Positions 1-64,000 of a stretch of DNA of 64,000 bases are shown here, one piece after another. Made by a program: the position numbers and the translations under genes. Within the stretch, counting starts at the first letter, position 1, and each line of letters begins with the position of its first letter. Source of the DNA: Pseudomonas furukawaii (GTDB lineage Bacteria; Pseudomonadota; Gammaproteobacteria; Pseudomonadales; Pseudomonadaceae); NCBI RefSeq assembly GCF_002355475.1, contig NZ_AP014862.1, forward strand, positions 4,154,001 to 4,218,000. The letters run 5' to 3'. The notes under the pieces were generated by a model. The model did no database searches, had not been told where the DNA came from, and worked only from the letters and a program-made list of their open reading frames with translations.

Positions 1-1635
1 CTCTACGGAGATAGCCGCGGCAACAATTTGGATTTTTATATTGCCAAATTGAATCCCTTTACCCCCGAAAAAACCTTAACCACGGTTAAGGATATTCTTT
101 ATAGGGAGTATGCCCACAAAGGAATCTCTAAAGAAATTCCAGCACCACTTACCTGCCATCAATTGAAGATCTACCTAGGCCTCTCACAAACTGAATGGAC
201 CAAGATCCAAAGGCATGAAGAATTCACCAATTTGGGAAACCATAAATCCCGATTCGATCATTCGAAAATTATGCGAATCAAGGAGATTCATGAAGATCTA
301 ATCTTGCAATCTTTGAATGACACTCAAGGACTTGAGGAATCGTTAACCGCACACGAAGTCGCAGGTCAATTTAAAACAAATCTAGACGTTATTTACGAAT
401 TAAAAATCGCGAACTTGCTGGGAAATGTCAACAAATCAATAAGACCCCATCGAATTTCTTGCAACGCCATATCAAATTTTAATGAAAACTACATTCTCGC
501 CCATCAACTGGCTGAAGAATTGGAAATTTCTGTTCGTACGCTCAGAAAAGTCATCGTAGATCTTAACCTATTAACTCCACCACTTCCGCACAAACATATA
601 CTTACCACAGTAATACTCAAGAAAGACATAGAAAAAATTAAGAACCACCTTACTCCCTACGAAAAGCCTATGCATCGATCCCCTAAGCGCTCAGCGAATC
701 TTCTACGTGTAAAAAGCGAAGATCGAAGCTCCTATTACAACACAAAAGAAGCGTCACAGATATCAAGTCTGTCCACGACCTTATTAAGGCAACTTGTTCG
801 AGTCAATATCCTGCATGTTCACTATAGAGAAAATAAACCAGGATACCTGTTCCACAAAGATGAAATCCATCAAATACAACGTAAATACATAGGTGTATCT
901 GAAGCAGCATCCCTCTTAGAAATCCCCACAGTAAAAGTTTCCTGCACCCTAGCCAGCAATGGAATACAACAATGTACCGGACCGCTCGTGGATGGAGAAG
1001 CTAATGTTTTATTTTTACGAAGCGATTTTATCGGACGAAAACTAGTCAAGCTCAAATCAAAACTCAGATGCCATACGGAAAGCCAGGCAGAATCGAATTT
1101 AATTCCCATAAAGCACGCAGCCAAACAAACCGGTTTAACACAAGCGGATATGCTGGCTGTAAAAGCCGCCCTGATCATTCCCCTCCGCGCTCAAGATAAC
1201 AAGTCAATAGTTGGCATTTCACCAGCAGAACTACAAACCATAACCGACCATTTGAGTAACTATAAAGCCACTAGAGAAGTGCTACGTGGCACTTGGATGT
1301 CTCGAAAAACTTTCTGCAAAATATTCTTGAACACTCACATTATCTCTGAGTTATTCATCAAAAGGATACCGCACATCAACAAGGAGGACATTACTAAGCT
1401 AACTGAGTTTACAAGCAAATATTGCAACTTAAAAATGGCCGACGTGATCATGGGCGCACCTAAGGGCCACGCATACCAATTGTTAAGCCGGGGGTTACTT
1501 CGCGCTGCGCACTGTCCAGAAGCTCTGCTAACCGGAAAATTACTCCTGGATAGAAAGGAAATTGAATCAATGGATTACAAACCACTAATACGCCGCAAAA
1601 TAAGTAAACCTATCAACATAGAATCGTCGACCTAG
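1..1635 (+). CDS. Partial protein with repeated helix-turn-helix-like units, function unknown
   Basis: The frame is open to the left window edge. A TTG at 28 is the first possible start, but the codons before it (LYGDSRGNN) continue in frame, so the N-terminus is probably missing. The visible ~544 residues contain at least five similar units of about 25 residues resembling MerR-type helix-turn-helix segments (for example LAEELEISVRTLRKVI, ASQISSLSTTLLRQL, AASLLEIPTVKV, AAKQTGLTQADM). They are spaced some 60-90 residues apart. A protein made of serial DNA-reading units would fit a target-selection protein such as TniQ/TnsD, whose zinc-finger half would lie off the window. That is inference, because no diagnostic motif is visible. 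The gene is markedly AT-richer than everything to its right, which suggests recent acquisition. Confidence 0.6.
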   Translation, partial: LYGDSRGNNLDFYIAKLNPFTPEKTLTTVKDILYREYAHKGISKEIPAPLTCHQLKIYLGLSQTEWTKIQRHEEFTNLGNHKSRFDHSKIMRIKEIHEDLILQSLNDTQGLEESLTAHEVAGQFKTNLDVIYELKIANLLGNVNKSIRPHRISCNAISNFNENYILAHQLAEELEISVRTLRKVIVDLNLLTPPLPHKHILTTVILKKDIEKIKNHLTPYEKPMHRSPKRSANLLRVKSEDRSSYYNTKEASQISSLSTTLLRQLVRVNILHVHYRENKPGYLFHKDEIHQIQRKYIGVSEAASLLEIPTVKVSCTLASNGIQQCTGPLVDGEANVLFLRSDFIGRKLVKLKSKLRCHTESQAESNLIPIKHAAKQTGLTQADMLAVKAALIIPLRAQDNKSIVGISPAELQTITDHLSNYKATREVLRGTWMSRKTFCKIFLNTHIISELFIKRIPHINKEDITKLTEFTSKYCNLKMADVIMGAPKGHAYQLLSRGLLRAAHCPEALLTGKLLLDRKEIESMDYKPLIRRKISKPINIESST

Positions 1636-1714
1636 TCAACTTACCCGCCCGTCTTTTAGCCCATCAAAATTCAGCGCCTGCCGTTCAGCCAGATCTCGCG
1701 ATTGACTCCATACA

Positions 1715-1790
1715 AGCCCATAGCCCATAGCCCATAGCCCATAGCCCATAGCCCATAGCCCATAGCCCATAGCCCATAGCCCATAGCCCA
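1715..1790. repeat. Tandem heptamer repeat (about 11 copies of AGCCCAT)
   Basis: A perfect head-to-tail array of a 7-bp unit (AGCCCAT) runs for 76 bp, 80 bp after the stop codon of the HTH-repeat gene. There is no spacer structure, so it is not a CRISPR array. Copy number is likely to vary by slippage. The stretch from 1791 to about 2170 is AT-rich and holds no gene I can support. Confidence 0.95.
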
Positions 1791-2176
1791 ATAATCTACT
1801 GCTCAGCTATTTAGCCAAATTAAGTATTTTTTATTTACGTTATTCCAGTACCACTGAATTTATTGTTAATTTATTCATTTCATCCCCCCCCTCGAACGAA
1901 TATTCTCAACCACTTTCCTGTTAGAGTGCTCCCTAAGAAAGCCTCCTTCAATCGGGGGGCTAGGGCTAGAACCTAGATTTCCGACCATTTTGCGCAAAAA
2001 AATCTGTTATTTCTTTTTTTTGACACGTCATTTCACTTATAGGTGATCGCCAGCTTTGTAACCCATTGATTTTCATAGCACCAATTTCTTCTCCGTTAGA
2101 TATCTTTCGGGTCAAGACATTAGGAACTCCATAAACGCTTCAACCTGATACGGATGTCGGGGGAGCGAAGAAAGTC

Positions 2177-2206
2177 GAAACCCCGCCTCGTGCGGGGTTT
2201 CTTTAT
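2177..2206 (+). terminator. Rho-independent terminator
   Basis: A 9-bp stem (AAACCCCGC / GCGGGGTTT) with a short loop is followed by a T-rich tail on the plus strand. It marks the change from the AT-rich left end to the GC-rich, REP-containing part of the window. Confidence 0.8.
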
Positions 2207-2207
2207 T

Positions 2208-2237
2208 TAGGGTGGTTGACGCTCTAATCATCCACCT
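2208..2237. repeat. Degenerate REP palindrome
   Basis: It carries the same GGTGG...CCACC hairpin arms as the REPs at 4167, 4792, 5680, 5894 and 5934, with a few substitutions (TAGGGTGGTTGACGC then ATCATCCACC). It lies just upstream of the first c4/bro cassette. Confidence 0.6.
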
Positions 2238-2395
2238 GCCGGCGCCTCGCACGGTTCCCCGCGTGGAGCGATGAAGCGCGATCCACCCAGGGCCGACTTC
2301 CGTGCGCCGATCAGCCATTTCCCACGCTGCAACTGCATTGCCCCCTCCCTGCACCGCCCATAGCCTCTTTCCCCGGCGCCTAAGAAACGCTTACT

Positions 2396-2438
2396 CACAC
2401 AGCGGTGTAACCGCTCCCGATAGCTCAGCGGCTTTTTT
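2396..2438 (+). promoter_or_regulatory. c4 cassette 1: a1-b1 target site with overlapping hairpin/terminator
   Basis: a1 is CACACAG (2396-2402) and b1 is CTCCCGA (2414-2420). They are exact complements of a' (2526-2532) and of part of b' (2478-2486). Two exclusive hairpins share the CCGCT at 2411-2415: AGCGG-TGTAA-CCGCT (2401-2415), or CCGCT...AGCGG followed by CTTTTTT (2411-2438), which is a terminator with b1 in its loop. The layout matches the a1/b1 region upstream of phage c4 RNAs. No convincing promoter could be picked upstream. Confidence 0.7.
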
Positions 2439-2477
2439 GTGCACGCTTCATACTCGCGCGCTCAAAACCTCTGCTCT

Positions 2478-2541
2478 GTCGGGAGTGGGCTAATACAAGA
2501 CCCGAAAGGGGAATATGCCCGGCCTCTGTGTGGGTTTCTTA
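2478..2541 (+). ncRNA. c4-like antisense RNA, cassette 1
   Basis: The order is b' (GTCGGGAGT, 2478-2486), a core with GGGC/GCCC closing pairs (2487-2490, 2517-2520) around a CCCGAAAGGG tetraloop hairpin (2501-2510), then a' (CTGTGTG, 2526-2532). The size from b' to a' fits the roughly 77-nt c4 RNAs of phages P1, P7 and P22, which repress an antirepressor gene. The mature ends are not known. The IS element begins at 2542, so this RNA is cut off from its own bro gene and could act on it only in trans. Confidence 0.75.
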
Positions 2542-3451
2542 GGTTCTGTACGAAAAGTCGGTGCAGGTAGAATTGCCGCCATGATTGGCTGGAGGCCCAC
2601 ATGGCAAGGCGCTACGAACTCCCGGATGCGGGCTGGGAGTTGATCAAGGATCTGGTTTCCCCGGAACAGAAGATGGGCCGACCTCGAAGTGATGATCGGT
2701 TGGTGCTGAACGGCATCTTCTGGATCCTCTGCTCCGGAGCCGCCTGGCGTGATCTGCCGGAGCGTTTCGGCCCGTGGTCGACGGTGTATCAACGGTTCCG
2801 TGACTGGCGAGACGACGGCACGTTTGACCGAGTACTTGAGCGATTGCACGTCCGGCTGAATCAGGAAGGCCTGATTGACCTGGAGTCGTGGATGATCGAC
2901 TCCACTGCGGTGCGCGCAACCCGAGCCTCTTCTGGCGCCGGGAAAAAGGGGGGCCAGAAGAACCGGTAGACCATGCATTGGGACGTAGTCGAGGCGGCCT
3001 GACCACCAAGATTCACCTGATCTGCGATGCCAATGGGATACCTCTTCGCTTCATGCTGTCACCGGGGCAGGCCAGCGACATTGCACATGCTCAGCCGCTC
3101 TTGGATCAGGTGCGTATTCCCGGAAAGTCGGGACGGCCTCGTAAGCGCTGCCGCTGGTTACTGGCAGACAAAGGTTACGATGCCGAACATCTGCGCCAGT
3201 ACTGCGACCGCTACCGCATGCAGCCGGTGATTCCGCAGCGCACCATGAAGCGCAAACCCAAGCCAGGACTACCCCGACTGTTTGATCGTCCGAAATACCG
3301 GCAACGGAACATCATCGAGCGGATGTTTGGCTGGCTGAAAGAGAACCGGAGAATTGGCACCCGCTACGACAAGCTCGCCAGAAGTTTTGGCGCGATGGTC
3401 ACGCTGGCTTGCACGCTGCGATGCCTACGGCAGTACTTTTCGTACAGAACC
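2542..3451 (+). mobile_element. IS5-family (IS427-group-like) insertion sequence, 910 bp
   Basis: It is bounded by perfect 17-bp terminal inverted repeats (GGTTCTGTACGAAAAGT at 2542-2558 and its complement at 3435-3451). A 2-bp TA target duplication flanks it (2540-2541 and 3452-3453). The uninterrupted target is visible in the other two cassettes (TTTCTTAACTCCCG). The insertion lies between a' and b2 of the first c4/bro leader. Two overlapping transposase frames joined by a -1 slippery run are typical of the IS427 group. The ends look intact, so it may still be mobile. Confidence 0.95.
2601..2969 (+). CDS. IS5-family transposase, orfA (upstream frame)
   Basis: This 122-aa frame carries the N-terminal helix-turn-helix region typical of IS5/IS427 transposases (DUF4096-like, GRPRSDDRLVLNGIFWIL) and the first catalytic Asp of the DDE triad (MIDSTAVRA, about residue 99). 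It ends shortly after a run of five A and six G (2943-2953). Ribosomes slipping back one base there would continue into the frame that holds the rest of the catalytic domain. The start is the ATG at 2601, some 60 bp inside the left inverted repeat. On its own the product would lack two of the three DDE residues, so the active enzyme should be the frameshift fusion. Confidence 0.9.
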   Translation: MARRYELPDAGWELIKDLVSPEQKMGRPRSDDRLVLNGIFWILCSGAAWRDLPERFGPWSTVYQRFRDWRDDGTFDRVLERLHVRLNQEGLIDLESWMIDSTAVRATRASSGAGKKGGQKNR

Positions 3452-3454
3452 TAA
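2888..3454 (+). CDS. IS5-family transposase, orfB (frameshift continuation)
   Basis: This frame supplies the second catalytic Asp (LADKGYDAE) and the Glu (RNIIERMFGWLKENRR) of the RNase H-like DDE domain. It overlaps orfA and is in the -1 frame relative to it, so it is probably made by programmed -1 frameshifting at 2943-2953 and not from its own start. The stop codon TAA (3452-3454) lies outside the element: it is formed by the TA target duplication plus the next host base. The downstream bro leader resumes at once. Confidence 0.9.
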   Translation: MDDRLHCGARNPSLFWRREKGGPEEPVDHALGRSRGGLTTKIHLICDANGIPLRFMLSPGQASDIAHAQPLLDQVRIPGKSGRPRKRCRWLLADKGYDAEHLRQYCDRYRMQPVIPQRTMKRKPKPGLPRLFDRPKYRQRNIIERMFGWLKENRRIGTRYDKLARSFGAMVTLACTLRCLRQYFSYRT

Positions 3455-3500
3455 CTCCCGACACCAACAGCCCCAAGAAAGCTGTCGATCACATAGAGGT
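3454..3500 (+). promoter_or_regulatory. c4 target b2-a2 and ribosome binding site of bro copy 1
   Basis: b2 is ACTCCCGAC (3454-3462), fully complementary to b'. A CAGC/GCTG hairpin follows. a2 is CACATAG (3490-3496), which pairs with a' through one G-U. a2 runs into the AGAGG Shine-Dalgarno (3495-3499), so pairing with c4 RNA would mask the start of translation. The site is separated from its c4 gene by the IS element. Confidence 0.7.
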
Positions 3501-3507
3501 AATGGAT

Positions 3508-4017
3508 ATGCCCGAGTTTCCCCAACTCAATCCCACGCCCCCGGCCGATGCCGAAGTCCTCCTGCCCAGCCTGTTCATCCGCCACAAGCGCCAGTTGCGC
3601 GCGGTGTTGCTGGAGGCTGAGCCCTGGTTTCCCGCCAGCGACCTGTTCCGCCTGATTCACCATCCGCTGCTGTCGGAGCGGGTGCGGCGCAACCTGGACG
3701 ACGACCAGTGGCAGCGGGCCTGGATGCGCAACAGCAACGGCGAATTCGAGGAGGAGTTCCTGATCAGCGAGTCCGGTGCCTATGCCGTGCTGATGTTCTA
3801 TTTCCACCCCGAGAACCGCGCCATCCGCCGCTGGATCACCCAGCAGGTGATTCCCCGCCTGCGGGACGAAGGGCGCCTCAAGGGCCAGCGTCCCCGCCGC
3901 GACGTGATCCCGTGGCGGGAGCACGAACTGGAGGTGCTGCACTGGCAAGGTCGCACCTGGCTGGATGTGAGTGAGTGCCATCGCTTGTTGCAGCGGCCGG
4001 AACGGGTGATTGGCTGA
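3508..4017 (+). CDS. Bro-N domain protein (phage antirepressor-like), copy 1
   Basis: The 169-aa product is almost entirely a Bro-N domain (about residues 15-115: LFIRHKRQLRAVLLEAEPWF through ISESGAYAVLMFYFHPENR and WITQQVIPRLRDEG) plus a short basic tail. Bro-N domains occur in phage antirepressors and baculovirus Bro proteins and bind DNA or repressors. Two in-frame ATGs lie at 3502 and 3508. The second is chosen because the GAGG at 3496-3499 is then 8 nt away instead of 2. It is nearly identical to the genes at 5138 and 58479 (the ATRR stretch has Ala where copy 2 has Val). The IS in its leader probably changes its expression. No integrase or structural phage genes are nearby. Confidence 0.85.
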   Translation: MPEFPQLNPTPPADAEVLLPSLFIRHKRQLRAVLLEAEPWFPASDLFRLIHHPLLSERVRRNLDDDQWQRAWMRNSNGEFEEEFLISESGAYAVLMFYFHPENRAIRRWITQQVIPRLRDEGRLKGQRPRRDVIPWREHELEVLHWQGRTWLDVSECHRLLQRPERVIG

Positions 4018-4052
4018 GCCACCAGAAACCCGCTCGCAACTTGCAACTTCGC

Positions 4053-4090
4053 AGATACCGCCTTGATCGCTAGCGAGCAAGGCGGTATCT
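4053..4090. repeat. Perfect 38-nt inverted repeat
   Basis: Arms of 13 bp (AGATACCGCCTTG / CAAGGCGGTATCT) enclose a 12-nt loop that itself contains the palindrome CGCTAGCG. There is no T tract. The equivalent position after bro copy 2 lacks it. The rest of the stretch to the next REP repeats at 5962-6032. Confidence 0.75.
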
Positions 4091-4166
4091 ACGCGACTGG
4101 AGTTCAAAGGGTGATTGCACTGCAGCAACGAACCCTGCCAAGGAGCCAATTGGGGCCATCCAGTTA

Positions 4167-4197
4167 CGTAGGGTGGATGACGCTCTTCTCATCCACC
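4167..4197. repeat. REP palindrome upstream of the RAYT gene
   Basis: The CGTAGGGTGGATGACGC arm is followed by CTTCTCATCCACC, an imperfect hairpin of the kind mobilised by REP-associated tyrosine transposases. An inverted copy lies on the other side of the transposase gene at 4792-4822, which is the usual BIME-like arrangement. Confidence 0.8.
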
Positions 4198-4237
4198 AGC
4201 TCTTCCACCCGCAACACCAATGGCTCAAGGAGGGGTC

Positions 4238-4771
4238 ATGTCCAACTACCGTCGCGCCCGGATGCGCGGGGGCACCTACTTCTTCACCGTCAACCTGCGT
4301 AACCGGCACAGCGACCTGCTGGTCCGCGAAATCCACCTGCTTCGCGCCGTGGTACAGTCGGTCAAACACCGCCGCCCCTTCCATATCGATGCCTGGGTCG
4401 TGCTCCCCGAACACATGCACTGCCTCTGGACCCTGCCACCGGGCGACGACGACTTCGCCATGCGCTGGCGCTCGATCAAATTCGCCTTCTCCAAGCGCCT
4501 GGCCGACACCGAATCCCGCACCGAGGCTCAACGCACCCGGGGCGAACGCGGCATCTGGCAACGCCGCTATTGGGAACACCTGATCCGCGACGACCTCGAT
4601 TACCAACGGCACTTCGATTACATCCACATCAACCCGGTGAAACACGGCCATGTGCGGCGGGTATGCGATTGGCCGTATTCGAGTTTTCACCGGGCGGTGC
4701 GGGATGGCATCTACCCGGCGGATTGGGCCGGTGATGGCTTGGCGGACGACGATGTCCGCTGGGGAGAATGA
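4238..4771 (+). CDS. REP-associated tyrosine transposase (RAYT, Y1_Tnp family)
   Basis: The 177-aa protein has the Y1_Tnp (IS200/IS605-like) fold. The HUH metal site is HIDAWVVLPEHMHCLW (HMH), and the catalytic tyrosine is probably the one in LDYQRHFDYIHINPVKHG; WPYSSFHRAV follows. RAYTs are single-copy domesticated relatives of HUH transposases that bind and cleave REP hairpins. The ATG at 4238 is preferred over 4220 because AAGGAGG lies just before it. Inverted REPs flank the gene at 4167 and 4792, and a deleted copy of the same gene lies at 5738. It sits between two c4/bro cassettes, so it may have taken part in duplicating them. Confidence 0.9.
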   Translation: MSNYRRARMRGGTYFFTVNLRNRHSDLLVREIHLLRAVVQSVKHRRPFHIDAWVVLPEHMHCLWTLPPGDDDFAMRWRSIKFAFSKRLADTESRTEAQRTRGERGIWQRRYWEHLIRDDLDYQRHFDYIHINPVKHGHVRRVCDWPYSSFHRAVRDGIYPADWAGDGLADDDVRWGE

Positions 4772-4791
4772 GCCGGATTCGGGCCTCGCCT

Positions 4792-4822
4792 GGTGGATGA
4801 AAAGTGCGTCATCCACCCTACG
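4792..4822. repeat. REP palindrome downstream of the RAYT gene
   Basis: GGTGGATGA, a short loop, then GTCATCCACCCTACG: the inverted partner of the REP at 4167-4197. It abuts the conserved 5' part of the second c4/bro cassette. Confidence 0.8.
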
Positions 4823-4933
4823 CCGCCTTCACGCTTCTGCCTGCCCGATCAGCCATTTCCCACGCTGCAACTGCATTGCCCCCTCCCTGCACCGCCCATA
4901 GCCTCTTTCCCCGGCGCCTAAGAAACGCTTACT

Positions 4934-4976
4934 CACGTAGCGGTGTAACCGCTCCCGATAGCTCAGCGGCTTTTTT
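4934..4976 (+). promoter_or_regulatory. c4 cassette 2: a1-b1 target site with overlapping hairpin/terminator
   Basis: a1 is CACGTAG (4934-4940) and b1 is CTCCCGA (4952-4958). The terminator hairpin CCGCT...AGCGG-CTTTTTT spans 4949-4976, and the competing AGCGG-TGTAA-CCGCT hairpin lies just before it. The sequence is identical to cassette 1 except for the variable centre of a1. Confidence 0.7.
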
Positions 4977-5015
4977 GTGCGCGCTTCATACTCGCGCGCT
5001 CAAAACCTCTGCTCT

Positions 5016-5080
5016 GTCGGGAGTGGGCTAATACAAGACCCGAAAGGGGAATATGCCCGGCCTTCTACGTGGGGTTTCTT
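5016..5080 (+). ncRNA. c4-like antisense RNA, cassette 2 (uninterrupted)
   Basis: b' is GTCGGGAGT (5016-5024), followed by the GGGC/GCCC-closed core with the CCCGAAAGGG hairpin and a' CTACGTG (5065-5071). a' is a perfect complement of both a1 (4934) and a2 (5120), which carry a tag different from cassette 1. The mature ends are unknown. Confidence 0.78.
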
Positions 5081-5081
5081 A

Positions 5082-5130
5082 ACTCCCGACGCCAACAGCC
5101 CGAGGAAGGCTGCCCACTTCACGTAGAGGT
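5082..5130 (+). promoter_or_regulatory. c4 target b2-a2 and ribosome binding site of bro copy 2
   Basis: b2 is ACTCCCGAC (5082-5090), then a CAGCC/GGCTG hairpin, then a2 CACGTAG (5120-5126) overlapping the AGAGG Shine-Dalgarno. Pairing with b' and a' of the same transcript would be pseudoknotted because the order is b'-a'-b2-a2. Pairing by a processed c4 RNA in trans would not be. Confidence 0.72.
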
Positions 5131-5137
5131 AATGGAT

Positions 5138-5647
5138 ATGCCCAAGTCTCCCCCGTTTCACCCCACGCCTCCGGCCGATGCCGAAGTCCTCCTGCCCAGC
5201 CTGTTCATCCGCCACAAGCGCCAGTTGCGCGCGGTGTTGCTGGAGGCTGAGCCCTGGTTTCCCGCCAGCGACCTGTTCCGCCTGATTCACCACCCGCTGC
5301 TGTCGGAACGGGTGCGGCGCAACCTGGACGACGACCAGTGGCAGCGGGCCTGGATGCGCAACAGCAACGGCGAATTCGAGGAGGAATTCCTGATCAGCGA
5401 GTCCGGTGCCTATGCCGTGCTGATGTTCTATTTCCACCCCGAGAACCGCGTCATCCGCCGCTGGATCACCCAGCAGGTGATTCCCCGCCTGCGGGACGAA
5501 GGGCGCCTCAAGGGCCAGCGTCCCCGCCGCGACGTGATCCCGTGGCGGGAGCACGAACTGGAGGTGCTGCACTGGCAAGGTCGCACCTGGCTGGACGTGA
5601 GTGAGTGCCATCGCTTGTTGCAGCGGCCGGAACGGGTGATCGGCTGA
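5138..5647 (+). CDS. Bro-N domain protein (phage antirepressor-like), copy 2
   Basis: A 169-aa near-duplicate of the gene at 3508. Differences are confined to the first ten residues (MPKSPPFHP against MPEFPQLNP) and an Ala-to-Val change in the NR-x-IRRW segment. It keeps its complete c4-type leader, so of the two neighbouring copies it is the one most likely to be under normal antisense control. The second ATG (5138) is chosen over 5132 for Shine-Dalgarno spacing. No repressor or phage gene is adjacent, so its target is unknown. Confidence 0.85.
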   Translation: MPKSPPFHPTPPADAEVLLPSLFIRHKRQLRAVLLEAEPWFPASDLFRLIHHPLLSERVRRNLDDDQWQRAWMRNSNGEFEEEFLISESGAYAVLMFYFHPENRVIRRWITQQVIPRLRDEGRLKGQRPRRDVIPWREHELEVLHWQGRTWLDVSECHRLLQRPERVIG

Positions 5648-5679
5648 GCCACCAGAAACCCGCTCGCAACTTGCAACTT

Positions 5680-5710
5680 CGTAGGGTGGATGACGCTCTT
5701 CTCATCCACC
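5680..5710. repeat. REP palindrome
   Basis: Same hairpin as 4167-4197 (CGTAGGGTGGATGACGC...CATCCACC). It lies directly upstream of the deleted RAYT remnant, as the intact gene has it. Confidence 0.8.
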
Positions 5711-5737
5711 GCTTTGAAAGGCGACTCAGGAGGAATC

Positions 5738-5873
5738 ATGTCCAACTACCGCCGTGCAGTTCGCGCAGGACTGGCCGTATTCGAGCGTTCATCGGGCGGT
5801 GCGGGATGGAATCTATCCGGTGGATTGGGCGGGCATTGCGTTGGAGGAGGACGCGGAGACCTGGGGCGAGTGA
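5738..5873 (+). pseudogene. RAYT remnant with internal deletion
   Basis: It begins with the RAYT start (AGGAGG then [11 protein letters not shown]) and jumps within about 30 bp to the C-terminal part ([22 protein letters not shown]...), which is read in a different frame and ends at TGA 5871-5873. The HUH motif and catalytic tyrosine are gone. The C-terminal sequence differs from the intact copy ([11 protein letters not shown]), so it derives from a related RAYT and not from the neighbouring gene itself. REPs on both sides make it resemble a non-autonomous derivative. Confidence 0.8.
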
Positions 5874-5893
5874 GTACGGGATCGGCTCTGGTT

Positions 5894-5924
5894 GGTGGAT
5901 GAGAAAAGCGTCATCCACCCTACG
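5894..5924. repeat. REP palindrome (first of a tandem pair)
   Basis: GGTGGATGAGAAAAGCG followed by TCATCCACCCTACG, inverted relative to the REP at 5680. A second nearly identical copy follows after 9 bp. Confidence 0.8.
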
Positions 5925-5933
5925 CAACTGGTT

Positions 5934-5964
5934 GGTGGATGAGAAGAGCGTCATCCACCCTACG
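5934..5964. repeat. REP palindrome (second of a tandem pair)
   Basis: It differs from the copy at 5894-5924 by a single base in the loop. It is followed by a segment (5962-6032) that repeats the sequence found at 4091-4163 between bro copy 1 and the RAYT. Confidence 0.8.
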
Positions 5965-6057
5965 CGACTGGAGTTCGAACGGCGATCACTGCAGCAACGA
6001 ACCCTGCCAAGGAGTCGATTGGTGCCATCCAGGCAAGCCAGGTGCGGAGCATTGAGG

Positions 6058-6489
6058 TCAGTTGCCATGACCCTGCGAGAGCTCCGATGCACGAATGGCC
6101 TGGTCACAACTGGCGGTATCTTCTGTCCACCGGCGCTGCATGTACTTCTCCGCCCCGCCCTTGAACCCTCCTTGGGCACAGGCGTAGGCGTAGGTCTGGA
6201 CGTCCACCATGGACTGGCGGCAAGCGTGATATGAGGTCAGGGCCTGTCTTTTCCGATAATGATCGGGCCAGTCATCCAGCTTTCTCACCACCTCTTCAGC
6301 CACCTGGTAGAGGAGCCCCGTGGCATTGGGATCGCTACAGATTTCGGTGACCCTGGCATGCAGGGCATGGGCTTCCTCGATCAGCAGCCTGGCCTTGTTC
6401 GCCGCTTCCGCATCGGTGTAGACGGCTTCGACCTGCGCCCCGGCAATCACCGGCCATGCCATGGCCAAGACGAGATGAAAGGCTTTCAT
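6058..6489 (-). CDS. Small secreted protein, unknown function
   Basis: A 143-aa protein with a clear N-terminal signal sequence (MKAFHLVLAMAWPVIAGAQ, likely cleaved near residue 19). A helical, charged body with four Cys residues follows, which could form disulfides in the periplasm. AGGAGG lies 10 nt before the ATG at 6489; a GTG one codon upstream is also possible. No family was recognised. It is transcribed towards the repeat nest and separated from the Ycf48-like gene upstream by about 150 bp. Confidence 0.7.
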   Translation of the reverse strand: MKAFHLVLAMAWPVIAGAQVEAVYTDAEAANKARLLIEEAHALHARVTEICSDPNATGLLYQVAEEVVRKLDDWPDHYRKRQALTSYHACRQSMVDVQTYAYACAQGGFKGGAEKYMQRRWTEDTASCDQAIRASELSQGHGN

Positions 6490-6641
6490 CACTCAGCATC
6501 CTCCTGCGCGACCCGGATCAAAAAAAAGGGCCTGACGTCGACTCGCGACGGGGCCCTCAAAGGGTGACAACCACAATCCTCCACCTGGCCGGAACACCGC
6601 CAACGACTCGCCATTTCAGTGCGAGTCGAAGCGGCCCGTCA

Positions 6642-7604
6642 TCAGTCTTCTGCGGGCACTACACCGCGTCGTGAAAACAGCACGGGAGCACCGCCGCCGT
6701 TGAGCAGCACAGCCGTCAAGGAGACGCCATCAGCCGACAGCTGCTCCTGGAAGCTCTGGCCGCCATCGCTGCTGCGCACCATCAGCCCATCGAGGCCCAC
6801 CACCAGCACCTGGGGACCGGACACCGCAATGGACGTGACCGAACTCTTGCTCTCCAGCGGCAGACGACGGAAGTCCTTGCCCTCGGCGGTACCGTGCAAC
6901 AGCGTGCCGCGCTGGCCGCCGACCAGCAGGCTTCCATCGGCCAGCACCGCGCCGGACCAGAGGGTGCCTTCGTAACCGGTATCCAGGTAACTCCAGCTCT
7001 TGCCTTTGTCCTCGGAGCGCAGCACCTGGCCCTGTTCGGCCGTGGCATACAGGCGGCCGTGTCCATCGGCAAACAGCCCCATCAGATTGAGGTCAGCCCG
7101 GCTGGACCCCGGTGGGGCCTGCACCGTCTGCTCCGCCCAGGTCCGCCCACCGTCATCGGTCGTCAGCACCAGGGACCAGAGGCCAACCGCGACACCCTGC
7201 CGGGCGTTGAAGAAATGCACGGCGAACAGTGGCCGGTCCTCTTCGCTGGACAGGCGCTGGATCTGCCAGGAGTCACCACCGTCCGAGGTGGACAGGATCG
7301 CGCCCCAGTGGCCAACGGCCCAGCCCTGCTTGTCATCGACGAAAGACACGCCGTTGAGCGGCGAGGACAGCGGCACCGAGTTGGCCTGGCGAAAGCTTTT
7401 CCCCTGGTCGTCGGACAGCAGCACCATGCCGTGGTCGCCCACGGCGACCACGCGATCCTTCGCCCAGGCGGCCCCCAGCAGGGTGGCCTGCGTGGCATGG
7501 CCCGCCTGGGCGGCCGGCACGGGTTGCAATGGCGCGGCCTGGAGCGGGAACAGCGGCAACACTGTGGCGAGCAGGGTCCCCATGAATGAAGTCAGGTATC
7601 GCAT
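6642..7604 (-). CDS. Ycf48-like / BNR-repeat periplasmic protein
   Basis: The 320-aa product has a signal peptide (about residues 1-23) and a series of beta-propeller BNR/Asp-box-like repeats (SDDQGKSF, SDGGDSW, DDGGRTWAE, SEDKGKSW, SSDGGQSF), each followed by the V-G-x-x-G patch seen in Ycf48 proteins. Plant and cyanobacterial Ycf48 helps assemble photosystem II. In proteobacteria such proteins recur next to RND/MMPL exporters and DUF1302/DUF1329 genes and probably act as periplasmic partners. The gene starts 10 bp after the stop of the RND gene with GAGGAG before its ATG, so it is the last gene of that operon. Confidence 0.85.
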   Translation of the reverse strand: MRYLTSFMGTLLATVLPLFPLQAAPLQPVPAAQAGHATQATLLGAAWAKDRVVAVGDHGMVLLSDDQGKSFRQANSVPLSSPLNGVSFVDDKQGWAVGHWGAILSTSDGGDSWQIQRLSSEEDRPLFAVHFFNARQGVAVGLWSLVLTTDDGGRTWAEQTVQAPPGSSRADLNLMGLFADGHGRLYATAEQGQVLRSEDKGKSWSYLDTGYEGTLWSGAVLADGSLLVGGQRGTLLHGTAEGKDFRRLPLESKSSVTSIAVSGPQVLVVGLDGLMVRSSDGGQSFQEQLSADGVSLTAVLLNGGGAPVLFSRRGVVPAED

Positions 7605-7614
7605 CTCTCTCTCC

Positions 7615-10044
7615 TCAGTGCGCCAGCGCGCCGACCATGCGCACGGGGCGCTTGCGCGGGAACACCCGCTCCAGCCAGACGGCGAAGGCCGGCAGCACGG
7701 TCATGGCCATGATCATGTTGACCATGAACATGAAGGCGAGCAGCTTGCCCATGTCGGCCTGGAACTTGAGATCGGAGAACGCCCAGGTCGCGACGCCGAT
7801 CGCCAGTGTGATCGCGGTGAAGATGGTCGCCACGCCGACCTCCAGCAGGGCGTGCTCGACGGCCTTGGTGATCGGCTGGCCGTGGGCCTGGTGCAGTTGC
7901 AGGCGGTTGTAGATGTAGAAGGCGTAATCGACGCCGATACCCACCGCCAGCACCATCACCGGCAAGGTGGCGATGGTCAGGCCGATCTGCAGTTCCTTCA
8001 TGAACCAGTAGCCGATGAAGGTGCCGATGGTCAGGGGCAGGCAGCACACCAGCACCGCTCGCAGGTCGCGATAGACGACGAGCACCAGCAGCGCGATGGC
8101 GGCGTAGACGTACAGCAGCATGGGCGTCTCGCTTTTTTCCACCTCCTCGTTGATGGCCGCCAGGACACCGGCGTTGCCCGAGGCGAGACGCATGGTGACG
8201 CCCGGCATGGAATATTTGGCGCGAAACGCCTTGGCCGCCTCGAGCACCCGGTTGATGGTCGTCGCCTTGTGATCCGCCAGGTACAGATGCACGGCGGTCA
8301 TGCTGCAATCGGAACGCATGATTCCTGCAACCCGCGCCACCTCGGTAGCCAGTGCGGAGTAGTTCAGCGGATCGATGGGGACCGCACTCATCTTTGGATT
8401 CCCCTCGTTGTAACCCTCGTTGTACTGGCGCATGAGGGTGGAGAACGAGGCGACCGACAACACTCCGGGAACGCCCTGCATGGCCCATACGAAGTTGTCC
8501 TGGTACTGCCCCAGGGCGACGTTCTCGCAGGCGCCGGGCGGCACCTCGCCCGACGCGTCAGGGCTGACCTCGAACACCACGCTGAGCCAGTCCAGACCGA
8601 TGTCGTAGCTGCCGGCGATGGACACCGCATCGCGGTTGAAACGGGCGTCCTCGCGCAGCTCCGGCGCACCGGCCTGCAGCGTGCCGACAACCCGGTCATG
8701 GCTCTGCCAGACCGCCGCAATGAAGACGAGCACGGCGACACCAAGCACGACCTGGGCGTTGCGCCATTCGGCGAGCCGCGCCAGCCCATGCAGCCAACGC
8801 GCGCGGCGCTCGCGGGAAACCTCCTCGGCGACCGCGTAGCTGCCCTCCACCTTCAGCATCGACGCCACCAGCGGCAGCATCACCAGGTTGGTGATGATCT
8901 TGTAGGCCACGCCGAGCGATGCGGTAATGGCCAGTTCGCGCACCATCGGAATCGGGATCAGCAGCAGGGTGACGAAGGACACGAAGGCCGTCACCAGGGC
9001 CAGCGTGCCCGGAATCAGCAGGCCACTGAAGCTGGAGCGCGCAGCCTCCTCGGCGCTCTTGCCGCAGGCGATTTCCCGCACGATGTAGTTGATCTGCTGC
9101 ACGCCATGGGACACACCGATGGCGAACACCAGGAAGGGCACCAGCACGGCGAGGGGATCGAGGCCGTAGCCAAGCAGGCGCAGGCTGCCGAACTGCCAGA
9201 TCAGCGAGGTCAGCGAGCAACCCAGCGCCAGCAGGGTGAAGCGCACGGAATGGCAATACCAGTAGACCGCCGCGGCGGTCAGCAGCAGCGCCAGCAGGCA
9301 GAACTCCAGAACCGCGGAGGCACCATCGGCGATATCGCCAATCTGCTTGGCGAAGCCAATGATCTGGATCTCGAACGCCTCGTCCTCGAACTGCGCGCGG
9401 ATCTGCTGCTCCAGCACCTGGTTGTAGGCCACGTAATCCAGCTGCTGGCCATTTTCGTCGAGCTCGTTGAGCTCGGCGGTGATCATCGCGCTGCTCTGAT
9501 CGCGCGCCACCAGGGTGCCGATGAAACCGCCCTGGGCCGTGGAGTTGGCGATCTTGTCGACGACCCCCTGGTCGAGACGCTCGGGCGTCACGGTGCCGGG
9601 GATCAGCGGATCGGCGCGAAAGCCCTCCTCGGTGATCTCGTTGACGAAGGAGTTGGGCGTCCACAGCGACTGCACGCTGCTGCGCGAGACCCCGGGCAGG
9701 AAGGTCACCGCCTGGGTCACGTCGTACAGCCGCTTGAGCCCCGCCACGTTCCAGATCGAGCCGTCGCGGGCCTTGACCACAATCGTCAGGCGATTGGCAC
9801 CGATCAGGTCGGTGCGGTAGGCCTGGAAGGTCTCGACGTATTCATGGCCTATGGGCAACTGCTTCTCGAAGCCGGCGTCCATGCGCAGCTGAATGGCAAA
9901 CCAGGCCATGCCCAAGGTGAAGAGAGCGAGCAACACCAGCACCAGCCGGCGCTGGCGAAACAGCCAAGCCTCCAGGCGTGGCAGCACGCCACGCCCTCCC
10001 TTAGCGGACCCATCTACAACTGGAGTATTCACTGCATGCCTCAC
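7615..10044 (-). CDS. RND superfamily (MMPL/SSD-type) transporter
   Basis: The 809-aa inner-membrane protein has the RND/MMPL layout. One N-terminal transmembrane helix (RRLVLVLLALFTLGMAWF) and a periplasmic loop come first. A five-helix block follows at about residues 225-400 (LLALLLTAAAVYWYC, VPFLVFAIGVSHGVQQ). After a second loop there is a second such block at about 620-790, with VGIGVDYAFYIYNRL. It resembles hopanoid/lipid-type RND transporters more than tripartite multidrug pumps, and no MFP or OMF gene accompanies it. It begins with GTG overlapping the stop codon of the DUF1302 gene (GTGA), so the two are translationally coupled. The likely role is moving a hydrophobic compound across the envelope; the direction is not known. 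Confidence 0.9.
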   Translation of the reverse strand: MRHAVNTPVVDGSAKGGRGVLPRLEAWLFRQRRLVLVLLALFTLGMAWFAIQLRMDAGFEKQLPIGHEYVETFQAYRTDLIGANRLTIVVKARDGSIWNVAGLKRLYDVTQAVTFLPGVSRSSVQSLWTPNSFVNEITEEGFRADPLIPGTVTPERLDQGVVDKIANSTAQGGFIGTLVARDQSSAMITAELNELDENGQQLDYVAYNQVLEQQIRAQFEDEAFEIQIIGFAKQIGDIADGASAVLEFCLLALLLTAAAVYWYCHSVRFTLLALGCSLTSLIWQFGSLRLLGYGLDPLAVLVPFLVFAIGVSHGVQQINYIVREIACGKSAEEAARSSFSGLLIPGTLALVTAFVSFVTLLLIPIPMVRELAITASLGVAYKIITNLVMLPLVASMLKVEGSYAVAEEVSRERRARWLHGLARLAEWRNAQVVLGVAVLVFIAAVWQSHDRVVGTLQAGAPELREDARFNRDAVSIAGSYDIGLDWLSVVFEVSPDASGEVPPGACENVALGQYQDNFVWAMQGVPGVLSVASFSTLMRQYNEGYNEGNPKMSAVPIDPLNYSALATEVARVAGIMRSDCSMTAVHLYLADHKATTINRVLEAAKAFRAKYSMPGVTMRLASGNAGVLAAINEEVEKSETPMLLYVYAAIALLVLVVYRDLRAVLVCCLPLTIGTFIGYWFMKELQIGLTIATLPVMVLAVGIGVDYAFYIYNRLQLHQAHGQPITKAVEHALLEVGVATIFTAITLAIGVATWAFSDLKFQADMGKLLAFMFMVNMIMAMTVLPAFAVWLERVFPRKRPVRMVGALAH

Positions 10045-11714
10045 ATCGAGTGCGAAATCGCCACGCCGACGTAATCGCGATCACGCAGCAGTTGGTCGTA
10101 AGAGGTGTCGCCATCGTTGAACTTCGCGTAGTTCAGGCTGACCTGCCAGTTACCCGGGTTGCGCACGAAGTTCAGGTACAGGTTCATCGAGCTGGCATCG
10201 CGGGAGTAGGTCGAATAGACCGATGGCGTGCGCCCATTGCCCAGCGACTGCTGGTAGTAGATGCCCGGGGTCACGGTCCAGCCCGGGATCAGGGTGCTGT
10301 CATAGGTCAGGCTGAAGTCGAGGTGGATCCCCGAGGAGGTCGCGTCGCCGTGGGACTTGGGCGGGAACTGCGACAGGTCCTCGACCCAGGTGTTGGCCCC
10401 GGGGGCGACCAGCTCGCCATCGTAGCTGTCGTGCAGCCCCGGATACTTCACCAGCACCAGTTCCGACAGCAGGGTACCGGTGCTGGCCCCGGTGAACTCG
10501 AGGAGGTCCGGAGAGTTGGCGTTGGTCATGCTGTAGATGCCGGTCAGGTGCCACTGGAATTTCTTGGTGTCCTTCCAGCACTCCCCGCCCCGCCCCGAAC
10601 AAGGCGCGGGGCCGAATGCAAGGCCAGGCAGGGGGTTGAGCGGTACGGCCTCCTTGGGCCGATAGGACAGCTCGGTGCCCACGGCCCAGTCGCCGACCGG
10701 CAGGTTGGCGCTGATGCCGTAGAGCATGCGGTCTTCCGGATAGACCCAGGTGGGCGCGAAGGTGGCCTGGTTGTAACTCAGCGACGGCAGCTTGTCGTGA
10801 TAGCGCATCACGTAGAAACCGTAGTTGACGTCGCTGTCCTCCGGCTGCCAGCGCACCGAGAGGCCCCATTGACCGCTGTCGCGAGCATCCTTGTCGTCGA
10901 AGCCGTAAGCCTCCAGGCCTTCACCAAGCGCATGGGTGGTCGACCAGTAGCTGCCCACCGGCGGCAGTTCACTCTTGTTCCAGGCGAACTGGTAGTAGGC
11001 CTCGACGTTCACGCCATGGCCCAGCCCGGTGGCGACGCTGAGCATCGGCGCCGGCAGCACGGCCTCCTTGAGCTGCACCCCCGGGCTCGACAGTGCCTGG
11101 AAGTCGTAGGCGTTGGTGGCGTTGATACCGCCCACCGCGAACAGACTCTCGCCCCAGTTGATCACCTGGTTGCCCAGGCGCGCGCGGACCCGCTGGTCCC
11201 CCACATCGAAGCTCTTGCTCACCCACAGATCGAGCAGGCGCGCCTTGAACTCCAGGTCGTCGCGGGCGTCGTCGGTCAGCCCGTCACTGCCGATGTCCGA
11301 GCCCATGGCCTGCCGGAACTGGGTTTCCGCAGCCAGCGCGCCGGTGGTGTCGGTGGCGGCGAAGTCGCGCTTCCAGCTGCCGCGCGCCATGAAGGTGAAG
11401 TCCTCGGGGAACTTCAATACCAGTTCGTGAACGCCCTTGACGTAGTGGGTGAACAGGTCGCCCTTGTCGTAGTTGAGGTTGCCCTGATCGCCGATCCCGG
11501 AGACGGTCGGATCCAGACAGCCAGGCGCACTGCTGCCAGTGGCACCGGCGTTGACCAGATCGCAGCCCTGAGACTGGGTGCGCACCCCCATGCCCCAGCC
11601 AATGGTGGAATCGAACGAGCCACGGATATTCTCCGTCTCGAAGGTGAAGCCCATGGCCAGCGGCGCTGTGCAGGCGATGACCAGACCCGATGCTTTAGCG
11701 ATTGTTCTTTTCAT
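10041..11714 (-). CDS. DUF1302 family outer-membrane protein
   Basis: The 557-aa protein has a signal peptide (MKRTIAKASGLVIACTAPLA), then a beta-barrel-like sequence rich in alternating aromatic residues (VNYGFYVMRYHDKLPSL, GWTVTPGIYYQQSLG). DUF1302 proteins are almost always encoded next to DUF1329 proteins in Pseudomonas and are predicted outer-membrane channels for hydrophobic substrates. The ATG at 11714 is chosen over an upstream TTG (11735) because GGGAG precedes it. It lies 21 bp after the DUF1329 gene and overlaps the RND gene start. Confidence 0.88.
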   Translation of the reverse strand: MKRTIAKASGLVIACTAPLAMGFTFETENIRGSFDSTIGWGMGVRTQSQGCDLVNAGATGSSAPGCLDPTVSGIGDQGNLNYDKGDLFTHYVKGVHELVLKFPEDFTFMARGSWKRDFAATDTTGALAAETQFRQAMGSDIGSDGLTDDARDDLEFKARLLDLWVSKSFDVGDQRVRARLGNQVINWGESLFAVGGINATNAYDFQALSSPGVQLKEAVLPAPMLSVATGLGHGVNVEAYYQFAWNKSELPPVGSYWSTTHALGEGLEAYGFDDKDARDSGQWGLSVRWQPEDSDVNYGFYVMRYHDKLPSLSYNQATFAPTWVYPEDRMLYGISANLPVGDWAVGTELSYRPKEAVPLNPLPGLAFGPAPCSGRGGECWKDTKKFQWHLTGIYSMTNANSPDLLEFTGASTGTLLSELVLVKYPGLHDSYDGELVAPGANTWVEDLSQFPPKSHGDATSSGIHLDFSLTYDSTLIPGWTVTPGIYYQQSLGNGRTPSVYSTYSRDASSMNLYLNFVRNPGNWQVSLNYAKFNDGDTSYDQLLRDRDYVGVAISHSM

Positions 11715-11735
11715 GTCGGCTCCCGAGATTCGCAA

Positions 11736-13157
11736 TTAGCGCTCGCTGATGGTCCGCAGGTTGTCGGAGGTGTAGAAATCGCGCTTATGCCGCGGGTTGC
11801 CTTCGCTCTCGGTCAGCCAGCGGAGATCCTTGCCAGCGCCGATGGTGCCCAGGTCGAAAAGGTAACGGCCGTCCGCCAGGTTGTACTGCACCAGGGCCTG
11901 CGTGTCGCAAGCACCGGTCTCGTACACAGGAATCGGGAATCCCTCGCGTACCTTCCAGATCTGCCCTTGCTTGTCGTAGTCGACGGCCATCACGGCGTTC
12001 CAGCTGTCCTCGTCGATATAGAACAGGCGCTTCGGCGCCTGGTGGCGCATGCCCTGGCGGACATTGGCCTCGACGACCCACACACGATGCAGTTCGTAGC
12101 GACGCGACTCGGGCACGAGCGAATCGTCCTGGGCGACCTCATCGAACTTGGCGGACGTGTCGTAGGCGCCAAAGGCGTTGTAGGGCACGATCAACTCCTG
12201 CTTGCCGACCAGCGTCCAGCCGAAGCGATCCAGGGGACCGAAGAAGATGTTCGCTTCATCGACGGTGTACTGGTTATCCATGCCGATCTGCGGGGCGTCG
12301 TAGGAGTAGGCGGGCATGCGCCGTACACGACGCTGACCAGGGAAATAATAGAAGGTGGCCGACTGCTCTCCGGCTGTGACGGTTCCCACGGCAGCCTGCC
12401 CCGCCAGGGCAGCCGGCTCCAGGAAGGAAAAGTAAGTGGCGTTTTCCAGCCGGCCTACGGAAGAGAACAGTGCACTCCCCTTCTCGCCCCAAGGGGTAAA
12501 GAAGGACAGATCATTCGAGATGCGCAGCCAATCCCCTCCCCCCTTGCGCGGGGAGATCCCGGCGATGCTCTTGGGAATGTCGACGCCAACGCCGCGGTAG
12601 CGCATCTTCATGTTCCACATGACCTCGGCGCCGGTCGTCGGCATGGGGAACGGCACGCCGGGAACATGCGCCTCCTGCAACGCCAGCCCCTCGGCGTCCA
12701 GGCTGGCGAAACCGACGTTCTTCTTCGTATTCTCGGCCACGAAATCGGGAGCGCCACAGCTACGGCGGGTCGGATAGACATCCATGCGATAGCCTGGAAT
12801 CTTCTTGAACAGCTCAAGCTGGCCGGGCGAAAGCTTGCTTGCGTGCTGCGAGACGTTGTTGGCGTCGATGCTGAACTGCGGCTTGTCGTCCTTGAACTTC
12901 CAATGCTGGCCACGTATCTGGCCGTAGCTCCAACCCACGTCCTGCTGGCCAGGTGGCGTCCAGGCCGGGATCACCCCATCGGCACTTGCCGCGACCTCGC
13001 CGCCCAGCGGGGTCAGCTTCGTACCCAGCAATGCAGGATCCTTCTCCGCAGCCTGAACCGAACAGATTGCAGTCGATGCCGCAATGGCCACGAGCAGATG
13101 CCTGACGCCACGGCGGGTGGAAATGCCGACTTCTGGGCGCTCAATCACTTCATTCAT
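11736..13157 (-). CDS. DUF1329 family envelope protein
   Basis: The 473-aa protein carries an N-terminal export signal after a short basic lead (RRGVRHLLVAIAASTAICSVQA) and the usual DUF1329 features: a K-D-P-A-x-L-G-x-x-L-T-P-x-G entry motif and a LolA/LolB-like beta-sheet body. Members are periplasmic or outer-membrane associated and are thought to carry hydrophobic molecules. It is the first gene of the four-gene operon. GAGG precedes the ATG, and a promoter overlapping a 22-bp operator lies 75-103 bp upstream. Confidence 0.88.
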   Translation of the reverse strand: MNEVIERPEVGISTRRGVRHLLVAIAASTAICSVQAAEKDPALLGTKLTPLGGEVAASADGVIPAWTPPGQQDVGWSYGQIRGQHWKFKDDKPQFSIDANNVSQHASKLSPGQLELFKKIPGYRMDVYPTRRSCGAPDFVAENTKKNVGFASLDAEGLALQEAHVPGVPFPMPTTGAEVMWNMKMRYRGVGVDIPKSIAGISPRKGGGDWLRISNDLSFFTPWGEKGSALFSSVGRLENATYFSFLEPAALAGQAAVGTVTAGEQSATFYYFPGQRRVRRMPAYSYDAPQIGMDNQYTVDEANIFFGPLDRFGWTLVGKQELIVPYNAFGAYDTSAKFDEVAQDDSLVPESRRYELHRVWVVEANVRQGMRHQAPKRLFYIDEDSWNAVMAVDYDKQGQIWKVREGFPIPVYETGACDTQALVQYNLADGRYLFDLGTIGAGKDLRWLTESEGNPRHKRDFYTSDNLRTISER

Positions 13158-13231
13158 TGGAAGGTCCTCACGGGGCGTTGACCGGCGGCGCGACCTTCCT
13201 GGAGGGAAGGATCGGCTTGTGCCGCATTTTC

Positions 13232-13260
13232 TTAATCAAGTGACATGATCAAATGAACAA
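13232..13260 (-). promoter_or_regulatory. Promoter of the DUF1329 operon with embedded TetR-type operator
   Basis: On the minus strand TTGTTC (13255-13260), a 17-bp spacer and GATTAA (13232-13237) form a plausible sigma-70 promoter. Positions 13235-13256 hold a 22-bp element with two TCANNTGA halves (TCAAGTGA, TCAAATGA). The same element, 20/22 identical but reversed, lies in the promoter of the second PhyH gene (29698-29719). Both sites lie near a TetR gene of the same subfamily. The remainder of 13158-13610 holds no gene. Confidence 0.65.
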
Positions 13261-13610
13261 GTCCGATGACTACAAAGCAAGCCACATGCCAAACGCCAAG
13301 AAACTGAAAATCTCTTTATTTATCAGCTCGTTATGAAAATTAAGCACCTGATCGGCGATACCTGTCACCTCAAGAGCGCACCAGTGCGTGTCAGCAGGCC
13401 GCACCATTTTGGGAATTTACGGAACACGTGTTACGAAGATATACCGGGATCAGGGGTCACCGGAGAGAGGGCAAATGCAGGACCTGTTTACAACTTAGTC
13501 GCACCGCCGAAGACCCGCCCATGTCTCGACGAACGATGATCCTGTAGCATCCGGCGACATTGACGCCGAGACCGCAGCGGCAGCGCTGCAAGAATGGAGA
13601 TGACTCAGAC

Positions 13611-14192
13611 ATGGCCAGAGTAGGTGCCGAACTGCGCAGACAGGACTTCGTAGAGGCGACTGTCAGAGTGATTGCCGAACATGGGGTGGCCGATGCAACG
13701 ACTCGGCGCATTGCCGCCGCGGCAGGCTCCCCATTGGCATCGCTGCACTATGTATTCCACACGAAAGACGACCTTTTCTATGCGGTCTACGAGTCGCTCT
13801 TCAACATGCCGCAGGAGGCCATGGAGCATCTACCTCCCGGCGCCACGCCCGCTGAAACCGTGGCGGAGGTGCTGCGCCGGTTGATCGAATGGTTCACCGC
13901 CAACCCCGAAATGGCTCGCACGCAATCCGAGCTGTTCCTCTGGACCATGCGCAACAAGCCCGAACTGGCGAACCGGATCTACACGACGGCCACCGAGATG
14001 ACGGAAAAGGCCATTGAGCGGGCTGTGGGCCCGCGACTGGACAAGGCTTTTCTGGCTTCGGTCAGCCGCTTGCTCATCCAGATGACCGATGGCCTGCTCG
14101 TCGCCTGGTTTGCCCATGGCGACGTGGAGCGGCTGAAAGAAGAGACCAGGACGGCCTGCCGGGCACTGGCGTTGCTGGTGGAGAACCACTGA
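13611..14192 (+). CDS. TetR/AcrR family regulator, paralogue 1
   Basis: 193 aa. The N-terminal helix-turn-helix is complete (ADATTRRIAAAAGSPLASLHYVFHTKDDLFYAVYESLF, residues ~27-65) and is followed by an all-helical ligand domain. The ATG at 13611 is chosen over a TTG at 13560 because it lines up with the paralogue at 30051 and has GGAGA upstream. The paralogue shares most of its HTH and ligand domain. It is divergent from the DUF1329 operon and is probably its repressor through the operator at 13235-13256. The inducer is unknown but likely a substrate or CoA ester of the pathway. Confidence 0.9.
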   Translation: MARVGAELRRQDFVEATVRVIAEHGVADATTRRIAAAAGSPLASLHYVFHTKDDLFYAVYESLFNMPQEAMEHLPPGATPAETVAEVLRRLIEWFTANPEMARTQSELFLWTMRNKPELANRIYTTATEMTEKAIERAVGPRLDKAFLASVSRLLIQMTDGLLVAWFAHGDVERLKEETRTACRALALLVENH

Positions 14193-14361
14193 GCCCGCCC
14201 GCCCCCGTCCCGACCTCAGGGGCTCGTTGGAGCGGCCGACGCGAACCCTGCCGGCCCGCGCTGGGTCTGGGGCTCATCAGGGTTGACGCGCGGGATTCGT
14301 GGGTTGGCGGGGGTGGCGCTGCGGCCAGGCCCCCGGAAGTTCAGGCATTCATCGCCACGGC

Positions 14362-14508
14362 TCAGTAGTGCCTGAAGACGTCACCGATGCTGGCTACCGG
14401 GTGCCCGATACGCGGGTCGACCGCCCGATTCGGATGCGTGGGCTTCAGTGCGTAGAGGGTGCTCAGGACCACGGCGAGGGTGACACAAACGAACAGGAAG
14501 CGACGCAT
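14362..14508 (-). CDS. Small single-pass membrane or secreted peptide (48 aa)
   Basis: MRRFLFVCVTLAVVLSTLYA forms one hydrophobic N-terminal segment, followed by a polar tail ending FRHY. GGAGG is placed 8 nt before the ATG at 14508. Nothing else is recognisable. It is divergent from the first AraC gene. The gaps around it (14193-14361 and 14509-14753) show no other gene. Confidence 0.5.
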   Translation of the reverse strand: MRRFLFVCVTLAVVLSTLYALKPTHPNRAVDPRIGHPVASIGDVFRHY

Positions 14509-14753
14509 CGCGAACCTCCAGCATGGGTGCTTTTTATTATTGGTGGGCTGAAGTCTGGACACTGGCGCACGCAAGCGCTTGACAGATCGCGCCAAAAAAT
14601 TACCAATTCCCGCTTGATGCGGGAGGGTCCGGGAAGGCGCCTCCGGCTGATGTAGTATCGTCGGCGGACCACTACCCGAGGAGGCACGCTCCCCTCCCCT
14701 TCAACCGCGGCCGCAGCCTTGCACCGCGCCGTATCCATCACCTGGGCATCGAA

Positions 14754-15839
14754 ATGGCTTCTCTTGTCCGTGGCATCGCCCTGTTGGGATTCGATAAGTT
14801 CGCCATCAGCCAGGGACTCGAACCACAGGCCGTCCTGGCTGAAGTCGGACTCCCCAGCGACGCCGTGGACGGCTTGATCTCCGGTACCGAGTTCGTCGCA
14901 TTGCTGGAGCTGTGCGCGAAGCGCTCGCACAACCCGTTGTTCGGATTGCAACTCGGTCTCCACCAGGGCCCTCAGGCGCTGGGCAGCTTGCTGTACGTGA
15001 TCAGAAGCACCGGCACCTTGGGCCAGGTACTCGAGGCGTTGACCCGGTACTTCCATTTTCACAGCACCGGGGCGGACCTCCATCTCGAACGACAGGGCGG
15101 CACCGCACGACTGCTCTACGATGTAACCGACGGTGACGCCATTGCGGTGAGGCAGACCGTGGAGTTGGCCATGGGCATCTCCGCGCGGCTCATCCAGGGT
15201 CTGCTGGGGCATCCCTGGAAACCACTCGGATTGCATTTGCGGCATCCGGTAGCGGAAAAACCCAGCGCTTACCGACAGTTGCTCGGCGTCACGCCGCACT
15301 TTGACAGCCCGGTCAATGCGTGGGTATTCGACGAATCCCTGCTGGAGTCTCCCCTGAGTGCCATCGATGCGGGATTCCATGAACTGGCCAGCCGCCATAT
15401 CGGTGAGCTGGCCCAGATCACCCTGCAGGAACTGCCTCCCTATGTGGGAAAGCTGTTGCGCAGGCGGCTTCCCAGCGGCCAGGTCACCATCGAACACGTC
15501 GCGGAGCAGATGAAGATCAGTCCTCGGAGTCTGCAACGCTATCTGCACGCGGAAGGCACCAGCTTTCAAAAACTGCTGGACCAGACACGGCAATCGATGG
15601 CGGCTCGTTACATGCGCGACTCCTCCGTGAGCCTGACCCAGCTTTCGGAACTGCTGGGCTATGCCGATCTCAGCGCATTCTCCCGAGCCTTCAGCCGCTG
15701 GAACGGCATGAGTCCCCAGAAGTGGAAACAACGCCATCGGCAAACGCAACGGATCGCCATCCCCGGCCCGGGTGAGGCAGCGCCTGACGTCATGACCGGG
15801 CAGCCGGTGTTACCCGACAGCGCCAGTGGCACCGGGTGA
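14754..15839 (+). CDS. AraC family regulator with N-terminal Arabinose_bd-type domain, tandem copy 1
   Basis: 361 aa. The N-terminal ~200 residues (SLVRGIALLGFDKFAISQGL..., NPLFGLQLGLHQGPQALG) match the sensor domain of OruR/ArgR-like AraC proteins. The C-terminal ~100 residues carry the two AraC helix-turn-helix units (EHVAEQMKISPRSLQRYL and LTQLSELLGYADLSAFSRAF). Such regulators activate amino acid, amine or fatty-acid catabolic genes. No clear Shine-Dalgarno lies before the ATG. It is followed 48 bp later by a paralogue of similar length. Confidence 0.88.
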   Translation: MASLVRGIALLGFDKFAISQGLEPQAVLAEVGLPSDAVDGLISGTEFVALLELCAKRSHNPLFGLQLGLHQGPQALGSLLYVIRSTGTLGQVLEALTRYFHFHSTGADLHLERQGGTARLLYDVTDGDAIAVRQTVELAMGISARLIQGLLGHPWKPLGLHLRHPVAEKPSAYRQLLGVTPHFDSPVNAWVFDESLLESPLSAIDAGFHELASRHIGELAQITLQELPPYVGKLLRRRLPSGQVTIEHVAEQMKISPRSLQRYLHAEGTSFQKLLDQTRQSMAARYMRDSSVSLTQLSELLGYADLSAFSRAFSRWNGMSPQKWKQRHRQTQRIAIPGPGEAAPDVMTGQPVLPDSASGTG

Positions 15840-15887
15840 CCGTGCCGCAGCTAACCCGCCGATCATCCGGATGACAGGCCGCCCCGA

Positions 15888-16955
15888 ATGCACAAACGCA
15901 TGCCGTTCACGCCATTGATTCGAGCCATCGGCCTTGTTGGCTTCGGTGAGTTCGCCAACCGCCAGGGCCTCAATCCGGTCGAAATGCTCCAGCGCGCATC
16001 GATACCCCAGGACATCCTGCGCCGGCAGGACGGAATCCTGTCCTACCGCAGATTCAGCGGTCTGCTCGAGCTGTGCGCCCGATGCTCCGGCAATCCCCTG
16101 TTCGGCCTGCAGTTCGGGCTCCATCAAGGTGTCGATGTCTTCGGCGAGTTGTTTTATCTGATACGAAACGCCCGGACGGTAGGCGATGCCCTGGCCGAAC
16201 TGCGGGCGAGCTATTCGCTGTACTTCAACGATGCCGAAATAGGGCTCGACATCGAAGACGGGCGAGCGCGCCTCAGCTACAGCCCGAACGAGCGCGACGT
16301 GCCCGGGGTGAGCCAGGTCGAAGAGTCGTCATGCGGAATCGGCTTGCAGTTGATGCGGACGCTCGCGGGAAGCGGCTGGCAGCCCAGAGCGATCCGGCTC
16401 AGACATCTGCCGCTCCAGGATGAGTCGCACTACCTGCAGGCCCTGGGTCTGATACCGACTTTCGGTGCGCGCTGCTCCGAGACAGAGTTCGATTCGTCCG
16501 ACCTGTCGCTGCCCTTGAGCTCGGCGAATGAAACGCTGCACCGCTTGATCGCCGACCACATGAGCAGGATCGAGCGCCTCGCGGCTGACGAACTGCCCAG
16601 CTATGTCAGGCAACTGCTGCGCCATCTCCTGCCCTCCGGGCGCGCGACGATCGAGAAGATCGCCGATTGCCTGGCCATTCACCCGCGCACGCTGCAACAC
16701 TGGCTGGCACAGGAAGGCACGTCCTTCCAACGGCTCCTGGATGAAACCCGACAGGAAATGGCGGGCCAGTGCCTCGCCGACCCCTCGATCAGCATGGCTC
16801 AGATGTCCGGGCTGCTCGGCTATTCGAACCCCAGCGGATTCAATCGCGCATTCAATCGATGGTTCGGAATGAGCCCCCTGGAATGGCAAAGGAAACACGG
16901 CATCAAACGCCAACCCCGTCTCCTGCGCATCGGGCGCTCTGGCGCCGAGCATTGA
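15888..16955 (+). CDS. AraC family regulator, tandem copy 2
   Basis: 355 aa, the same architecture as its upstream neighbour: LIRAIGLVGFGEFANRQGLNP at the start, NPLFGLQFGLHQGVDVFG in the sensor, then EKIADCLAIHPRTLQHWL and MAQMSGLLGYSNPSGFNRAF in the DNA-binding domain. The two sensor domains have diverged, so they probably respond to different ligands or form heterodimers. ATG 15888 or 15900 could start it. Transcription meets that of the PucR gene at a shared hairpin (17031). Confidence 0.88.
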   Translation: MHKRMPFTPLIRAIGLVGFGEFANRQGLNPVEMLQRASIPQDILRRQDGILSYRRFSGLLELCARCSGNPLFGLQFGLHQGVDVFGELFYLIRNARTVGDALAELRASYSLYFNDAEIGLDIEDGRARLSYSPNERDVPGVSQVEESSCGIGLQLMRTLAGSGWQPRAIRLRHLPLQDESHYLQALGLIPTFGARCSETEFDSSDLSLPLSSANETLHRLIADHMSRIERLAADELPSYVRQLLRHLLPSGRATIEKIADCLAIHPRTLQHWLAQEGTSFQRLLDETRQEMAGQCLADPSISMAQMSGLLGYSNPSGFNRAFNRWFGMSPLEWQRKHGIKRQPRLLRIGRSGAEH

Positions 16956-17030
16956 CGCGGCCAGGCGCTTCGCCTGAAGCCCCGGCAGCTTCTCGCCGGA
17001 GAATTCCGCAGTCATCCGTTCGTGGAGGAT

Positions 17031-17054
17031 GGCCCGCCTGAATGGCCAGGCGGC
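17031..17054. terminator. Hairpin between convergent AraC and PucR genes
   Basis: GGCC-C-GCCTG pairs with CAGGCGGCC across an AATGGC loop, with one bulged C, and is followed by TTT. It is positioned to serve both convergent genes. Confidence 0.5.
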
Positions 17055-17092
17055 CTTTGAATCCAGTCGTTGAAGCCACCGTTCGGCGGCGA

Positions 17093-18346
17093 CTACCGTT
17101 CGTCGCCATTCAGCGGGGTGCTCCAGATCAGCAGCTCAAGCGCTGCGGCGATCTGAATGCGGTGGTCGGCAAGCGGGACGGGCAACAGGTCCTGGGCGCG
17201 CTCCAGCCGACGCAACAGGGTGTTGCGGTGCGTACCTAGTGCTTCGGCGGTCTGGGTGATGTTGCAGCCATGGGCCAGGAATGCGTGCAGCGAGCGCTGA
17301 AGGACAGTGGACTCCGTCGCCAGCCGCCCCAGCATGCTCGCGACGAACTGCCTGGCCGCACGGTCGTCCTGCGTCATCAGGGAGACCATCCGCACCTGAT
17401 CGATGCTGGCTACGGAGGGTGCGCCAGCCAACCGCCCCATCAGTCTCTGCGTGGCCAGCGCTTCCAGGTGCGAGCGACGGAAGCCGTTCAGCCCCGCCCC
17501 TGGGGAGCCGATTGCTGCGCGGACGCCCGGAAACTGTTGGGCGATGCCCTGCAGCCGATTCAGGTCCAGCGGTTTCGCTGCGCCGCTCCAGACCCACAGG
17601 GTCGCGGAACCCGCGAACACCATGAGGGGCTCTGCGGCTCCGGTGAGGCGAGCCAGCGCGTGGGCCGCGTCCTCCAGCGGGCGGATTTCGGCGTCCGGGC
17701 TTTCGCTCCAGACGAGGCAGGCACAGTGCTTCTGGGAGAGGGAATAGCCCAGTTGCCTGCCGATCTGCCCGGTATCCACCTCTCTGCCATCGAGCAGTCG
17801 ACTGACCAGGCTGCGCTTGTCGATATGCTCGTCGCGGGCCTGGGCGTTCTTTTCGTCCAGCATGATCTGGGTCACCAGACGCATGTTGCTGTCGATGAAC
17901 GCTGAGATCGAACGCGACGAGACCTCCAGCAGTTCCGCAAGCTCCTCAGGATCCTGAGTCAGGCTGAACGCCATCTTCATCCAGAGCTCCCAGGCTGTGT
18001 TCTGTGCAGCCCTCGCGGTATTCAGCAGGAGTTCGGACATGCCCCGGCGGGCCAGCTCCCTGGCCGTATCCACCATGTCGGTGGAAACGTAGGGCTCCAC
18101 CGGTTCTCCGGGGCGCTGCAGGTTCGCGTTCGCCCAATGCAGCAACTCTGCCCGATTGGCTCGCCGGCAAGACGCCAGGATAACCGGGTCCTCCCGCACG
18201 CTCGCATCGTCCGGTGTAGCGAAGATCGATTGATTCAGGTGCTCAACCCACTCCGGCGGCAGGCCCTGGGCGATCTCGGCGCCTTTGCGCATGAGCTCAC
18301 GAACGGCTTCGGAAGGGCGTGGCCAGAGAGGTGGAGTGCTGGTCAT
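17093..18346 (-). CDS. PucR/CdaR-type helix-turn-helix regulator
   Basis: 417 aa. The C-terminus has the PucR helix-turn-helix (LHAFLAHGCNITQTAEALGTHRNTLLRRLERAQDLL, about residues 360-395). A GGDEF-like/CdaR central region precedes it (CACLVWSESPDAEI..., VRAAIGSPGAGLNGFRRSH), and the N-terminus is a long helical region with an RsbRD-like feel. Family members activate purine, proline, GABA or sugar-acid catabolism. It is divergent from the first PhyH dioxygenase gene with a 263-bp gap and is a natural candidate to control it. Confidence 0.85.
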   Translation of the reverse strand: MTSTPPLWPRPSEAVRELMRKGAEIAQGLPPEWVEHLNQSIFATPDDASVREDPVILASCRRANRAELLHWANANLQRPGEPVEPYVSTDMVDTARELARRGMSELLLNTARAAQNTAWELWMKMAFSLTQDPEELAELLEVSSRSISAFIDSNMRLVTQIMLDEKNAQARDEHIDKRSLVSRLLDGREVDTGQIGRQLGYSLSQKHCACLVWSESPDAEIRPLEDAAHALARLTGAAEPLMVFAGSATLWVWSGAAKPLDLNRLQGIAQQFPGVRAAIGSPGAGLNGFRRSHLEALATQRLMGRLAGAPSVASIDQVRMVSLMTQDDRAARQFVASMLGRLATESTVLQRSLHAFLAHGCNITQTAEALGTHRNTLLRRLERAQDLLPVPLADHRIQIAAALELLIWSTPLNGDER

Positions 18347-18609
18347 GGAAGGTGCAAATCAATCAAAAAGAGCCGGATAAGGTGTGCATTTTGTACCTTA
18401 CCGCAAGGCAGTGGAAAAAATAGCATGAAGTGGCTGCTTGAGCCCAGGAACCATCACAAGGAGGCACGTTTTCTCCCCATGTTTCTTTGGCATTGGAGCA
18501 GCCGAGATCGTAGTGAAGGGCTCGTTCAGCAGTGCCAGTCGATGAGTGCTGGCGATGAACATGCCCGGACACGAACCGTTTCTTTCCCTACCTGTTCGGA
18601 GTGTTGTCA

Positions 18610-19479
18610 ATGTCCAACCATCGAGATTCAAGACCAAGCCTGCCAATTGTGAGCCGATCAACTCCCGCGGAAGAGATTGTCCGGCTTTGCGACGAAGTTG
18701 GAGCGGTCATCATCCGAAACTTCATGACCGATGAACAGGTAGTGCGAATAAACGCGGAACTCGAAGCGCCGCTTTCAGCGCTGGATGCGGGTTCCAAGCA
18801 CGAACACGAGTTGATTGCAGAGTTTCATGGTCATCACACCAAACGACTTACCAACCTGATCACACATAGCAAGACCTTTCGTGAGGAAATCCTCGATGAC
18901 GACCTCTTTCACGAAATGGGCCGCGCGCTTTACGAGCCGGAGTGTGGCGACTGGTGGCTGACAACCGCCCAACTGATAGAAATCGGGCCTGGCAATAAAG
19001 CGCAAATGCTGCATCGCGACATGGCCCAGTATCAGCCCTTTGTCGCCATGAACAAGCATGCGCCGCGTGCCATCACCAACCTGATGCTGGCCCTCACCGA
19101 CTTCACCGAGGAAAACGGCGCTACGCGAGTGATTCCCGGCAGTCAGCACTGGGATGACTTCGAAGATGTGGGGTCGCCAGAGATGACAATCCCTGCCGAG
19201 TTGAAAGCCGGTGATGCCGTGCTGTTCGGCGGCAAGGTCGTTCATGGTGGTGGCGCCAACGTCACGACCGATCAGTACCGTCGCGGGCTGACGATTCCGA
19301 TGCAGGCGTCGATTCTCACGCCCGAAGAAGCCTATCCGCTGATCGTCCCTATGGAGGTGGCCAGAACCCTCTCCCCTCGCGTTCAGAAGATCATCGGCTT
19401 CCGCTCTCAGTACCCCAACGGCAGTCCGGGCCTCTGGCAACACAACTACGCCGATCTGGCGGACTATCTCAAGCTCTGA
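18610..19479 (+). CDS. Phytanoyl-CoA dioxygenase (PhyH) family oxygenase 1
   Basis: 289 aa, the usual length for bacterial PhyH proteins. Fe(II) ligands fit HRD (His135, Asp137) and HGGG (His212), with the 2-oxoglutarate-binding Arg in YRRGLT (about 225). LTDFTEENGATRVIPGSQHW is the family signature. The reaction would be 2-oxoglutarate-dependent hydroxylation of an unknown substrate. A GTG at 18601 is in frame, but the ATG at 18610 gives the normal family start. A paralogue lies at 28650. It is followed by a strong stem-loop and then the 3' end of a group II intron on the other strand. Confidence 0.9.
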   Translation: MSNHRDSRPSLPIVSRSTPAEEIVRLCDEVGAVIIRNFMTDEQVVRINAELEAPLSALDAGSKHEHELIAEFHGHHTKRLTNLITHSKTFREEILDDDLFHEMGRALYEPECGDWWLTTAQLIEIGPGNKAQMLHRDMAQYQPFVAMNKHAPRAITNLMLALTDFTEENGATRVIPGSQHWDDFEDVGSPEMTIPAELKAGDAVLFGGKVVHGGGANVTTDQYRRGLTIPMQASILTPEEAYPLIVPMEVARTLSPRVQKIIGFRSQYPNGSPGLWQHNYADLADYLKL

Positions 19480-19488
19480 CGAACAGGG

Positions 19489-19532
19489 TCAGTGCGGGGA
19501 GGGCCGATCAGGCGTCAGCCCTCTCCACTGAC
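19489..19532 (+). terminator. Long stem-loop after PhyH 1
   Basis: GTCAGTG...GGAGGGC pairs with GCCCTC...CACTGAC around a loop of about 13 nt. There is no T tract. It lies 10 bp after the stop codon. Confidence 0.5.
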
Positions 19533-19667
19533 TCCCTCAAATACCGCTTCCCCTTCGCCATGCCCCTGCCTCGAACCTGCTGGCAGGCGCGCCGGCCCGA
19601 GCCAGCAACTCCATGTGCCGGACGTTACCGGGCCCTCAGCGCCTGACGAGCGCAGTTTTCGAGCGCA

Positions 19668-21500
19668 ATCGGCATAGGGGGCGGCCTTCACAGGCCGCTC
19701 CCCTGCCACACCACCCGGCATGCGGGTCCGCACCGGGCGGTTCGAGGGATTGAGGTCAGGAGAGGCGTGGCACGCCGAGACGGTCAAAGTAGGCAGTCGT
19801 CAGCACGCGGTGCACGGCGGAAAGGCTGTTATGCCACCAGCGGCGGCTCAGCGCTGCCACCGATTGCGCCACCTGGGGACTGGCTCCAAGGCGGAGTAGC
19901 TCCCGGTAGGTCGTCTTGCCACGGCGCCAGTGCTTGAGGTGAAGGGCACGCAGACGGCGGCGTATCCACTCGTCCAGCGCTCGCCAGATTCGGGGGGTTT
20001 GTGCCAGCCCGAAATACCCTTTCCATCCCAAGAGGTAGCTGCGCAGTTTCCCGGCCACATCAGCCAGGCTGCAGCCACCGGACCGGCGGGTCAGTTGCCT
20101 GACTCGTTGCTTGAACGTTTCCCGCGCCTTCATCGACACCCCGCGCCGAACCTCGGCGTTCGAGGTCTGCCAAAGGGCATAACCGAGGAATCTCCGGCCA
20201 AACGCGCTGACCACCGCACTCTTGCGCTCATTGACGCTCAAGTGCAGCCGCCCATACAGGCGCTTTAGCCAGGCCATCACCCGTTCACCCGCCTTGACGC
20301 TGCGGACGTAGACGTTCGCATCATCGGCATAGCGCACGAAACAGTGGCCTCTTCGCTCCAACTCCCGATCCACTTCGTCCAGCAGCACATTCGCCAGTAA
20401 CGGCGACAGCGGGCCGCCTTGCGGCGCCCCGCAGCGGCTTTTCTCGACCACACCAGCCTTCAGCGTTCCGGCATCCAGATACGCGCGCACCAGCCGGATC
20501 ACCGACCGGTCCGCAATCCGTTGGCTTAAACGATCAATCAGGATGTCGTGATCGACCCGATCGAAGAACTTCTCCAGGTCCACATCCACCACGATCCGAC
20601 GCCCTGACGCGACATAACGCTGCGCCGCGAGGATCGCGCCGTGGGCGTTACGGCCAGGGCGAAAACCGTAGCTGTGTTCACTGAAGGTGGGATCAAGGAG
20701 TGGCTGCAAGACTTGCAGCAGCGCTTGCTGGATCAGGCGGTCGGTGACCGTCGGAATGCCCAGCTCGCGTTCGCCACCATCCGGCTTGGGAATCACCACG
20801 CGGCGTACCGGACTGGGCCGATACGTCCCTGACAACAGCCTATGGCGAATCCCGGCCCACGCGGTCAGCAGGTGCTCGGCCGTCTGTTCAATGTCCAGAC
20901 CGTCGACACCCGCCGCCCCCTTGTTGGCCTTGACCCTTTTCCAGGCGCGCTGCAGGTTGCCTCTCGCAAGGGCGCGTTGCAGCAGCCCTTGCCCTGCGCT
21001 TTCGGGATCACCTTGCGGGCGCAATGCCTCGTCGCTGACGGCGCGATTCACGGCTTCACCGTTTCTCGTCGGCGTCCGCCCCGCGTTTGGCGGGCATCTG
21101 ACTTCCGGTCATGTCGCATCAAGATGGCCTCCGGCGCTCTCTCTCGTTCGGCCCTTCGTCAAAAAACAACTACTACGGCCTCTGCTGACTTCTCGCTCCG
21201 GCTGCCGCCGTCGCCCTTTCAGGCACAAGGCGAGATCTCCCCAGGTAAGAACGCAATCCTTCACCGCACAACCGCCGGATCTACGCCGCCGCCCTTTGAC
21301 CACGAGGGCTTCGCGGCTTTTTGCCCGCTCGCCCTGGTCGGCATCGCCTTCTATCCGGTTCTTGTTCATCGGCTCGCGGCTTCGCTCCACGCTTCCTCCC
21401 CACACTCGGTCACCCTCATGCAGTTGCGCTTCACTTCGTTCGCTGTGGTCAACTCACGGCGGGACTCTCACCCACAAGATTGCGCCCATGCTGGGCGCAC
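19668..21500 (-). mobile_element. Group II intron (complete, about 1.83 kb)
   Basis: On the minus strand the intron begins GTGCGCCCAGCATGG (5' end at 21500), followed by the conserved AATCTTGTGGGTGAGAGTCC region. It ends in a domain V-like hairpin (ACCGCCCGG...CCGGGTGGT around 19710-19742). A domain VI stem with GGCCGC arms follows, and the final ...CCTATGCCGAT puts the 3' end near 19668. It encodes the reverse transcriptase at 19756-21051. The 5' exon is a Rho-independent terminator (21501-21525), the preferred target of bacterial group IIC introns. The exact 3' boundary is uncertain by a few bases. Confidence 0.85.
19756..21051 (-). CDS. ltrA: Group II intron reverse transcriptase/maturase
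   Basis: 431 aa, GTG start. It has the reverse transcriptase fingers-palm region (VVIPKPDGGERELGIPTVTD, YGFRPGRNAHGAI, VVDVDLEKFFDRVDHDIL), the catalytic FVRYADDANVYV motif (YADD) and GAPQGGPLSPLLANVLL. The C-terminal GIIM maturase domain X includes LRSYLLGWKGYFGLAQTP. There is no HNH endonuclease domain after the maturase domain, as in class C and some other lineages. The protein would splice its own intron RNA and copy it into new sites. The frame is intact. Confidence 0.95.
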   Translation of the reverse strand: MNRAVSDEALRPQGDPESAGQGLLQRALARGNLQRAWKRVKANKGAAGVDGLDIEQTAEHLLTAWAGIRHRLLSGTYRPSPVRRVVIPKPDGGERELGIPTVTDRLIQQALLQVLQPLLDPTFSEHSYGFRPGRNAHGAILAAQRYVASGRRIVVDVDLEKFFDRVDHDILIDRLSQRIADRSVIRLVRAYLDAGTLKAGVVEKSRCGAPQGGPLSPLLANVLLDEVDRELERRGHCFVRYADDANVYVRSVKAGERVMAWLKRLYGRLHLSVNERKSAVVSAFGRRFLGYALWQTSNAEVRRGVSMKARETFKQRVRQLTRRSGGCSLADVAGKLRSYLLGWKGYFGLAQTPRIWRALDEWIRRRLRALHLKHWRRGKTTYRELLRLGASPQVAQSVAALSRRWWHNSLSAVHRVLTTAYFDRLGVPRLS

Positions 21501-21525
21501 AAAAAATACCGCCCCGAAGGGCGGC
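21501..21525 (-). terminator. Rho-independent terminator used as intron target
   Basis: Read on the minus strand it is GCCGCCC-TTCG-GGGCGG followed by TATTTTTT, then directly the intron's GTGCG. A second hairpin (GAGCGGGC / GCCCGCTC, about 21530-21550) precedes it. It lies downstream of the amine oxidase/cytochrome/membrane protein operon. Confidence 0.85.
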
Positions 21526-21648
21526 AAAGGAGCGGGCTTTTGGCCCGCTCTGGAGTATCGGGTGTTCGCTGCCTGGAAGAGACGAGGCTCGCGGTGAGGC
21601 GCCAGCTCCGCGCCCCAACCACGAACCACTTCGCGAACAACGGCGCGA

Positions 21649-22311
21649 CTAGCGAGCAGGTACGAACGATCGGGAAGACACGCCCTTCGCACGCTCCAAT
21701 GCACAGTAGGCGTAATACATCTGGATCGCCGAATAGGACCAGGTGAAGAAGGCCCAGGTCATGAAAATCATGTGGGTGTCGTCGCCCGGGATCGGGAAGA
21801 AGTCATAGGTGATCGCCACGGCCAGGAGAACTGCCGCCCCCACTGCGGTAGCCAGGGCGTGCATGCCTTCTCCCGCACGCATCAGTTGCACGATGAAGTA
21901 AGACAGATAAATCGAGTAGCCCGACCACATGATCACGTAGAAGTAAGGGCGCGGCTCGTCAAACGAATCAGACAGGTACACGAAGCATGTACCGGCGAAT
22001 GCCGCCGCAAACAGCATGAGGTCCTTCATAAGCGAAGGCTTGTAATTATGGGTAACCGCCATCAGGCCGAGGGTGGCGATGATCGGCATGCCGAAGCTTC
22101 TGGAGAAGGAATCAAGGAAGAGCGAAATACCGTAGTTGAACTCGGAGCTCGTCGCGATGAATACGAGGAAATTCGACGCAGAGAAACCGACGACCCACCA
22201 CTCCAGACCTAGCAGATAATTCTTTCTCCTGATGAACTTTGCCCCATAGACCCATCCGGAAAGAGCCAACAAAAGACACGAAACAAGCGCAAGGATATCT
22301 ATGACTTGCAT
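21649..22311 (-). CDS. Polytopic inner-membrane protein, unknown function
   Basis: 220 aa with about six or seven hydrophobic segments (VIDILALVSCLLLALSGWVYG, FGMPIIATLGLMAV, LMLFAAAFAGTCFVYL, ALATAVGAAVLLAVAITYDFF, MIFMTWAFFTWSYSAIQMYY). No family was recognised. The ATG at 22311 is preferred over a TTG at 22329 because AGAGG lies 8 nt upstream. It starts 35 bp after the cytochrome c gene and ends before the terminator, so it is the third gene of the amine oxidase 1 operon. It could be a substrate permease or an electron-transfer partner; nothing in the sequence decides this. The second amine oxidase module lacks it. Confidence 0.75.
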   Translation of the reverse strand: MQVIDILALVSCLLLALSGWVYGAKFIRRKNYLLGLEWWVVGFSASNFLVFIATSSEFNYGISLFLDSFSRSFGMPIIATLGLMAVTHNYKPSLMKDLMLFAAAFAGTCFVYLSDSFDEPRPYFYVIMWSGYSIYLSYFIVQLMRAGEGMHALATAVGAAVLLAVAITYDFFPIPGDDTHMIFMTWAFFTWSYSAIQMYYAYCALERAKGVSSRSFVPAR

Positions 22312-22346
22312 AACGACAGCCTCTATCAAGTATTTAATTCAATGCA

Positions 22347-23003
22347 TCAGTTCGCCGCAGGAGCGAGCGATGCAAGATATTGGGCCAGTGATTTGCGATC
22401 CCCCTCGGACAAGGTCGAGACGACCGCCGTCATTGCGCCCGACGGATCCTTCCGCCCGCCCTGGGCAAAAGCATCGAGTTGTGCCAGCAGGTAGTCGTAT
22501 CCCTGCCCTGCCAGACGAGGGAACTGTTCGTGCCCCATCAGTCCTTCGCCATGACAAGCGGCGCAGGCCCCGCTGGTCACCAGCTCCTCGCCCTTCGCCC
22601 GCAACTGGGCGTCCGGCTCGAAGGTCTGGTTGGCAGTGGCGGACTGCCTGGCGTAGTAAGCCGCCAGGAACTCGATCTCGGTCTCGCTCAGGGTCATGGC
22701 CAGCGGTGCCATGGTCGGACTGGCACGCTCCCCGCTGGCAAAGCGTTTCAGTTGAGCCGCCACGTAGGCTGCGGGCTGGCCGGCCAGGTTCGGATAATGC
22801 TGGTTCTGCGAACGTCCCTGGCGACCATGACAGCCGACGCAGGCCTCGGTCAGACGTGGCCAGGCCCCCTCATCGGCGTCCCTGGCCTGGGTAGTGGTGT
22901 CCATGAAACTCATCAGGCGATAGAGGTCGAGCGCATCCCGACCGTAGAAAGCCAGCAGCCCGACAAGGACTGCGACGCAACACAAGGCGATCATCTTCTT
23001 CAT
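22347..23003 (-). CDS. Dihaem cytochrome c (c4-like), partner of amine oxidase 1
   Basis: 218 aa. One N-terminal hydrophobic segment (IALCCVAVLVGLLAFYG) anchors or exports the protein. Two haem-binding sites follow: CVGCH (about residue 56) with MAPLAMT as the likely axial Met, and CAACH (about 147) with a matching C-terminal half, as in cytochrome c4-type dihaem proteins. The two-domain repeat is visible (YPNLAGQPAAYVAAQL and FPRLAGQGYDYLLAQL). It starts 9 bp after the amine oxidase gene with AGGAGA before its ATG. The placement implies it accepts electrons from that flavoenzyme. A paralogue at 53556 accompanies the second amine oxidase. Confidence 0.92.
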   Translation of the reverse strand: MKKMIALCCVAVLVGLLAFYGRDALDLYRLMSFMDTTTQARDADEGAWPRLTEACVGCHGRQGRSQNQHYPNLAGQPAAYVAAQLKRFASGERASPTMAPLAMTLSETEIEFLAAYYARQSATANQTFEPDAQLRAKGEELVTSGACAACHGEGLMGHEQFPRLAGQGYDYLLAQLDAFAQGGRKDPSGAMTAVVSTLSEGDRKSLAQYLASLAPAAN

Positions 23004-23012
23004 TTCTATCTC

Positions 23013-24491
23013 CTACGCCTGACGCAGGGCATTGAGCACCTGCAGCGCGCTGTGATGGCCGGAGCGCACGGCGCCATCCATGTAGCCCGCCCAGATATCG
23101 GCGGTTTCGGTACCGGACCAGAACAGATTGCCGCACTGCGGGCGCAGCGCCTCGCCATGAGTGCTCCAGAAGCCCGGAGGAATGGCCGAGACGCAGGTGA
23201 TCGTCCAGGGGTCGCTGAACTTCCAGTCGTGATCGTGATAGGCCACGGGCTGCAACGCTTCGTCGCCCCAGGCCTGGGCGAACACCTCCATCAGGATGCG
23301 CTTTGCCCTTTCAGGGTCCGACGGCACATTGGCGTTGGAGAGGAAGGCATTGATGATGCCGATCTCGCCATTGGGCGGTGAATTGTCGTAGGCCCAGGCA
23401 AGGGGACCTTCCGCCATCATGATTTGTCCGCTCATGCCCTTCTCCCGCCAGAACGGCCGGGAATACACCATGGCGGCCTTGCGCCCCGGAGAATGCGCGG
23501 GCCAGGCGCGTTGCAGCGCCGCGCGGGCCGCCGGAAGGGCCGGCTCGAACTGGACCTGGTTGCAGAGGGCAGGATGGATGGCGACTATGACCTTCCGCGC
23601 GCGGATGAGCCCCTGATCCGTATGCAGGCTCACGACCTCGCCATCCCAGTTGGAGATCTTGCGGACAGGGCACTGCAGACGCACCTTGTCGCCCAGTCGC
23701 TCGGCCATCCTGATACTGAGAATCTGCGAACCACCGACCAGGCGCGTGCCTTGTGCGCTGTCCTTCATCGAATCGAGGATTTCGTATTGGCAACTGGCCG
23801 AGTTGATCATCGACAGGTAATGCAGAAGCCCCATTTTCTGCACGGGGACCCCACCGGTAATGGTTACGGTGGTATCCCAGCCCAGTCGGTTCTCCGGCTT
23901 GACGTTCTGCTGAGTCAGCCAATCGCCGACCGAGAGTTTGTCCCACTCTGCAGCCCGGGGTGATTTCCACGGAGCCCCCGAGGGTACTTCGCGGGACATC
24001 TCGCTCAGCTTGCTGGCCACGGGCAGGTCGGAACCGAAGGTGCCCTCGAGGTCGATCTCGAGTCGTCCGTCCCCCGCCATGATGACCGAGCGTCCTTCGT
24101 AGTACGACGGGAAGGTCCCCACATCCAGCTGCCGCGCGAGGTCCGCTATCGCCGTCTGGCCGGGGCCGATCCACTGGCCGCCCACCTCGGATATATGTCC
24201 GCCACCGGCATCGAAGTTGAGGGTACGTCCTCCGACCCTGTCCCTGGCTTCCAGGACCACGAAAGACGGGTTGCCCGCCTGGAGCAGGTCCCTGGCGGCG
24301 GTCAATCCGGCCAGGCCGGCGCCGATGATGGCGACATCCAGGACATCCCCCGCATCACCGGTGGGCGTATTGGCATGCGCCAGTCCCACTTTCAGACCGA
24401 GACTTCCCACAGCCACCGAGGCTCCGGCAAGTTTCAATAATTGCCTGCGCTTTGAGTTCAGCTGGGTGTCATACGTGGGTTTCTTGGTCAT
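23013..24491 (-). CDS. Tat-exported flavin monoamine oxidase-like enzyme 1
   Basis: 492 aa. A twin-arginine signal (KRRQLLKLAGASVAVGSLG, Arg15-Arg16) points to export of the folded, FAD-loaded protein. The FAD-binding GAGLAGL motif (about 57-63), VGGRTLN and the C-terminal GTETADIWAGYMDGAVRSG segment are those of flavin amine oxidases. NicA2-type enzymes of Pseudomonas are known to pass electrons to a cytochrome c instead of O2, and a dihaem cytochrome c gene follows 9 bp downstream. The product should oxidise a primary or secondary amine to an imine or aldehyde in the periplasm. A close paralogue lies at 54209. The stretch 24492-24666 is its promoter region, with a possible TTGTTG-N16-TAATGA. 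Confidence 0.92.
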   Translation of the reverse strand: MTKKPTYDTQLNSKRRQLLKLAGASVAVGSLGLKVGLAHANTPTGDAGDVLDVAIIGAGLAGLTAARDLLQAGNPSFVVLEARDRVGGRTLNFDAGGGHISEVGGQWIGPGQTAIADLARQLDVGTFPSYYEGRSVIMAGDGRLEIDLEGTFGSDLPVASKLSEMSREVPSGAPWKSPRAAEWDKLSVGDWLTQQNVKPENRLGWDTTVTITGGVPVQKMGLLHYLSMINSASCQYEILDSMKDSAQGTRLVGGSQILSIRMAERLGDKVRLQCPVRKISNWDGEVVSLHTDQGLIRARKVIVAIHPALCNQVQFEPALPAARAALQRAWPAHSPGRKAAMVYSRPFWREKGMSGQIMMAEGPLAWAYDNSPPNGEIGIINAFLSNANVPSDPERAKRILMEVFAQAWGDEALQPVAYHDHDWKFSDPWTITCVSAIPPGFWSTHGEALRPQCGNLFWSGTETADIWAGYMDGAVRSGHHSALQVLNALRQA

Positions 24492-24666
24492 TTTATTATC
24501 TCACGCAATCATTATTTAACTTTAATTAGCCAACAAGCAGTTCGACCGACGCAGTAGTTGCGAGCAGCATCTTTATTCGCCTGAACGGAGGAACAACTAT
24601 CAGATAGTCATTCGAAATAAATACTTGAAATTCCCACGGGTTCACCCTCCAGCCTTCACGACAGAG

Positions 24667-26067
24667 TCATGGAAGTTTGACGGCATCAGACAGGGCTATC
24701 GCCGAGTTCCGGGCGGCGGCTTTACGAGCCTTGCGGTTCGTCCATTCGTCATACTGCCTGGTCGCTGCGAAAGCGGCTTTCAGGGCACACCACTGGAATG
24801 GCTCAGGGAGTGTGGAAGGCGTCTTGTGGCGCAACGCCGTCAGGTGTGCGTTCTCGACACCGTTGATCTTCTCGGCAAGCAGTTGCCCCATGAACGAATG
24901 GGTGGCAAGACCATGTCCCGAGCACCCCGCCACATGGAAGATGTTCTGCTGCGCCCCGATTGCGCCGACCACAGGCAGCGCGTCATATGCCACGCTGACG
25001 TATCCACTCCAGCAGTGCTGGATACCAAGGCCTCGCAGGAAGGGGTAGCGCTCACGCAGCGTCTGCGCCAATGCGTCATAGGCGCCGTTATCCGGCACGT
25101 TGGGGGTCTTCGAGCCGTAGACGTAGTTCAACTTCTTGACCGTCAGCACCAGGGTGTTGTGCGCCGTCAGACGGTGACTCTCCATGGTCAGGTGCGGCGT
25201 GATGATGCCCTCCCGGCCATGCCAGCCGAGCGACGCCAGCTGCTCCGGCGACAGCGGCTGGGTTTCAATCGCCGAGACCCGTATCGGCGCAACCTTGTCG
25301 CGCAGCAGACCCAACTGTGGCGTGTAGGCATTGGTCGCCAGCACCATGACGGGTGCGCTTGCGGTGCCGCGAGCGGTCTTGCAGGTGATGGTCGGCCCTT
25401 CGCTGTAGGAGAGCAGTGGAGTTTTTTCGTACAGCTTCACCCCAGCTCGGATCGCCGCACGACGCAACCCGCTCACGTACTTCCCCGGGTTCAGCGTGCC
25501 GCCGCGCTGCTCGCAGCCGAACAGGAAGGCTGGCGGAATACCACGCGCCCGCATCTCGGCCTGGTCCACGAAACGAGTGACGGAACCCAGCTCAAGACCG
25601 AGCTCCATGCTCCTGCGCAGCCACTTTTCCTGCGCTTCATGCACGGCAGCCCGGATGACGCCGGAAGGGTTGTAGTCGCAATCGATGCCCAGCTCGACCA
25701 GCCGCCTCTCCACATAGCACACAGCCTCGTCGTAGAAGCGGATGAACTTCCTCGCATGTTCAACGCCGACGCGCTTGACGAAGAGTTCGAACTCGATCCC
25801 CATGCTGCCGAGCAGATAGCCGGCATTACGCCCGCTGGCGCCGAAGCCGCCGAACTCCTGCTCGAGGACGATGACGCTGGCACCGCGAGCGGTCAGCTCC
25901 AGCGCCGTGGACAGGCCGGCAAAACCGGCCCCGACCACTATGACATCGGCGCTGGCATGGCCTTCCAGTTGCGGCTGCAGATCACCCGGTTGCTCCACCC
26001 ACCCGCCAATGCGGCGGAACCGCATCGATCCGGAGTTACGGGTGATCGCTTCGTTTCTGGGACTCAT
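24667..26067 (-). CDS. DAO-family FAD-dependent oxidoreductase (PuuB/OrdL-like)
   Basis: 466 aa, a typical length for gamma-glutamylputrescine-oxidase-like proteins. The N-terminal FAD-binding stretch is ADVIVVGAGFAGLSTALEL (about 40-58) followed by SVIVLEQ. GRNAGYLLG and the C-terminal HVAGCSGHGLATHSFMGQ are DAO-family features. It lacks a signal peptide, so it acts in the cytoplasm, presumably oxidising an amino group or N-alkyl group. AGGAG precedes the ATG at 26067. It appears monocistronic with its own promoter of the TTGCTC-N17-TACAGT type (26109-26137). Confidence 0.88.
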   Translation of the reverse strand: MSPRNEAITRNSGSMRFRRIGGWVEQPGDLQPQLEGHASADVIVVGAGFAGLSTALELTARGASVIVLEQEFGGFGASGRNAGYLLGSMGIEFELFVKRVGVEHARKFIRFYDEAVCYVERRLVELGIDCDYNPSGVIRAAVHEAQEKWLRRSMELGLELGSVTRFVDQAEMRARGIPPAFLFGCEQRGGTLNPGKYVSGLRRAAIRAGVKLYEKTPLLSYSEGPTITCKTARGTASAPVMVLATNAYTPQLGLLRDKVAPIRVSAIETQPLSPEQLASLGWHGREGIITPHLTMESHRLTAHNTLVLTVKKLNYVYGSKTPNVPDNGAYDALAQTLRERYPFLRGLGIQHCWSGYVSVAYDALPVVGAIGAQQNIFHVAGCSGHGLATHSFMGQLLAEKINGVENAHLTALRHKTPSTLPEPFQWCALKAAFAATRQYDEWTNRKARKAAARNSAIALSDAVKLP

Positions 26068-26108
26068 GCGCTGCGCTCCTGAGCGGGGACGGCTTCTTGT
26101 TTCACAGC

Positions 26109-26148
26109 ACTGTAACGCTGCGCCTTATTTTGAGCAACACTTGTTATC
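26109..26148 (-). promoter_or_regulatory. Promoter and operator of the DAO oxidase gene (shared motif, site 1)
   Basis: On the minus strand GATAACAAGTGTTGC contains TAAC-N4-GTTG, overlapping the -35 TTGCTC (26132-26137). After 17 bp comes the -10 TACAGT (26109-26114), 42 bp before the start codon. The same layout, base for base in spacing, precedes RidA (39637-39674) and the small ORF at 45308 (45233-45272). A single regulator, perhaps the TetR at 40282, could control all three. Confidence 0.7.
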
Positions 26149-26200
26149 TTAATATTTGTTATACAAATTCAGAACAACGCAGTGCAGCCAGGGCAGCGCG

Positions 26201-26230
26201 CACCCGCGCCTGGTCGGCCAGGCGCGGGTG
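26201..26230 (-). terminator. Perfect 13-bp stem-loop downstream of the aminotransferase gene
   Basis: CACCCGCGCCTGG and CCAGGCGCGGGTG enclose a TCGG loop. It lies 142 bp after the aminotransferase stop (minus strand). There is no U tract, so a terminator role is likely but not proven. Confidence 0.55.
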
Positions 26231-26371
26231 GCGGGAGGGATCAAATGCGGCAATGGCGCGCCAGGGGGATTGGCCGCTCAATCGGCCAGCCAGCACCTGG
26301 GGCCGCTGAGCCGCAATGCGGGAGATGGCCCACCCGTGGAACGATGGCGTGGGGGCCATCCCCTCAGGCGT

Positions 26372-27352
26372 TTACACAGTCGCCGGCTCGCGATAGTCGA
26401 CCGGAGTACCCAACCAGCCAGCCCAGCGCCTTTCCCAATACAGGTTGTGGAGCTGGGTGACCTGTTCGCCAGGCCCGGCCACGCCCCCCAGCAGTTTTCC
26501 GTCAACGCTGTTGATCGGCATGATGCCGCCGGCCGTTGAGGTCAGGAAGGCTTCATCAGCTTCGCGCAACTGATCGACATGCACCCGCTCGACACGAGTC
26601 GGCATCCCGATCTCCTCGGCGAGTTCCAGGGTGGTCTTGCGGGTAATTCCCTCCAGGCAACCGCTGTCCGGAGTGAAGAGTGTGCCGTCCTTGATAACGA
26701 AAATATTGGAGCCGGGCGCCTCAGTCAGGTAGCCCTCCGCATCGCACAGCACGGACCAGTCACAGCCATTCTGCATCGCCTCGACCAGGGACAGCTTCAT
26801 GTCCATCCAGTGGAAGTTCTTGGCCGTCGGGTCCACTGCTTTTGGCGGAATACGAATGTATTTCTGGCTGACCATCAGGTCGATACCGCGGGATCGCACT
26901 TCATCGTTCGCAATGTAGGCATAGGGAACGACGAAGGCGTAGAAGCAGTTCTTGTAGGCACCGAGGTCACCGCGATTTGCCGGCGTCTGACCGCGCGTCA
27001 CGCACCACCAGATATACGCCTCTCTGGTGCCGGCCAGCTTGACCAGGTTGGTCAGGATTTCCGCTGTCTGGGAGTTGCTGTAAGGGTTGTTCAGGAGAAA
27101 CTTCTCACAGGCTTTTTCAAAGCGTGCGAGGTGATCCTCAAGTCGAAAAATGAAGCCCTTGCTGGCGCTGACAACATCATAGGCAGCATCGGCGTGAATG
27201 AAGCCGGTATCGGTAATCGGAATAGCCGCTTCATCTATGCTGCAGTAGACACCATTGATAAAGGCCGATCCGTGAGCGTACTTGGGATCGTGCTCCAGCC
27301 GGATATGAGCTGGGTCGTTATGCATAATGTGTTCAGCTTGAATAATTTCCAC
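26372..27352 (-). CDS. Class IV PLP-dependent aminotransferase
   Basis: 326 aa, fold type IV. The PLP Lys fits TAKNFHWMD (about residue 182), and EAPGSNIFVIKDG and GCLEGITRKT are the usual phosphate-cup segments. The family covers branched-chain and D-amino acid transaminases and R-selective amine transaminases. The substrate pocket (YDVVSASKGFIFRLEDHLARF) does not decide between them, but the amine-oriented neighbourhood favours an amine donor. The GTG at 27352 is supported by GAGGG six bases upstream; an ATG at 27325 is the alternative. The imine-reductase-like gene lies 138 bp upstream on the same strand. Confidence 0.88.
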   Translation of the reverse strand: MEIIQAEHIMHNDPAHIRLEHDPKYAHGSAFINGVYCSIDEAAIPITDTGFIHADAAYDVVSASKGFIFRLEDHLARFEKACEKFLLNNPYSNSQTAEILTNLVKLAGTREAYIWWCVTRGQTPANRGDLGAYKNCFYAFVVPYAYIANDEVRSRGIDLMVSQKYIRIPPKAVDPTAKNFHWMDMKLSLVEAMQNGCDWSVLCDAEGYLTEAPGSNIFVIKDGTLFTPDSGCLEGITRKTTLELAEEIGMPTRVERVHVDQLREADEAFLTSTAGGIMPINSVDGKLLGGVAGPGEQVTQLHNLYWERRWAGWLGTPVDYREPATV

Positions 27353-27490
27353 GGTAGACCCTCACTGTTTAACTTCAGTTGACGTTAGGTGCGGCGTGAT
27401 GCCCCCTCGCGACCGTGTCGATCGAGCGATGCGAACTGCCCTGGACACAGCGGCCGGGCTTCAATCACCGAGCTCGCATGGGCGCATGCC

Positions 27491-28468
27491 TTATGGCGTC
27501 GCGGATCCAACTGCGGCGCCTGAGCATTGGGATGTGTCGAATTCGGGAGGGGCCGGGGAGTCCGCACAGTCGGGAACCTCGGCCGCGAAAAACTGGGTGG
27601 TGGCCGAGACGTCCTGATCGCCGTACCCCATGGATTGCGCGCGCTGTACCACCTGGCACACCGCGTCGAAGACCGGGGTCCGCGCACCGCAGGCATGCAT
27701 GGACTCGGCAATGTATTCAAAGGCACTTGCATGCACATCGAGCGTCGCCTGATCGCCCGCGAAATCCCCTTCCTCGAGCCGGCGCACGGCGTCTTCAAGC
27801 GCATCGGAGATGAGGAAACGCGAAGCGTCGGATAGAAGCCGAGCCATCTTCGGCGCGGACATCCCAAAGTGCCGGCTCGCGCCCACGGCTTCGTAAAAGG
27901 CAACCATCGCGGCGAATGAATACGCGTGGAGCATGGTCCCGAACGCAAGCGCTTCATCCCAGGGAAGGAACACCGCATGTCCGGCGAGCACTTCGAGCAG
28001 CTCCCGATGCCGCTCGAAGGCTTCACGCTCGCTGGTATAGATGCAGTAGCTCTCGGGATGACCGACATTGCGCGGATAGGCCACGATCATCCCTTTGACG
28101 TAATGGCCGCCAGCACGATTGACGAGTGCCTGAAGCGCCAGGCTGTCCTCTTTCGAGCCCGTGGAGAAGTTGACTATCGTGCAGTTGGCGAGTGCTTGAC
28201 CCACGCCATCCGCCCCAAGCATCTCCTGTACCGCGGTGTCGTCCAGAAGCACGAGGATCGCAACCGGGCTCGCCGCCAGGGCGATTGCCGCGGATTCGCA
28301 GAGGTGGGCGCCTGCGGCGACAAGCCCCTCGGCCTTGCCGGGAGATCGATTCCAGATCGCCACGCGTTTCCCTTGCTTGAGGAGCGCTCGCACCATGATC
28401 GTTCCCATGGCCCCAAGCCCCAGCACGGACACATCAAAGCCGGATCGGCCGTCATCATTTTCGCGCAC
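27491..28468 (-). CDS. Imine-reductase-like NAD(P)-dependent oxidoreductase
   Basis: 325 aa. The N-terminal Rossmann domain begins VSVLGLGAMGTIMVRALLKQ with VAIWNRSPGKAEGLVAAGA, which suggests NADPH. The middle (IVNFSTGSKEDSLAL, GMIVAYPRNVGHPES, YTSEREAFERHRELLEVL) and the helical C-terminal domain (LHAYSFAAMVAFYEAV) follow the imine reductase branch of the beta-hydroxyacid dehydrogenase superfamily. It would reduce a cyclic or open imine or act on a related substrate. The GTG at 28468 is chosen because AGAGG is 8 nt upstream; an ATG at 28519 lacks one. A related 2-hydroxyacid dehydrogenase role cannot be excluded. Confidence 0.78.
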   Translation of the reverse strand: MRENDDGRSGFDVSVLGLGAMGTIMVRALLKQGKRVAIWNRSPGKAEGLVAAGAHLCESAAIALAASPVAILVLLDDTAVQEMLGADGVGQALANCTIVNFSTGSKEDSLALQALVNRAGGHYVKGMIVAYPRNVGHPESYCIYTSEREAFERHRELLEVLAGHAVFLPWDEALAFGTMLHAYSFAAMVAFYEAVGASRHFGMSAPKMARLLSDASRFLISDALEDAVRRLEEGDFAGDQATLDVHASAFEYIAESMHACGARTPVFDAVCQVVQRAQSMGYGDQDVSATTQFFAAEVPDCADSPAPPEFDTSQCSGAAVGSATP

Positions 28469-28649
28469 AGTGCAATCCTCTTCGTTTACGCATTTCCGCA
28501 GTTGCGGAGCCGGGTCCATGAGCGGTGCTGGACTGGGCCATCACGCGGGCGGCGGCAGAAACCTGGAGAGTTCTTCCCTGAACGCTTCGAAGCATCCGCC
28601 GACCGCGCTTCAGTTCATGGCCCTTCCGCCCCACTGGCTCCAGACTTCC

Positions 28650-29537
28650 TCAGAATCCTTTCCCGACTTCCTTGAACGAGGGCATACCCAGCAACTCGCG
28701 CGGGTCTCGCATCTGCCCGTCGATTTCCACCCACCCCAGGAAGGTCCTGCTTGCGCTCCAGCCGAGCAGTTGCTGCATTTCTTCCGGAAGTTCCCGGACG
28801 CGCTCGATCGGAATGGAAAGCAGGTGATTTTCTTCCGAGCGCAGGAATGCCAGGTCATAGGCCATGGAGAGCCCGGTCCTTGGTCGATCGGAGTTGTTGG
28901 CGCCGCCGCCGTGGTAAACCGAACCGATCCAGAACAGGGCCGAACCGGCCGACATCTCCGCAGGGACCGTTTCTTCCTGGGTGGGCATACGCTCGTCGTC
29001 CCAAGTGTGGCTGCCAGGAATGACGCGGGTGGCGCCGTTCTCTTCGGTGAAGTCGGAAACGGCCAGCATCATTTGCAGCCGGGCCTCGCGGCCGTACTGC
29101 GGATGTCGCCAGAGCGAGGTGGCGTCATCGCGATGCAGGGGTTGCAAGCCTTGTCCCGGACAGATCTGGATGGCCTGGGTGAAGCTGAGTTGAATGTTTG
29201 GCGCTACCTCGATTCGCTCACTTCCGCTCCATACATGGGTCGGGGTTTGCAGGATCTTCTGGGCCGACTCGATGAACAGCGGATGCAGCGCAATGCTCAC
29301 TGCCGCATCGCTTCGCGCGATGAGGCGGGCGACACGCCGAGTCTGGGCGCCCGCGAAGTAGGCATCCTCGCCATAAGGCGTTTCATTCAGGTAGAGGTCG
29401 AGCTCGGCTCTGAGCGCTTGCAGTGCCTGGTCTGAAATGAAGTTCGAGATGATCACGCCGCCATCGCGCTGGATGACTTCGACCACTCGTTCGACAGACT
29501 CACTGCTGTCCAACGTGGTGAGTTTCTTCGTTTCCAT
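28650..29537 (-). CDS. Phytanoyl-CoA dioxygenase (PhyH) family oxygenase 2
   Basis: 295 aa. Iron ligands fit LHRDD (His135, Asp137) and VYHGGGAN (His209), with Arg220 for 2-oxoglutarate. The SDFTEENGATRVIPGSHTWDD signature is shared with the enzyme at 18610, but overall similarity is moderate, so the substrates may differ. AGGTG precedes the ATG. It heads the minus-strand group PhyH 2, imine-reductase-like, aminotransferase. Its promoter (29694-29722) contains the 22-bp operator shared with the DUF1329 operon. Confidence 0.9.
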   Translation of the reverse strand: METKKLTTLDSSESVERVVEVIQRDGGVIISNFISDQALQALRAELDLYLNETPYGEDAYFAGAQTRRVARLIARSDAAVSIALHPLFIESAQKILQTPTHVWSGSERIEVAPNIQLSFTQAIQICPGQGLQPLHRDDATSLWRHPQYGREARLQMMLAVSDFTEENGATRVIPGSHTWDDERMPTQEETVPAEMSAGSALFWIGSVYHGGGANNSDRPRTGLSMAYDLAFLRSEENHLLSIPIERVRELPEEMQQLLGWSASRTFLGWVEIDGQMRDPRELLGMPSFKEVGKGF

Positions 29538-29693
29538 TTGTACACCTGACTTAGTGGGTTTGATGGTGTGAAAAGCCCGAGAAACCTGCGCCGCACCGGG
29601 CCCCGCTTCTGCGGGCCCTCGTGGCGCCCTGGCTGTCTGCCTGAGCGCTCTGGAAGCCGTTGCGGGCGGTCCCGGATACTCTGATCAGCAGAC

Positions 29694-29722
29694 AGAATCA
29701 TTTGAACAAGTCACTTGATCAA
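29694..29722 (-). promoter_or_regulatory. Promoter of PhyH 2 with embedded TetR-type operator
   Basis: On the minus strand TTGATC (29717-29722), 17 bp and GATTCT (29694-29699) form a promoter. The spacer and hexamers overlap the 22-bp element at 29698-29719, which is the reverse complement of 13235-13256 except at two A/T positions. Binding here would block RNA polymerase. The rest of 29538-30050 holds no gene. Confidence 0.65.
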
Positions 29723-30050
29723 CAGCAAGGGATGTGCCAAACCTAAGAGGACCGACGCAACAGCGCGAGAATCAAATGGTTACGCCGTTCGCGAGCCAGA
29801 CTGGGTGATACGTTCGTACCCAATTCGCGCACTGACCTGTTCCGCATGGCGCACCAAACTGGGTATTCACGAAACAGTCGTTACCTTTAATGGTGCGCAG
29901 GAAGGCATCGGTGACAAGCCTCGACGCTCGACCGCTCGGGTGTTGATTGACGGGGGTTCATGACTCGGCGAGCGGCCATGCGGTAGCATCCGCCACCGTC
30001 GACGCCGAGCCGGATAGCAGGCGGCATAGCCGTAGAAAGGAGATTGCCTT

Positions 30051-30632
30051 ATGGCCAGAATAGGCGCTGAACTGCGCAGACAGGACTTCATAGAAGCCAC
30101 TGTGAAAGTGATTGCGGAGCATGGGGTAGCCAATGCGACGACGCGGCGTATCGCAGCAGCGGCAAACTCCCCACTTGCCTCACTGCACTACGTGTTCCAT
30201 ACCAAGGACGAGCTCTTCTATGCCGTCTACGAGTCGCTGTTCAACTTGCCCCAGCAAGCCCTGGAGCAGGTGCCGGTCGGCACCTCCGCCGCGGAATCCA
30301 CGGCGGAGATGCTGCGCCAGCTGGTCAAATGGTTCAGCGCTCACCCCGAAGTGGCCACGACGCAATCCGAGCTGTTCTTCTGGACCCTGCGCAACAACCC
30401 GGAAATGGCCAACAAGATCTACGCCATGGCCGGCGAGGCAACGGAGCGGTCGATCGAACGGATCACCGGTTCCCAACTGGACCAGGCCACGCTGCCGGCC
30501 ATCAGCCGCCTGCTCATCAACCTCTTCGACGGCCTGTTGCTCGCCTGGTCCGGCCATGGCGACCTGAAACGCCTGGAGGAGGAAACCGAGACGGCCTGCC
30601 GGGCGATGAAACTGCTGGTGGCCAGCTACTGA
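30051..30632 (+). CDS. TetR/AcrR family regulator, paralogue 2
   Basis: 193 aa, the same length as the TetR at 13611 and very similar along its whole length (ANATTRRIAAAANSPLASLHYVFHTKDELFYAVYESLFNLPQQALE). AAGGAG is placed well before the ATG. It is divergent from the PhyH 2 group and lies 49 bp before the LuxR-type gene. The matching operators beside the two TetR genes suggest that both proteins read the same site, giving either redundant or competing control. Confidence 0.9.
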   Translation: MARIGAELRRQDFIEATVKVIAEHGVANATTRRIAAAANSPLASLHYVFHTKDELFYAVYESLFNLPQQALEQVPVGTSAAESTAEMLRQLVKWFSAHPEVATTQSELFFWTLRNNPEMANKIYAMAGEATERSIERITGSQLDQATLPAISRLLINLFDGLLLAWSGHGDLKRLEEETETACRAMKLLVASY

Positions 30633-30681
30633 GCCCGCGGCCATCGCCGAAGGCCCACTGCGACGCGCGGACCGACCCGAG

Positions 30682-33354
30682 ATGAAGCAGCCCTCCCCCA
30701 AGCGCAACAAGCTCCGCCCGCCGCAGGTGCCAGCCATCAGCCTGCCCCGCCCGGCATTGCTGAAACGCCTGGGCGAAGCCGCCGGTGACGGCAGGCTGTT
30801 GAGCCTGCTCAGGGCGCCCCTGGGCTACGGGAAAAGCACGCTCCTCGCGCAGCATGTACTCGCGCTGAGTGATTCGGGCCTGCCCTGGGCGTGGTACCGG
30901 CTGGATGACAGCGACAATCAACCGCTCGAACTGCTGGCACAGCTCTGTCATGCGCTCGAACTGCCAATACCGGACCTGACACCGGGTCGCGCTGCCGAGG
31001 CGAGCCTGTGGACGACTCTCCTCAATCACCTGGAGAGCCGCGAGGCTCGCTTCACGCTGGTCCTGGACGATCTCCACCTGCTGCGTTCCCGTAATGCCTG
31101 CCGTTACCTCGACGAACTCCTCCGCCACCCGCCGAAGCACCTTCATCTGCTGGCCGCCTGCGAAGGGGAGCCCGCCATTGCGCTCAGCCACCTGCAACGC
31201 GATCAACGCCTGCAGACGCTGGACGTCCGGGACCTCGTTCTGGACAGCGGCGAAATCCGCGAGCTGGCAAGCGCCCGGGGGCAGAGCCTGGACAGCGATC
31301 TCGTGTACCTGCTTCGGGCCGAGAGCGAAGGCTGGTTCAGTGGCGTCCTGTTCGGTCTCGGCACCTGTTCGGGCGCGAAGCTGTCGGATTTCAGCTCGGT
31401 CGATGCCCCGGCATTCCTGTCGCAACACGCGTTCGAGCAGGTCGCCCGGTTCTTCCATGAAGAGGTCCTGCAACGACTGGCGCCACCGCTGCTGCGCTTC
31501 CTTTCCCGCCTGTCCGTGGTCAGCGCATTCGACACCCGCCTCGCGGCCTACATCGGAGGCCAGGACAACGCCGCCCAGTTGATCCACCAGTTGCAGCGCC
31601 AGGACCTGTTCATCCAGCAGCGCAAGGGCGAACGACTGGTGTTCCGCCTCCACCCGCTGCTGCGCCGCACGCTCTATCAGTCACTTCACCAGCAGGATCC
31701 GAACCTGCTCAACCAGTTGCACCTGCAAGCCGCCGACTGGCTGCTCACCCAGCGCCATTACGCCGAGGCCGTCTACCAGCTCGGCCGGGCCCGGGACTTC
31801 AACCGCCTGCTGGCTGCGCTCGAGCAGCACTGCTTCGACCTGCTGCGTGAGGGACAGGTCAACAGCATCGTCGACTTCCTCGCCAAGGTGCCGGGCGAAA
31901 ACGCACCCGAGCATTTCACCCTGGCCGTGACCGAGGCGAGCACCGTGATAGTCACCAACGACATCACCCACGCGAGCGCCTGCCTGCAGCGGCTGCAACG
32001 CCTGATCCGCCGTCACGAGGTGCCCGAGCGCCGCTCCGAGCGCATCCACCAGACCCTCGCATTCCTGCGCAGCCGACTGGCCGCCCTGGGTGGCAACTTC
32101 AATCACGGCCTGCGCCTCGTGGACCGCGCCATGGACCAGTACCCCGCCTCCAGCGCGGCGACTGCTGTCCTGCTGTTCAACCGCGCAATCTGCCTCTTCT
32201 CCCTTGGCCGTGCCCACCAGGCCAGCTCTACGGCGGGCCGGGCCCTTGCCGAACTGGAGGCACTGGGCTTCAGCGGCTACACGAACATGCTGCAGCTGCT
32301 GCTCGGCCAGATCGAGCTGGCGCAAGGCGACGTCGAGAAAGCCGGCGCGCGATTCCTCGGCCTGCATTCGCCTCCCGGCGCGCCCGGTTCGTTCTACGAC
32401 CTGTTCCAGCAACTGGGCCAGGGCATCGTCCTGCTCGAACAGAATCACCTGGAGCAGGCCGCCCAGCGCCTGAGCCAGGCGGAAGCCATCGCGCTGGCCT
32501 TCCCGCACAGCGCCGGCCTGCCCTGGGTGCTCCACTATCAGGCCTGCCGGCTGCTGGCCCAGGGCGAAACACGCCTGGCTCGATCCCGCTGGGACGAAGC
32601 CCGGCGCCTGGCCCGGCAGTTCAAGCTGTTCGCCCTGTACCGGCAGATCGGCGCCTACCAGGCCCGGTTGGCCGGGTGCGAGCACGACCAGGACTTCATC
32701 CTCGCCTGGCTCAAGGAGTGGCACGGGTGCCGCCGCCGCTACGGCGCGGAGCTGATGCCCGAGGAATGGCTGGCCTACGCCTGGGTCCAGCGCCACCTCG
32801 GCCAGCACGCCAGCGCCCGGCAGATCGCCGACAACCTGCACGAGCTGGCGGAGGCCGAGAGCCTTCAGCGCCTGCGCCTCGACCTGCACCTGCTCGACGC
32901 CACGCTCCACCGCGACAGCGGCGACCGGGAGGCGGCGCTGGGCAGCCTGGAACAGGCACTGCAACTGGCGACACGGCACGGCTTCGGGCAACTGATGCAG
33001 CTGGAAGGCCAGGCGCTCGGCGAGCTGTTCCGCCAGTTGCTCAACCCGCAGACCCGCCGCCAGCTCGGCCTGGAACAGCCGCTGCCGCCTCCCGAGCGCC
33101 TGGCGCGGCTGTTGCGCGGCCTGCACAGCGAGGTCGACGTCGCCCATCAGCCACTGCCCGAGCCCCTGACCCGCCGCGAGCAGGACGTGCTGCGGCGAAT
33201 GGCCCGCGGCCAGGGCAACCAGCAGATCGCCGATGGCCTCTACATCAGCCTGAGCACGGTGAAGACCCACATCAACAACCTGTTCCGCAAGCTCGATGCC
33301 GGCGACCGCGACAGCGCACTGCAGGCGGCCCGCGCCCTGAAGCTGGTGGACTGA
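30682..33354 (+). CDS. MalT-like LuxR family transcriptional activator (LAL)
   Basis: 890 aa. An N-terminal STAND-type ATPase carries Walker A APLGYGKSTLLAQ (about 46-58) and Walker B-like FTLVLDDLHLL. A long TPR-like helical region follows (about 340-800). The C-terminal LuxR helix-turn-helix is LTRREQDVLRRMARGQGNQQIADGLYISLSTVKTHINNLFRKL, about 830-875. Such proteins bind a ligand and ATP, oligomerise, and activate catabolic operons. It sits directly upstream of the beta-oxidation operon (134 bp gap), its most likely target. Confidence 0.9.
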   Translation: MKQPSPKRNKLRPPQVPAISLPRPALLKRLGEAAGDGRLLSLLRAPLGYGKSTLLAQHVLALSDSGLPWAWYRLDDSDNQPLELLAQLCHALELPIPDLTPGRAAEASLWTTLLNHLESREARFTLVLDDLHLLRSRNACRYLDELLRHPPKHLHLLAACEGEPAIALSHLQRDQRLQTLDVRDLVLDSGEIRELASARGQSLDSDLVYLLRAESEGWFSGVLFGLGTCSGAKLSDFSSVDAPAFLSQHAFEQVARFFHEEVLQRLAPPLLRFLSRLSVVSAFDTRLAAYIGGQDNAAQLIHQLQRQDLFIQQRKGERLVFRLHPLLRRTLYQSLHQQDPNLLNQLHLQAADWLLTQRHYAEAVYQLGRARDFNRLLAALEQHCFDLLREGQVNSIVDFLAKVPGENAPEHFTLAVTEASTVIVTNDITHASACLQRLQRLIRRHEVPERRSERIHQTLAFLRSRLAALGGNFNHGLRLVDRAMDQYPASSAATAVLLFNRAICLFSLGRAHQASSTAGRALAELEALGFSGYTNMLQLLLGQIELAQGDVEKAGARFLGLHSPPGAPGSFYDLFQQLGQGIVLLEQNHLEQAAQRLSQAEAIALAFPHSAGLPWVLHYQACRLLAQGETRLARSRWDEARRLARQFKLFALYRQIGAYQARLAGCEHDQDFILAWLKEWHGCRRRYGAELMPEEWLAYAWVQRHLGQHASARQIADNLHELAEAESLQRLRLDLHLLDATLHRDSGDREAALGSLEQALQLATRHGFGQLMQLEGQALGELFRQLLNPQTRRQLGLEQPLPPPERLARLLRGLHSEVDVAHQPLPEPLTRREQDVLRRMARGQGNQQIADGLYISLSTVKTHINNLFRKLDAGDRDSALQAARALKLVD

Positions 33355-33488
33355 AGCGGGCCGATCGAACTGCTCGCTCCACCCTCCTCCCCCCAAATTC
33401 CACCCTGATTTCCACCCTCGGTTCGACGCGCCGGCGCCAGGCCCTTTGCTACAACGGGCACCAGCTTTCCCTGCCTGACGAGAACGCC

Positions 33489-35291
<1,803 letters not shown>

Positions 35292-35351
35292 CCCTGTCCC
35301 GCTACCCGCCCCATTCGCTCCACGCTTTCATCGATTCCCGGAGTACCTGAG

Positions 35352-37463
35352 ATGACCACATTGGTGAATTACCGCGTAGAAGACGGCCTGGCCCTGATTG
35401 GCCTGGCCCGCCCGCCGGTCAACGCCCTCGGCCAGCCCCTGCGCGCCGCCATCCTCGACGCTTGCGAGCGCGCCGCCGCCGACGCCTCGGTGCAGGCCAT
35501 CATCCTCCACGGCGCCCACGGCCTGTTCTGCGCCGGTGCCGACATCGGCGAATTCGGCAGCGAGGCCTCGTTCGCCGCGCCGGACCTGCCCAACCTGCTG
35601 CTGCGCCTGACCGCGCTGGACAAGCCGCTGATCGCCGCCATCGGCACCCTCGCCCTCGGTGGCGGCCTGGAACTGGCCCTGGCCTGCGGTTACCGGATCA
35701 GCGAACCCGACGCCCGCCTCGGCCTGCCGGAAATCAACCTGGGCCTGCTGCCGGGTGCCGGTGGCACCCAGCGGCTGCCGCGCCTGATCGGTGTCGAACC
35801 GGCACTGGACATGATGATTTCCGGCCAGCCCATCGGCGCCGGGCGCGCCTTCGAACTCGGCCTCCTCGATCGCCTGGCCAGTGGCAAGGAAAGCCTGCTG
35901 GACGACGCACGGGCCTTCGCCCGCGAGCTGCTCGACCAGCGCGCCCCGGCCCAGCGCACCAGCCGCTTCGCCAACCCGGCCGAGAGCGTTGCCGCCGACT
36001 TCCTCAGCCAGTTCCGCGCGGCCAACGAACCGCGCTGGAAGAGCCGCCTGGCGCCGCGCCTGGTGCTCGCCGCCGTGGAAGCTGCCTGCAACCTGCCGCT
36101 GGCCGAGGGCCTGGTCCGTGAGCACGAGCTGTTCAAGGAAGCCGAGGCATCGAAGCAATCGGCCGCATTGCGCCATGTGTTCTTCGCCGAGCGCGAGGCC
36201 GGTCGGATTCCCGGCATCGAGGCGGACATTCCGCTGCGCAGGATCGAGAAGGTCGCGGTGATCGGGGCCGGCACCATGGGTGGCGGTATCGCGATGAACT
36301 TCGTCAACGCGGGTATCCCGGTGGCCCTGCTCGAGCAGAAGGGCGAGGCACTGGATTGCGGCCTGGCGAACATCCGCAAGAACTACGAGATCAGCGTCAA
36401 GCGCGGCAAGCTGACGGCCGCACAACTGGAACAGCGCATGGAGCTGCTGTTCGGCACCCTCGACTACGCCGACCTGGCCGACGCCGACCTGGTGATCGAG
36501 GCGGTGTTCGAGAAGCTGGAGATCAAGCAGCAGGTGTTCCGCGAGCTCGATCGGTTGTGCAAGCCGGGCGCCATCCTCGCCAGCAACACCTCGTCGCTGG
36601 ACGTCGACGTCATCGCGGCGAGCACCTCCCGCCCGCAGGACGTGATCGGCCTGCACTTCTTCAGCCCGGCCAACGTCATGCGCCTGCTTGAAGTGGTGCG
36701 CGGCAAGGCCACCGCCCCCGACGTGCTGGCCACCACCATGAAAATCGCCAAGCGCATCGGCAAGCTGCCGGTGATCTCCGGCGTGTGCTTCGGCTTCATC
36801 GGCAACCGCATGCTCGAGCCCTACTCCCGCGAAGCCCATCGCCTGGTGCTGGAGGGCGCCACCCCGACCCAGGTGGACAAGGTGCTCACCGACCTCGACC
36901 TGAACATGGGCGTGTTCAGCATGCTGGACCTGGCCGGTATCGATGTGAACTTCCTGGTGCGTAACTCGAATCGCGCCGCCTTCGCCCATGACGAAAGCTA
37001 CTGCCGCCTCGGCGACGAACTCTATGCCCAGGGCCGACACGGACAGAAGACCGGACGCGGCTTCTACCTCTACGAGGGACGCAATCGCCAGGAGGACTAC
37101 GAGGTGGTCGCGCTGGCGGAACGCCTGGCCGGCGAGCTGCACGTCCCGCGGCGCCCCGTCGGCGACCAGGAGATCCATGACCGCTGCCTGTTCATGCTGA
37201 TCAACGAGGGCATCCAGCTGCTGGACGAAGGCATCGCCCTGCGCGCCAGCGACATCGACCTGGTGTGGATCAACGGCTACGGCTTCCCCGCCCACCTCGG
37301 CGGCCCCCTGCACTACGCCGAACAGCTCGGCCTGGACAAGGTGCTCGCCGGCATCCAGCACTATCGCCGCACGCTCGGCGGGTACGGCGAGATGTGGTTC
37401 AAGCCCGCTGCGCTGCTGGAGCGCCTGGTGGCCGCCGGCCGGGCACGCATCGAGAAGATCTGA
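35352..37463 (+). CDS. FadB-like enoyl-CoA hydratase / 3-hydroxyacyl-CoA dehydrogenase
   Basis: 703 aa. The N-terminal crotonase domain (residues ~1-190) carries the oxyanion-hole segments [14 protein letters not shown] and [16 protein letters not shown] and the Glu-containing [18 protein letters not shown]. The dehydrogenase NAD-binding site is [21 protein letters not shown] (about 298-318), with [15 protein letters not shown] and the C-terminal 3HCDH domains after it. This is the FadJ/peroxisomal-like arrangement, catalysing hydration and oxidation in one chain. GGAG precedes the ATG. 60 bp after the acyl-CoA dehydrogenase and 50 bp before the thiolase. Confidence 0.93.
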
Positions 37464-37513
37464 CCCCCTTCCGGGCCCGGCCAACGGGCCTCTTCATACA
37501 GGACACCCGCGTC

Positions 37514-38698
37514 ATGAAAGAAGCCGTCATCCTCTCCACCGCCCGCACGCCGATCGGCAAGGCGTTCCGCGGTGCCTTCAACAACCTCAAGTCGCCGAGC
37601 ATGGCCAGCCACGCGATCCGTGCCGCGGTCGAGCGCGCCGGCATCGAGGCCGCCGAAATCGAAGACCTGGTGATGGGCACCGCGATGCCCGGCGGCACCG
37701 CCGGCTGGAACCTCGGCCGCATGGCCGCCCTGGCCTCCGGGCTGCCGCTGTCGGTCAGCGGCCAGACCCTCGACCGCCAGTGCGCCTCCGGCCTAATGGC
37801 CATCGCCACCGCCGCCAAGCAGATCATGGTCGACGGCATGCAGGTCACCATCGGCGCCGGCCAGGAACAGATCAGCCTGGTACAGAACCGCCATATGGAA
37901 TGGTCCTTCGCCGAGCGCGACGAACAGGTGATGCGCAACGCCGAGCACGCCTACATGCCGATGCTGCACACCGCCGAGCTGGTGGCCCAGCGCTACGGCA
38001 TCAGCCGCGAAGCCCAGGACGCCTACTCGCTGCAGTCCCAGCAGCGCACCGCGGCGGCCCAGGCCGCCGGCCTGTTCGACGGCGAGATCGTCCCGGTGAC
38101 CGCCACCAAGCAGGTGGTCGACAAGGCCACCGGTGCGGTCAGCTTCGAGGACGTCACCCTGCGCCTCGACGAAGGCAACCGGGCGCAGACGGTGCTCGAG
38201 GACCTGACCCGGCTCAAGCCGGTGGTGGAAGGCGGCTGCATCACCGCCGGCAACGCCAGCCAGCTCTCCGACGGCGCCAGCGCCTGCGTGCTGATGGACG
38301 GCCGCCTGGCCGAGCAGCGCAACCTGGAGCCGCTGGGTGCCTACCGTGGCATCGCCGTCGCCGGCCTGGCACCGGAAGAAATGGGCATCGGCCCGGTGCT
38401 CGCGGTACCCAAGCTGCTCAAGCAGCACGGCCTGAGGATCGATGACATCGGCCTGTGGGAACTCAACGAAGCCTTCGCCTGCCAGGCCATCTACTGCCGC
38501 GACAAGCTGGGCATCGACAACGACCGCTACAACGTCAACGGCGGTGCCATTGCCATCGGCCACCCCTATGGCATGAGTGGGGCGCGCATGGTCGGCCACG
38601 CCCTGCTGGAAGGCAAACGCCGTGGCGTGAGGTATGTGGTGGTGACCATGTGCGTGGGTGGTGGCATGGGCGCTGCCGGCCTGTTCGAGGTGTTCTGA
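37514..38698 (+). CDS. Acetyl-CoA acetyltransferase (thiolase)
   Basis: 394 aa, the standard thiolase length. The nucleophilic Cys lies in [15 protein letters not shown] (about residue 90). [18 protein letters not shown] (catalytic His) and [10 protein letters not shown] (second Cys) complete the active site. It cleaves 3-ketoacyl-CoA to acetyl- or propionyl-CoA and a shortened acyl-CoA. AGGA precedes the ATG at 37514. Its stop overlaps the SDR start codon (TGATG), so the two are coupled. Confidence 0.94.
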
Positions 38699-39480
38699 TG
38701 AAAGCTGACTTCGCGAAACAATTCTCCCTGGCCGGTCGCACCGTGCTGGTCACCGGCGCCTCCAGCGGCATCGGCATGCACCTGGCGCGGGTCGCCGGTC
38801 GCGCCGGCGCACAGGTGGTGCTCGCCGCCCGCCGCGTCGAAAGGCTCGAACAAGTCGCCAACGACATCCGAGCGGAGGGCGGACAGGCGTTCTCCGTCGC
38901 CCTCGACGTCACCGACCGTGCCAGCGTCGAGGCGGCCTTCGATGCCGCCGAGGCGCACTTCGGGGTGGTCGACGTGGTGCTCAACAATGCCGGTATCGGC
39001 AGCGGCCAGCGCCCGCTGGCGATCAGCGAGGACGACTGGCGCGCCATGCTCTCCACCAACCTCGACGGCGTCTGGCGCGTCGCCCAGGTGGCCGCCCAGC
39101 GGCTGGCGAAGGCCGAACGTGGCGGCAGCATCATCAACATCGCCTCGATCCTCGGGCTGCGCGTCGGCAACGGCTACAGCCATTACTGCGCGGCCAAGGC
39201 CGGCGTGGTGCAGCTGACCAAGTCCCTGGCGCTGGAACTGGCGCGCTACCAGATCCGTGTCAACGCCATCGCACCGGGCTACTTCAAGACGGAGATGAAC
39301 GACGCCTACTTCGACAGCGACAAGGGCCAGGCCTACATACGCGATGCCGTGCCCATGCGCCGCCTGGGCAACCTGCAGGAACTGGAAGGCCCGTTCCTGC
39401 TGCTGGCCAGCGAAGCCGGTGCCTACATGTCCGGCGCCATCCTCGCGGTGGATGGCGGGCATCTGGTGGGCAGCCTCTAA
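38698..39480 (+). CDS. Short-chain dehydrogenase/reductase
   Basis: 260 aa, classical SDR. TGASSGIGMH (about 20-29) binds the cofactor, NNAGIG follows, and the active site is Ser in NIASILG with YCAAK (Tyr-Lys, about 161-165). GRRVERLEQ-like residues after the second strand suggest NADP or mixed use. Located at the end of a beta-oxidation operon, it probably oxidises a 3-hydroxyacyl-CoA or a hydroxyl on the side chain or ring that FadB does not accept. Translation is coupled to the thiolase. Confidence 0.92.
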   Translation: MKADFAKQFSLAGRTVLVTGASSGIGMHLARVAGRAGAQVVLAARRVERLEQVANDIRAEGGQAFSVALDVTDRASVEAAFDAAEAHFGVVDVVLNNAGIGSGQRPLAISEDDWRAMLSTNLDGVWRVAQVAAQRLAKAERGGSIINIASILGLRVGNGYSHYCAAKAGVVQLTKSLALELARYQIRVNAIAPGYFKTEMNDAYFDSDKGQAYIRDAVPMRRLGNLQELEGPFLLLASEAGAYMSGAILAVDGGHLVGSL

Positions 39481-39491
39481 CCAGCCCGCGT

Positions 39492-39519
39492 GCATGGGCC
39501 GGACAGCACCGGCCCATGC
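39492..39519 (+). terminator. Stem-loop after the beta-oxidation operon
   Basis: Perfect 11-bp stem GCATGGGCCGG / CCGGCCCATGC with an ACAGCA loop, 12 bp after the SDR stop codon. It has no T tract. Confidence 0.6.
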
Positions 39520-39634
39520 GTCACCGCCCCTCCCCCGGCGTCCGCCATCGAAGCGCCGATGCGCCGGCTGCTGATCGGACGTCCCGCCTCGTCCGCGCGG
39601 AGCATTCGGGGTCCCTGAGCCCCGGGAATATTTA

Positions 39635-39674
39635 CATAACTAATGTTGCGCTAAAAAAATCATGCCGCTACGCT
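39635..39674 (+). promoter_or_regulatory. Promoter and operator of ridA-like gene (shared motif, site 2)
   Basis: CATAACTAATGTTGCGCT contains TAAC-N4-GTTG. The -35 is TTGCGC (39646-39651) and, 17 bp later, the -10 is TACGCT (39669-39674). The start codon of the RidA gene is 40 bp downstream. Same geometry as the sites at 26109-26148 and 45233-45272. Confidence 0.7.
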
Positions 39675-39714
39675 CCAACCCGTTCGACCGAACCGTTCGA
39701 TTGGAGACCACGCG

Positions 39715-40131
39715 ATGATGACCCAGAACCTGAAACGGCAATCCATCAACCCGCCGCCGACCCAGGCGATCTATGACCATTTCCACTTCTCGCAGGCGAC
39801 CCGCGTCGGCGACATGATCTGGGTATCAGGCCAGGTCGGGGTCGATGCCGGCATGACCCCCGGCAAGGATGTCGAGGAGCAGTCGCACCTCGCCTTTCAG
39901 GCCCTGAAGCATGTGCTGGAGGCGGCTGGCGCGAGCCTGGCCGATGTCGTCGAGCTGATGACTTTCCACACCGAACTCCAGGGCGACATGCCGGCCTTCG
40001 CAGCGGTCAAGGACCAGTACTTCCCCGACCGCTATCCCGCGTGGACCGCAGTCGGCATCTCTCAATTGGCCATCCCCGGGTTGCGCGTGGAAATTCGCGC
40101 CGTCGCAGTCGCGGGCTGCGGCGATACCTGA
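39715..40131 (+). CDS. RidA family (YjgF/UK114) enamine/imine deaminase
   Basis: 138 aa. The fold markers are VGDMIWVSGQVG, LADVVELMTFHTE and the C-terminal IPGLRVEIRAVAV, which carries the Arg used by RidA proteins to bind the substrate carboxylate. RidA proteins hydrolyse reactive enamines and imines released by PLP and flavin enzymes. That fits a locus with two amine oxidases, a DAO oxidase and an aminotransferase. GGAGA precedes the tandem ATGs at 39715/39718. The promoter matches those of the DAO and Baeyer-Villiger transcripts. Confidence 0.9.
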   Translation: MMTQNLKRQSINPPPTQAIYDHFHFSQATRVGDMIWVSGQVGVDAGMTPGKDVEEQSHLAFQALKHVLEAAGASLADVVELMTFHTELQGDMPAFAAVKDQYFPDRYPAWTAVGISQLAIPGLRVEIRAVAVAGCGDT

Positions 40132-40281
40132 GGTCGCCATCCGGGCGCACCGTTCACGGTGGATCGGGGGTGGGTGCTTTCCTCGGTCATTTTCCCTATG
40201 CTGGGTCGCGCCCCGACATTTGCGGCCTGGCTGCGGCAACTGTCCCCCGATCGATCGCCCCAATGAAATCGAAATTTCCCC

Positions 40282-40989
40282 ATGCCTGAATCACGTTCCC
40301 GCCTCTCCCCCAGCGCCAAGCGTCGTGCTGGCGAAAGCGAGTCCGAGCCAGTCGCCCGTCGTGGTCGTCCCGTCGGCGACCACGACGCAAAACGGGCCGA
40401 GCTGCTGACTGCTGCGATCGCCGTGATCGCCCGGGAAGGCTACTCTGGCGCCTCGATGCGCAAGGTAGCGCAACACGCTGGATGCACCACCGGAGCCGTG
40501 ACCTACTACTTTGCGAACAAGGAAGAGATGGTCGGTGCCGTCGCCCAGAACCTGTTCGACAAGGTCGAAGCGCTCCTGGAAATCAACCGCGAACTAATCG
40601 ACATCAAGTCGCTTATCCAGCAGTGGCACCAGTGGATCAACTTCGAAGAGCCGGACATCTGGCTCGCCTTGCTTCAACTGCTCGCCCATGCCCGCCACGA
40701 GCCGGCATTCGCCAGCCTCATCAGGCAGCGCCATATCCACTTTCGCCAGGTCTCCACGTCGTTACTGGAGGATGGCCAGCGCCGAGGCAAGATTCGCGCG
40801 GACATTCCCGCCGACTTGCTGGCCGACCAGATCAACGCCTTCAGCGATGGCTGGCTCATGATGCTGCCAATCGAACCCGAGCGCTTCAGCGCGGAGCGGG
40901 GACAGGCCCTGCTCGATGCGCTCATCACCCTGATTTCCCCGCCCAAGGTCACCAGGCGCTCGCCAAAAGCCGAAACCACCGCGCAGTAA
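40282..40989 (+). CDS. TetR/AcrR family regulator 3 (BetI-like)
   Basis: 235 aa with an unusually long basic N-terminal tail (about 35 residues, Ser/Arg-rich) before the HTH (YSGASMRKVAQHAGCTTGAVTYYFANKEEMVGAV). The C-terminal domain includes WLALLQLLAHARHEPAF and INAFSDGWLMMLPIEP, reminiscent of BetI-type ligand domains. It lies 150 bp after the RidA-like gene, between two of the three shared promoter motifs, and is the best candidate to read TAAC-N4-GTTG. Unlike TetR 1 and 2 it is not part of that close pair. Confidence 0.88.
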   Translation: MPESRSRLSPSAKRRAGESESEPVARRGRPVGDHDAKRAELLTAAIAVIAREGYSGASMRKVAQHAGCTTGAVTYYFANKEEMVGAVAQNLFDKVEALLEINRELIDIKSLIQQWHQWINFEEPDIWLALLQLLAHARHEPAFASLIRQRHIHFRQVSTSLLEDGQRRGKIRADIPADLLADQINAFSDGWLMMLPIEPERFSAERGQALLDALITLISPPKVTRRSPKAETTAQ

Positions 40990-41003
40990 TCGACACACCC
41001 CTC

Positions 41004-41025
41004 GGAGGGCGGCTTCACGCCCTCC
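41004..41025 (+). terminator. Stem-loop after TetR 3
   Basis: GGAGGGC / GCCCTCC with an 8-nt loop, 14 bp after the stop codon. Confidence 0.5.
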
Positions 41026-41775
41026 CCGCCACTCGCGCTCCCCATCCGCTGCCCGGCGATCCGGCTTGCCCGAGGGTCGCCTCGTCCCCTGTCGATACCA
41101 CTCAAACGCCGTGCCCAAGCGGGTCATCTCGTGCCTGTCGTACTCAGTCGCAGCGTACCGCTTTGCACGAAACCGAAACTCCTGTATTTTGCACAACGCA
41201 TGAAATAATAAACAAACCACAACCAAGTGGTGGGGGCGAAGATGGACCTGGGAACCAAGGCACTGTCGCGGTCCGAGCCGGCATTCCGGCCACCGTTGGA
41301 CCTGTCGCCGATGAGCGCACACCCTTCCACGCCGAGGACGCCGCCAGCGGTCCGCTGGCGCGTCCCCCTCGATCCATTCAGTCCGAAAATCCACCACCTG
41401 CCCCCGACGTTCGCCTTGACCCGCCGGGAGGAAGAGTGATGGCTGCTATTCCCTGGACGGCTGCCGACGCAGAGACGCCGGCAGCCGATACGGCCTGGTT
41501 GTGGCTGGCCATGGATGGGCCGGAATGAACAGGTAACGCCGACAAGTCCCACTGCGGGACACCCCCTGAGCTGAGCGTGGCAATGACCCGCTCCATCGAC
41601 GCGCCGGCAGGCAGCTGCCGGCTGTGACGGCCTTCGCTTGCCCGCGAATCGGCCTCGCTCCGGGGACGTGACCTGCGGTGGGCCTGTCTACGGCTCAGAG
41701 GCAAGTGCACCAACGCGTCCCGGTAAAGGCAGGTTTGCAAACCGTCCATTCGTTCCGTCGAGAGCAACAGAACCC
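41026..41775. other. Non-coding stretch before the chemoreceptor gene
   Basis: About 750 bp without a gene I can support. An AT-rich patch (about 41185-41222) with two TTTTGCAC/TTTGCAC copies around 41160-41200 could hold a promoter. A 29-codon ORF (41441-41527, MAAIPWTAADAE...) has GGGAGGAAG before its ATG and might be translated. Its composition does not look protein-like enough to call it a gene. Confidence 0.4.
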
Positions 41776-43395
41776 ATGTTCAAAGCCATATCGCTGACCC
41801 TGAAACTCTCCCTGCCACCCGCAGTGGCACTGATCGGCCTGTTGCTGTTCGTGGGTTACACGGCGCTGCAACTGGACGACAACGACAGTCGGTTGGTAAC
41901 CCTCGAGAAGCAGAGCTACCCGACACTGGAAACCGCCGACAAGGTGAACTTCCAGTTCTCGCGCATTCCCGGACTGCTCAACAGCGCAGTCGCCGCCGGT
42001 GAGCGGGAGACCCTGGATGAAGCACGCAAGGTCCTGGCCGGTGTGAGCGCCAGCTTGCGCGACCTGGAATCGCTGACGGACGCGCGAACCGACCGGGCGA
42101 AGGAGCTGCAGGCCTGGTCAGCGGCCATCCGGCGCTATGCCGACAATGCATTCGCCTCCTCGGACCGTCTGCTCGATGGCGCCGCCTTCGAGGACCTGCG
42201 GCCGAATCTCGATCGCATGGCGGTAGACCTCAAGCGCGCGAAAGAAGCCGGCGACCGCTTCCGCAGCCACGCCTACGCCGACTTCCAGAGCAGCCTGAAG
42301 CAGGTCAGGACCGACAACGCCACCACCACCCGGGTCGGATACCTACTCAGTGCTTTCCTGCTGCTGGTGGTCAGCATCGGTTCGGTACTGGTGATCCGCC
42401 AGGTCATGAACAACATCCAGGGCGTCATCCAGTCGCTCAGGGCCATCGCCAGCGGCGACGGCGACCTGACCCGCCACGTGAACGTCGAATCCGGGGACGA
42501 GATCGGAGAAATGATCGGCCTGTTCAACGGCTTGCTCGACAGGCTGCAGGGCACCATCCGCCAGATCATCGAAACGGCCGGCCCCCTAGAGCAGATGTCC
42601 CGGGAACTGCATCGGCTGACGCGGGGCGCGGAAAAGAGCGCGCACTCCCAGCAGGGGCGTACGGAATCGATCAGCCGCGACATCGGCACCATGAGCAGCA
42701 GCATCCAGGAAGTGGCGCAGCGCTCGCGCCAGGCTTCCGAGGAAGCCAGCGCCGCCACCCGCCAGGCCGAAGAAGCCCGGCAGAACATCGACAGCCTTTC
42801 CTCCAGCATCGGCGATCTGGGCAGCAGCGTGCTCAGCTCGGTGCAGGCCATGCAACAGCTGGAGGAAGAGACCCAGCAGGTCGGCTCGGTGCTGACGGTC
42901 ATCCGCAGCATCGCCGAACAGACCAACCTGCTCGCCCTGAACGCCGCCATCGAGGCGGCACGGGCCGGCGAGCAGGGTCGAGGCTTCGCCGTCGTGGCCG
43001 ACGAGGTTCGCAACCTTGCCCAGAAGACGGCCGCGTCCACCGCGGAGATCCAGAGCATCATCCAGCGCCTGCAAAGCAGCGCCAACGGCGTGCTGCACGC
43101 CATGACCCTGAATGGCGCGAAGGCCAGGGCCAGCATCGAACGCTCCGAGCAGGCCACGCTGACCCTCGAGGCGATCACCCGGGCCGTTCGCCAGATTGAT
43201 GAGTTGAACGCCGGGATCGCCCAGTTCACCCAGGAACAGATCGGTCTCTCCCGTTCGATCCAGCAGGACACCGAGATGCTGCAGCAGGACACCCAGGCCA
43301 CCACCCAAGGCGCCGACACCACCGCGCGCCTGGGCGAACAGCTGGTCAGCACGGGCGACCATCTGCGCAGCGCCACAGCCCAGTTCCGCATCTGA
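41776..43395 (+). CDS. Methyl-accepting chemotaxis protein
   Basis: 539 aa. The first transmembrane helix is at about residues 12-32 ([21 protein letters not shown]), followed by a helical periplasmic ligand domain of about 160 residues and a second helix ([21 protein letters not shown], ~190-210). HAMP and the cytoplasmic coiled coil follow, with the conserved hairpin tip [21 protein letters not shown]. No C-terminal CheR-binding pentapeptide is present. The ATG at 41776 gives the normal start. Followed 29 bp later by a porin and then a PstS-like gene, which suggests sensing and uptake of one anionic or small substrate. Confidence 0.93.
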
Positions 43396-43424
43396 CCCTT
43401 CCCAACCACAAGAGCAGTAGAAGC

Positions 43425-44585
43425 ATGCAAGGCATTAGAGCACTCGGTCTCGCAGGTCTTATCGCGAGTACGCCGGCCATGGCCCTGGATCAGGGCGACT
43501 ATCAACTCAACGGTTTCGGCACCGCCGGCATCACCCACCTGGGCGGCGAAGATGACGGACGGAGCTTCGGCGTCAGCGGGCAGACCACGGACGGCTGGCG
43601 CGGCGACCAGTTGTCCAAGCTGGGCGGCCAGATCCAGTACGGGCTCACCGACACGCTGGGCGTGACCGTGCAGGCCACCCTCAAGCCGGAGCAGGACACC
43701 TGGAAGGGCAACCTGGAATGGGCCTACCTCTCCTGGGGCGCCAGCGACGGCCTGACCCTGCGCGCCGGCCGCCTGCGACTGCCGATCTACATGTACTCGG
43801 AAACCCTCGATGTCGGCTTCACCCACCCCTGGCTGCGGCTGCCGGACGAGGTCTACAGCCAGGTCCAGCTGAGCAACTACGAGGGCGGGGACATCCTCTA
43901 CAGGCTGCCCACCGGCATCGGCGCCCTGTCTTTCCAGCTAGCCGGCGGCCAGGCGGTCAACCGCAACCTGTTCGCCATGGATGACCTGCACGACATCGAC
44001 TACAAGAAGATCTTCGCCGCGAACGTCAGCCTGGAAACCAGCGACTTCGGCACGCTCCGCGTGGGCTACGCCGAAGCGGACATCGATACCGACCTCAGCG
44101 CCTCGGTCATCACCCCGGGCGGGTCACCCGCAAACATCGACTTCCTGAGCCTGGACCGACGCAAGGGCCGGTTCACCTCAATCGGCTACCAGTACGACGA
44201 CGGGACCTGGCTATCGTCCAACGAGTGGACCAGCAACAACACCGAAGGCGACCAGCAAGGCAGCATCGATGCCTTCTACCTCATGGGTGGCCGTCGCTTC
44301 GGCGACGTACTGATGCACGTCACCTATGCCCAACTGGATGAAGACATTGGCCGCCAGGGCTCCTGGACCTACGGCGTGAACTACAACCTGACGCCGACCG
44401 TCGTCCTCAAGGGCGAATACAAGCGGGTCGACACCCGTGGCAATGGCTATCGCGGCACGTTCGTGGAGAGCGCCCAGGAAACCTTCGACCACGCGGTCTT
44501 CGCGGCCAGCAACGGTGTGGCGGGCGCGCCCTCGCGCAACTACGACGGCGACATTGTCAGCGTCGGCGTCGACTTCGTGTTCTAA
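43425..44585 (+). CDS. Outer-membrane porin
   Basis: 386 aa with a signal peptide (ending near TPAMA-LDQ), then alternating beta-strand sequence and the terminal Phe typical of porins (SVGVDFVF). Aromatic belts are visible (YLSWGASDGLTLRAGRLRLPIYMYSE). It starts 29 bp after the chemoreceptor gene and 11 bp before the PstS-like gene. No specific substrate can be read from the sequence. Confidence 0.88.
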   Translation: MQGIRALGLAGLIASTPAMALDQGDYQLNGFGTAGITHLGGEDDGRSFGVSGQTTDGWRGDQLSKLGGQIQYGLTDTLGVTVQATLKPEQDTWKGNLEWAYLSWGASDGLTLRAGRLRLPIYMYSETLDVGFTHPWLRLPDEVYSQVQLSNYEGGDILYRLPTGIGALSFQLAGGQAVNRNLFAMDDLHDIDYKKIFAANVSLETSDFGTLRVGYAEADIDTDLSASVITPGGSPANIDFLSLDRRKGRFTSIGYQYDDGTWLSSNEWTSNNTEGDQQGSIDAFYLMGGRRFGDVLMHVTYAQLDEDIGRQGSWTYGVNYNLTPTVVLKGEYKRVDTRGNGYRGTFVESAQETFDHAVFAASNGVAGAPSRNYDGDIVSVGVDFVF

Positions 44586-44596
44586 GGAGTGACCAC

Positions 44597-45001
44597 ATGA
44601 ACCCACTCATCACCGCACTCATCGCCACCACCCTGGCCACGGCATCCACCCTCGCCCGATCCGAGGTGGTCGTGATCGTCAACGCCGGCGCCAGTGCCGC
44701 CCCCACCCAATCCGACGTGGCCAATATCTTCCTGGGCAAGGACACCAGCCTCAAAGGCATCGACCAGAAAGGCTGGAACCCTACCAAGGAGAAGTTCTAC
44801 GGCGCGGTCACCAACAAGAGCGAATCGCAGCTCAAGTCGTACTGGTCCGGACTGATCTTCACGGGCAAGGGCCAGCCGCTGCAAAGCGCTGCCGATGACG
44901 CGTCAGTGGTGGCGATGGTCGGCGACGAGGCGAATGCCATCGGCTATGTCGACAAGAGCGCCATCAACGACAAGGTGAAGGTGCTTTTCGCCCTGCCCTA
45001 G
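44597..45001 (+). CDS. Small PstS-like periplasmic substrate-binding protein
   Basis: 134 aa: a signal peptide (MNPLITALIATTLATASTLA), then a half-size PBP-type phosphate-binding-like fold (TQSDVANIFLGKDTSL, LKSYWSGLIFTGKGQPLQSA, VAMVGDEANAIGYVDKS). These short proteins are common beside porins and chemoreceptors and lack partner permeases here, so a sensing or porin-assisting role is as likely as ABC import. AAGGAG precedes the ATG. A strong stem-loop follows. Confidence 0.85.
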   Translation: MNPLITALIATTLATASTLARSEVVVIVNAGASAAPTQSDVANIFLGKDTSLKGIDQKGWNPTKEKFYGAVTNKSESQLKSYWSGLIFTGKGQPLQSAADDASVVAMVGDEANAIGYVDKSAINDKVKVLFALP

Positions 45002-45020
45002 ACCACGCAGGCCGGAGCCT

Positions 45021-45050
45021 CGGCAGGAGCGAGCCCGCTCGCTCCTGCCG
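45021..45050 (+). terminator. 13-bp stem-loop after the chemoreceptor/porin/PstS group
   Basis: CGGCAGGAGCGAG / CTCGCTCCTGCCG with a CCCG loop; no T tract. It separates this group from the Baeyer-Villiger transcript. Confidence 0.65.
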
Positions 45051-45232
45051 ATGGCCGGCCATGGGTGGCCCATCCTCGGACGCCCCGTACCACGCCGCCG
45101 TTCGTCAGCCTGCCGACCGGGCACCGACGACTCACGAGCGAGCGAGCCCGGCACCCGCAGCCCCTTGCAGACGGGCCGGGCGGCCTTCCCTTTGGCGGGA
45201 AACCTGCGCCAATTTTACGCAACCATCATTTT

Positions 45233-45272
45233 GATAACACTAGTTGCGCCAAATAGGGAATCGGATTACAGT
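45233..45272 (+). promoter_or_regulatory. Promoter and operator ahead of the Baeyer-Villiger operon (shared motif, site 3)
   Basis: GATAACACTAGTTGCGCC holds TAAC-N4-GTTG. The -35 TTGCGC is at 45244-45249 and the -10 TACAGT at 45267-45272, with a 17-bp spacer. It lies 36 bp before the ATG of the small ORF at 45308 and 433 bp before the monooxygenase gene. Spacing is identical to the DAO and RidA promoters. Confidence 0.7.
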
Positions 45273-45307
45273 CCAGCAAAACAACAAAAGCTTCAGGAGC
45301 TCGTCTC

Positions 45308-45529
45308 ATGAAAGTCTGTGCAAGACATCCTGATCCCACGCACGGCGATGCCGCCTCAATGGGTCTTCCCGGTGGCTCAGCCGCCGTTCGCCCCAACCGC
45401 ATCCCGTTCGTCCATGCCCTGCGTGCCGTGGCAGGTGAAAGCCTCCCGCCGACCAACCGCCTCATCCCCTCATCCATTGCCTGCCGTCCCTTTCCGGGGT
45501 TCGCAGTAGCCAACAGTGGACGAGCGTGA
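45308..45529 (+). CDS. Small ORF at the head of the Baeyer-Villiger transcript (73 aa, doubtful)
   Basis: The ATG has CAGGAG 8 nt upstream and sits 36 bp after a promoter whose two sister copies also lie about 40 bp before real start codons. That argues for translation here. The peptide (MKVCARHPDPTHGDAASMGL...) matches no family I recognise and is proline- and arginine-rich. It may be a leader peptide, or a remnant of a gene once placed here. The next 175 bp to the monooxygenase contain short inverted repeats but no further gene. Confidence 0.35.
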   Translation: MKVCARHPDPTHGDAASMGLPGGSAAVRPNRIPFVHALRAVAGESLPPTNRLIPSSIACRPFPGFAVANSGRA

Positions 45530-45704
45530 CGAAGCCATTCGGCAATAAGCGAAATGAGCCAGCCGGTGTTTTCCGCCGCGGCTCACCCCTGCCAGGTATT
45601 AACCATGTGGCTTATCAGGAGTCGTCATTAACGAGACTTCTCGCTGGCTGAGCCGACTCCATCAATCAATTGCCCTGCTTACTCCAATAAGCACGGAGAT
45701 TCAT

Positions 45705-47201
45705 ATGAGCAACCAGCATCACGACATATTGATCATTGGCGCGGGCCTGTCGGGCATTGGTACTGCCTGCCATTTTGCGAAGGAGTTTCCAGGGAAATCC
45801 CTGGCGATCCTCGAGCGCCGTGATCGCATCGGCGGAACATGGGATCTGTTTCGCTATCCGGGAATACGCTCCGATTCGGACATGCTCAGTTTCAGCTACA
45901 AGTTCCGCCCGTGGAACAAGCGCAAGGTTCTGGCCGATGGTCCCGAGATCCGTGAATATATCCAGGACACCGCTGCGGAATATGGAATAACCAACAAGAT
46001 CCAATACGGGATCAAAATTACCAGTGCAGACTGGTCCAGCCAGCAGCGACTGTGGCACCTGACCGCTCTGCATGAACCGAGCGGCGAAACCAGACACTAC
46101 CGTTGCAAATACCTTGTGTGCTGCACCGGTTATTACAACCACGACGATGGTTTTCTTCCCAACTTCCCAGGCGAGGAGAACTTCAAAGGCACCCTGGTTC
46201 ACCCGCAACACTGGCCAGAGGACCTGAACTATCAGGGCAAGCAAGTCGTGGTGATCGGCAGTGGCGCAACCGCGGCCACCCTGATTCCGGCGATGGCGGA
46301 CCGCGTCGGGCACATCACCATGCTGCAGCGCTCCCCGTCCTATATCTACTCGCTGCCTTCGGTCGACAAGGTGACCGCCGCCTTGTCGCGCATCATGCCG
46401 GAGCGTTGGGCGAACGCCCTGGGCCGCACGCGCAATATCCTGCTGTATCGGGGCGTTTACCTTGCGTGCCGACGCTGGCCGAAGATGATGCGCTCGTTTC
46501 TCCTCTCCCATGTCCGCAGAAATGTCGGCCCGGATGTCGACATGCGCCACTTCACGCCCAAGTACATGCCCTGGGACGAGCGACTCTGTGCCGTGCCCAA
46601 TGGGGATCTGTTCAAGACCATACGCAGCGGCAAAGCATCAGTTGAAACCGACCACATCGAGCGCTTTACCGAGAATGGAATTCTCCTGAAATCCGGCAAG
46701 GAACTGCAGGCCGACATCATCATCGCGGCGACCGGCCTCAGGTTGCAGTTGCTGGGTGGCATGTCCCTGTCCATCGATGGAAAGCCCTGCCCCGTCGGCG
46801 AGCAGATGACCTACAAGGGCGTGCTGATGGAGAACGTCCCCAACTTCTCCTGGATCTTCGGCTACACCAATATCTCCTGGACACTGAAATCCACCATTTC
46901 CGCCGAGTATCTTTGCCGCCTTTTCAAGCATATGGAGAAATACAATCTCGAGGTTGTAACTCCACTCGACAATGAAAATAACACCATCAACGACAATATT
47001 CTTGGGCTGAAGTCAGGATATATACAGCGCGACCAGCACTTACTGCCGCGACAAGGGCGATCCTATCCCTGGAAAGTCCTGATGCATTACGGACGCGACA
47101 AGAAGATGCTGTTGAAAGACCCAGTCGAAGACAGTCGCCTGGAGTTTCTCTCCGCCAGGCAGGACGCATACAAGACACAAGTATCGCGAGTTGCCGGTTG
47201 A
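45705..47201 (+). CDS. Baeyer-Villiger-type flavin monooxygenase
   Basis: 498 aa. FAD-binding GAGLSGIG (about 12-19) with RIGGTWDLFRYPGIRSDSDM, the Baeyer-Villiger fingerprint FKGTLVHPQHWP (about 163-174) and the second Rossmann motif VVVIGSGATAAT identify a type I enzyme of the EtaA-like group. With NADPH and O2 it would convert a ketone to an ester or lactone. CGGAG precedes the ATG. The next genes (acyl-CoA ligase, hydrolase, alcohol and aldehyde dehydrogenases) are those needed to process such an ester. Confidence 0.93.
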   Translation: MSNQHHDILIIGAGLSGIGTACHFAKEFPGKSLAILERRDRIGGTWDLFRYPGIRSDSDMLSFSYKFRPWNKRKVLADGPEIREYIQDTAAEYGITNKIQYGIKITSADWSSQQRLWHLTALHEPSGETRHYRCKYLVCCTGYYNHDDGFLPNFPGEENFKGTLVHPQHWPEDLNYQGKQVVVIGSGATAATLIPAMADRVGHITMLQRSPSYIYSLPSVDKVTAALSRIMPERWANALGRTRNILLYRGVYLACRRWPKMMRSFLLSHVRRNVGPDVDMRHFTPKYMPWDERLCAVPNGDLFKTIRSGKASVETDHIERFTENGILLKSGKELQADIIIAATGLRLQLLGGMSLSIDGKPCPVGEQMTYKGVLMENVPNFSWIFGYTNISWTLKSTISAEYLCRLFKHMEKYNLEVVTPLDNENNTINDNILGLKSGYIQRDQHLLPRQGRSYPWKVLMHYGRDKKMLLKDPVEDSRLEFLSARQDAYKTQVSRVAG

Positions 47202-47304
47202 AAAACCGGCTTTCGTGAAAACACGCCACCAGGCCATTAACTGCCGTCCCGATACCGGGCAAGCCTGGCAATCAAGATCCATGAAAACAAAAGGCGAGAA
47301 CACC

Positions 47305-48942
<1,638 letters not shown>

Positions 48943-48951
48943 GGTGGCCCC

Positions 48952-49926
48952 ATGAACATGACCATGACCAAGCACCTGCCGGCGAACGCATTCACCCGCG
49001 TCTTCCATCCAACCCAGGGCCGCTACACCCTCGAACTGCTCAATCTGCTGCTCCGTCTCACGGTGAAGTCGAGGCTTGGACTGCACATCGACATTCCAAA
49101 ACTGCGTGGGAAGTTCAGCCAGTTGAATCGCCAGGCATCCCCCGCTCTCCTGGCCGGCGTGAAACGGGAGAACGTGCTCTGCAACGGTGTTTCCGCCCAG
49201 TGGCTGTCGCCCGAGGGCTACCGGCCGGACCGCGTGCTGCTCTACATCCATGGCGGGGCTTTCGTGGCCTACACGCCCGACGTGTACGCCGCCATGGTTT
49301 CATCCTGGTGCCAGGGCCTGAAAACCCGCGCACTGCTGGTGGACTACCGCCTGGCCCCGGAACATCCCTACCCCACCGCACTGGAGGAGTGCCTTGCGGC
49401 CTACCGCTGGTTGCTGGACCAGGGTTTCAAGGCCAGGGACATCGTCATCGCCGGCGACTCCGCCGGCGGCAACCTGGTCATGGCGACCTTGCAGCACCTC
49501 AAGGCCGACAAACAGCCGTTGCCCAGTTGCGCGATTCTCCTCTCACCCTTCCTGGACCTCACCCTCAGCGGTGAAAGCGCCGTGAGCAACGCGCCCCGCG
49601 ATCCGATCTTCACGCTGCCCTTCGCCGTCGGCGTCCGCGCGTTCTACGCGCCAGCCGACACCTACTCGAACGCGTCGGTATCGCCCCTGTTCGGGGACTT
49701 CAGCGGCCTGCCACCGCTGCTGTTCCAGGTGGGCAGCACGGAAATGCTCCTGGATGACTCGGTGCGGGCGGCGGCAAAGGCCAATGCCTCCGGCGTGCCG
49801 GTGCAGCTGGAGATATGGAAGCGGCTTCCCCATGTCTTCCAGCTGATCCCCGCCTTGCCTCAGGCCAGGGCGGCAGAACAGAGCATCCGAAGCTTCGTCC
49901 ACGAACACACGGACTGGGATGGCTGA
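48952..49926 (+). CDS. Alpha/beta hydrolase, hormone-sensitive-lipase family esterase
   Basis: 324 aa. The HSL-family oxyanion motif is YIHGGAFVAYTPD, the nucleophile elbow is IAGDSAGGNLVMA (Ser about 163), and Asp and His come from the C-terminal part (TEMLLDDS, RLPHVFQL). No signal peptide. It starts 9 bp after the acyl-CoA ligase and would hydrolyse the ester or lactone formed by the monooxygenase. Confidence 0.92.
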   Translation: MNMTMTKHLPANAFTRVFHPTQGRYTLELLNLLLRLTVKSRLGLHIDIPKLRGKFSQLNRQASPALLAGVKRENVLCNGVSAQWLSPEGYRPDRVLLYIHGGAFVAYTPDVYAAMVSSWCQGLKTRALLVDYRLAPEHPYPTALEECLAAYRWLLDQGFKARDIVIAGDSAGGNLVMATLQHLKADKQPLPSCAILLSPFLDLTLSGESAVSNAPRDPIFTLPFAVGVRAFYAPADTYSNASVSPLFGDFSGLPPLLFQVGSTEMLLDDSVRAAAKANASGVPVQLEIWKRLPHVFQLIPALPQARAAEQSIRSFVHEHTDWDG

Positions 49927-49996
49927 TACGCCGGAAATCGTCCCCGACACCTGACCTGAGCGCTGCCTTCCAGGCCCCTATTCGAGACCCGCAAAG

Positions 49997-51589
49997 ATGG
50001 AATTCGACTACATCATCGTTGGCGCCGGTTCTGCCGGTTGCGTCCTGGCCAACCGGCTGAGCGCCAATCCGGAGAACCGCGTCTGCCTGCTGGAAGCCGG
50101 CCCGGAAGACCGCTCGCCGCTGATCCATGTTCCGATCGGCGTGGCGGCAATCGTACCGACCCGCCACGTCAACTGGGCCTTCCACACCGTCGCACAACCC
50201 GGACTCGGCGGGCGCCTCGGCTACCAGCCACGGGGCAAGGTGCTCGGCGGCAGCAGTTCGATCAACGGCATGATCTACATCCGTGGCCACCAGAGCGACT
50301 TCGACGACTGGCAGGCGCTGGGCAACGAAGGCTGGTCCTTCGCCGATGTGCTGCCCTACTTCCGCAAGAGCGAGATGCACCACAGTGGCAGCAACGCGTA
50401 CCACGGCGGTGACGGCGAGCTGTATGTCAGCCGCGCCCATCGCCACGCGGTCACCGAGGCTTTCGTCAATGCCGCGATAGGCGCTGGCCACCGTTTCAAC
50501 CCCGACTTCAATGGGGATGAGCAGGAGGGCGTGGGTTACTACGAGGTGACCATCCGCGACGGCCGCCGCTGGAGCACCGCCACCGCCTTCCTCAAGCCCA
50601 TCCGCGAGCGCAGCAACCTCACCGTGCTGACCGGTGCCCACGCCGAGCGCGTACTGCTCAAAGGCAAACAGGCCACCGGCGTGGAGGTCCTGATCAAAGG
50701 CGTGCACCTGCAACTGAAGGCCCGCAAGGAAGTCCTGCTCGCGGCTGGCGCCTTCGGCAGCCCCCAATTGCTGATGCTCTCCGGCATTGGACCGGAGGCG
50801 GAACTCAAGCCCCAGGGCATCGCCGTGCAGCATGAACTGCCGGGCGTCGGCCAGAACCTGCGGGATCACCCCGATGTGGTGCTCTGCTACAAGAGCCACG
50901 ACACCTCGTTGATGGGCCTGTCCGTCAGCGGCAGTCCGAAAATGGGCAAGGCGGTGTTCGACTACCTGCGCCGCCGCCAAGGCCCATTGTCGAGCAACTG
51001 CGCCGAAAGTGGCGGCTTCCTCAGGACCGACGCGAGTCTGGAGCGTCCGGATATCCAGTTGCACGCGGTGATCGGCGCGGTCGACGACCACAACCGCAAG
51101 CTTCACTGGGGACACGGATTCAGCTGCCACGTCTGCGTGCTGCGCCCCAAAAGCATCGGCAGCGTCGGGCTGAACTCCGCCGACCCGAGCGCGCCGCCGC
51201 GTATCGACCCGAACCTCCTGGGCCATGACGATGATGTGAAGACCCTGCTCAAGGGCTATCGCATGACCCGCGAGATCATCGCCCAGGCTCCCATGGCGCG
51301 CTTCGGCCTCAAGGACCTCTACAGCAAGGACCTGCACAGCGACGAGCAACTGATCCAGTTGCTGCGCAAGCGCACCGACACCATCTACCACCCGGTCGGC
51401 ACCTGCAAGATGGGCCAGGACGAGATGGCCGTGGTCGACAGCCGCTTGCGGGTCCATGGCATCGACGGACTGCGCGTGATCGATGCCTCGATCATGCCGA
51501 CCCTGGTCGGCGGCAACACCAACGCCCCCTCCATCATGATTGCCGAACGCGGCGCCGAGTGGGTCGCGGCCGCCGGGGGCAGGTCCTGA
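49997..51589 (+). CDS. GMC family flavin alcohol dehydrogenase (AlkJ/choline dehydrogenase-like)
   Basis: 530 aa. FAD site DYIIVGAGSAGCVLANRLS (residues 4-22) with VCLLEAGPED, GKVLGGSSSINGMIYIRG (GMC signature 1), GAFGSPQLLMLSGIGP (signature 2) and the active-site His-Asn pair in YHPVGTCKMG and GGNTNAPSIMIAERGA. It oxidises a primary or secondary alcohol to an aldehyde or ketone, feeding electrons to the respiratory chain in AlkJ-type enzymes. 70 bp after the esterase gene. Confidence 0.93.
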   Translation: MEFDYIIVGAGSAGCVLANRLSANPENRVCLLEAGPEDRSPLIHVPIGVAAIVPTRHVNWAFHTVAQPGLGGRLGYQPRGKVLGGSSSINGMIYIRGHQSDFDDWQALGNEGWSFADVLPYFRKSEMHHSGSNAYHGGDGELYVSRAHRHAVTEAFVNAAIGAGHRFNPDFNGDEQEGVGYYEVTIRDGRRWSTATAFLKPIRERSNLTVLTGAHAERVLLKGKQATGVEVLIKGVHLQLKARKEVLLAAGAFGSPQLLMLSGIGPEAELKPQGIAVQHELPGVGQNLRDHPDVVLCYKSHDTSLMGLSVSGSPKMGKAVFDYLRRRQGPLSSNCAESGGFLRTDASLERPDIQLHAVIGAVDDHNRKLHWGHGFSCHVCVLRPKSIGSVGLNSADPSAPPRIDPNLLGHDDDVKTLLKGYRMTREIIAQAPMARFGLKDLYSKDLHSDEQLIQLLRKRTDTIYHPVGTCKMGQDEMAVVDSRLRVHGIDGLRVIDASIMPTLVGGNTNAPSIMIAERGAEWVAAAGGRS

Positions 51590-51766
51590 ACGACCAGGCA
51601 TCCGCCGTCCCCGTCCCGCTTCGTGCCCGACCGCCGCATGGCGGCGGTCGTTCGCAAGCACTGATGGCATGTTCCGGGCGCCCAGCCCGGGACTGACCAG
51701 ACACTGGCTGGCGGCCTGGCCCTGCAAGGGGCCGCCGCCACTTCAGCAACCCCCGGAGCCCTTCCC

Positions 51767-53191
51767 ATGTCGATCGAACAAGTCGGTCCGGCCGTCGAAC
51801 AGATGCGCCAGCTCTTCGCCCGCCAGCGCGCGGCCTTCGCCACTGAACGCTATCCGTCCTATCAGGCGCGCCGCGCCAACCTGCTGGCCCTCAAGGCGCT
51901 GGTGCTGGACAACGCCGATGAGATTGCCGCAGCCATCTCCGCCGACTTCGGCCACCGCTCCGCGCACGAGAGCAAACTGCTGGACATCTTTGGCCTGGTC
52001 AGCGAAATCAATCACGCGCTCAAATGCCTGAAGCGGTGGATGAAGCCGCAACGGCGTGGCGTCGGGATCTGGTTCCAGCCCGGGCGAGCCGCGCTGCTGG
52101 CACAGCCTCTTGGCGTGATCGGCATTGCGGCCCCCTGGAACTACCCGCTGTACCTGACGCTGGGGCCACTGTGCGGTGCCCTGGCCGCCGGCAACCGGGC
52201 CATGATCAAGATCGCCAGCGACTCCAGCCGCTATGGCGCGCTGCTGGCTCGCTTGCTCGGCGAGCGCTTCGACCAGGACCTGGTGGCGGTGATTCAGCCG
52301 GGGCCCGGCATCAATGATCAGTTCTCCCGCCTGCCCTTCGATCACCTGATCTTCACCGGGTCACCGGCAGTCGGCCGGCAGATCATGCGCAACTGCAGCG
52401 AGAACCTCACGCCGGTGACCCTGGAGCTGGGCGGTAAATCGCCGACCCTGGTGGCGCCGGGCTATTCCCTGCAGCGCGCCGCCGAGACGATTCTCTGGGG
52501 CAAGTGCCTGAACTCCGGACAAACCTGCGTGGCGCCTGACTACCTCTTCCTGCCCGAAGGCGGCGAGGCCGATTTCATCGAGCACGCCAAGGCTGCCGTG
52601 GCCCGCTGCTACCCGCAGCCGCTGGGAGCCAACCCCGACTACAGCTGCATGATCAATGCCCGCCAGCTGGCGCGCGTAGAGGCCCTGCTGACAGACGCCC
52701 GCGAGAAGGGCGCGCGGGTGGTGGCGCTGGCCGATACGGAAGAAGCACGCCGCGCGGGCAAGCTGGCTCCGCACCTGGTGTTCAACGTACGCGACGACAT
52801 GCACATCATGCAGGAGGAGATCTTCGGCCCCTTGCTGCCAGTGCTCACGTATCGCCGACTGGAAGAGGCAGTGGACTACATCAACGCCCGTGAGCGGCCG
52901 CTGGCGCTGTACCTCTTCGACGACGATTCCGAGCGTGTGCAACAGGTGCTCAGGCAGACCCTGTCCGGTGGTGTCACAGTCAACAGCGTGATGCTTCATG
53001 TCCTGCAGGAAAACCTGCCGTTCGGTGGCGTGGGCAACTCGGGGCTGGGGCATTACCACGCCGAGGAAGGCTTCCAGACCTTCAGCAAGATGCGGCCGAT
53101 CTTCTACCAGGCACGCCTCAATGGCAGCTTCCTGCTCAAGCCGCCTTATGGGCGCCTCACCCAGGGACTGCTGAGCCTGCTGCTGCGCTGA
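51767..53191 (+). CDS. Aldehyde dehydrogenase (coniferyl aldehyde dehydrogenase-like)
   Basis: 474 aa, the shorter CalB/fatty-aldehyde branch of the ALDH superfamily. NAD-binding VIGIAAPWNYPLYLTLGPL and FTGSPAVGRQIM, the general base in LELGGKSPTL and the catalytic Cys in NSGQTCVAPDY are all present, as is the C-terminal LPFGGVGNSGLGHYHAEEGF. It converts the aldehyde from the GMC enzyme to an acid. GGAG precedes the ATG. A clear terminator follows. Confidence 0.94.
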   Translation: MSIEQVGPAVEQMRQLFARQRAAFATERYPSYQARRANLLALKALVLDNADEIAAAISADFGHRSAHESKLLDIFGLVSEINHALKCLKRWMKPQRRGVGIWFQPGRAALLAQPLGVIGIAAPWNYPLYLTLGPLCGALAAGNRAMIKIASDSSRYGALLARLLGERFDQDLVAVIQPGPGINDQFSRLPFDHLIFTGSPAVGRQIMRNCSENLTPVTLELGGKSPTLVAPGYSLQRAAETILWGKCLNSGQTCVAPDYLFLPEGGEADFIEHAKAAVARCYPQPLGANPDYSCMINARQLARVEALLTDAREKGARVVALADTEEARRAGKLAPHLVFNVRDDMHIMQEEIFGPLLPVLTYRRLEEAVDYINARERPLALYLFDDDSERVQQVLRQTLSGGVTVNSVMLHVLQENLPFGGVGNSGLGHYHAEEGFQTFSKMRPIFYQARLNGSFLLKPPYGRLTQGLLSLLLR

Positions 53192-53226
53192 CCTGCCCGA
53201 ATCGACACGAAAACGATGCAGCCTTT

Positions 53227-53250
53227 GACGCCCTTCGGGGCGTCTTTTTT
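53227..53250 (+). terminator. Rho-independent terminator of the Baeyer-Villiger operon
   Basis: GACGCCC-TTCG-GGGCGTC followed by TTTTTT, 36 bp after the aldehyde dehydrogenase stop. Confidence 0.9.
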
Positions 53251-53555
53251 GGGTTCATCGCGGAGTATCTGGGAATTCCTGTTCACACTGGATTGGCGAT
53301 TTTGCCCGGAGCCCTGACCCACTCCCAGTCTGCGGATACCGCCCCCTCCCCCGCCCCTCTCCCAGAAGAGGAGAGGGGTGACCCGCGCCGGCAGGGGACA
53401 AGTCATCCTGCCGCGCAAACCGATCTGAAACCAGGCGAAGACGATGACGCCGCGCGAAGTGCCCCGTCAGGAGGCCGAGCGGAGTCGTCGTGCAGGGGGA
53501 CGAGCGGCATGGAGGCCACCGAAGTCGGTGGCCGCCTGGTTGAAACGCCCTCGAC
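53251..53555. other. Intergenic stretch between convergent operons
   Basis: No gene is supported. A hairpin of CCCCTCTCC / GGAGAGGGG (about 53354-53378) resembles a dispersed repeat. Nothing else is evident. Confidence 0.5.
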
Positions 53556-54212
53556 TCAGTTGCTGTCAGTCGCGAGGCTGGCCAGGTAACTGGCGATTGC
53601 CTTGCGGTCGTCCGGTGAGGCCGCACTGGCAATGGTTTTCATCACGCCAGTGGCCTCTACGCGCTTTCCATTTGCGAAGTTGTCCAGTTGCGCAAGGAGA
53701 TAGTCGAAACCCTGGCCAGCCAGGCGCGGAAAACCTTCGTGGCCCAGCAATTGCGCCCCATGGCATGCGCCACATGCCCCGCTTTCCACAAGCGTCCTGC
53801 CCTTTTCGCGCAAGGAAGATTCGGGACTGAAGCTGGCGTTGTTTCCCGGACGTTGCTTGGCGAAGTAATCGGCAAGCGCCTTTATCTCCGCTTCGCTCAA
53901 GGTCATCGCCAGGGGAGTCATGTACGGATTGCTACGCGTTCCGCTGGCGAAATTCTGAAGCTGGGCCGTGATATAGGGAGCCGGCTGCCCGGCCAGACTT
54001 GGATACCGCTGATTCTGTGAATCCCCTTTGAAGCCATGGCAGGCGATGCAGACATCGGACAGGCGAGGCCATGGCCCCCCATCGAGTTCCGCTGCCTGGT
54101 TCGAGTTCTCGAAATGCTTCTGCAGCAGATAGAGATCCCGACCATCGGGGCCCCATATGACCAGCAGGACGGCAACGATGCTGACGAAACCCAGCAGGAT
54201 GACCTTCTTCAT
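53556..54212 (-). CDS. Dihaem cytochrome c (c4-like), partner of amine oxidase 2
   Basis: 218 aa, the same length as the paralogue at 22347. A membrane anchor or signal (VILLGFVSIVAVLLVIWG) is followed by CIACH (about 56) and CGACH (about 147), MTPLAMT and the paired YPSLAGQPAPYITAQL / FPRLAGQGFDYLLAQL segments. Its ATG overlaps the amine oxidase stop (ATGA) with GGGAGG upstream, so the two are tightly coupled. It should take electrons from that enzyme and pass them to the terminal oxidases. Confidence 0.92.
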   Translation of the reverse strand: MKKVILLGFVSIVAVLLVIWGPDGRDLYLLQKHFENSNQAAELDGGPWPRLSDVCIACHGFKGDSQNQRYPSLAGQPAPYITAQLQNFASGTRSNPYMTPLAMTLSEAEIKALADYFAKQRPGNNASFSPESSLREKGRTLVESGACGACHGAQLLGHEGFPRLAGQGFDYLLAQLDNFANGKRVEATGVMKTIASAASPDDRKAIASYLASLATDSN

Positions 54213-55684
54213 GCGGGCCTCCCGACATGGCGCAGCGCGTTGAGAACCTGCAGGGCACTCCGATGCCCCGAACGCACAGCACCATCCATGTACCCTGCCC
54301 AGATATCGGCCGTCTCGGTGCCGGACCAGATCAGATTGCCGCAGGGTGGACGCAGGGCCTTGCCGTGCTCGCTCCAGAATCCAGGCGGGATTGCCGAGAC
54401 GCAGGTGATCGTCCAGGGATCGTCCTGCCCCCAATCGTGATCGTAGTAAGCCAGAGGTGACAAAGCCTCTTCGCCCAGTGCCTGGGCATAGATCTCGACC
54501 TGGGCCCGCTCAGCCTGGCCAGGGTCCGATGGCAGCACCGCGCTTCGAACGAAGGCATTGATGACACCGATTTCCCCATTCGGCGGCGAGTTGTCGTAAG
54601 CCCAGATCACGGGCCCTCCGATTTGCGCGATATGACCATTCAACCCCTTCTCTCGCCAGAACGGCCGGGCGTACACCATCGCCGTTTTTCTCATCGGGGA
54701 ATGTCCAGGCCAGGCGCGCTGAAGAGCCGCACGTGCCGCCGGAAGCTGCGGAGCGAACTCGATCTGCTGGCACAGGGCGGGATGTATGGCCATGATCACT
54801 TTTCGCGCTCGCACCTCACCGCTGTCGGTCCGCAGGGTCACGACCTCCTTGTCCCAGTTTTCAATCTGGCGGACCGGACTGGAAAGCCTGACCTTTTCGC
54901 CAAGCTGCTCCGCCATCCTGGTGCTCAGTAGCTGAGATCCGCCAATGAAGCGGGTCTCCTGGGCGCTGTGCTCCATCGAGTCGAGTTGCGAGTATTCGCA
55001 GTTCGCGGAATTGATCATGGAAAGGAAGTGCAGCAGCCCCATCTTGGCGGGCATGACGCCCCCCGATATCAGAACCCCGCCCTCGAGACTCAACTTCTTC
55101 TCGAAATCCACATCCTGATCAGCCAGCCACTCCCCCACGGACATCCTGTCCAGCTCGGCGACCCGAGGAGACTCCCATGGGGCTCCCGATGGAACATCAC
55201 GAGAGAGCTCGCTCAGCTTTGCCGCGACAGCCTCGTCAGCGCCGAGCGTGCCCTTCAGGTCCATGGCCATTCGGCCGCCGCCCCCCAGGAAGACCGAGTC
55301 ACCCTGGTAGTAGGACGGAAAGGTTCCCACCCCCAACTCCCGGGCAAGATCCGCCACCGCAGTCTGACCGGGACCGATCCATTGCCCGCCGGCCTCGGAA
55401 ATGTGGCCATTCCCCAGATCATGATTGAGGGTGCGCCCGCCCACGCGGTTGCGCGCTTCGATGACCAGAAAGGACTCACAGCCCGCCTTGAACAGGCTGC
55501 GGGCGGCCGTCAGGCCCGCCAGACCGGCACCGACTATGACGACATCAAGGACGTCGTCATCCGAGTCGGCCTTTGCCCACCCAGGCTTCAGCCCGATTCC
55601 ACCAAGAGCGATCGAGGCCCCAGCGAACTGGAGCAACTTCCGGCGGGGAATATCAACGGTTCCCCCCGCGACAGGCTTATTCAT
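54209..55684 (-). CDS. Tat-exported flavin monoamine oxidase-like enzyme 2
   Basis: 491 aa, close in length and sequence to the enzyme at 23013. The twin-arginine signal is IPRRKLLQFAGASIALGG (Arg14-Arg15), the FAD motif DVVIVGAGLAGLTAARSL, then VGGRTLNHDLGNGHISEAGGQ and the C-terminal SGTETADIWAGYMDGAVRSGH. Differences in the middle (GVLISGGVMPAKMGLLHFLSM against TVTITGGVPVQKMGLLHYLSM) may reflect another amine. It forms a two-gene unit with its cytochrome c, downstream of an AraC regulator on the same strand. Confidence 0.92.
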   Translation of the reverse strand: MNKPVAGGTVDIPRRKLLQFAGASIALGGIGLKPGWAKADSDDDVLDVVIVGAGLAGLTAARSLFKAGCESFLVIEARNRVGGRTLNHDLGNGHISEAGGQWIGPGQTAVADLARELGVGTFPSYYQGDSVFLGGGGRMAMDLKGTLGADEAVAAKLSELSRDVPSGAPWESPRVAELDRMSVGEWLADQDVDFEKKLSLEGGVLISGGVMPAKMGLLHFLSMINSANCEYSQLDSMEHSAQETRFIGGSQLLSTRMAEQLGEKVRLSSPVRQIENWDKEVVTLRTDSGEVRARKVIMAIHPALCQQIEFAPQLPAARAALQRAWPGHSPMRKTAMVYARPFWREKGLNGHIAQIGGPVIWAYDNSPPNGEIGVINAFVRSAVLPSDPGQAERAQVEIYAQALGEEALSPLAYYDHDWGQDDPWTITCVSAIPPGFWSEHGKALRPPCGNLIWSGTETADIWAGYMDGAVRSGHRSALQVLNALRHVGRPA

Positions 55685-56107
55685 GATTTTCTCCCCAGAG
55701 CCGCCGACCCATGAATTGAGACACAGTCAGACCGCCCTCTCCTGCGGAGCAGGAAGCGGATATTGCCGATCTGTAGCTCGCTCATACCCTGGCCCACTTC
55801 GGTCTATTGGATTTAAAGAGTTCCAATCCTGTACACACCAAATCCTTGGATGTACGACATAGAAGCGCACCCTCCATTCAGGCAGGTTCGTGGTTATCGA
55901 TCATGCGCTTCGAAGAACACCGTCAACTGACCGGGACAGCCCTGAGGTGCCCTCTGAACAAACGGCTAAAAGTGAAGGGTTTCTTCGATCGCCAATACGA
56001 CAAACGCGCTATAGGGAGTGCGCCCTGATAGGCAAGCTACTCAAAGCAGGAAAAGTGCGCTTGCCAGCTCATGACAAATCATTGACATGCGATGCCAATG
56101 GATCGAA
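55685..56107 (-). other. Promoter region of the amine oxidase 2 unit
   Basis: A 423-bp gap between the AraC stop and the amine oxidase start, both on the minus strand. It is less GC-rich than its surroundings. No gene is supported. It is the natural place for AraC binding sites, but I could not define a repeated half-site by eye. Confidence 0.4.
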
Positions 56108-57103
56108 TCAGCCCCTTGCGCGCTGGCGATACTTGAGAGGAGTGAGTTGAGTCCACCGGCGAAATGCGCGGCTGAAAGAACTGGCTTCCGAGTATCCGAG
56201 CAACAAGGCGATATGGGTGAAGCTGTAGTCGGATCTGGCGACGTATTCTTCCGCCAAAGAGCGACGTACATCTTCAACTACCTGAGTAAAGTCCAGGCCC
56301 TGTTCGGAGAGTCGGCGCTGCAAGGTGCGTACGCCCATGTTCATGCTACTGGCGACCCACTCGATGCTTACACCACCACTGCCCAGGCCACTGGCGATAT
56401 GTGCCGCCATTCGGCCAAGGAGTTCTGACTCGACACGAGCCGAATGCTGCCGCTGCAGGAAGGGCTCAAGCGCCTGGAACAGCCGGGTATCCGCCGTCAG
56501 GATCGGCATATCCAGAAGGCTTTTGGCGAACACCATTCGATTGTCGGGCTGATTGAAGACAACCGGGCAAGAGAACACGTCCTGATAGACAGAAAGATCA
56601 CCCAGCCTGTCGTGTTCAAACTCTACCCGGACCGGCTTCAGACTGGAGCACTTGGTCAGCTCTCGCAAAATTGCGAGCGCAGCACTCGTTGTGTATTCGG
56701 TATCCTGGCGACGCTCGGTGATGAGCGGATCGACCACCTGATAGATCAAGGTGACGAACGAATCATTGACGCTGACTTCGGTTCGCGCACCTTGGGCAAG
56801 CACGGCATAAAAGTGACTCAGGCAACGAAGCGCCAGCTGCATCGACGGCGCGCTTCGCGCGGCGTATCCATAGGCACCCCAGTCACTGCTTTGAGCCCGG
56901 GCGCCAGTCTGAAGGCCGACGCTGGGTGAAACTTCGCGACCAACCACCTCCCACAAAGCCATGTACTGGGACAATGGGATCTCTGCATCAGGTGACGTCA
57001 GAACCTTTTCACCAAGCCCCACTGCCCCCAGATAGGGCGCGAAAAGCGCTGCATTTCTCACGAACAGGCTTTCGCAGAAAACGGTGTGACGACGGTCAGT
57101 CAT
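56108..57103 (-). CDS. AraC family regulator (OruR/GbdR-like sensor type)
   Basis: 331 aa. It starts at the ATG of MTDRRHTVFCESLFVRNAALF; the longer upstream frame is not supported. The N-terminal domain is of the Arabinose_bd type (LWEVVGREVSPSVGLQTGA). The C-terminal HTH pair is IEWVASSMNMGVRTLQRRLSE and ITHIALLLGYSEASSFSRAF with RRWTQLTPLKYRQ. It lies directly upstream of amine oxidase 2 and its cytochrome on the same strand, and is probably their activator responding to the amine. Confidence 0.88.
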   Translation of the reverse strand: MTDRRHTVFCESLFVRNAALFAPYLGAVGLGEKVLTSPDAEIPLSQYMALWEVVGREVSPSVGLQTGARAQSSDWGAYGYAARSAPSMQLALRCLSHFYAVLAQGARTEVSVNDSFVTLIYQVVDPLITERRQDTEYTTSAALAILRELTKCSSLKPVRVEFEHDRLGDLSVYQDVFSCPVVFNQPDNRMVFAKSLLDMPILTADTRLFQALEPFLQRQHSARVESELLGRMAAHIASGLGSGGVSIEWVASSMNMGVRTLQRRLSEQGLDFTQVVEDVRRSLAEEYVARSDYSFTHIALLLGYSEASSFSRAFRRWTQLTPLKYRQRARG

Positions 57104-57288
57104 AATGGATGATCGCAACCAGAATATCGCCAGAACAAAGGTTCTGGCACAGCTACATCTGACCATCCTAGATGCAGTGCAACGCTTCGAAAAGAGCATC
57201 TCTCCATCGCGCAAAAGGCGCGACATGCGCCATGTCGACATGGCCGGACAAGAGAACACGGCCGCCCAGTGGCGGGAAAATCGAAAGC

Positions 57289-57879
57289 CTAGAACGAGTG
57301 CTCCCTGGCAACGGACTCCTGGGCTATGAACCGGGCAACCAGATCCTCCGCAGCCGCGTACTCCTTTTTGAGCGCGAGATCCATGAGTTGAATCTGCATC
57401 AGTTCTTGTCGAACCATATAGGCATAAAACTCCCGCTCCTCGGCAGGACCTAAGCCAGAAAGCCACCGTAGCCGCTCGACATACTCAACCGTTCTATTAC
57501 GCAAATTCTCGATAACCCAGGGCATCATGAAGCCCGGCAACCAACTTATGACCCTTGCCTTGATCGAAACCCAGGTCCTGCCAGGCAACTCGATACCCAA
57601 CACCCTCGCTATATTTTCATACCTGGGCCGGCTGAATTCCTCCAGTCGATGATAGGAACTCCAGTAAGTATTCATTTCCCCTTCATCGAAGCGCTTCGCC
57701 ATATTGGCCGTAATGGCATGCATCGTCGCACGACCATCCAACTCATAAGACATACCCTTGATAAATTCAGGACTTGGCATTTCCGAAGCAACCACCTCAA
57801 CACATAAAAATAAAAACAAACCAAAACTTGCCAACAGATCTTTTAAATCATTAATACAAATGACACCCGGCACACTCAT
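57289..57879 (-). CDS. Hypothetical protein with N-terminal hydrophobic segment
   Basis: 196 aa from the ATG at 57879 (GAGGG upstream). A hydrophobic stretch (LLASFGLFLFLCVEVVASE) near residues 15-33 could be a signal or anchor. The rest is helical and charged (MAKRFDEGEMNTYWSSYHRLEEFSR, YVERLRWLSGLGPAEEREFYAYMVRQEL). No family was recognised. Base composition is less GC-rich than the catabolic genes. It lies upstream of the AraC gene on the same strand with a 185-bp gap. Confidence 0.6.
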   Translation of the reverse strand: MSVPGVICINDLKDLLASFGLFLFLCVEVVASEMPSPEFIKGMSYELDGRATMHAITANMAKRFDEGEMNTYWSSYHRLEEFSRPRYENIARVLGIELPGRTWVSIKARVISWLPGFMMPWVIENLRNRTVEYVERLRWLSGLGPAEEREFYAYMVRQELMQIQLMDLALKKEYAAAEDLVARFIAQESVAREHSF

Positions 57880-58271
57880 GACCACCCTCACTTCCGCCTT
57901 AAAAACACATCTCCACAACAAACGATCAGGCTTTAAGAAACATCTCACGCCACGTCTCGACAAACGAGCCGCACTAAAGCTTTCAGAAACGCGTACCAAC
58001 ACGAAGAGTTTCAGCACCCTATTCCGGCAAAAACAATCCCTAGTCTTTCAGGATATGGCATCAGTCAACTTGACATTTCACGCCATTTTCTTCGCATTTT
58101 ATGCAAATACACCTATCGCCATGGACCAGGTCCCCGAGTTGGATGGGTAAAGCGCGATCCCCCTTGGGCTGACTTCCGTGGGCCGATCAGCCATTTCCCA
58201 CGCTGCAACTGCATTGCCCCCTCCCTGCACCGCCCATAGCCTCTTTCCCCGGCGCCTAAGAAACGCTTACT

Positions 58272-58314
58272 CAAGCAGCGGTGTAACCGCTCCCGATAGC
58301 TCAGCGGCTTTTTT
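58272..58314 (+). promoter_or_regulatory. c4 cassette 3: a1-b1 target site with overlapping hairpin/terminator
   Basis: a1 is CAAGCAG (58272-58278), b1 is CTCCCGA (58290-58296), and the terminator hairpin with CTTTTTT spans 58287-58314. Sequence similarity with cassettes 1 and 2 begins about 120 bp upstream (from about 58150), 53 kb away from them. The stretch 57880-58150 holds no gene. Confidence 0.7.
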
Positions 58315-58358
58315 GTGCACGCTTCATACTCGCGTCCGCAAAAATCCTCCTCTGTTCT

Positions 58359-58424
58359 GTCGGGAGTGGGCTAATACAAGACCCGAAAGGGGAATACGTC
58401 CGGCCCTCTGCTTGGGGTTTCTTA
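58359..58424 (+). ncRNA. c4-like antisense RNA, cassette 3
   Basis: b' is GTCGGGAGT (58359-58367), then the core with the CCCGAAAGGG hairpin. The core-closing arm reads GTCC instead of GCCC, which keeps pairing through a G-U. a' is CTGCTTG (58408-58414), perfectly complementary to a1 (58272) and a2 (58461) of this cassette. Confidence 0.78.
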
Positions 58425-58470
58425 ACTCCCGACGCCACAGCCCTGAGAAAGCTGTTAAACCAAGCAGAGG
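58425..58470 (+). promoter_or_regulatory. c4 target b2-a2 and ribosome binding site of bro copy 3
   Basis: b2 is ACTCCCGAC (58425-58433), then a CAGC/GCTG hairpin, then a2 CAAGCAG (58461-58467) merging with the AGAGG Shine-Dalgarno (58466-58470). Confidence 0.72.
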
Positions 58471-58478
58471 TAATGGAA

Positions 58479-58988
58479 ATGCCCGAGTCTCCCCAACTCA
58501 ATCCCACGCCCCCGGCCGATGCCGAAGTCCTCCTGCCCAGCCTGTTCATCCGCCACAAGCGCCAGTTGCGCGCGGTGTTGCTGGAGGTTGAGCCCTGGTT
58601 TCCCGCCAGCGACCTGTTCCGCCTGATTCACCATCCGCTGCTGTCGGAGCGGGTGCGGCGCAACCTGGACGACGACCAGTGGCAGCGGGCCTGGATGCGC
58701 AACAGCAACGGCGAATTCGAGGAGGAATTCCTGATTAGCGAGTCCGGTGCCTATGCCGTGCTGATGTTCTATTTCCACCCCGAGAACCGCGCCATCCGCC
58801 GCTGGATCACCCAGCAGGTGATTCCCCGCCTGCGGGACGAAGGGCGCCTCAAGGGCCCGCGTCCCCGCCGCGACGTGATCCCGTGGCGGGAGCACGAACT
58901 GGAGGTGCTGCACTGGCAAGGTCGCACCTGGCTGGATGTGAGTGAGTGCCATCGCTTATTGCAGCGGCCGGAACGGGTGATCGGCTGA
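58479..58988 (+). CDS. Bro-N domain protein (phage antirepressor-like), copy 3
   Basis: 169 aa, nearly identical to the copies at 3508 and 5138 (Ala-to-Val in LLEVEPWF, Gln-to-Pro in KGPRPR). The whole Bro-N domain is intact. It has a complete c4-type leader with its own a tag. The second ATG (58479; first at 58473) fits the Shine-Dalgarno spacing. It stands alone between a hypothetical gene and the sulfurylase-like gene, with no phage genes nearby. The 313 bp after it hold no other gene. Confidence 0.85.
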   Translation: MPESPQLNPTPPADAEVLLPSLFIRHKRQLRAVLLEVEPWFPASDLFRLIHHPLLSERVRRNLDDDQWQRAWMRNSNGEFEEEFLISESGAYAVLMFYFHPENRAIRRWITQQVIPRLRDEGRLKGPRPRRDVIPWREHELEVLHWQGRTWLDVSECHRLLQRPERVIG

Positions 58989-59301
58989 TTCCCCCGCCGG
59001 GCCACAGGCTATCCACCCTGCAGCCCGGCAGTCGCAGGGTGTTCCTGGCACACGGGCAGTGCCCGGACGGCCCAGCCAGAAAGCCCGCTCGCAACTTACA
59101 GACTTTCCCCACAGGGCAACGACCTTGTCCGCCCAAGCGGGCCGCCAATACCGTTCAGCCAGTCCGGTGCACGCCCGGCCCGATCGAACGGCCGCAGGCA
59201 CCGGTCCAGCGCCTCACCCCATAACAAGACGGCACACCGTGACTCGCTCGATCGCCCCCTGGGCCTCCGTCGAGCGAGACCCGAGCCGAGCAGGAGGAAC
59301 C

Positions 59302-61002
59302 ATGGAACTCGCCTTCGATCGCTACCCCCAACACCCCCACGGCGGCACGCTGGTCAACCAGGTGGTGCCGGCCGACCGGGTACAGGCGGAAATTGCGCGG
59401 GCACGCAGGCTGCCGTCGATCCGCGTCGACCTGGAGGCGGTGATCACCATCGAGATGATCGCCACCGGCGTGCTCTCCCCCAACAGGGGCTTCATGAACC
59501 GCGCGGATTACCTTTCGGTACTGAGTAGCGGCCGCCTCGCCAACGGCCTGGTGTGGCCGGTGCCGCTCAGCTTCGCCCCGGTGGGCGAGCGCAACCGCGA
59601 GGTGATGGGCACCCTCGCGGTGGGCGACGAGGTGGCCCTGACCGACAGCCGCAACGAGCCGGTGGCCATCCTCGCAGTGGAGGACATCTTCGACTACGAC
59701 AAGGAAGAACGCGCCCGCCAGCTGTTCGGCACCACCGACCGCAACCACCCGGGTGTGGACGCCATCCACCGGCGCATGGGCGACCTGGCCCTGGGCGGAC
59801 CGCTGCACCTGTTGCAGCGGGTGGACTGGGGTCCCTTCGAGTCGTTGCGCCTGGAACCCCGGGATACCTGGAAGCGCTTCTACGAGGATCGGGGCTTCCG
59901 TTCCGTGGCCGGCTTCATCACTGGCGCCAACCCGCTGCACCGGGGCCACGAGTACATCCACCGCAACGCCCTGGAAGGTATCGACGGCCTGCTGCTGCAA
60001 CCCCTGGTGGAGATGGCCAAGCGCGAGTACGTGCGCCACGAGTACCGTATGCAGGCCTACCGCAACGTGCTGGACACCTACTACCCGAAGGACCGCGCCA
60101 TCCTCTCCCCACTGCGGGTCACCTACATATTCGCCGGCCCAAGGGAAACGGTGCTGCACGCCCTGATCATGAAGAACTACGGCTGCACCCACGCACTGAT
60201 CGGCCGTGACCACGCCGGCATCGGCAGCTATTACGACAAGTACGCCAGCCACAGCATCTTCGACCAGTTCACCCCGGATGAACTGGGCATCGAGGTGCGC
60301 CTCTTTCACGAGGTCTTCTACTGCGTGCGCTGCGCCAGCCATGCCACCACGGAAACCTGCCCCCATGACGAACGCTACCGTCTGAACATTTCCGGTACCG
60401 GCATCCGCGAGATGCTGCGCCACGGCCTGGTGCCGCCCAAGGAGGTGGTGCGCCCGGAGTCGGCCCTGGCGGCCATGCAGGGCATCCAGCCCAAGGGCCT
60501 GGGGGAGGACGGCGAAGGCACCCTGCCGGTGGCCAAGGTGATCCAGAGCCTGTTTCCCTTCTACACCCGCTTCAGCCGACTGGGCGGCGCGCCGCGCCAG
60601 CAGCCCCTGGCGCCGGAATCCCTCACGGTGCGCGACCTGGAGCTGGCCTGCCAGGAAGCGCGCACCCACACGGGCGATGTCTACGACGGCATCTACCGGG
60701 AATACAGCGCCGTGCTGGACCACAACCGTACCCTGCAGGCCGCCTGGGTGGATGAGGCACGCGACGCCCTCCACCGGCAGCAGCGGCGCTTGCTCGACGA
60801 CCTGGACGAGAAGTTGCGACAGGCACCCGAACAGGCCTCCGACGAGTTCATGTACCAGGACCGGGCGGAGGTGCTGCGGGAACTGAGCGCGGCCAGAGCC
60901 CTGCTCGACGACATTCCGGCGCCGGTGGAGGCCAGCCGCCTCGGCAGCCGTGCCTGGAACGCCCTGCCCTACCCGCGCTATCGCGGCGCCGACGAAACCT
61001 GA
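59302..61002 (+). CDS. ATP-sulfurylase-like protein with C-terminal extension
   Basis: 566 aa. Residues ~1-390 follow the homomeric ATP sulfurylase fold: PUA-like N-terminus, RGFMNRADY, GFITGANPLHRGHEYIHR (nucleotidyltransferase HxGH), IGRDHAGIGSYYDKYAS and a zinc-type CVRC...TCPH site before ISGTGIREMLRHG. The usual QTRNPxHRAHE is altered to ITGANPLHRGHE, so the sulfate/ATP-contacting Arg seems lost. The last ~175 residues are a charged, probably coiled-coil extension absent from standard enzymes. Most pseudomonads use CysDN for sulfate activation, so this protein may have a different adenylylation role. AGGAGG precedes the ATG. Confidence 0.8.
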   Translation: MELAFDRYPQHPHGGTLVNQVVPADRVQAEIARARRLPSIRVDLEAVITIEMIATGVLSPNRGFMNRADYLSVLSSGRLANGLVWPVPLSFAPVGERNREVMGTLAVGDEVALTDSRNEPVAILAVEDIFDYDKEERARQLFGTTDRNHPGVDAIHRRMGDLALGGPLHLLQRVDWGPFESLRLEPRDTWKRFYEDRGFRSVAGFITGANPLHRGHEYIHRNALEGIDGLLLQPLVEMAKREYVRHEYRMQAYRNVLDTYYPKDRAILSPLRVTYIFAGPRETVLHALIMKNYGCTHALIGRDHAGIGSYYDKYASHSIFDQFTPDELGIEVRLFHEVFYCVRCASHATTETCPHDERYRLNISGTGIREMLRHGLVPPKEVVRPESALAAMQGIQPKGLGEDGEGTLPVAKVIQSLFPFYTRFSRLGGAPRQQPLAPESLTVRDLELACQEARTHTGDVYDGIYREYSAVLDHNRTLQAAWVDEARDALHRQQRRLLDDLDEKLRQAPEQASDEFMYQDRAEVLRELSAARALLDDIPAPVEASRLGSRAWNALPYPRYRGADET

Positions 61003-61009
61003 CCCATCG

Positions 61010-61041
61010 CCCACGGCAGCGCGCTCCAGGGCTGCCGTGGG
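61010..61041 (+). terminator. Stem-loop after the sulfurylase-like gene
   Basis: Perfect 11-bp stem CCCACGGCAGC / GCTGCCGTGGG with a 10-nt loop, 8 bp after the stop codon; no T tract. Confidence 0.6.
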
Positions 61042-61095
61042 TCACTGGAACGCCACGCGACAACCTGAAAGGCAGTGGGAATTGGCTGAAAAAAC

Positions 61096-61108
61096 GTTAT
61101 GGTATAAC
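61096..61108. promoter_or_regulatory. Zur-like box
   Basis: GTTATGGTATAAC is an inverted repeat of GTTAT(N2-3)ATAAC type, the form of Pseudomonas Zur (zinc uptake regulator) sites. It lies 199 bp before the TonB receptor gene. Its placement suggests repression by zinc, but the long distance leaves the promoter undefined. Confidence 0.5.
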
Positions 61109-61306
61109 ATCTTTCTCCGTCATCTTTTTCCGACGCACACAGGCTTCCAGCAGAACGCCGGCTCGATGCCGTCATAGGCGGAAACACCACCAACACTCAC
61201 CGCTGCACCCAGGCCTGGCCGCGCGACCGCCGCGCGGCCGGGACGGGATTCGCTCGTCCCGAACTCCGCCGCCACGCAGGCCCAGGACGCACACCGAAGG
61301 ACCTAC

Positions 61307-63361
61307 ATGAAGAACGAACTGCTCCCCCTCGCCGTACTGGTGGCCCTGGCCAGCGGCCACGGCCACGCCGCGCAAGCCGGCGAATCCACCCTCACCCTCG
61401 GCGAGGTCCTGGTAGACGGCAGCGGCGGTCCGTCGTTGCTCGGCGGCAGCAGTGTGCTGACCTCGGTGGACGTACTGGGTGCCGACAGGATCGAGGAGCA
61501 GAACGTGATGAACAGCTGGGAGCTGCTGGGGCAGATGCCCGGCATCCAGCTGACCGAAACGCGCCAGGGCGCCGAGTCGGGCAAGGCCACCTTCCGCGCC
61601 TTCAATGGCGAGGGCTACATCAACGGCATCAAGACCCTGATCGACGGCGTGCCGAGCAACGTCAACAGCGGCAACCAGCGCTTCATCGACATGGTCTTCC
61701 CCCTCGAACTGGACTACATCGAGGTGGTGCGCGGCACCAACGACCCGCGCTACGGCCTGCACAACATCGGCGGCAACATCAACTTCGTCACCCGCCAGGG
61801 CGGCAACTACAGTGACGGCCGCCTGACCTACGGCAGCTTCGACACCCGGGAAGTACAACTGGCCATGGGGCGCGAGTCGGGCAACTTCGCGCAGAACTAC
61901 GTTCTCGCCAAGCAGGACTCCGACGGCTACCGCGACCATGACCAATCCAACAAGTACGCCCTCGGCGGCAAGTGGTTCTACACCGACGACGCCGGCCTGC
62001 TGAAGCTCGGCCTGGTCACCCGCCTCTATCACCACCAGGCCGATGAGCCGGGCTTCCTGACCCGCGAAGAACTCGAGGCCAGCCGCACCGACTCCGACCC
62101 GAAGAACGCCAACGACGGCGACAACCGCGACATGAAACAAGCGGCGATCCACCTGGACTGGCAGGCGCGGGACGACCTGAGCCTGAGCAGCAAGCTCTAC
62201 TACAACCGCTACGTCGACGACCGGAAGGTGACCTTCACCTCCTACCCGGTGGGCAACGCGCCCCGCCAGCGCCGCCAGTGGGACGAGCGCCAGACCGGTC
62301 TGCTCGGCAGCCTGACCTGGACCGCCCGTGACTGGCTGACCCTGGAAGGCGGCCTCAACGTCGAGCACCAGGACAACGAATACCGCCGCTACCGCTACAA
62401 CTACAGCGTACCGACGGAGTTCGACGTGACCCCGGCGCGGATCCAGAACGACGACGCCTACAGCCTCGACAACTTCGGTGCCTACGTGCAGGCGGTGATC
62501 CAGCCGATCGAGTCGCTGAAGATCATCCCGGCCTACCGGGTCGACCGCTTCTACGGCGAGACCGAACTGCCCGATGGCACCGAAGCCGACCTGCAGGACT
62601 ACGGCACGATCCAGCAGCCCAAGCTGAGCCTGGTCTACAGCCTGACGCCGAACGTCAACCTCTACGCCAACTGGGGACGCACCTTCCAGATCCTCACCGG
62701 TTCCCGCGAGCCGGCCTACCTGACGGCCGGCCAGGCCAAATTCGACCCGTCGATCAACACCGGCAAGGAAGTGGGCATCACGTTCAGCCCGGTGGAAGGC
62801 GCCGAGGCGCGCATCGCCTTTTGGCAGCAGGACGCCACCGACGAAGTGGCGAACATGCCCAGCACCGGCACCACCGTGGGACTGGGGGAAACCCGCCGGC
62901 GCGGCGTCGACCTGCAGCTGACCGCCAACCTCACCGACCGCTGGAGCCTCTGGGCCTCCCATGCCTACCAGGAGGCCAAGGTGAAGAGCGCCTTCACCGC
63001 CGGCGGCGAGTCGCTGGCCGGCAAGGAGGTGTTCTCCACGCCTCGCCATATCAGCAACCTCGGCACCGACTACCAGTTTGCCCAGGACTGGCGCCTCGGC
63101 CTGCAGGCCCGCGCCCAGGGCGACTACTACATCGACGAGCTGAACCGGCAGGGCAAGTACGGCGGCTACGCGCTGCTGGACGCCAGCGTCCACTACAGCC
63201 TGACGCCCACCACCAGCCTGGATCTGCAGGTGAAGAACCTCACCGACCGCGAGTACGAGTACGTCTGGTACGACAACTTCTTCTGGGGCGGCGACGACCA
63301 GCCGATGTTCTCCCCCGCGCCGGGGCGCACCGCCTACCTGTCACTGAACCTGAAGCTCTGA
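61307..63361 (+). CDS. TonB-dependent outer-membrane receptor
   Basis: 684 aa. Signal peptide (LLPLAVLVALASGHGHAAQA), a possible TonB box (TLGEVLV), a plug domain (LLGQMPGIQLTETRQ, VEVVRGTNDPRYGLHNIGGNINFVTR) and a 22-strand-type barrel ending in YLSLNLKL. It imports a metal chelate or cofactor using TonB energy. The Zur-like box upstream hints at a zinc-related ligand. No siderophore-specific motif was recognised. Confidence 0.9.
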   Translation: MKNELLPLAVLVALASGHGHAAQAGESTLTLGEVLVDGSGGPSLLGGSSVLTSVDVLGADRIEEQNVMNSWELLGQMPGIQLTETRQGAESGKATFRAFNGEGYINGIKTLIDGVPSNVNSGNQRFIDMVFPLELDYIEVVRGTNDPRYGLHNIGGNINFVTRQGGNYSDGRLTYGSFDTREVQLAMGRESGNFAQNYVLAKQDSDGYRDHDQSNKYALGGKWFYTDDAGLLKLGLVTRLYHHQADEPGFLTREELEASRTDSDPKNANDGDNRDMKQAAIHLDWQARDDLSLSSKLYYNRYVDDRKVTFTSYPVGNAPRQRRQWDERQTGLLGSLTWTARDWLTLEGGLNVEHQDNEYRRYRYNYSVPTEFDVTPARIQNDDAYSLDNFGAYVQAVIQPIESLKIIPAYRVDRFYGETELPDGTEADLQDYGTIQQPKLSLVYSLTPNVNLYANWGRTFQILTGSREPAYLTAGQAKFDPSINTGKEVGITFSPVEGAEARIAFWQQDATDEVANMPSTGTTVGLGETRRRGVDLQLTANLTDRWSLWASHAYQEAKVKSAFTAGGESLAGKEVFSTPRHISNLGTDYQFAQDWRLGLQARAQGDYYIDELNRQGKYGGYALLDASVHYSLTPTTSLDLQVKNLTDREYEYVWYDNFFWGGDDQPMFSPAPGRTAYLSLNLKL

Positions 63362-63452
63362 GCCAGGGGCAATGGCCGCCCGCGACCCCGCACCATTCGC
63401 CGGCAAGCCGGCTCCTACGGAGCCGGGCCCCATGGCGTGGGGCGGATGGGGC

Positions 63453-64000
63453 TCACCCCAGCCAGGCCACCGCCTCCGCCAGGTCCGCGGCCAGATGGGC
63501 CCCCGGGGCCAGGGCCTCGTCCCCGGTGCGGTACTTGCCGGTCCGCACCAGGCAGGCGGAAAGGCCGGCGGCCTGGGCGCCGAGCACATCGGCCTGCACA
63601 TCGTCGCCCACCATCAAGGCCTGGCCGGCGCTCACCCCGAGGTCGTCCAGGGCGCTGGCGAAGAAGTTACGGGAGGGTTTGCCGAGCACCAGCGCGGTGG
63701 CGCCCGACGCGTATTCCAGGGCACGCACGAAGGGACCGGCATCCAGGTGCAGGACGCCCCGGATGCGGAAGTAGCGGTTATCCCCCATGCAGATCAGCGG
63801 CGCGCCCTCGACCAGCAAGCGGAAGGCCCTGTCGAGGTGCTCGTAGTCGAAGCGCATTTCGGCATCGCCCACCACCACGGCGTCGGGCGCGGACTGATGC
63901 AACCAGGGGGCGAACTCCTCCTCCAGCGCCGGATGGATCAGGCAGAACGGCCGCAGGCTTCGCGCCTCGATGTAGCGACTCACGGCCCGGGGCGCGGTGA
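63453..64000 (-). CDS. HAD-superfamily phosphatase, N-terminus beyond the window (LHPP/HDHD2-like)
   Basis: The frame is open to the right edge (the codons before the GTG at 63983 continue), so the first ~75 residues with the DxDGT nucleophile motif are missing. What remains has the HAD C-terminal motifs LVLGKPSRNFFASAL (motif III Lys) and ALMVGDDVQADVLGAQAAGL (motif IV acidic pair), with the cap-region VVVGDAEMRFDYEHLDRAFRLL. It matches the TIGR01458-like group of small phosphatases. It is convergent with the TonB receptor gene. Confidence 0.85.
   Translation of the reverse strand, partial: TAPRAVSRYIEARSLRPFCLIHPALEEEFAPWLHQSAPDAVVVGDAEMRFDYEHLDRAFRLLVEGAPLICMGDNRYFRIRGVLHLDAGPFVRALEYASGATALVLGKPSRNFFASALDDLGVSAGQALMVGDDVQADVLGAQAAGLSACLVRTGKYRTGDEALAPGAHLAADLAEAVAWLG

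Follow-up and report, generated by a model that had tools for sequence, protein, structure and literature searches.

Within the window, by which we mean the whole 64,000-nucleotide stretch of Pseudomonas furukawaii DNA that was analyzed, three cassettes each carry a short tag at three positions ahead of a Bro-N gene, and the question they raise is what kind of RNA links the tags and what it does to the gene. We think it likely that all three are antisense switches of the kind known from phage P1 c4, each with its own tag, and tagged small RNAs standing before antirepressor-like genes probably switch those genes off. The tag called a in the preliminary description, a name kept here, corresponds to b in P1.

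All cassette features lie on the + strand, and the three copies of the tag (a1 in the leader, a' in the RNA and a2 at the RBS) were found in all three cassettes where they had been placed initially. In cassette 2, the leader site c1 (TAAGAAAC, 4919-4926) precedes a1 CACGTAG (4934-4940), a leader attenuator (4939-4976; arms 4939-4944, 4948-4953 and 4965-4969, T-run 4971-4976), the small RNA (5016-5098; closing strands 5016-5024 and 5082-5090, a' CTACGTG 5065-5071, c' 5074-5081), a weak site c2 AGGAAG with one G-U in its pairing with c' (5103-5108), a2 CACGTAG (5120-5126) and a Bro-N gene of 169 aa (5138-5647). Cassette 3 comprises c1 (TAAGAAAC, 58257-58264), a1 CAAGCAG (58272-58278), the attenuator (58277-58314; arms 58277-58282, 58286-58291 and 58303-58307, T-run 58309-58314), the RNA (58359-58441; closing strands 58359-58367 and 58425-58433, a' CTGCTTG 58408-58414, c' 58417-58424), c2 TGAGAAA, also with one G-U to c' (58444-58450), a2 CAAGCAG (58461-58467) and a Bro-N gene of 169 aa (58479-58988). 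Cassette 1 begins with c1 (TAAGAAAC, the second pairing element, 2381-2388), a1 CACACAG (2396-2402) and the attenuator (2401-2438), whose arms AGCGGT (2401-2406), ACCGCT (2410-2415) and AGCGG (2427-2431) and T-run (2433-2438) are arranged such that helix 1:2 excludes terminator 2:3. There follow the 5' part of its RNA (2478-2541; closing strand 2478-2486, core 2492-2515, a' CTGTGTG 2526-2532, c' GTTTCTTA 2534-2541) and an IS of the IS4/5 group (2542-3451, TA at both ends), with reading frames for DUF4096 (2601-2969) and DDE_Tnp_1 (2888-3454). The IS lies within the RNA and separates its a' part from the closing 3' strand (3454-3462), a2 CACATAG (3490-3496, one G-U with a') and the Bro-N gene of 169 aa (3508-4017).

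The surroundings of the tags, initially called almost identical, are close but not identical, and the differences concentrate in the a1 and a' columns. In an alignment that starts at the shared leader and runs through c', with a2 outside it, each pair of cassettes differed in 5 of 17 tag columns, as against 5 of 222 other columns for cassettes 1 and 2 (Fisher test, p 0.0002), 15 of 222 for cassettes 1 and 3 (p 0.008) and 12 of 222 for cassettes 2 and 3 (p 0.004).

Identification of the RNA departed from the preliminary description, which had proposed a search with the Rfam C4 model: the matches were to sRNA-Xcc1 (RF02221) and none was C4. Cassettes 2 and 3 are full members of this family, an integron-borne sRNA of Xanthomonas, with 72.1 and 72.6 bits (gathering score 53), and cassette 1, at 43.3 bits and thus under that score, is a member broken by the IS. 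C4 (RF01695, gathering score 45) had no match in 1-6600 at E<=10, none in the whole window at gathering score and none at the cassette 3 locus at E<=0.5, while P1 c4 scored 68.8. IsrK (RF01394) likewise gave no window match at gathering score and none in 1-6600 at E<=10; c4-2 (RF02944) was matched in 0 of 5 genomes, a result that carries no information because the controls were equally silent.

The layout is nevertheless that of P1/P7 c4 (RF01695; c4-a1b1, RF03163), with leader copies, an RNA, RBS copies, an antirepressor-type gene and a two-part tag; the P1 immI record shows the same order of a1, b1, c4, a2, b2 and gene. By eye, the two also share a closing stem, a small hairpin, a 3' hairpin with an RBS-pairing loop and a single strand for the second pairing, and in both a hairpin and T-rich stretch adjoin the leader copy. 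Unlike P1/P7 c4, the cassettes have no C4 model match, contain a conserved hairpin of larger size (AATACAA..ACCCGNAAGGGGAATA), lie in the chromosome and each encode just one Bro-N protein, of 169 aa.

For the wider family, at least 261 core matches were reduced, by dropping window copies, short ends and duplicates, to 220 unique elements, 216 of which had enough flank; these 216, from bacteria and phages, are a sample among the matches listed. An unrestricted wide-zone pairing score was tried and was weak (27 of 220 listed elements above the 99% null downstream, 9 of 220 upstream), and position-limited tests took its place. An exact 7-nt complement to the loop was present in the RBS zone of 116 of the 216 listed elements (2.8% for mismatched partners) and in the leader zone of 168 (4.9% for mismatched partners), in both zones in 92 and in neither in 24. 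When the site of each listed element was exchanged for that of its nearest relative bearing another tag, its own site in the antirepressor-type group (n = 127) paired better in 116, tied in 4 and paired worse in 7 at the RBS, and did so in 115, 7 and 5, respectively, in the leader; over all 216 the figures were 170/20/26 (RBS) and 190/11/15 (leader). In the family as in the window, the RNA is complementary to two sites, one upstream of and one at the RBS, and both target sites are repeated in the leader upstream of the RNA. The matched change of tags within a c4-type layout, first proposed from three cassettes, is also seen in the 216 listed elements and in 88 further copies.

The second helix is another matter. 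The b elements of the preliminary description are present but do not form an antisense helix that covaries across the family: GTCGGGAGT/ACTCCCGAC forms the stem that closes the RNA, and the upstream CTCCCGA belongs to a terminator loop. Pairing of the closing 5' strand with the terminator-loop zone, the helix originally envisaged, was better with the own partner in 41, tied in 91 and worse in 84 of the 216 listed elements, which is the opposite of covariation. The real second helix is GTTTCTTA/TAAGAAAC (c'/c1), for which the swap test over listed elements gave 153/43/20 in the leader and 126/34/56 at the RBS (better/tie/worse).

The leader and the RNA ends also carry signals. A terminator lies between a1 and the RNA in 200 of 216 listed leaders (74 of 648 shuffled), and a helix competing with it stands beside a1 in 101 of 216 (19 of 648 shuffled). 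The closing stem has at least 6 pairs in 216 of 216 listed elements, a figure without a control, and RCC occurs 3' of it in 155 of 216 as compared with 30 of 216 shuffled; shuffles in the RCC, terminator and competing-helix tests keep base composition only. Because the competing helix was found in 0 of 45 listed Xanthomonadaceae-type leaders, attenuation through it is not general.

From this arrangement, we propose that a single transcript from a putative upstream promoter would first give a leader with c1, a1 and the intrinsic terminator, and that read-through would yield a three-hairpin RNA of ∼83-92 nt (sRNA-Xcc1) together with the mRNA of the Bro-N antirepressor-like protein. RNase P probably excises the RNA at its closing stem, after which a', in the 3' hairpin loop, and c', in the single strand that follows, may pair in trans with c2-a2 at the RBS and block translation, and may also pair with the leader copy c1-a1. 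In the window, the end of a1 forms arm 1 of the terminator-competing hairpin, so that binding of the RNA there should promote early termination as well. As the tags differ between cassettes, each RNA is expected to act chiefly on the cassette that encodes it, and the tags travel as whole leader-RNA-RBS modules. Insulation between cassettes, as first suggested, is plausible but would be only partial by duplex energy: the RNAs of cassettes 2 and 3 prefer their own partners, the cassette 1 RNA binds the cassette 3 RBS slightly better than its own, and of five tag classes of the genus, two have a stronger duplex with a foreign leader than with the cognate one, and three with a foreign RBS.

The genes behind these RNAs are consistent with such control. 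The 129 next-gene proteins aligned for listed elements (from 131 antirepressor-cluster proteins, two being left out) matched Bro-N (61), P22_AR_C (28), AntA (20), KilA-N (16), P22_AR_N (12), pRha (10) and ORF6N (9), some matching more than one family. The cassette proteins of the window, putative antirepressors, are Bro-N by Pfam and fall into anti-repressor families by PHROGs. Anti-phage defence models were matched by none of four Bro-N proteins, and a structure predicted without an alignment was too poor for use (mean pLDDT 40.7). The c4-type logic of a leader copy, a small RNA and an RBS copy before an antirepressor-type gene, as originally put forward, is supported by the 216 listed elements. 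On the question of a prophage, over the part of the reading frames scanned, no phage structural or replication family appeared among 18 further window proteins (Pfam; two are probably not real genes) or among 10 (PHROGs), the three PHROGs matches being to families of unknown function or a regulator.

The Xanthomonadaceae copies are arranged differently. From 136 sRNA-Xcc1 matches in 37 genomes we examined 100, from 17 genomes; 12 lacked a recognizable core and one duplicated an overlapping copy, and the 69 considered here exclude a further two Xanthomonas copies, which belong to another type and do keep an RBS match (the 16/16 for phage-type copies is a figure without a control). These RNAs precede SymE or short unknown genes and have the leader copy only: the leader matched in 66 of 69 and the RBS in 0 of 69, so that the RBS block is not universal. 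Another loop match up to 900 nt downstream was found in 1 of 69, which is chance level. Within these genomes, 5 of 182 pairs shared a tag (10.4 permuted, P 0.036) and 1 of 182 shared tag plus c part (3.9 permuted, P 0.08), and a claim of selection for distinct tags was dropped because the control, the c part alone, was depleted as strongly (31 versus 44.6 permuted, P 0.001); shared descent therefore explains at least part of the distinctness.

These copies bear on the main alternative for the leader, in which terminated leader RNA is a decoy that titrates the small RNA and thereby activates the gene, the RBS part being unchanged. We regard this as possible but somewhat doubtful. In its favor, copies that lack the RBS site still retain the leader site, and the P1 leader matches IsrK at 35.1 bits, under the gathering score of 50. 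The short form of IsrK, itself the terminated leader of an antirepressor gene, is reported to act in trans as an activator of the read-through mRNA (PMC4825925). IsrK of Gifsy-1 (RF01394) resembles the cassettes in having a terminated leader upstream of a small ORF and antirepressor, with alternative hairpins, but unlike them is reported as an activator. The competing helix beside a1 in 101 of 216 listed leaders points instead to termination control, and a decoy in Xanthomonadaceae would need another target, of which none was seen within 900 nt downstream.

It is improbable that a1, a' and a2 pair within one RNA molecule and that there is no separate antisense RNA, even though a read-through transcript of any of the cassettes could contain all three sites and complementarity alone does not distinguish cis from trans. 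In Xcc, sRNA-Xcc1 is a discrete RNA according to the accessible part of the literature, with a Northern band of about 100 nt (PMC2996969), and the closing stem, with RCC after it, looks like a substrate of RNase P. For A. baumannii C4-like RNAs, the text available describes reads far higher over the C4 region than upstream (PMC5320573); these Group 1 sRNAs resemble the cassettes in their many copies within one genome, variable pairing loops and apparent processing, but their targets were left open in the text available, whereas here partner sites and gene are next door. A role mainly on unrelated chromosomal mRNAs such as those of virulence genes seems very unlikely. Partial sources give target predictions and HrpG/HrpX control in Xcc, and such a role would be conceivable for Xanthomonadaceae, which lack the RBS copy; if a distant target were conserved, however, the loop should be fixed, and loop changes are instead matched nearby (leader 66 of 69; RBS better than the swap in 116 of 127 listed elements). 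Passive copying of matched tags by recent whole-cassette duplication, without selection for pairing, has almost no probability: cassettes do recombine as modules and a plasmid copy is mosaic, but of 136 distinct listed loops, 81 find their match at the RBS and 99 in the leader, and tag columns differ more than their surroundings.

On the preferred reading, an antisense switch of the c4 type, sRNA-Xcc1 would be linked to the c4-type RNAs of phages and gain a testable partner in its own leader and, outside Xanthomonadaceae, in the next gene's RBS. The tag logic would also account for a widespread small-RNA family without a previously known target. As far as the sources could be consulted, the family was reported in 2010-2011, linked to virulence regulators and described as trans-acting, with targets predicted and none shown, and we found no known target in the literature searched. 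That literature, short on subscription journals and partly accessible, yielded no link between the sRNA-Xcc1 and C4 families, although one paper, in the part available, lists the two annotations side by side; nor did we find in the literature searched a paper on sRNA-Xcc1 together with an antirepressor. Tagged two-part antisense pairs in such numbers form a natural set for studies of RNA specificity.

The cassettes of the window are a small part of a set of antisense-controlled cassettes that extends across the genus. Genomes of the genus hold up to 25 C4 and up to 4 sRNA-Xcc1 loci each, and that of the window (G000) has 25 and 4, or 29 antisense loci in all. Most such loci in G000 and G005, the two genomes looked at, precede Bro-N genes. 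C4 loci were examined in full in G000 (25 of 25) and for 15 of 18 in G005, with a next gene within 60 nt in 20 of 25 and 12 of 15, and at least 16 of the 25 in G000 precede Bro-N genes (22 of 25 next-gene proteins scanned). All 25 two-part tags of the G000 C4 loci are distinct as composites, and both loop-sharing pairs differ in the second segment, although two pairs prove little; the text rule used to call the loops is approximate for L425, L431, L440, L450, L452 and L457. A rather unlikely extension is that the 29 loci, the majority before Bro-N genes, form a barcode array in which the tag is an incompatibility group. If so, a resident RNA would silence an incoming cassette or phage antirepressor of equal tag, and copies would thus persist only with new tags; this would amount to RNA-based sequence-tag heteroimmunity and superinfection control from the chromosome, and Xanthomonadaceae RNAs would be pure self-limiting attenuators no longer needing the RBS site. 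The 25 C4 loci, the IS in cassette 1 and the leader terminator were absent from the preliminary description.

In the genus table, read by eye with one G-U or a six-base match allowed, 25 of the 27 loci have a core, and 22 of these 25 show matches at all three sites; the other three are L004, which is split by an IS, L265, which has lost its gene, and L267, which has lost a1. A transposase-like gene at 4220-4771 on the + strand of the window (Y1_Tnp, 20.7 bits, just under the Pfam cut-off of 23) lies within an upstream flank common to cassettes of several tags in the genus. At one locus the tag module has been swapped: L249 or L252 and L255 have flanks mostly 92-98% identical, with only 72-78% identity in windows over leader, loop and RBS.

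Cassettes 2 and 3 of the window (4154001-4218000 of contig 1, in a genome of 6.2 Mb) matched the Rfam sRNA-Xcc1 model (RF02221) with 72.1 and 72.6 bits, respectively, and cassette 1 scored only 43.3 bits because an IS4/5-group insertion (2542-3451), with TA on both sides, splits its small RNA. The C4 model (RF01695) had no match at the gathering score within the window. The preliminary description had placed a tag in the leader (a1), its complement in the RNA loop (a') and a second copy at the ribosome binding site (RBS; a2) of each cassette, and all of these positions held when each was re-located in the sequence; a2 of cassette 1 is the sole imperfect match among the three cassettes. A 169-aa Bro-N protein stands at the end of every cassette, and two of the three were assigned to PHROGs anti-repressor families. 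A Y1_Tnp transposase-like gene (4220-4771, below cut-off) and an apparent transposase-gene remnant (about 5740-5880) lie next to the cassettes, with repeated GGTGGATGA/TCATCCACC motifs, and the group II intron domains RF02001 and RF01998 were found on the minus strand at 21151-21419. The same genome has a fourth sRNA-Xcc1 locus (L003, at 6107582), in which, as read by eye, CTCACAG, the counterpart of the loop CTGTGAG, occurs both in the leader and ahead of a reading frame of 20 codons. This second tag copy lies at the RBS of the short frame (about 1630-1690, reverse strand of the locus), which overlaps the start of a Bro-N-like gene, much as icd precedes ant in P1 and orf45 precedes anrP.

A search with the RNA-core pattern returned at least 120 stretches in GTDB genomes and at least 120 in IMG/VR viral contigs; the matches listed, plus the genus loci, gave 216 unique elements with enough flank. 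Among these, a 7-nt stretch exactly complementary to the loop of the 3' hairpin was found in the leader zone in 168 of 216 (mismatched partners, 4.9%) and in the RBS zone in 116 of 216 (mismatched partners, 2.8%). As a control for relatedness, each loop was scored against its own sites and against those of the nearest relative carrying a different tag. In the antirepressor-type group (n = 127 among the matches listed), the own RBS site was the better partner in 116, an equal one in 4 and a worse one in 7; for the leader site the counts were 115, 7 and 5, respectively.

Each tag copy is closely preceded by a site that pairs with the strand following the loop on its 3' side; this strand is GTTTCTTA in the window, with GTTTCGAAC, GTTTTGAGC and further sequences in other elements. 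For this second helix, across the 216 elements among the matches listed, the own site was better in 153, tied in 43 and worse in 20 in the leader, and better in 126, tied in 34 and worse in 56 at the RBS. The second helix proposed at first, between the closing strand and the upstream CTCCCGA, fared differently (own better 41, tie 91, worse 84, among the matches listed), and we rejected it as an antisense helix since it fails the covariation test that the helix 3' of the loop passes. The pairing elements run in antiparallel order, as in P1 (order in the record: a1, b1, c4, a2, b2). We infer RNA binding, processing and regulation from such relations between sequences, and on this footing conclude that the arrangement is one of predicted c4-type antisense control by an sRNA-Xcc1-family RNA with covarying two-part tags; the RNAs of the window are not members of Rfam C4, yet are predicted to work like c4. 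Background on C4 was drawn from parts of PMC5320573, PMC2864571 and PMC12197685. The consulted portions of the sRNA-Xcc1 literature (PMC2996969, PMC12444791, PMC12189769, PMC7694677 and PMC11701678) do not name a target in the RNA's own transcript, and the portion of PMC4909258 consulted has sRNA-Xcc1 only within a reference.

Of the 216 leaders among the matches listed, 200 have an intrinsic terminator downstream of a1 and ahead of the RNA, as compared to 74 of 648 shuffled sequences, and a helix overlapping its 5' arm was present in 101 of 216 as compared to 19 of 648. In the window this competing helix is AGCGGT/ACCGCT, against CCGCT/AGCGG for the terminator; the P1 leader appears by eye to be arranged similarly, and none of the 45 Xanthomonadaceae-type leaders among the matches listed had the competing helix. 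Small RNA bound at a1 and the second pairing element before it would favor termination. Alternatively, the leader copy may be a decoy that soaks up the small RNA rather than attenuating, for which the consulted part of the IsrK work (PMC4825925) offers a precedent; we regard this as possible but the less probable of the two, and attenuation as the preferred reading. The Rfam isrK model also matched the P1 c4 leader in immI (L270, 1231-1312) with 35.1 bits, below threshold. This match suggests that the isrK and c4-a1b1 models describe one kind of leader.

Among the 129 next-gene proteins of the main cluster (from the matches listed), Pfam assigned Bro-N to 61, P22_AR_C to 28, AntA to 20, KilA-N to 16, P22_AR_N to 12, pRha to 10 and ORF6N to 9, with one protein able to count under several families. 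Ten proteins chosen from other clusters gave SymE_toxin in two, a sub-threshold pRha in one and no family in seven, and a SymE-like frame lay within 2.5 kb downstream of 11 elements among the matches listed. In the consulted part of PMC12444791, sRNA-Xcc1 is described as integron-borne and upstream of symE. Of 69 Xanthomonadaceae copies, drawn from 12 genomes, 66 had an exact 7-nt match in the leader (other tags tested at these positions, 5/1380), while the RBS zone held none (0/69; other tags, 0/1380) and the stretch 130-900 nt downstream one (1/69; other tags, 26/1380). Because the match is kept in the leader and absent at the RBS, we conclude that the predicted conserved partner of the Xanthomonadaceae RNA sits in its own leader. 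A second type of Xanthomonas copy, outside the 69 (L318 and L331), keeps an RBS match (CTCGAAGG) that is absent from other copies in the same genomes. The 16 phage-type copies, which came from five further genomes and were scored without a control, all pair at both sites over at least 6 bases.

Within the genus, sRNA-Xcc1 was present in 15 of 18 genomes (27 matches, of which 25 with a core fall into five tag classes), and C4 in all 18, with 3 to 25 copies each and 203 in total. In a sample of 115 genomes of the order, the window's own included, 15 carried C4 (1 to 6 copies in those other than the window's genome), under stricter filters than in the genus search. All 25 C4 loci of the window's genome (L422-L446; e.g., C1:3774256, 970496 and 4271212) exceeded the gathering score, and this set is, as judged from model matches, part of a genus-wide expansion. 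For 22 of these loci the next-gene protein was scanned with Pfam, which identified Bro-N in 16; the count was 29 of 38 when 14 from a second genome of the genus (G005) and three from the window were included. For C4 loops with a gene start within 60 nt, the own RBS was best or tied in 17 of 20 in the window's genome (single best in 13) and in 10 of 12 in G005. The two-part C4 tags were all distinct (25/25 and 15/15, respectively), as called by a text rule for loops that is rough in places. Such distinctness within a genome is striking; we do not claim selection for it.

Comparison of loci points to exchange of tags within otherwise similar cassettes. Loci L249 or L252 and L255, which carry different tags, have both flanks of one locus in common, from ∼880 nt upstream to more than 1200 nt downstream, with flank identity mostly 92-98% (a few windows 80-92%); over leader, loop and RBS, identity is 72-78% in three of four windows, with the core window at 92-93%. 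Two copies in another genus genome (G013), which also differ in tag, share 90-100% identity over most of cassette and gene, with 73-88% between core and RBS. The upstream flank that holds the Y1_Tnp gene in cassette 2 is common to 11 loci with different tags, cassette 2 counted. A P. aeruginosa megaplasmid (L462; NZ_CP093017.1, 284990-291499) has a cassette at 95% identity that is a mosaic, its leader and RNA equal to cassette 3 and its 3' flank to cassette 2. This cassette adjoins mercury-resistance genes and a Tn3-family transposase.
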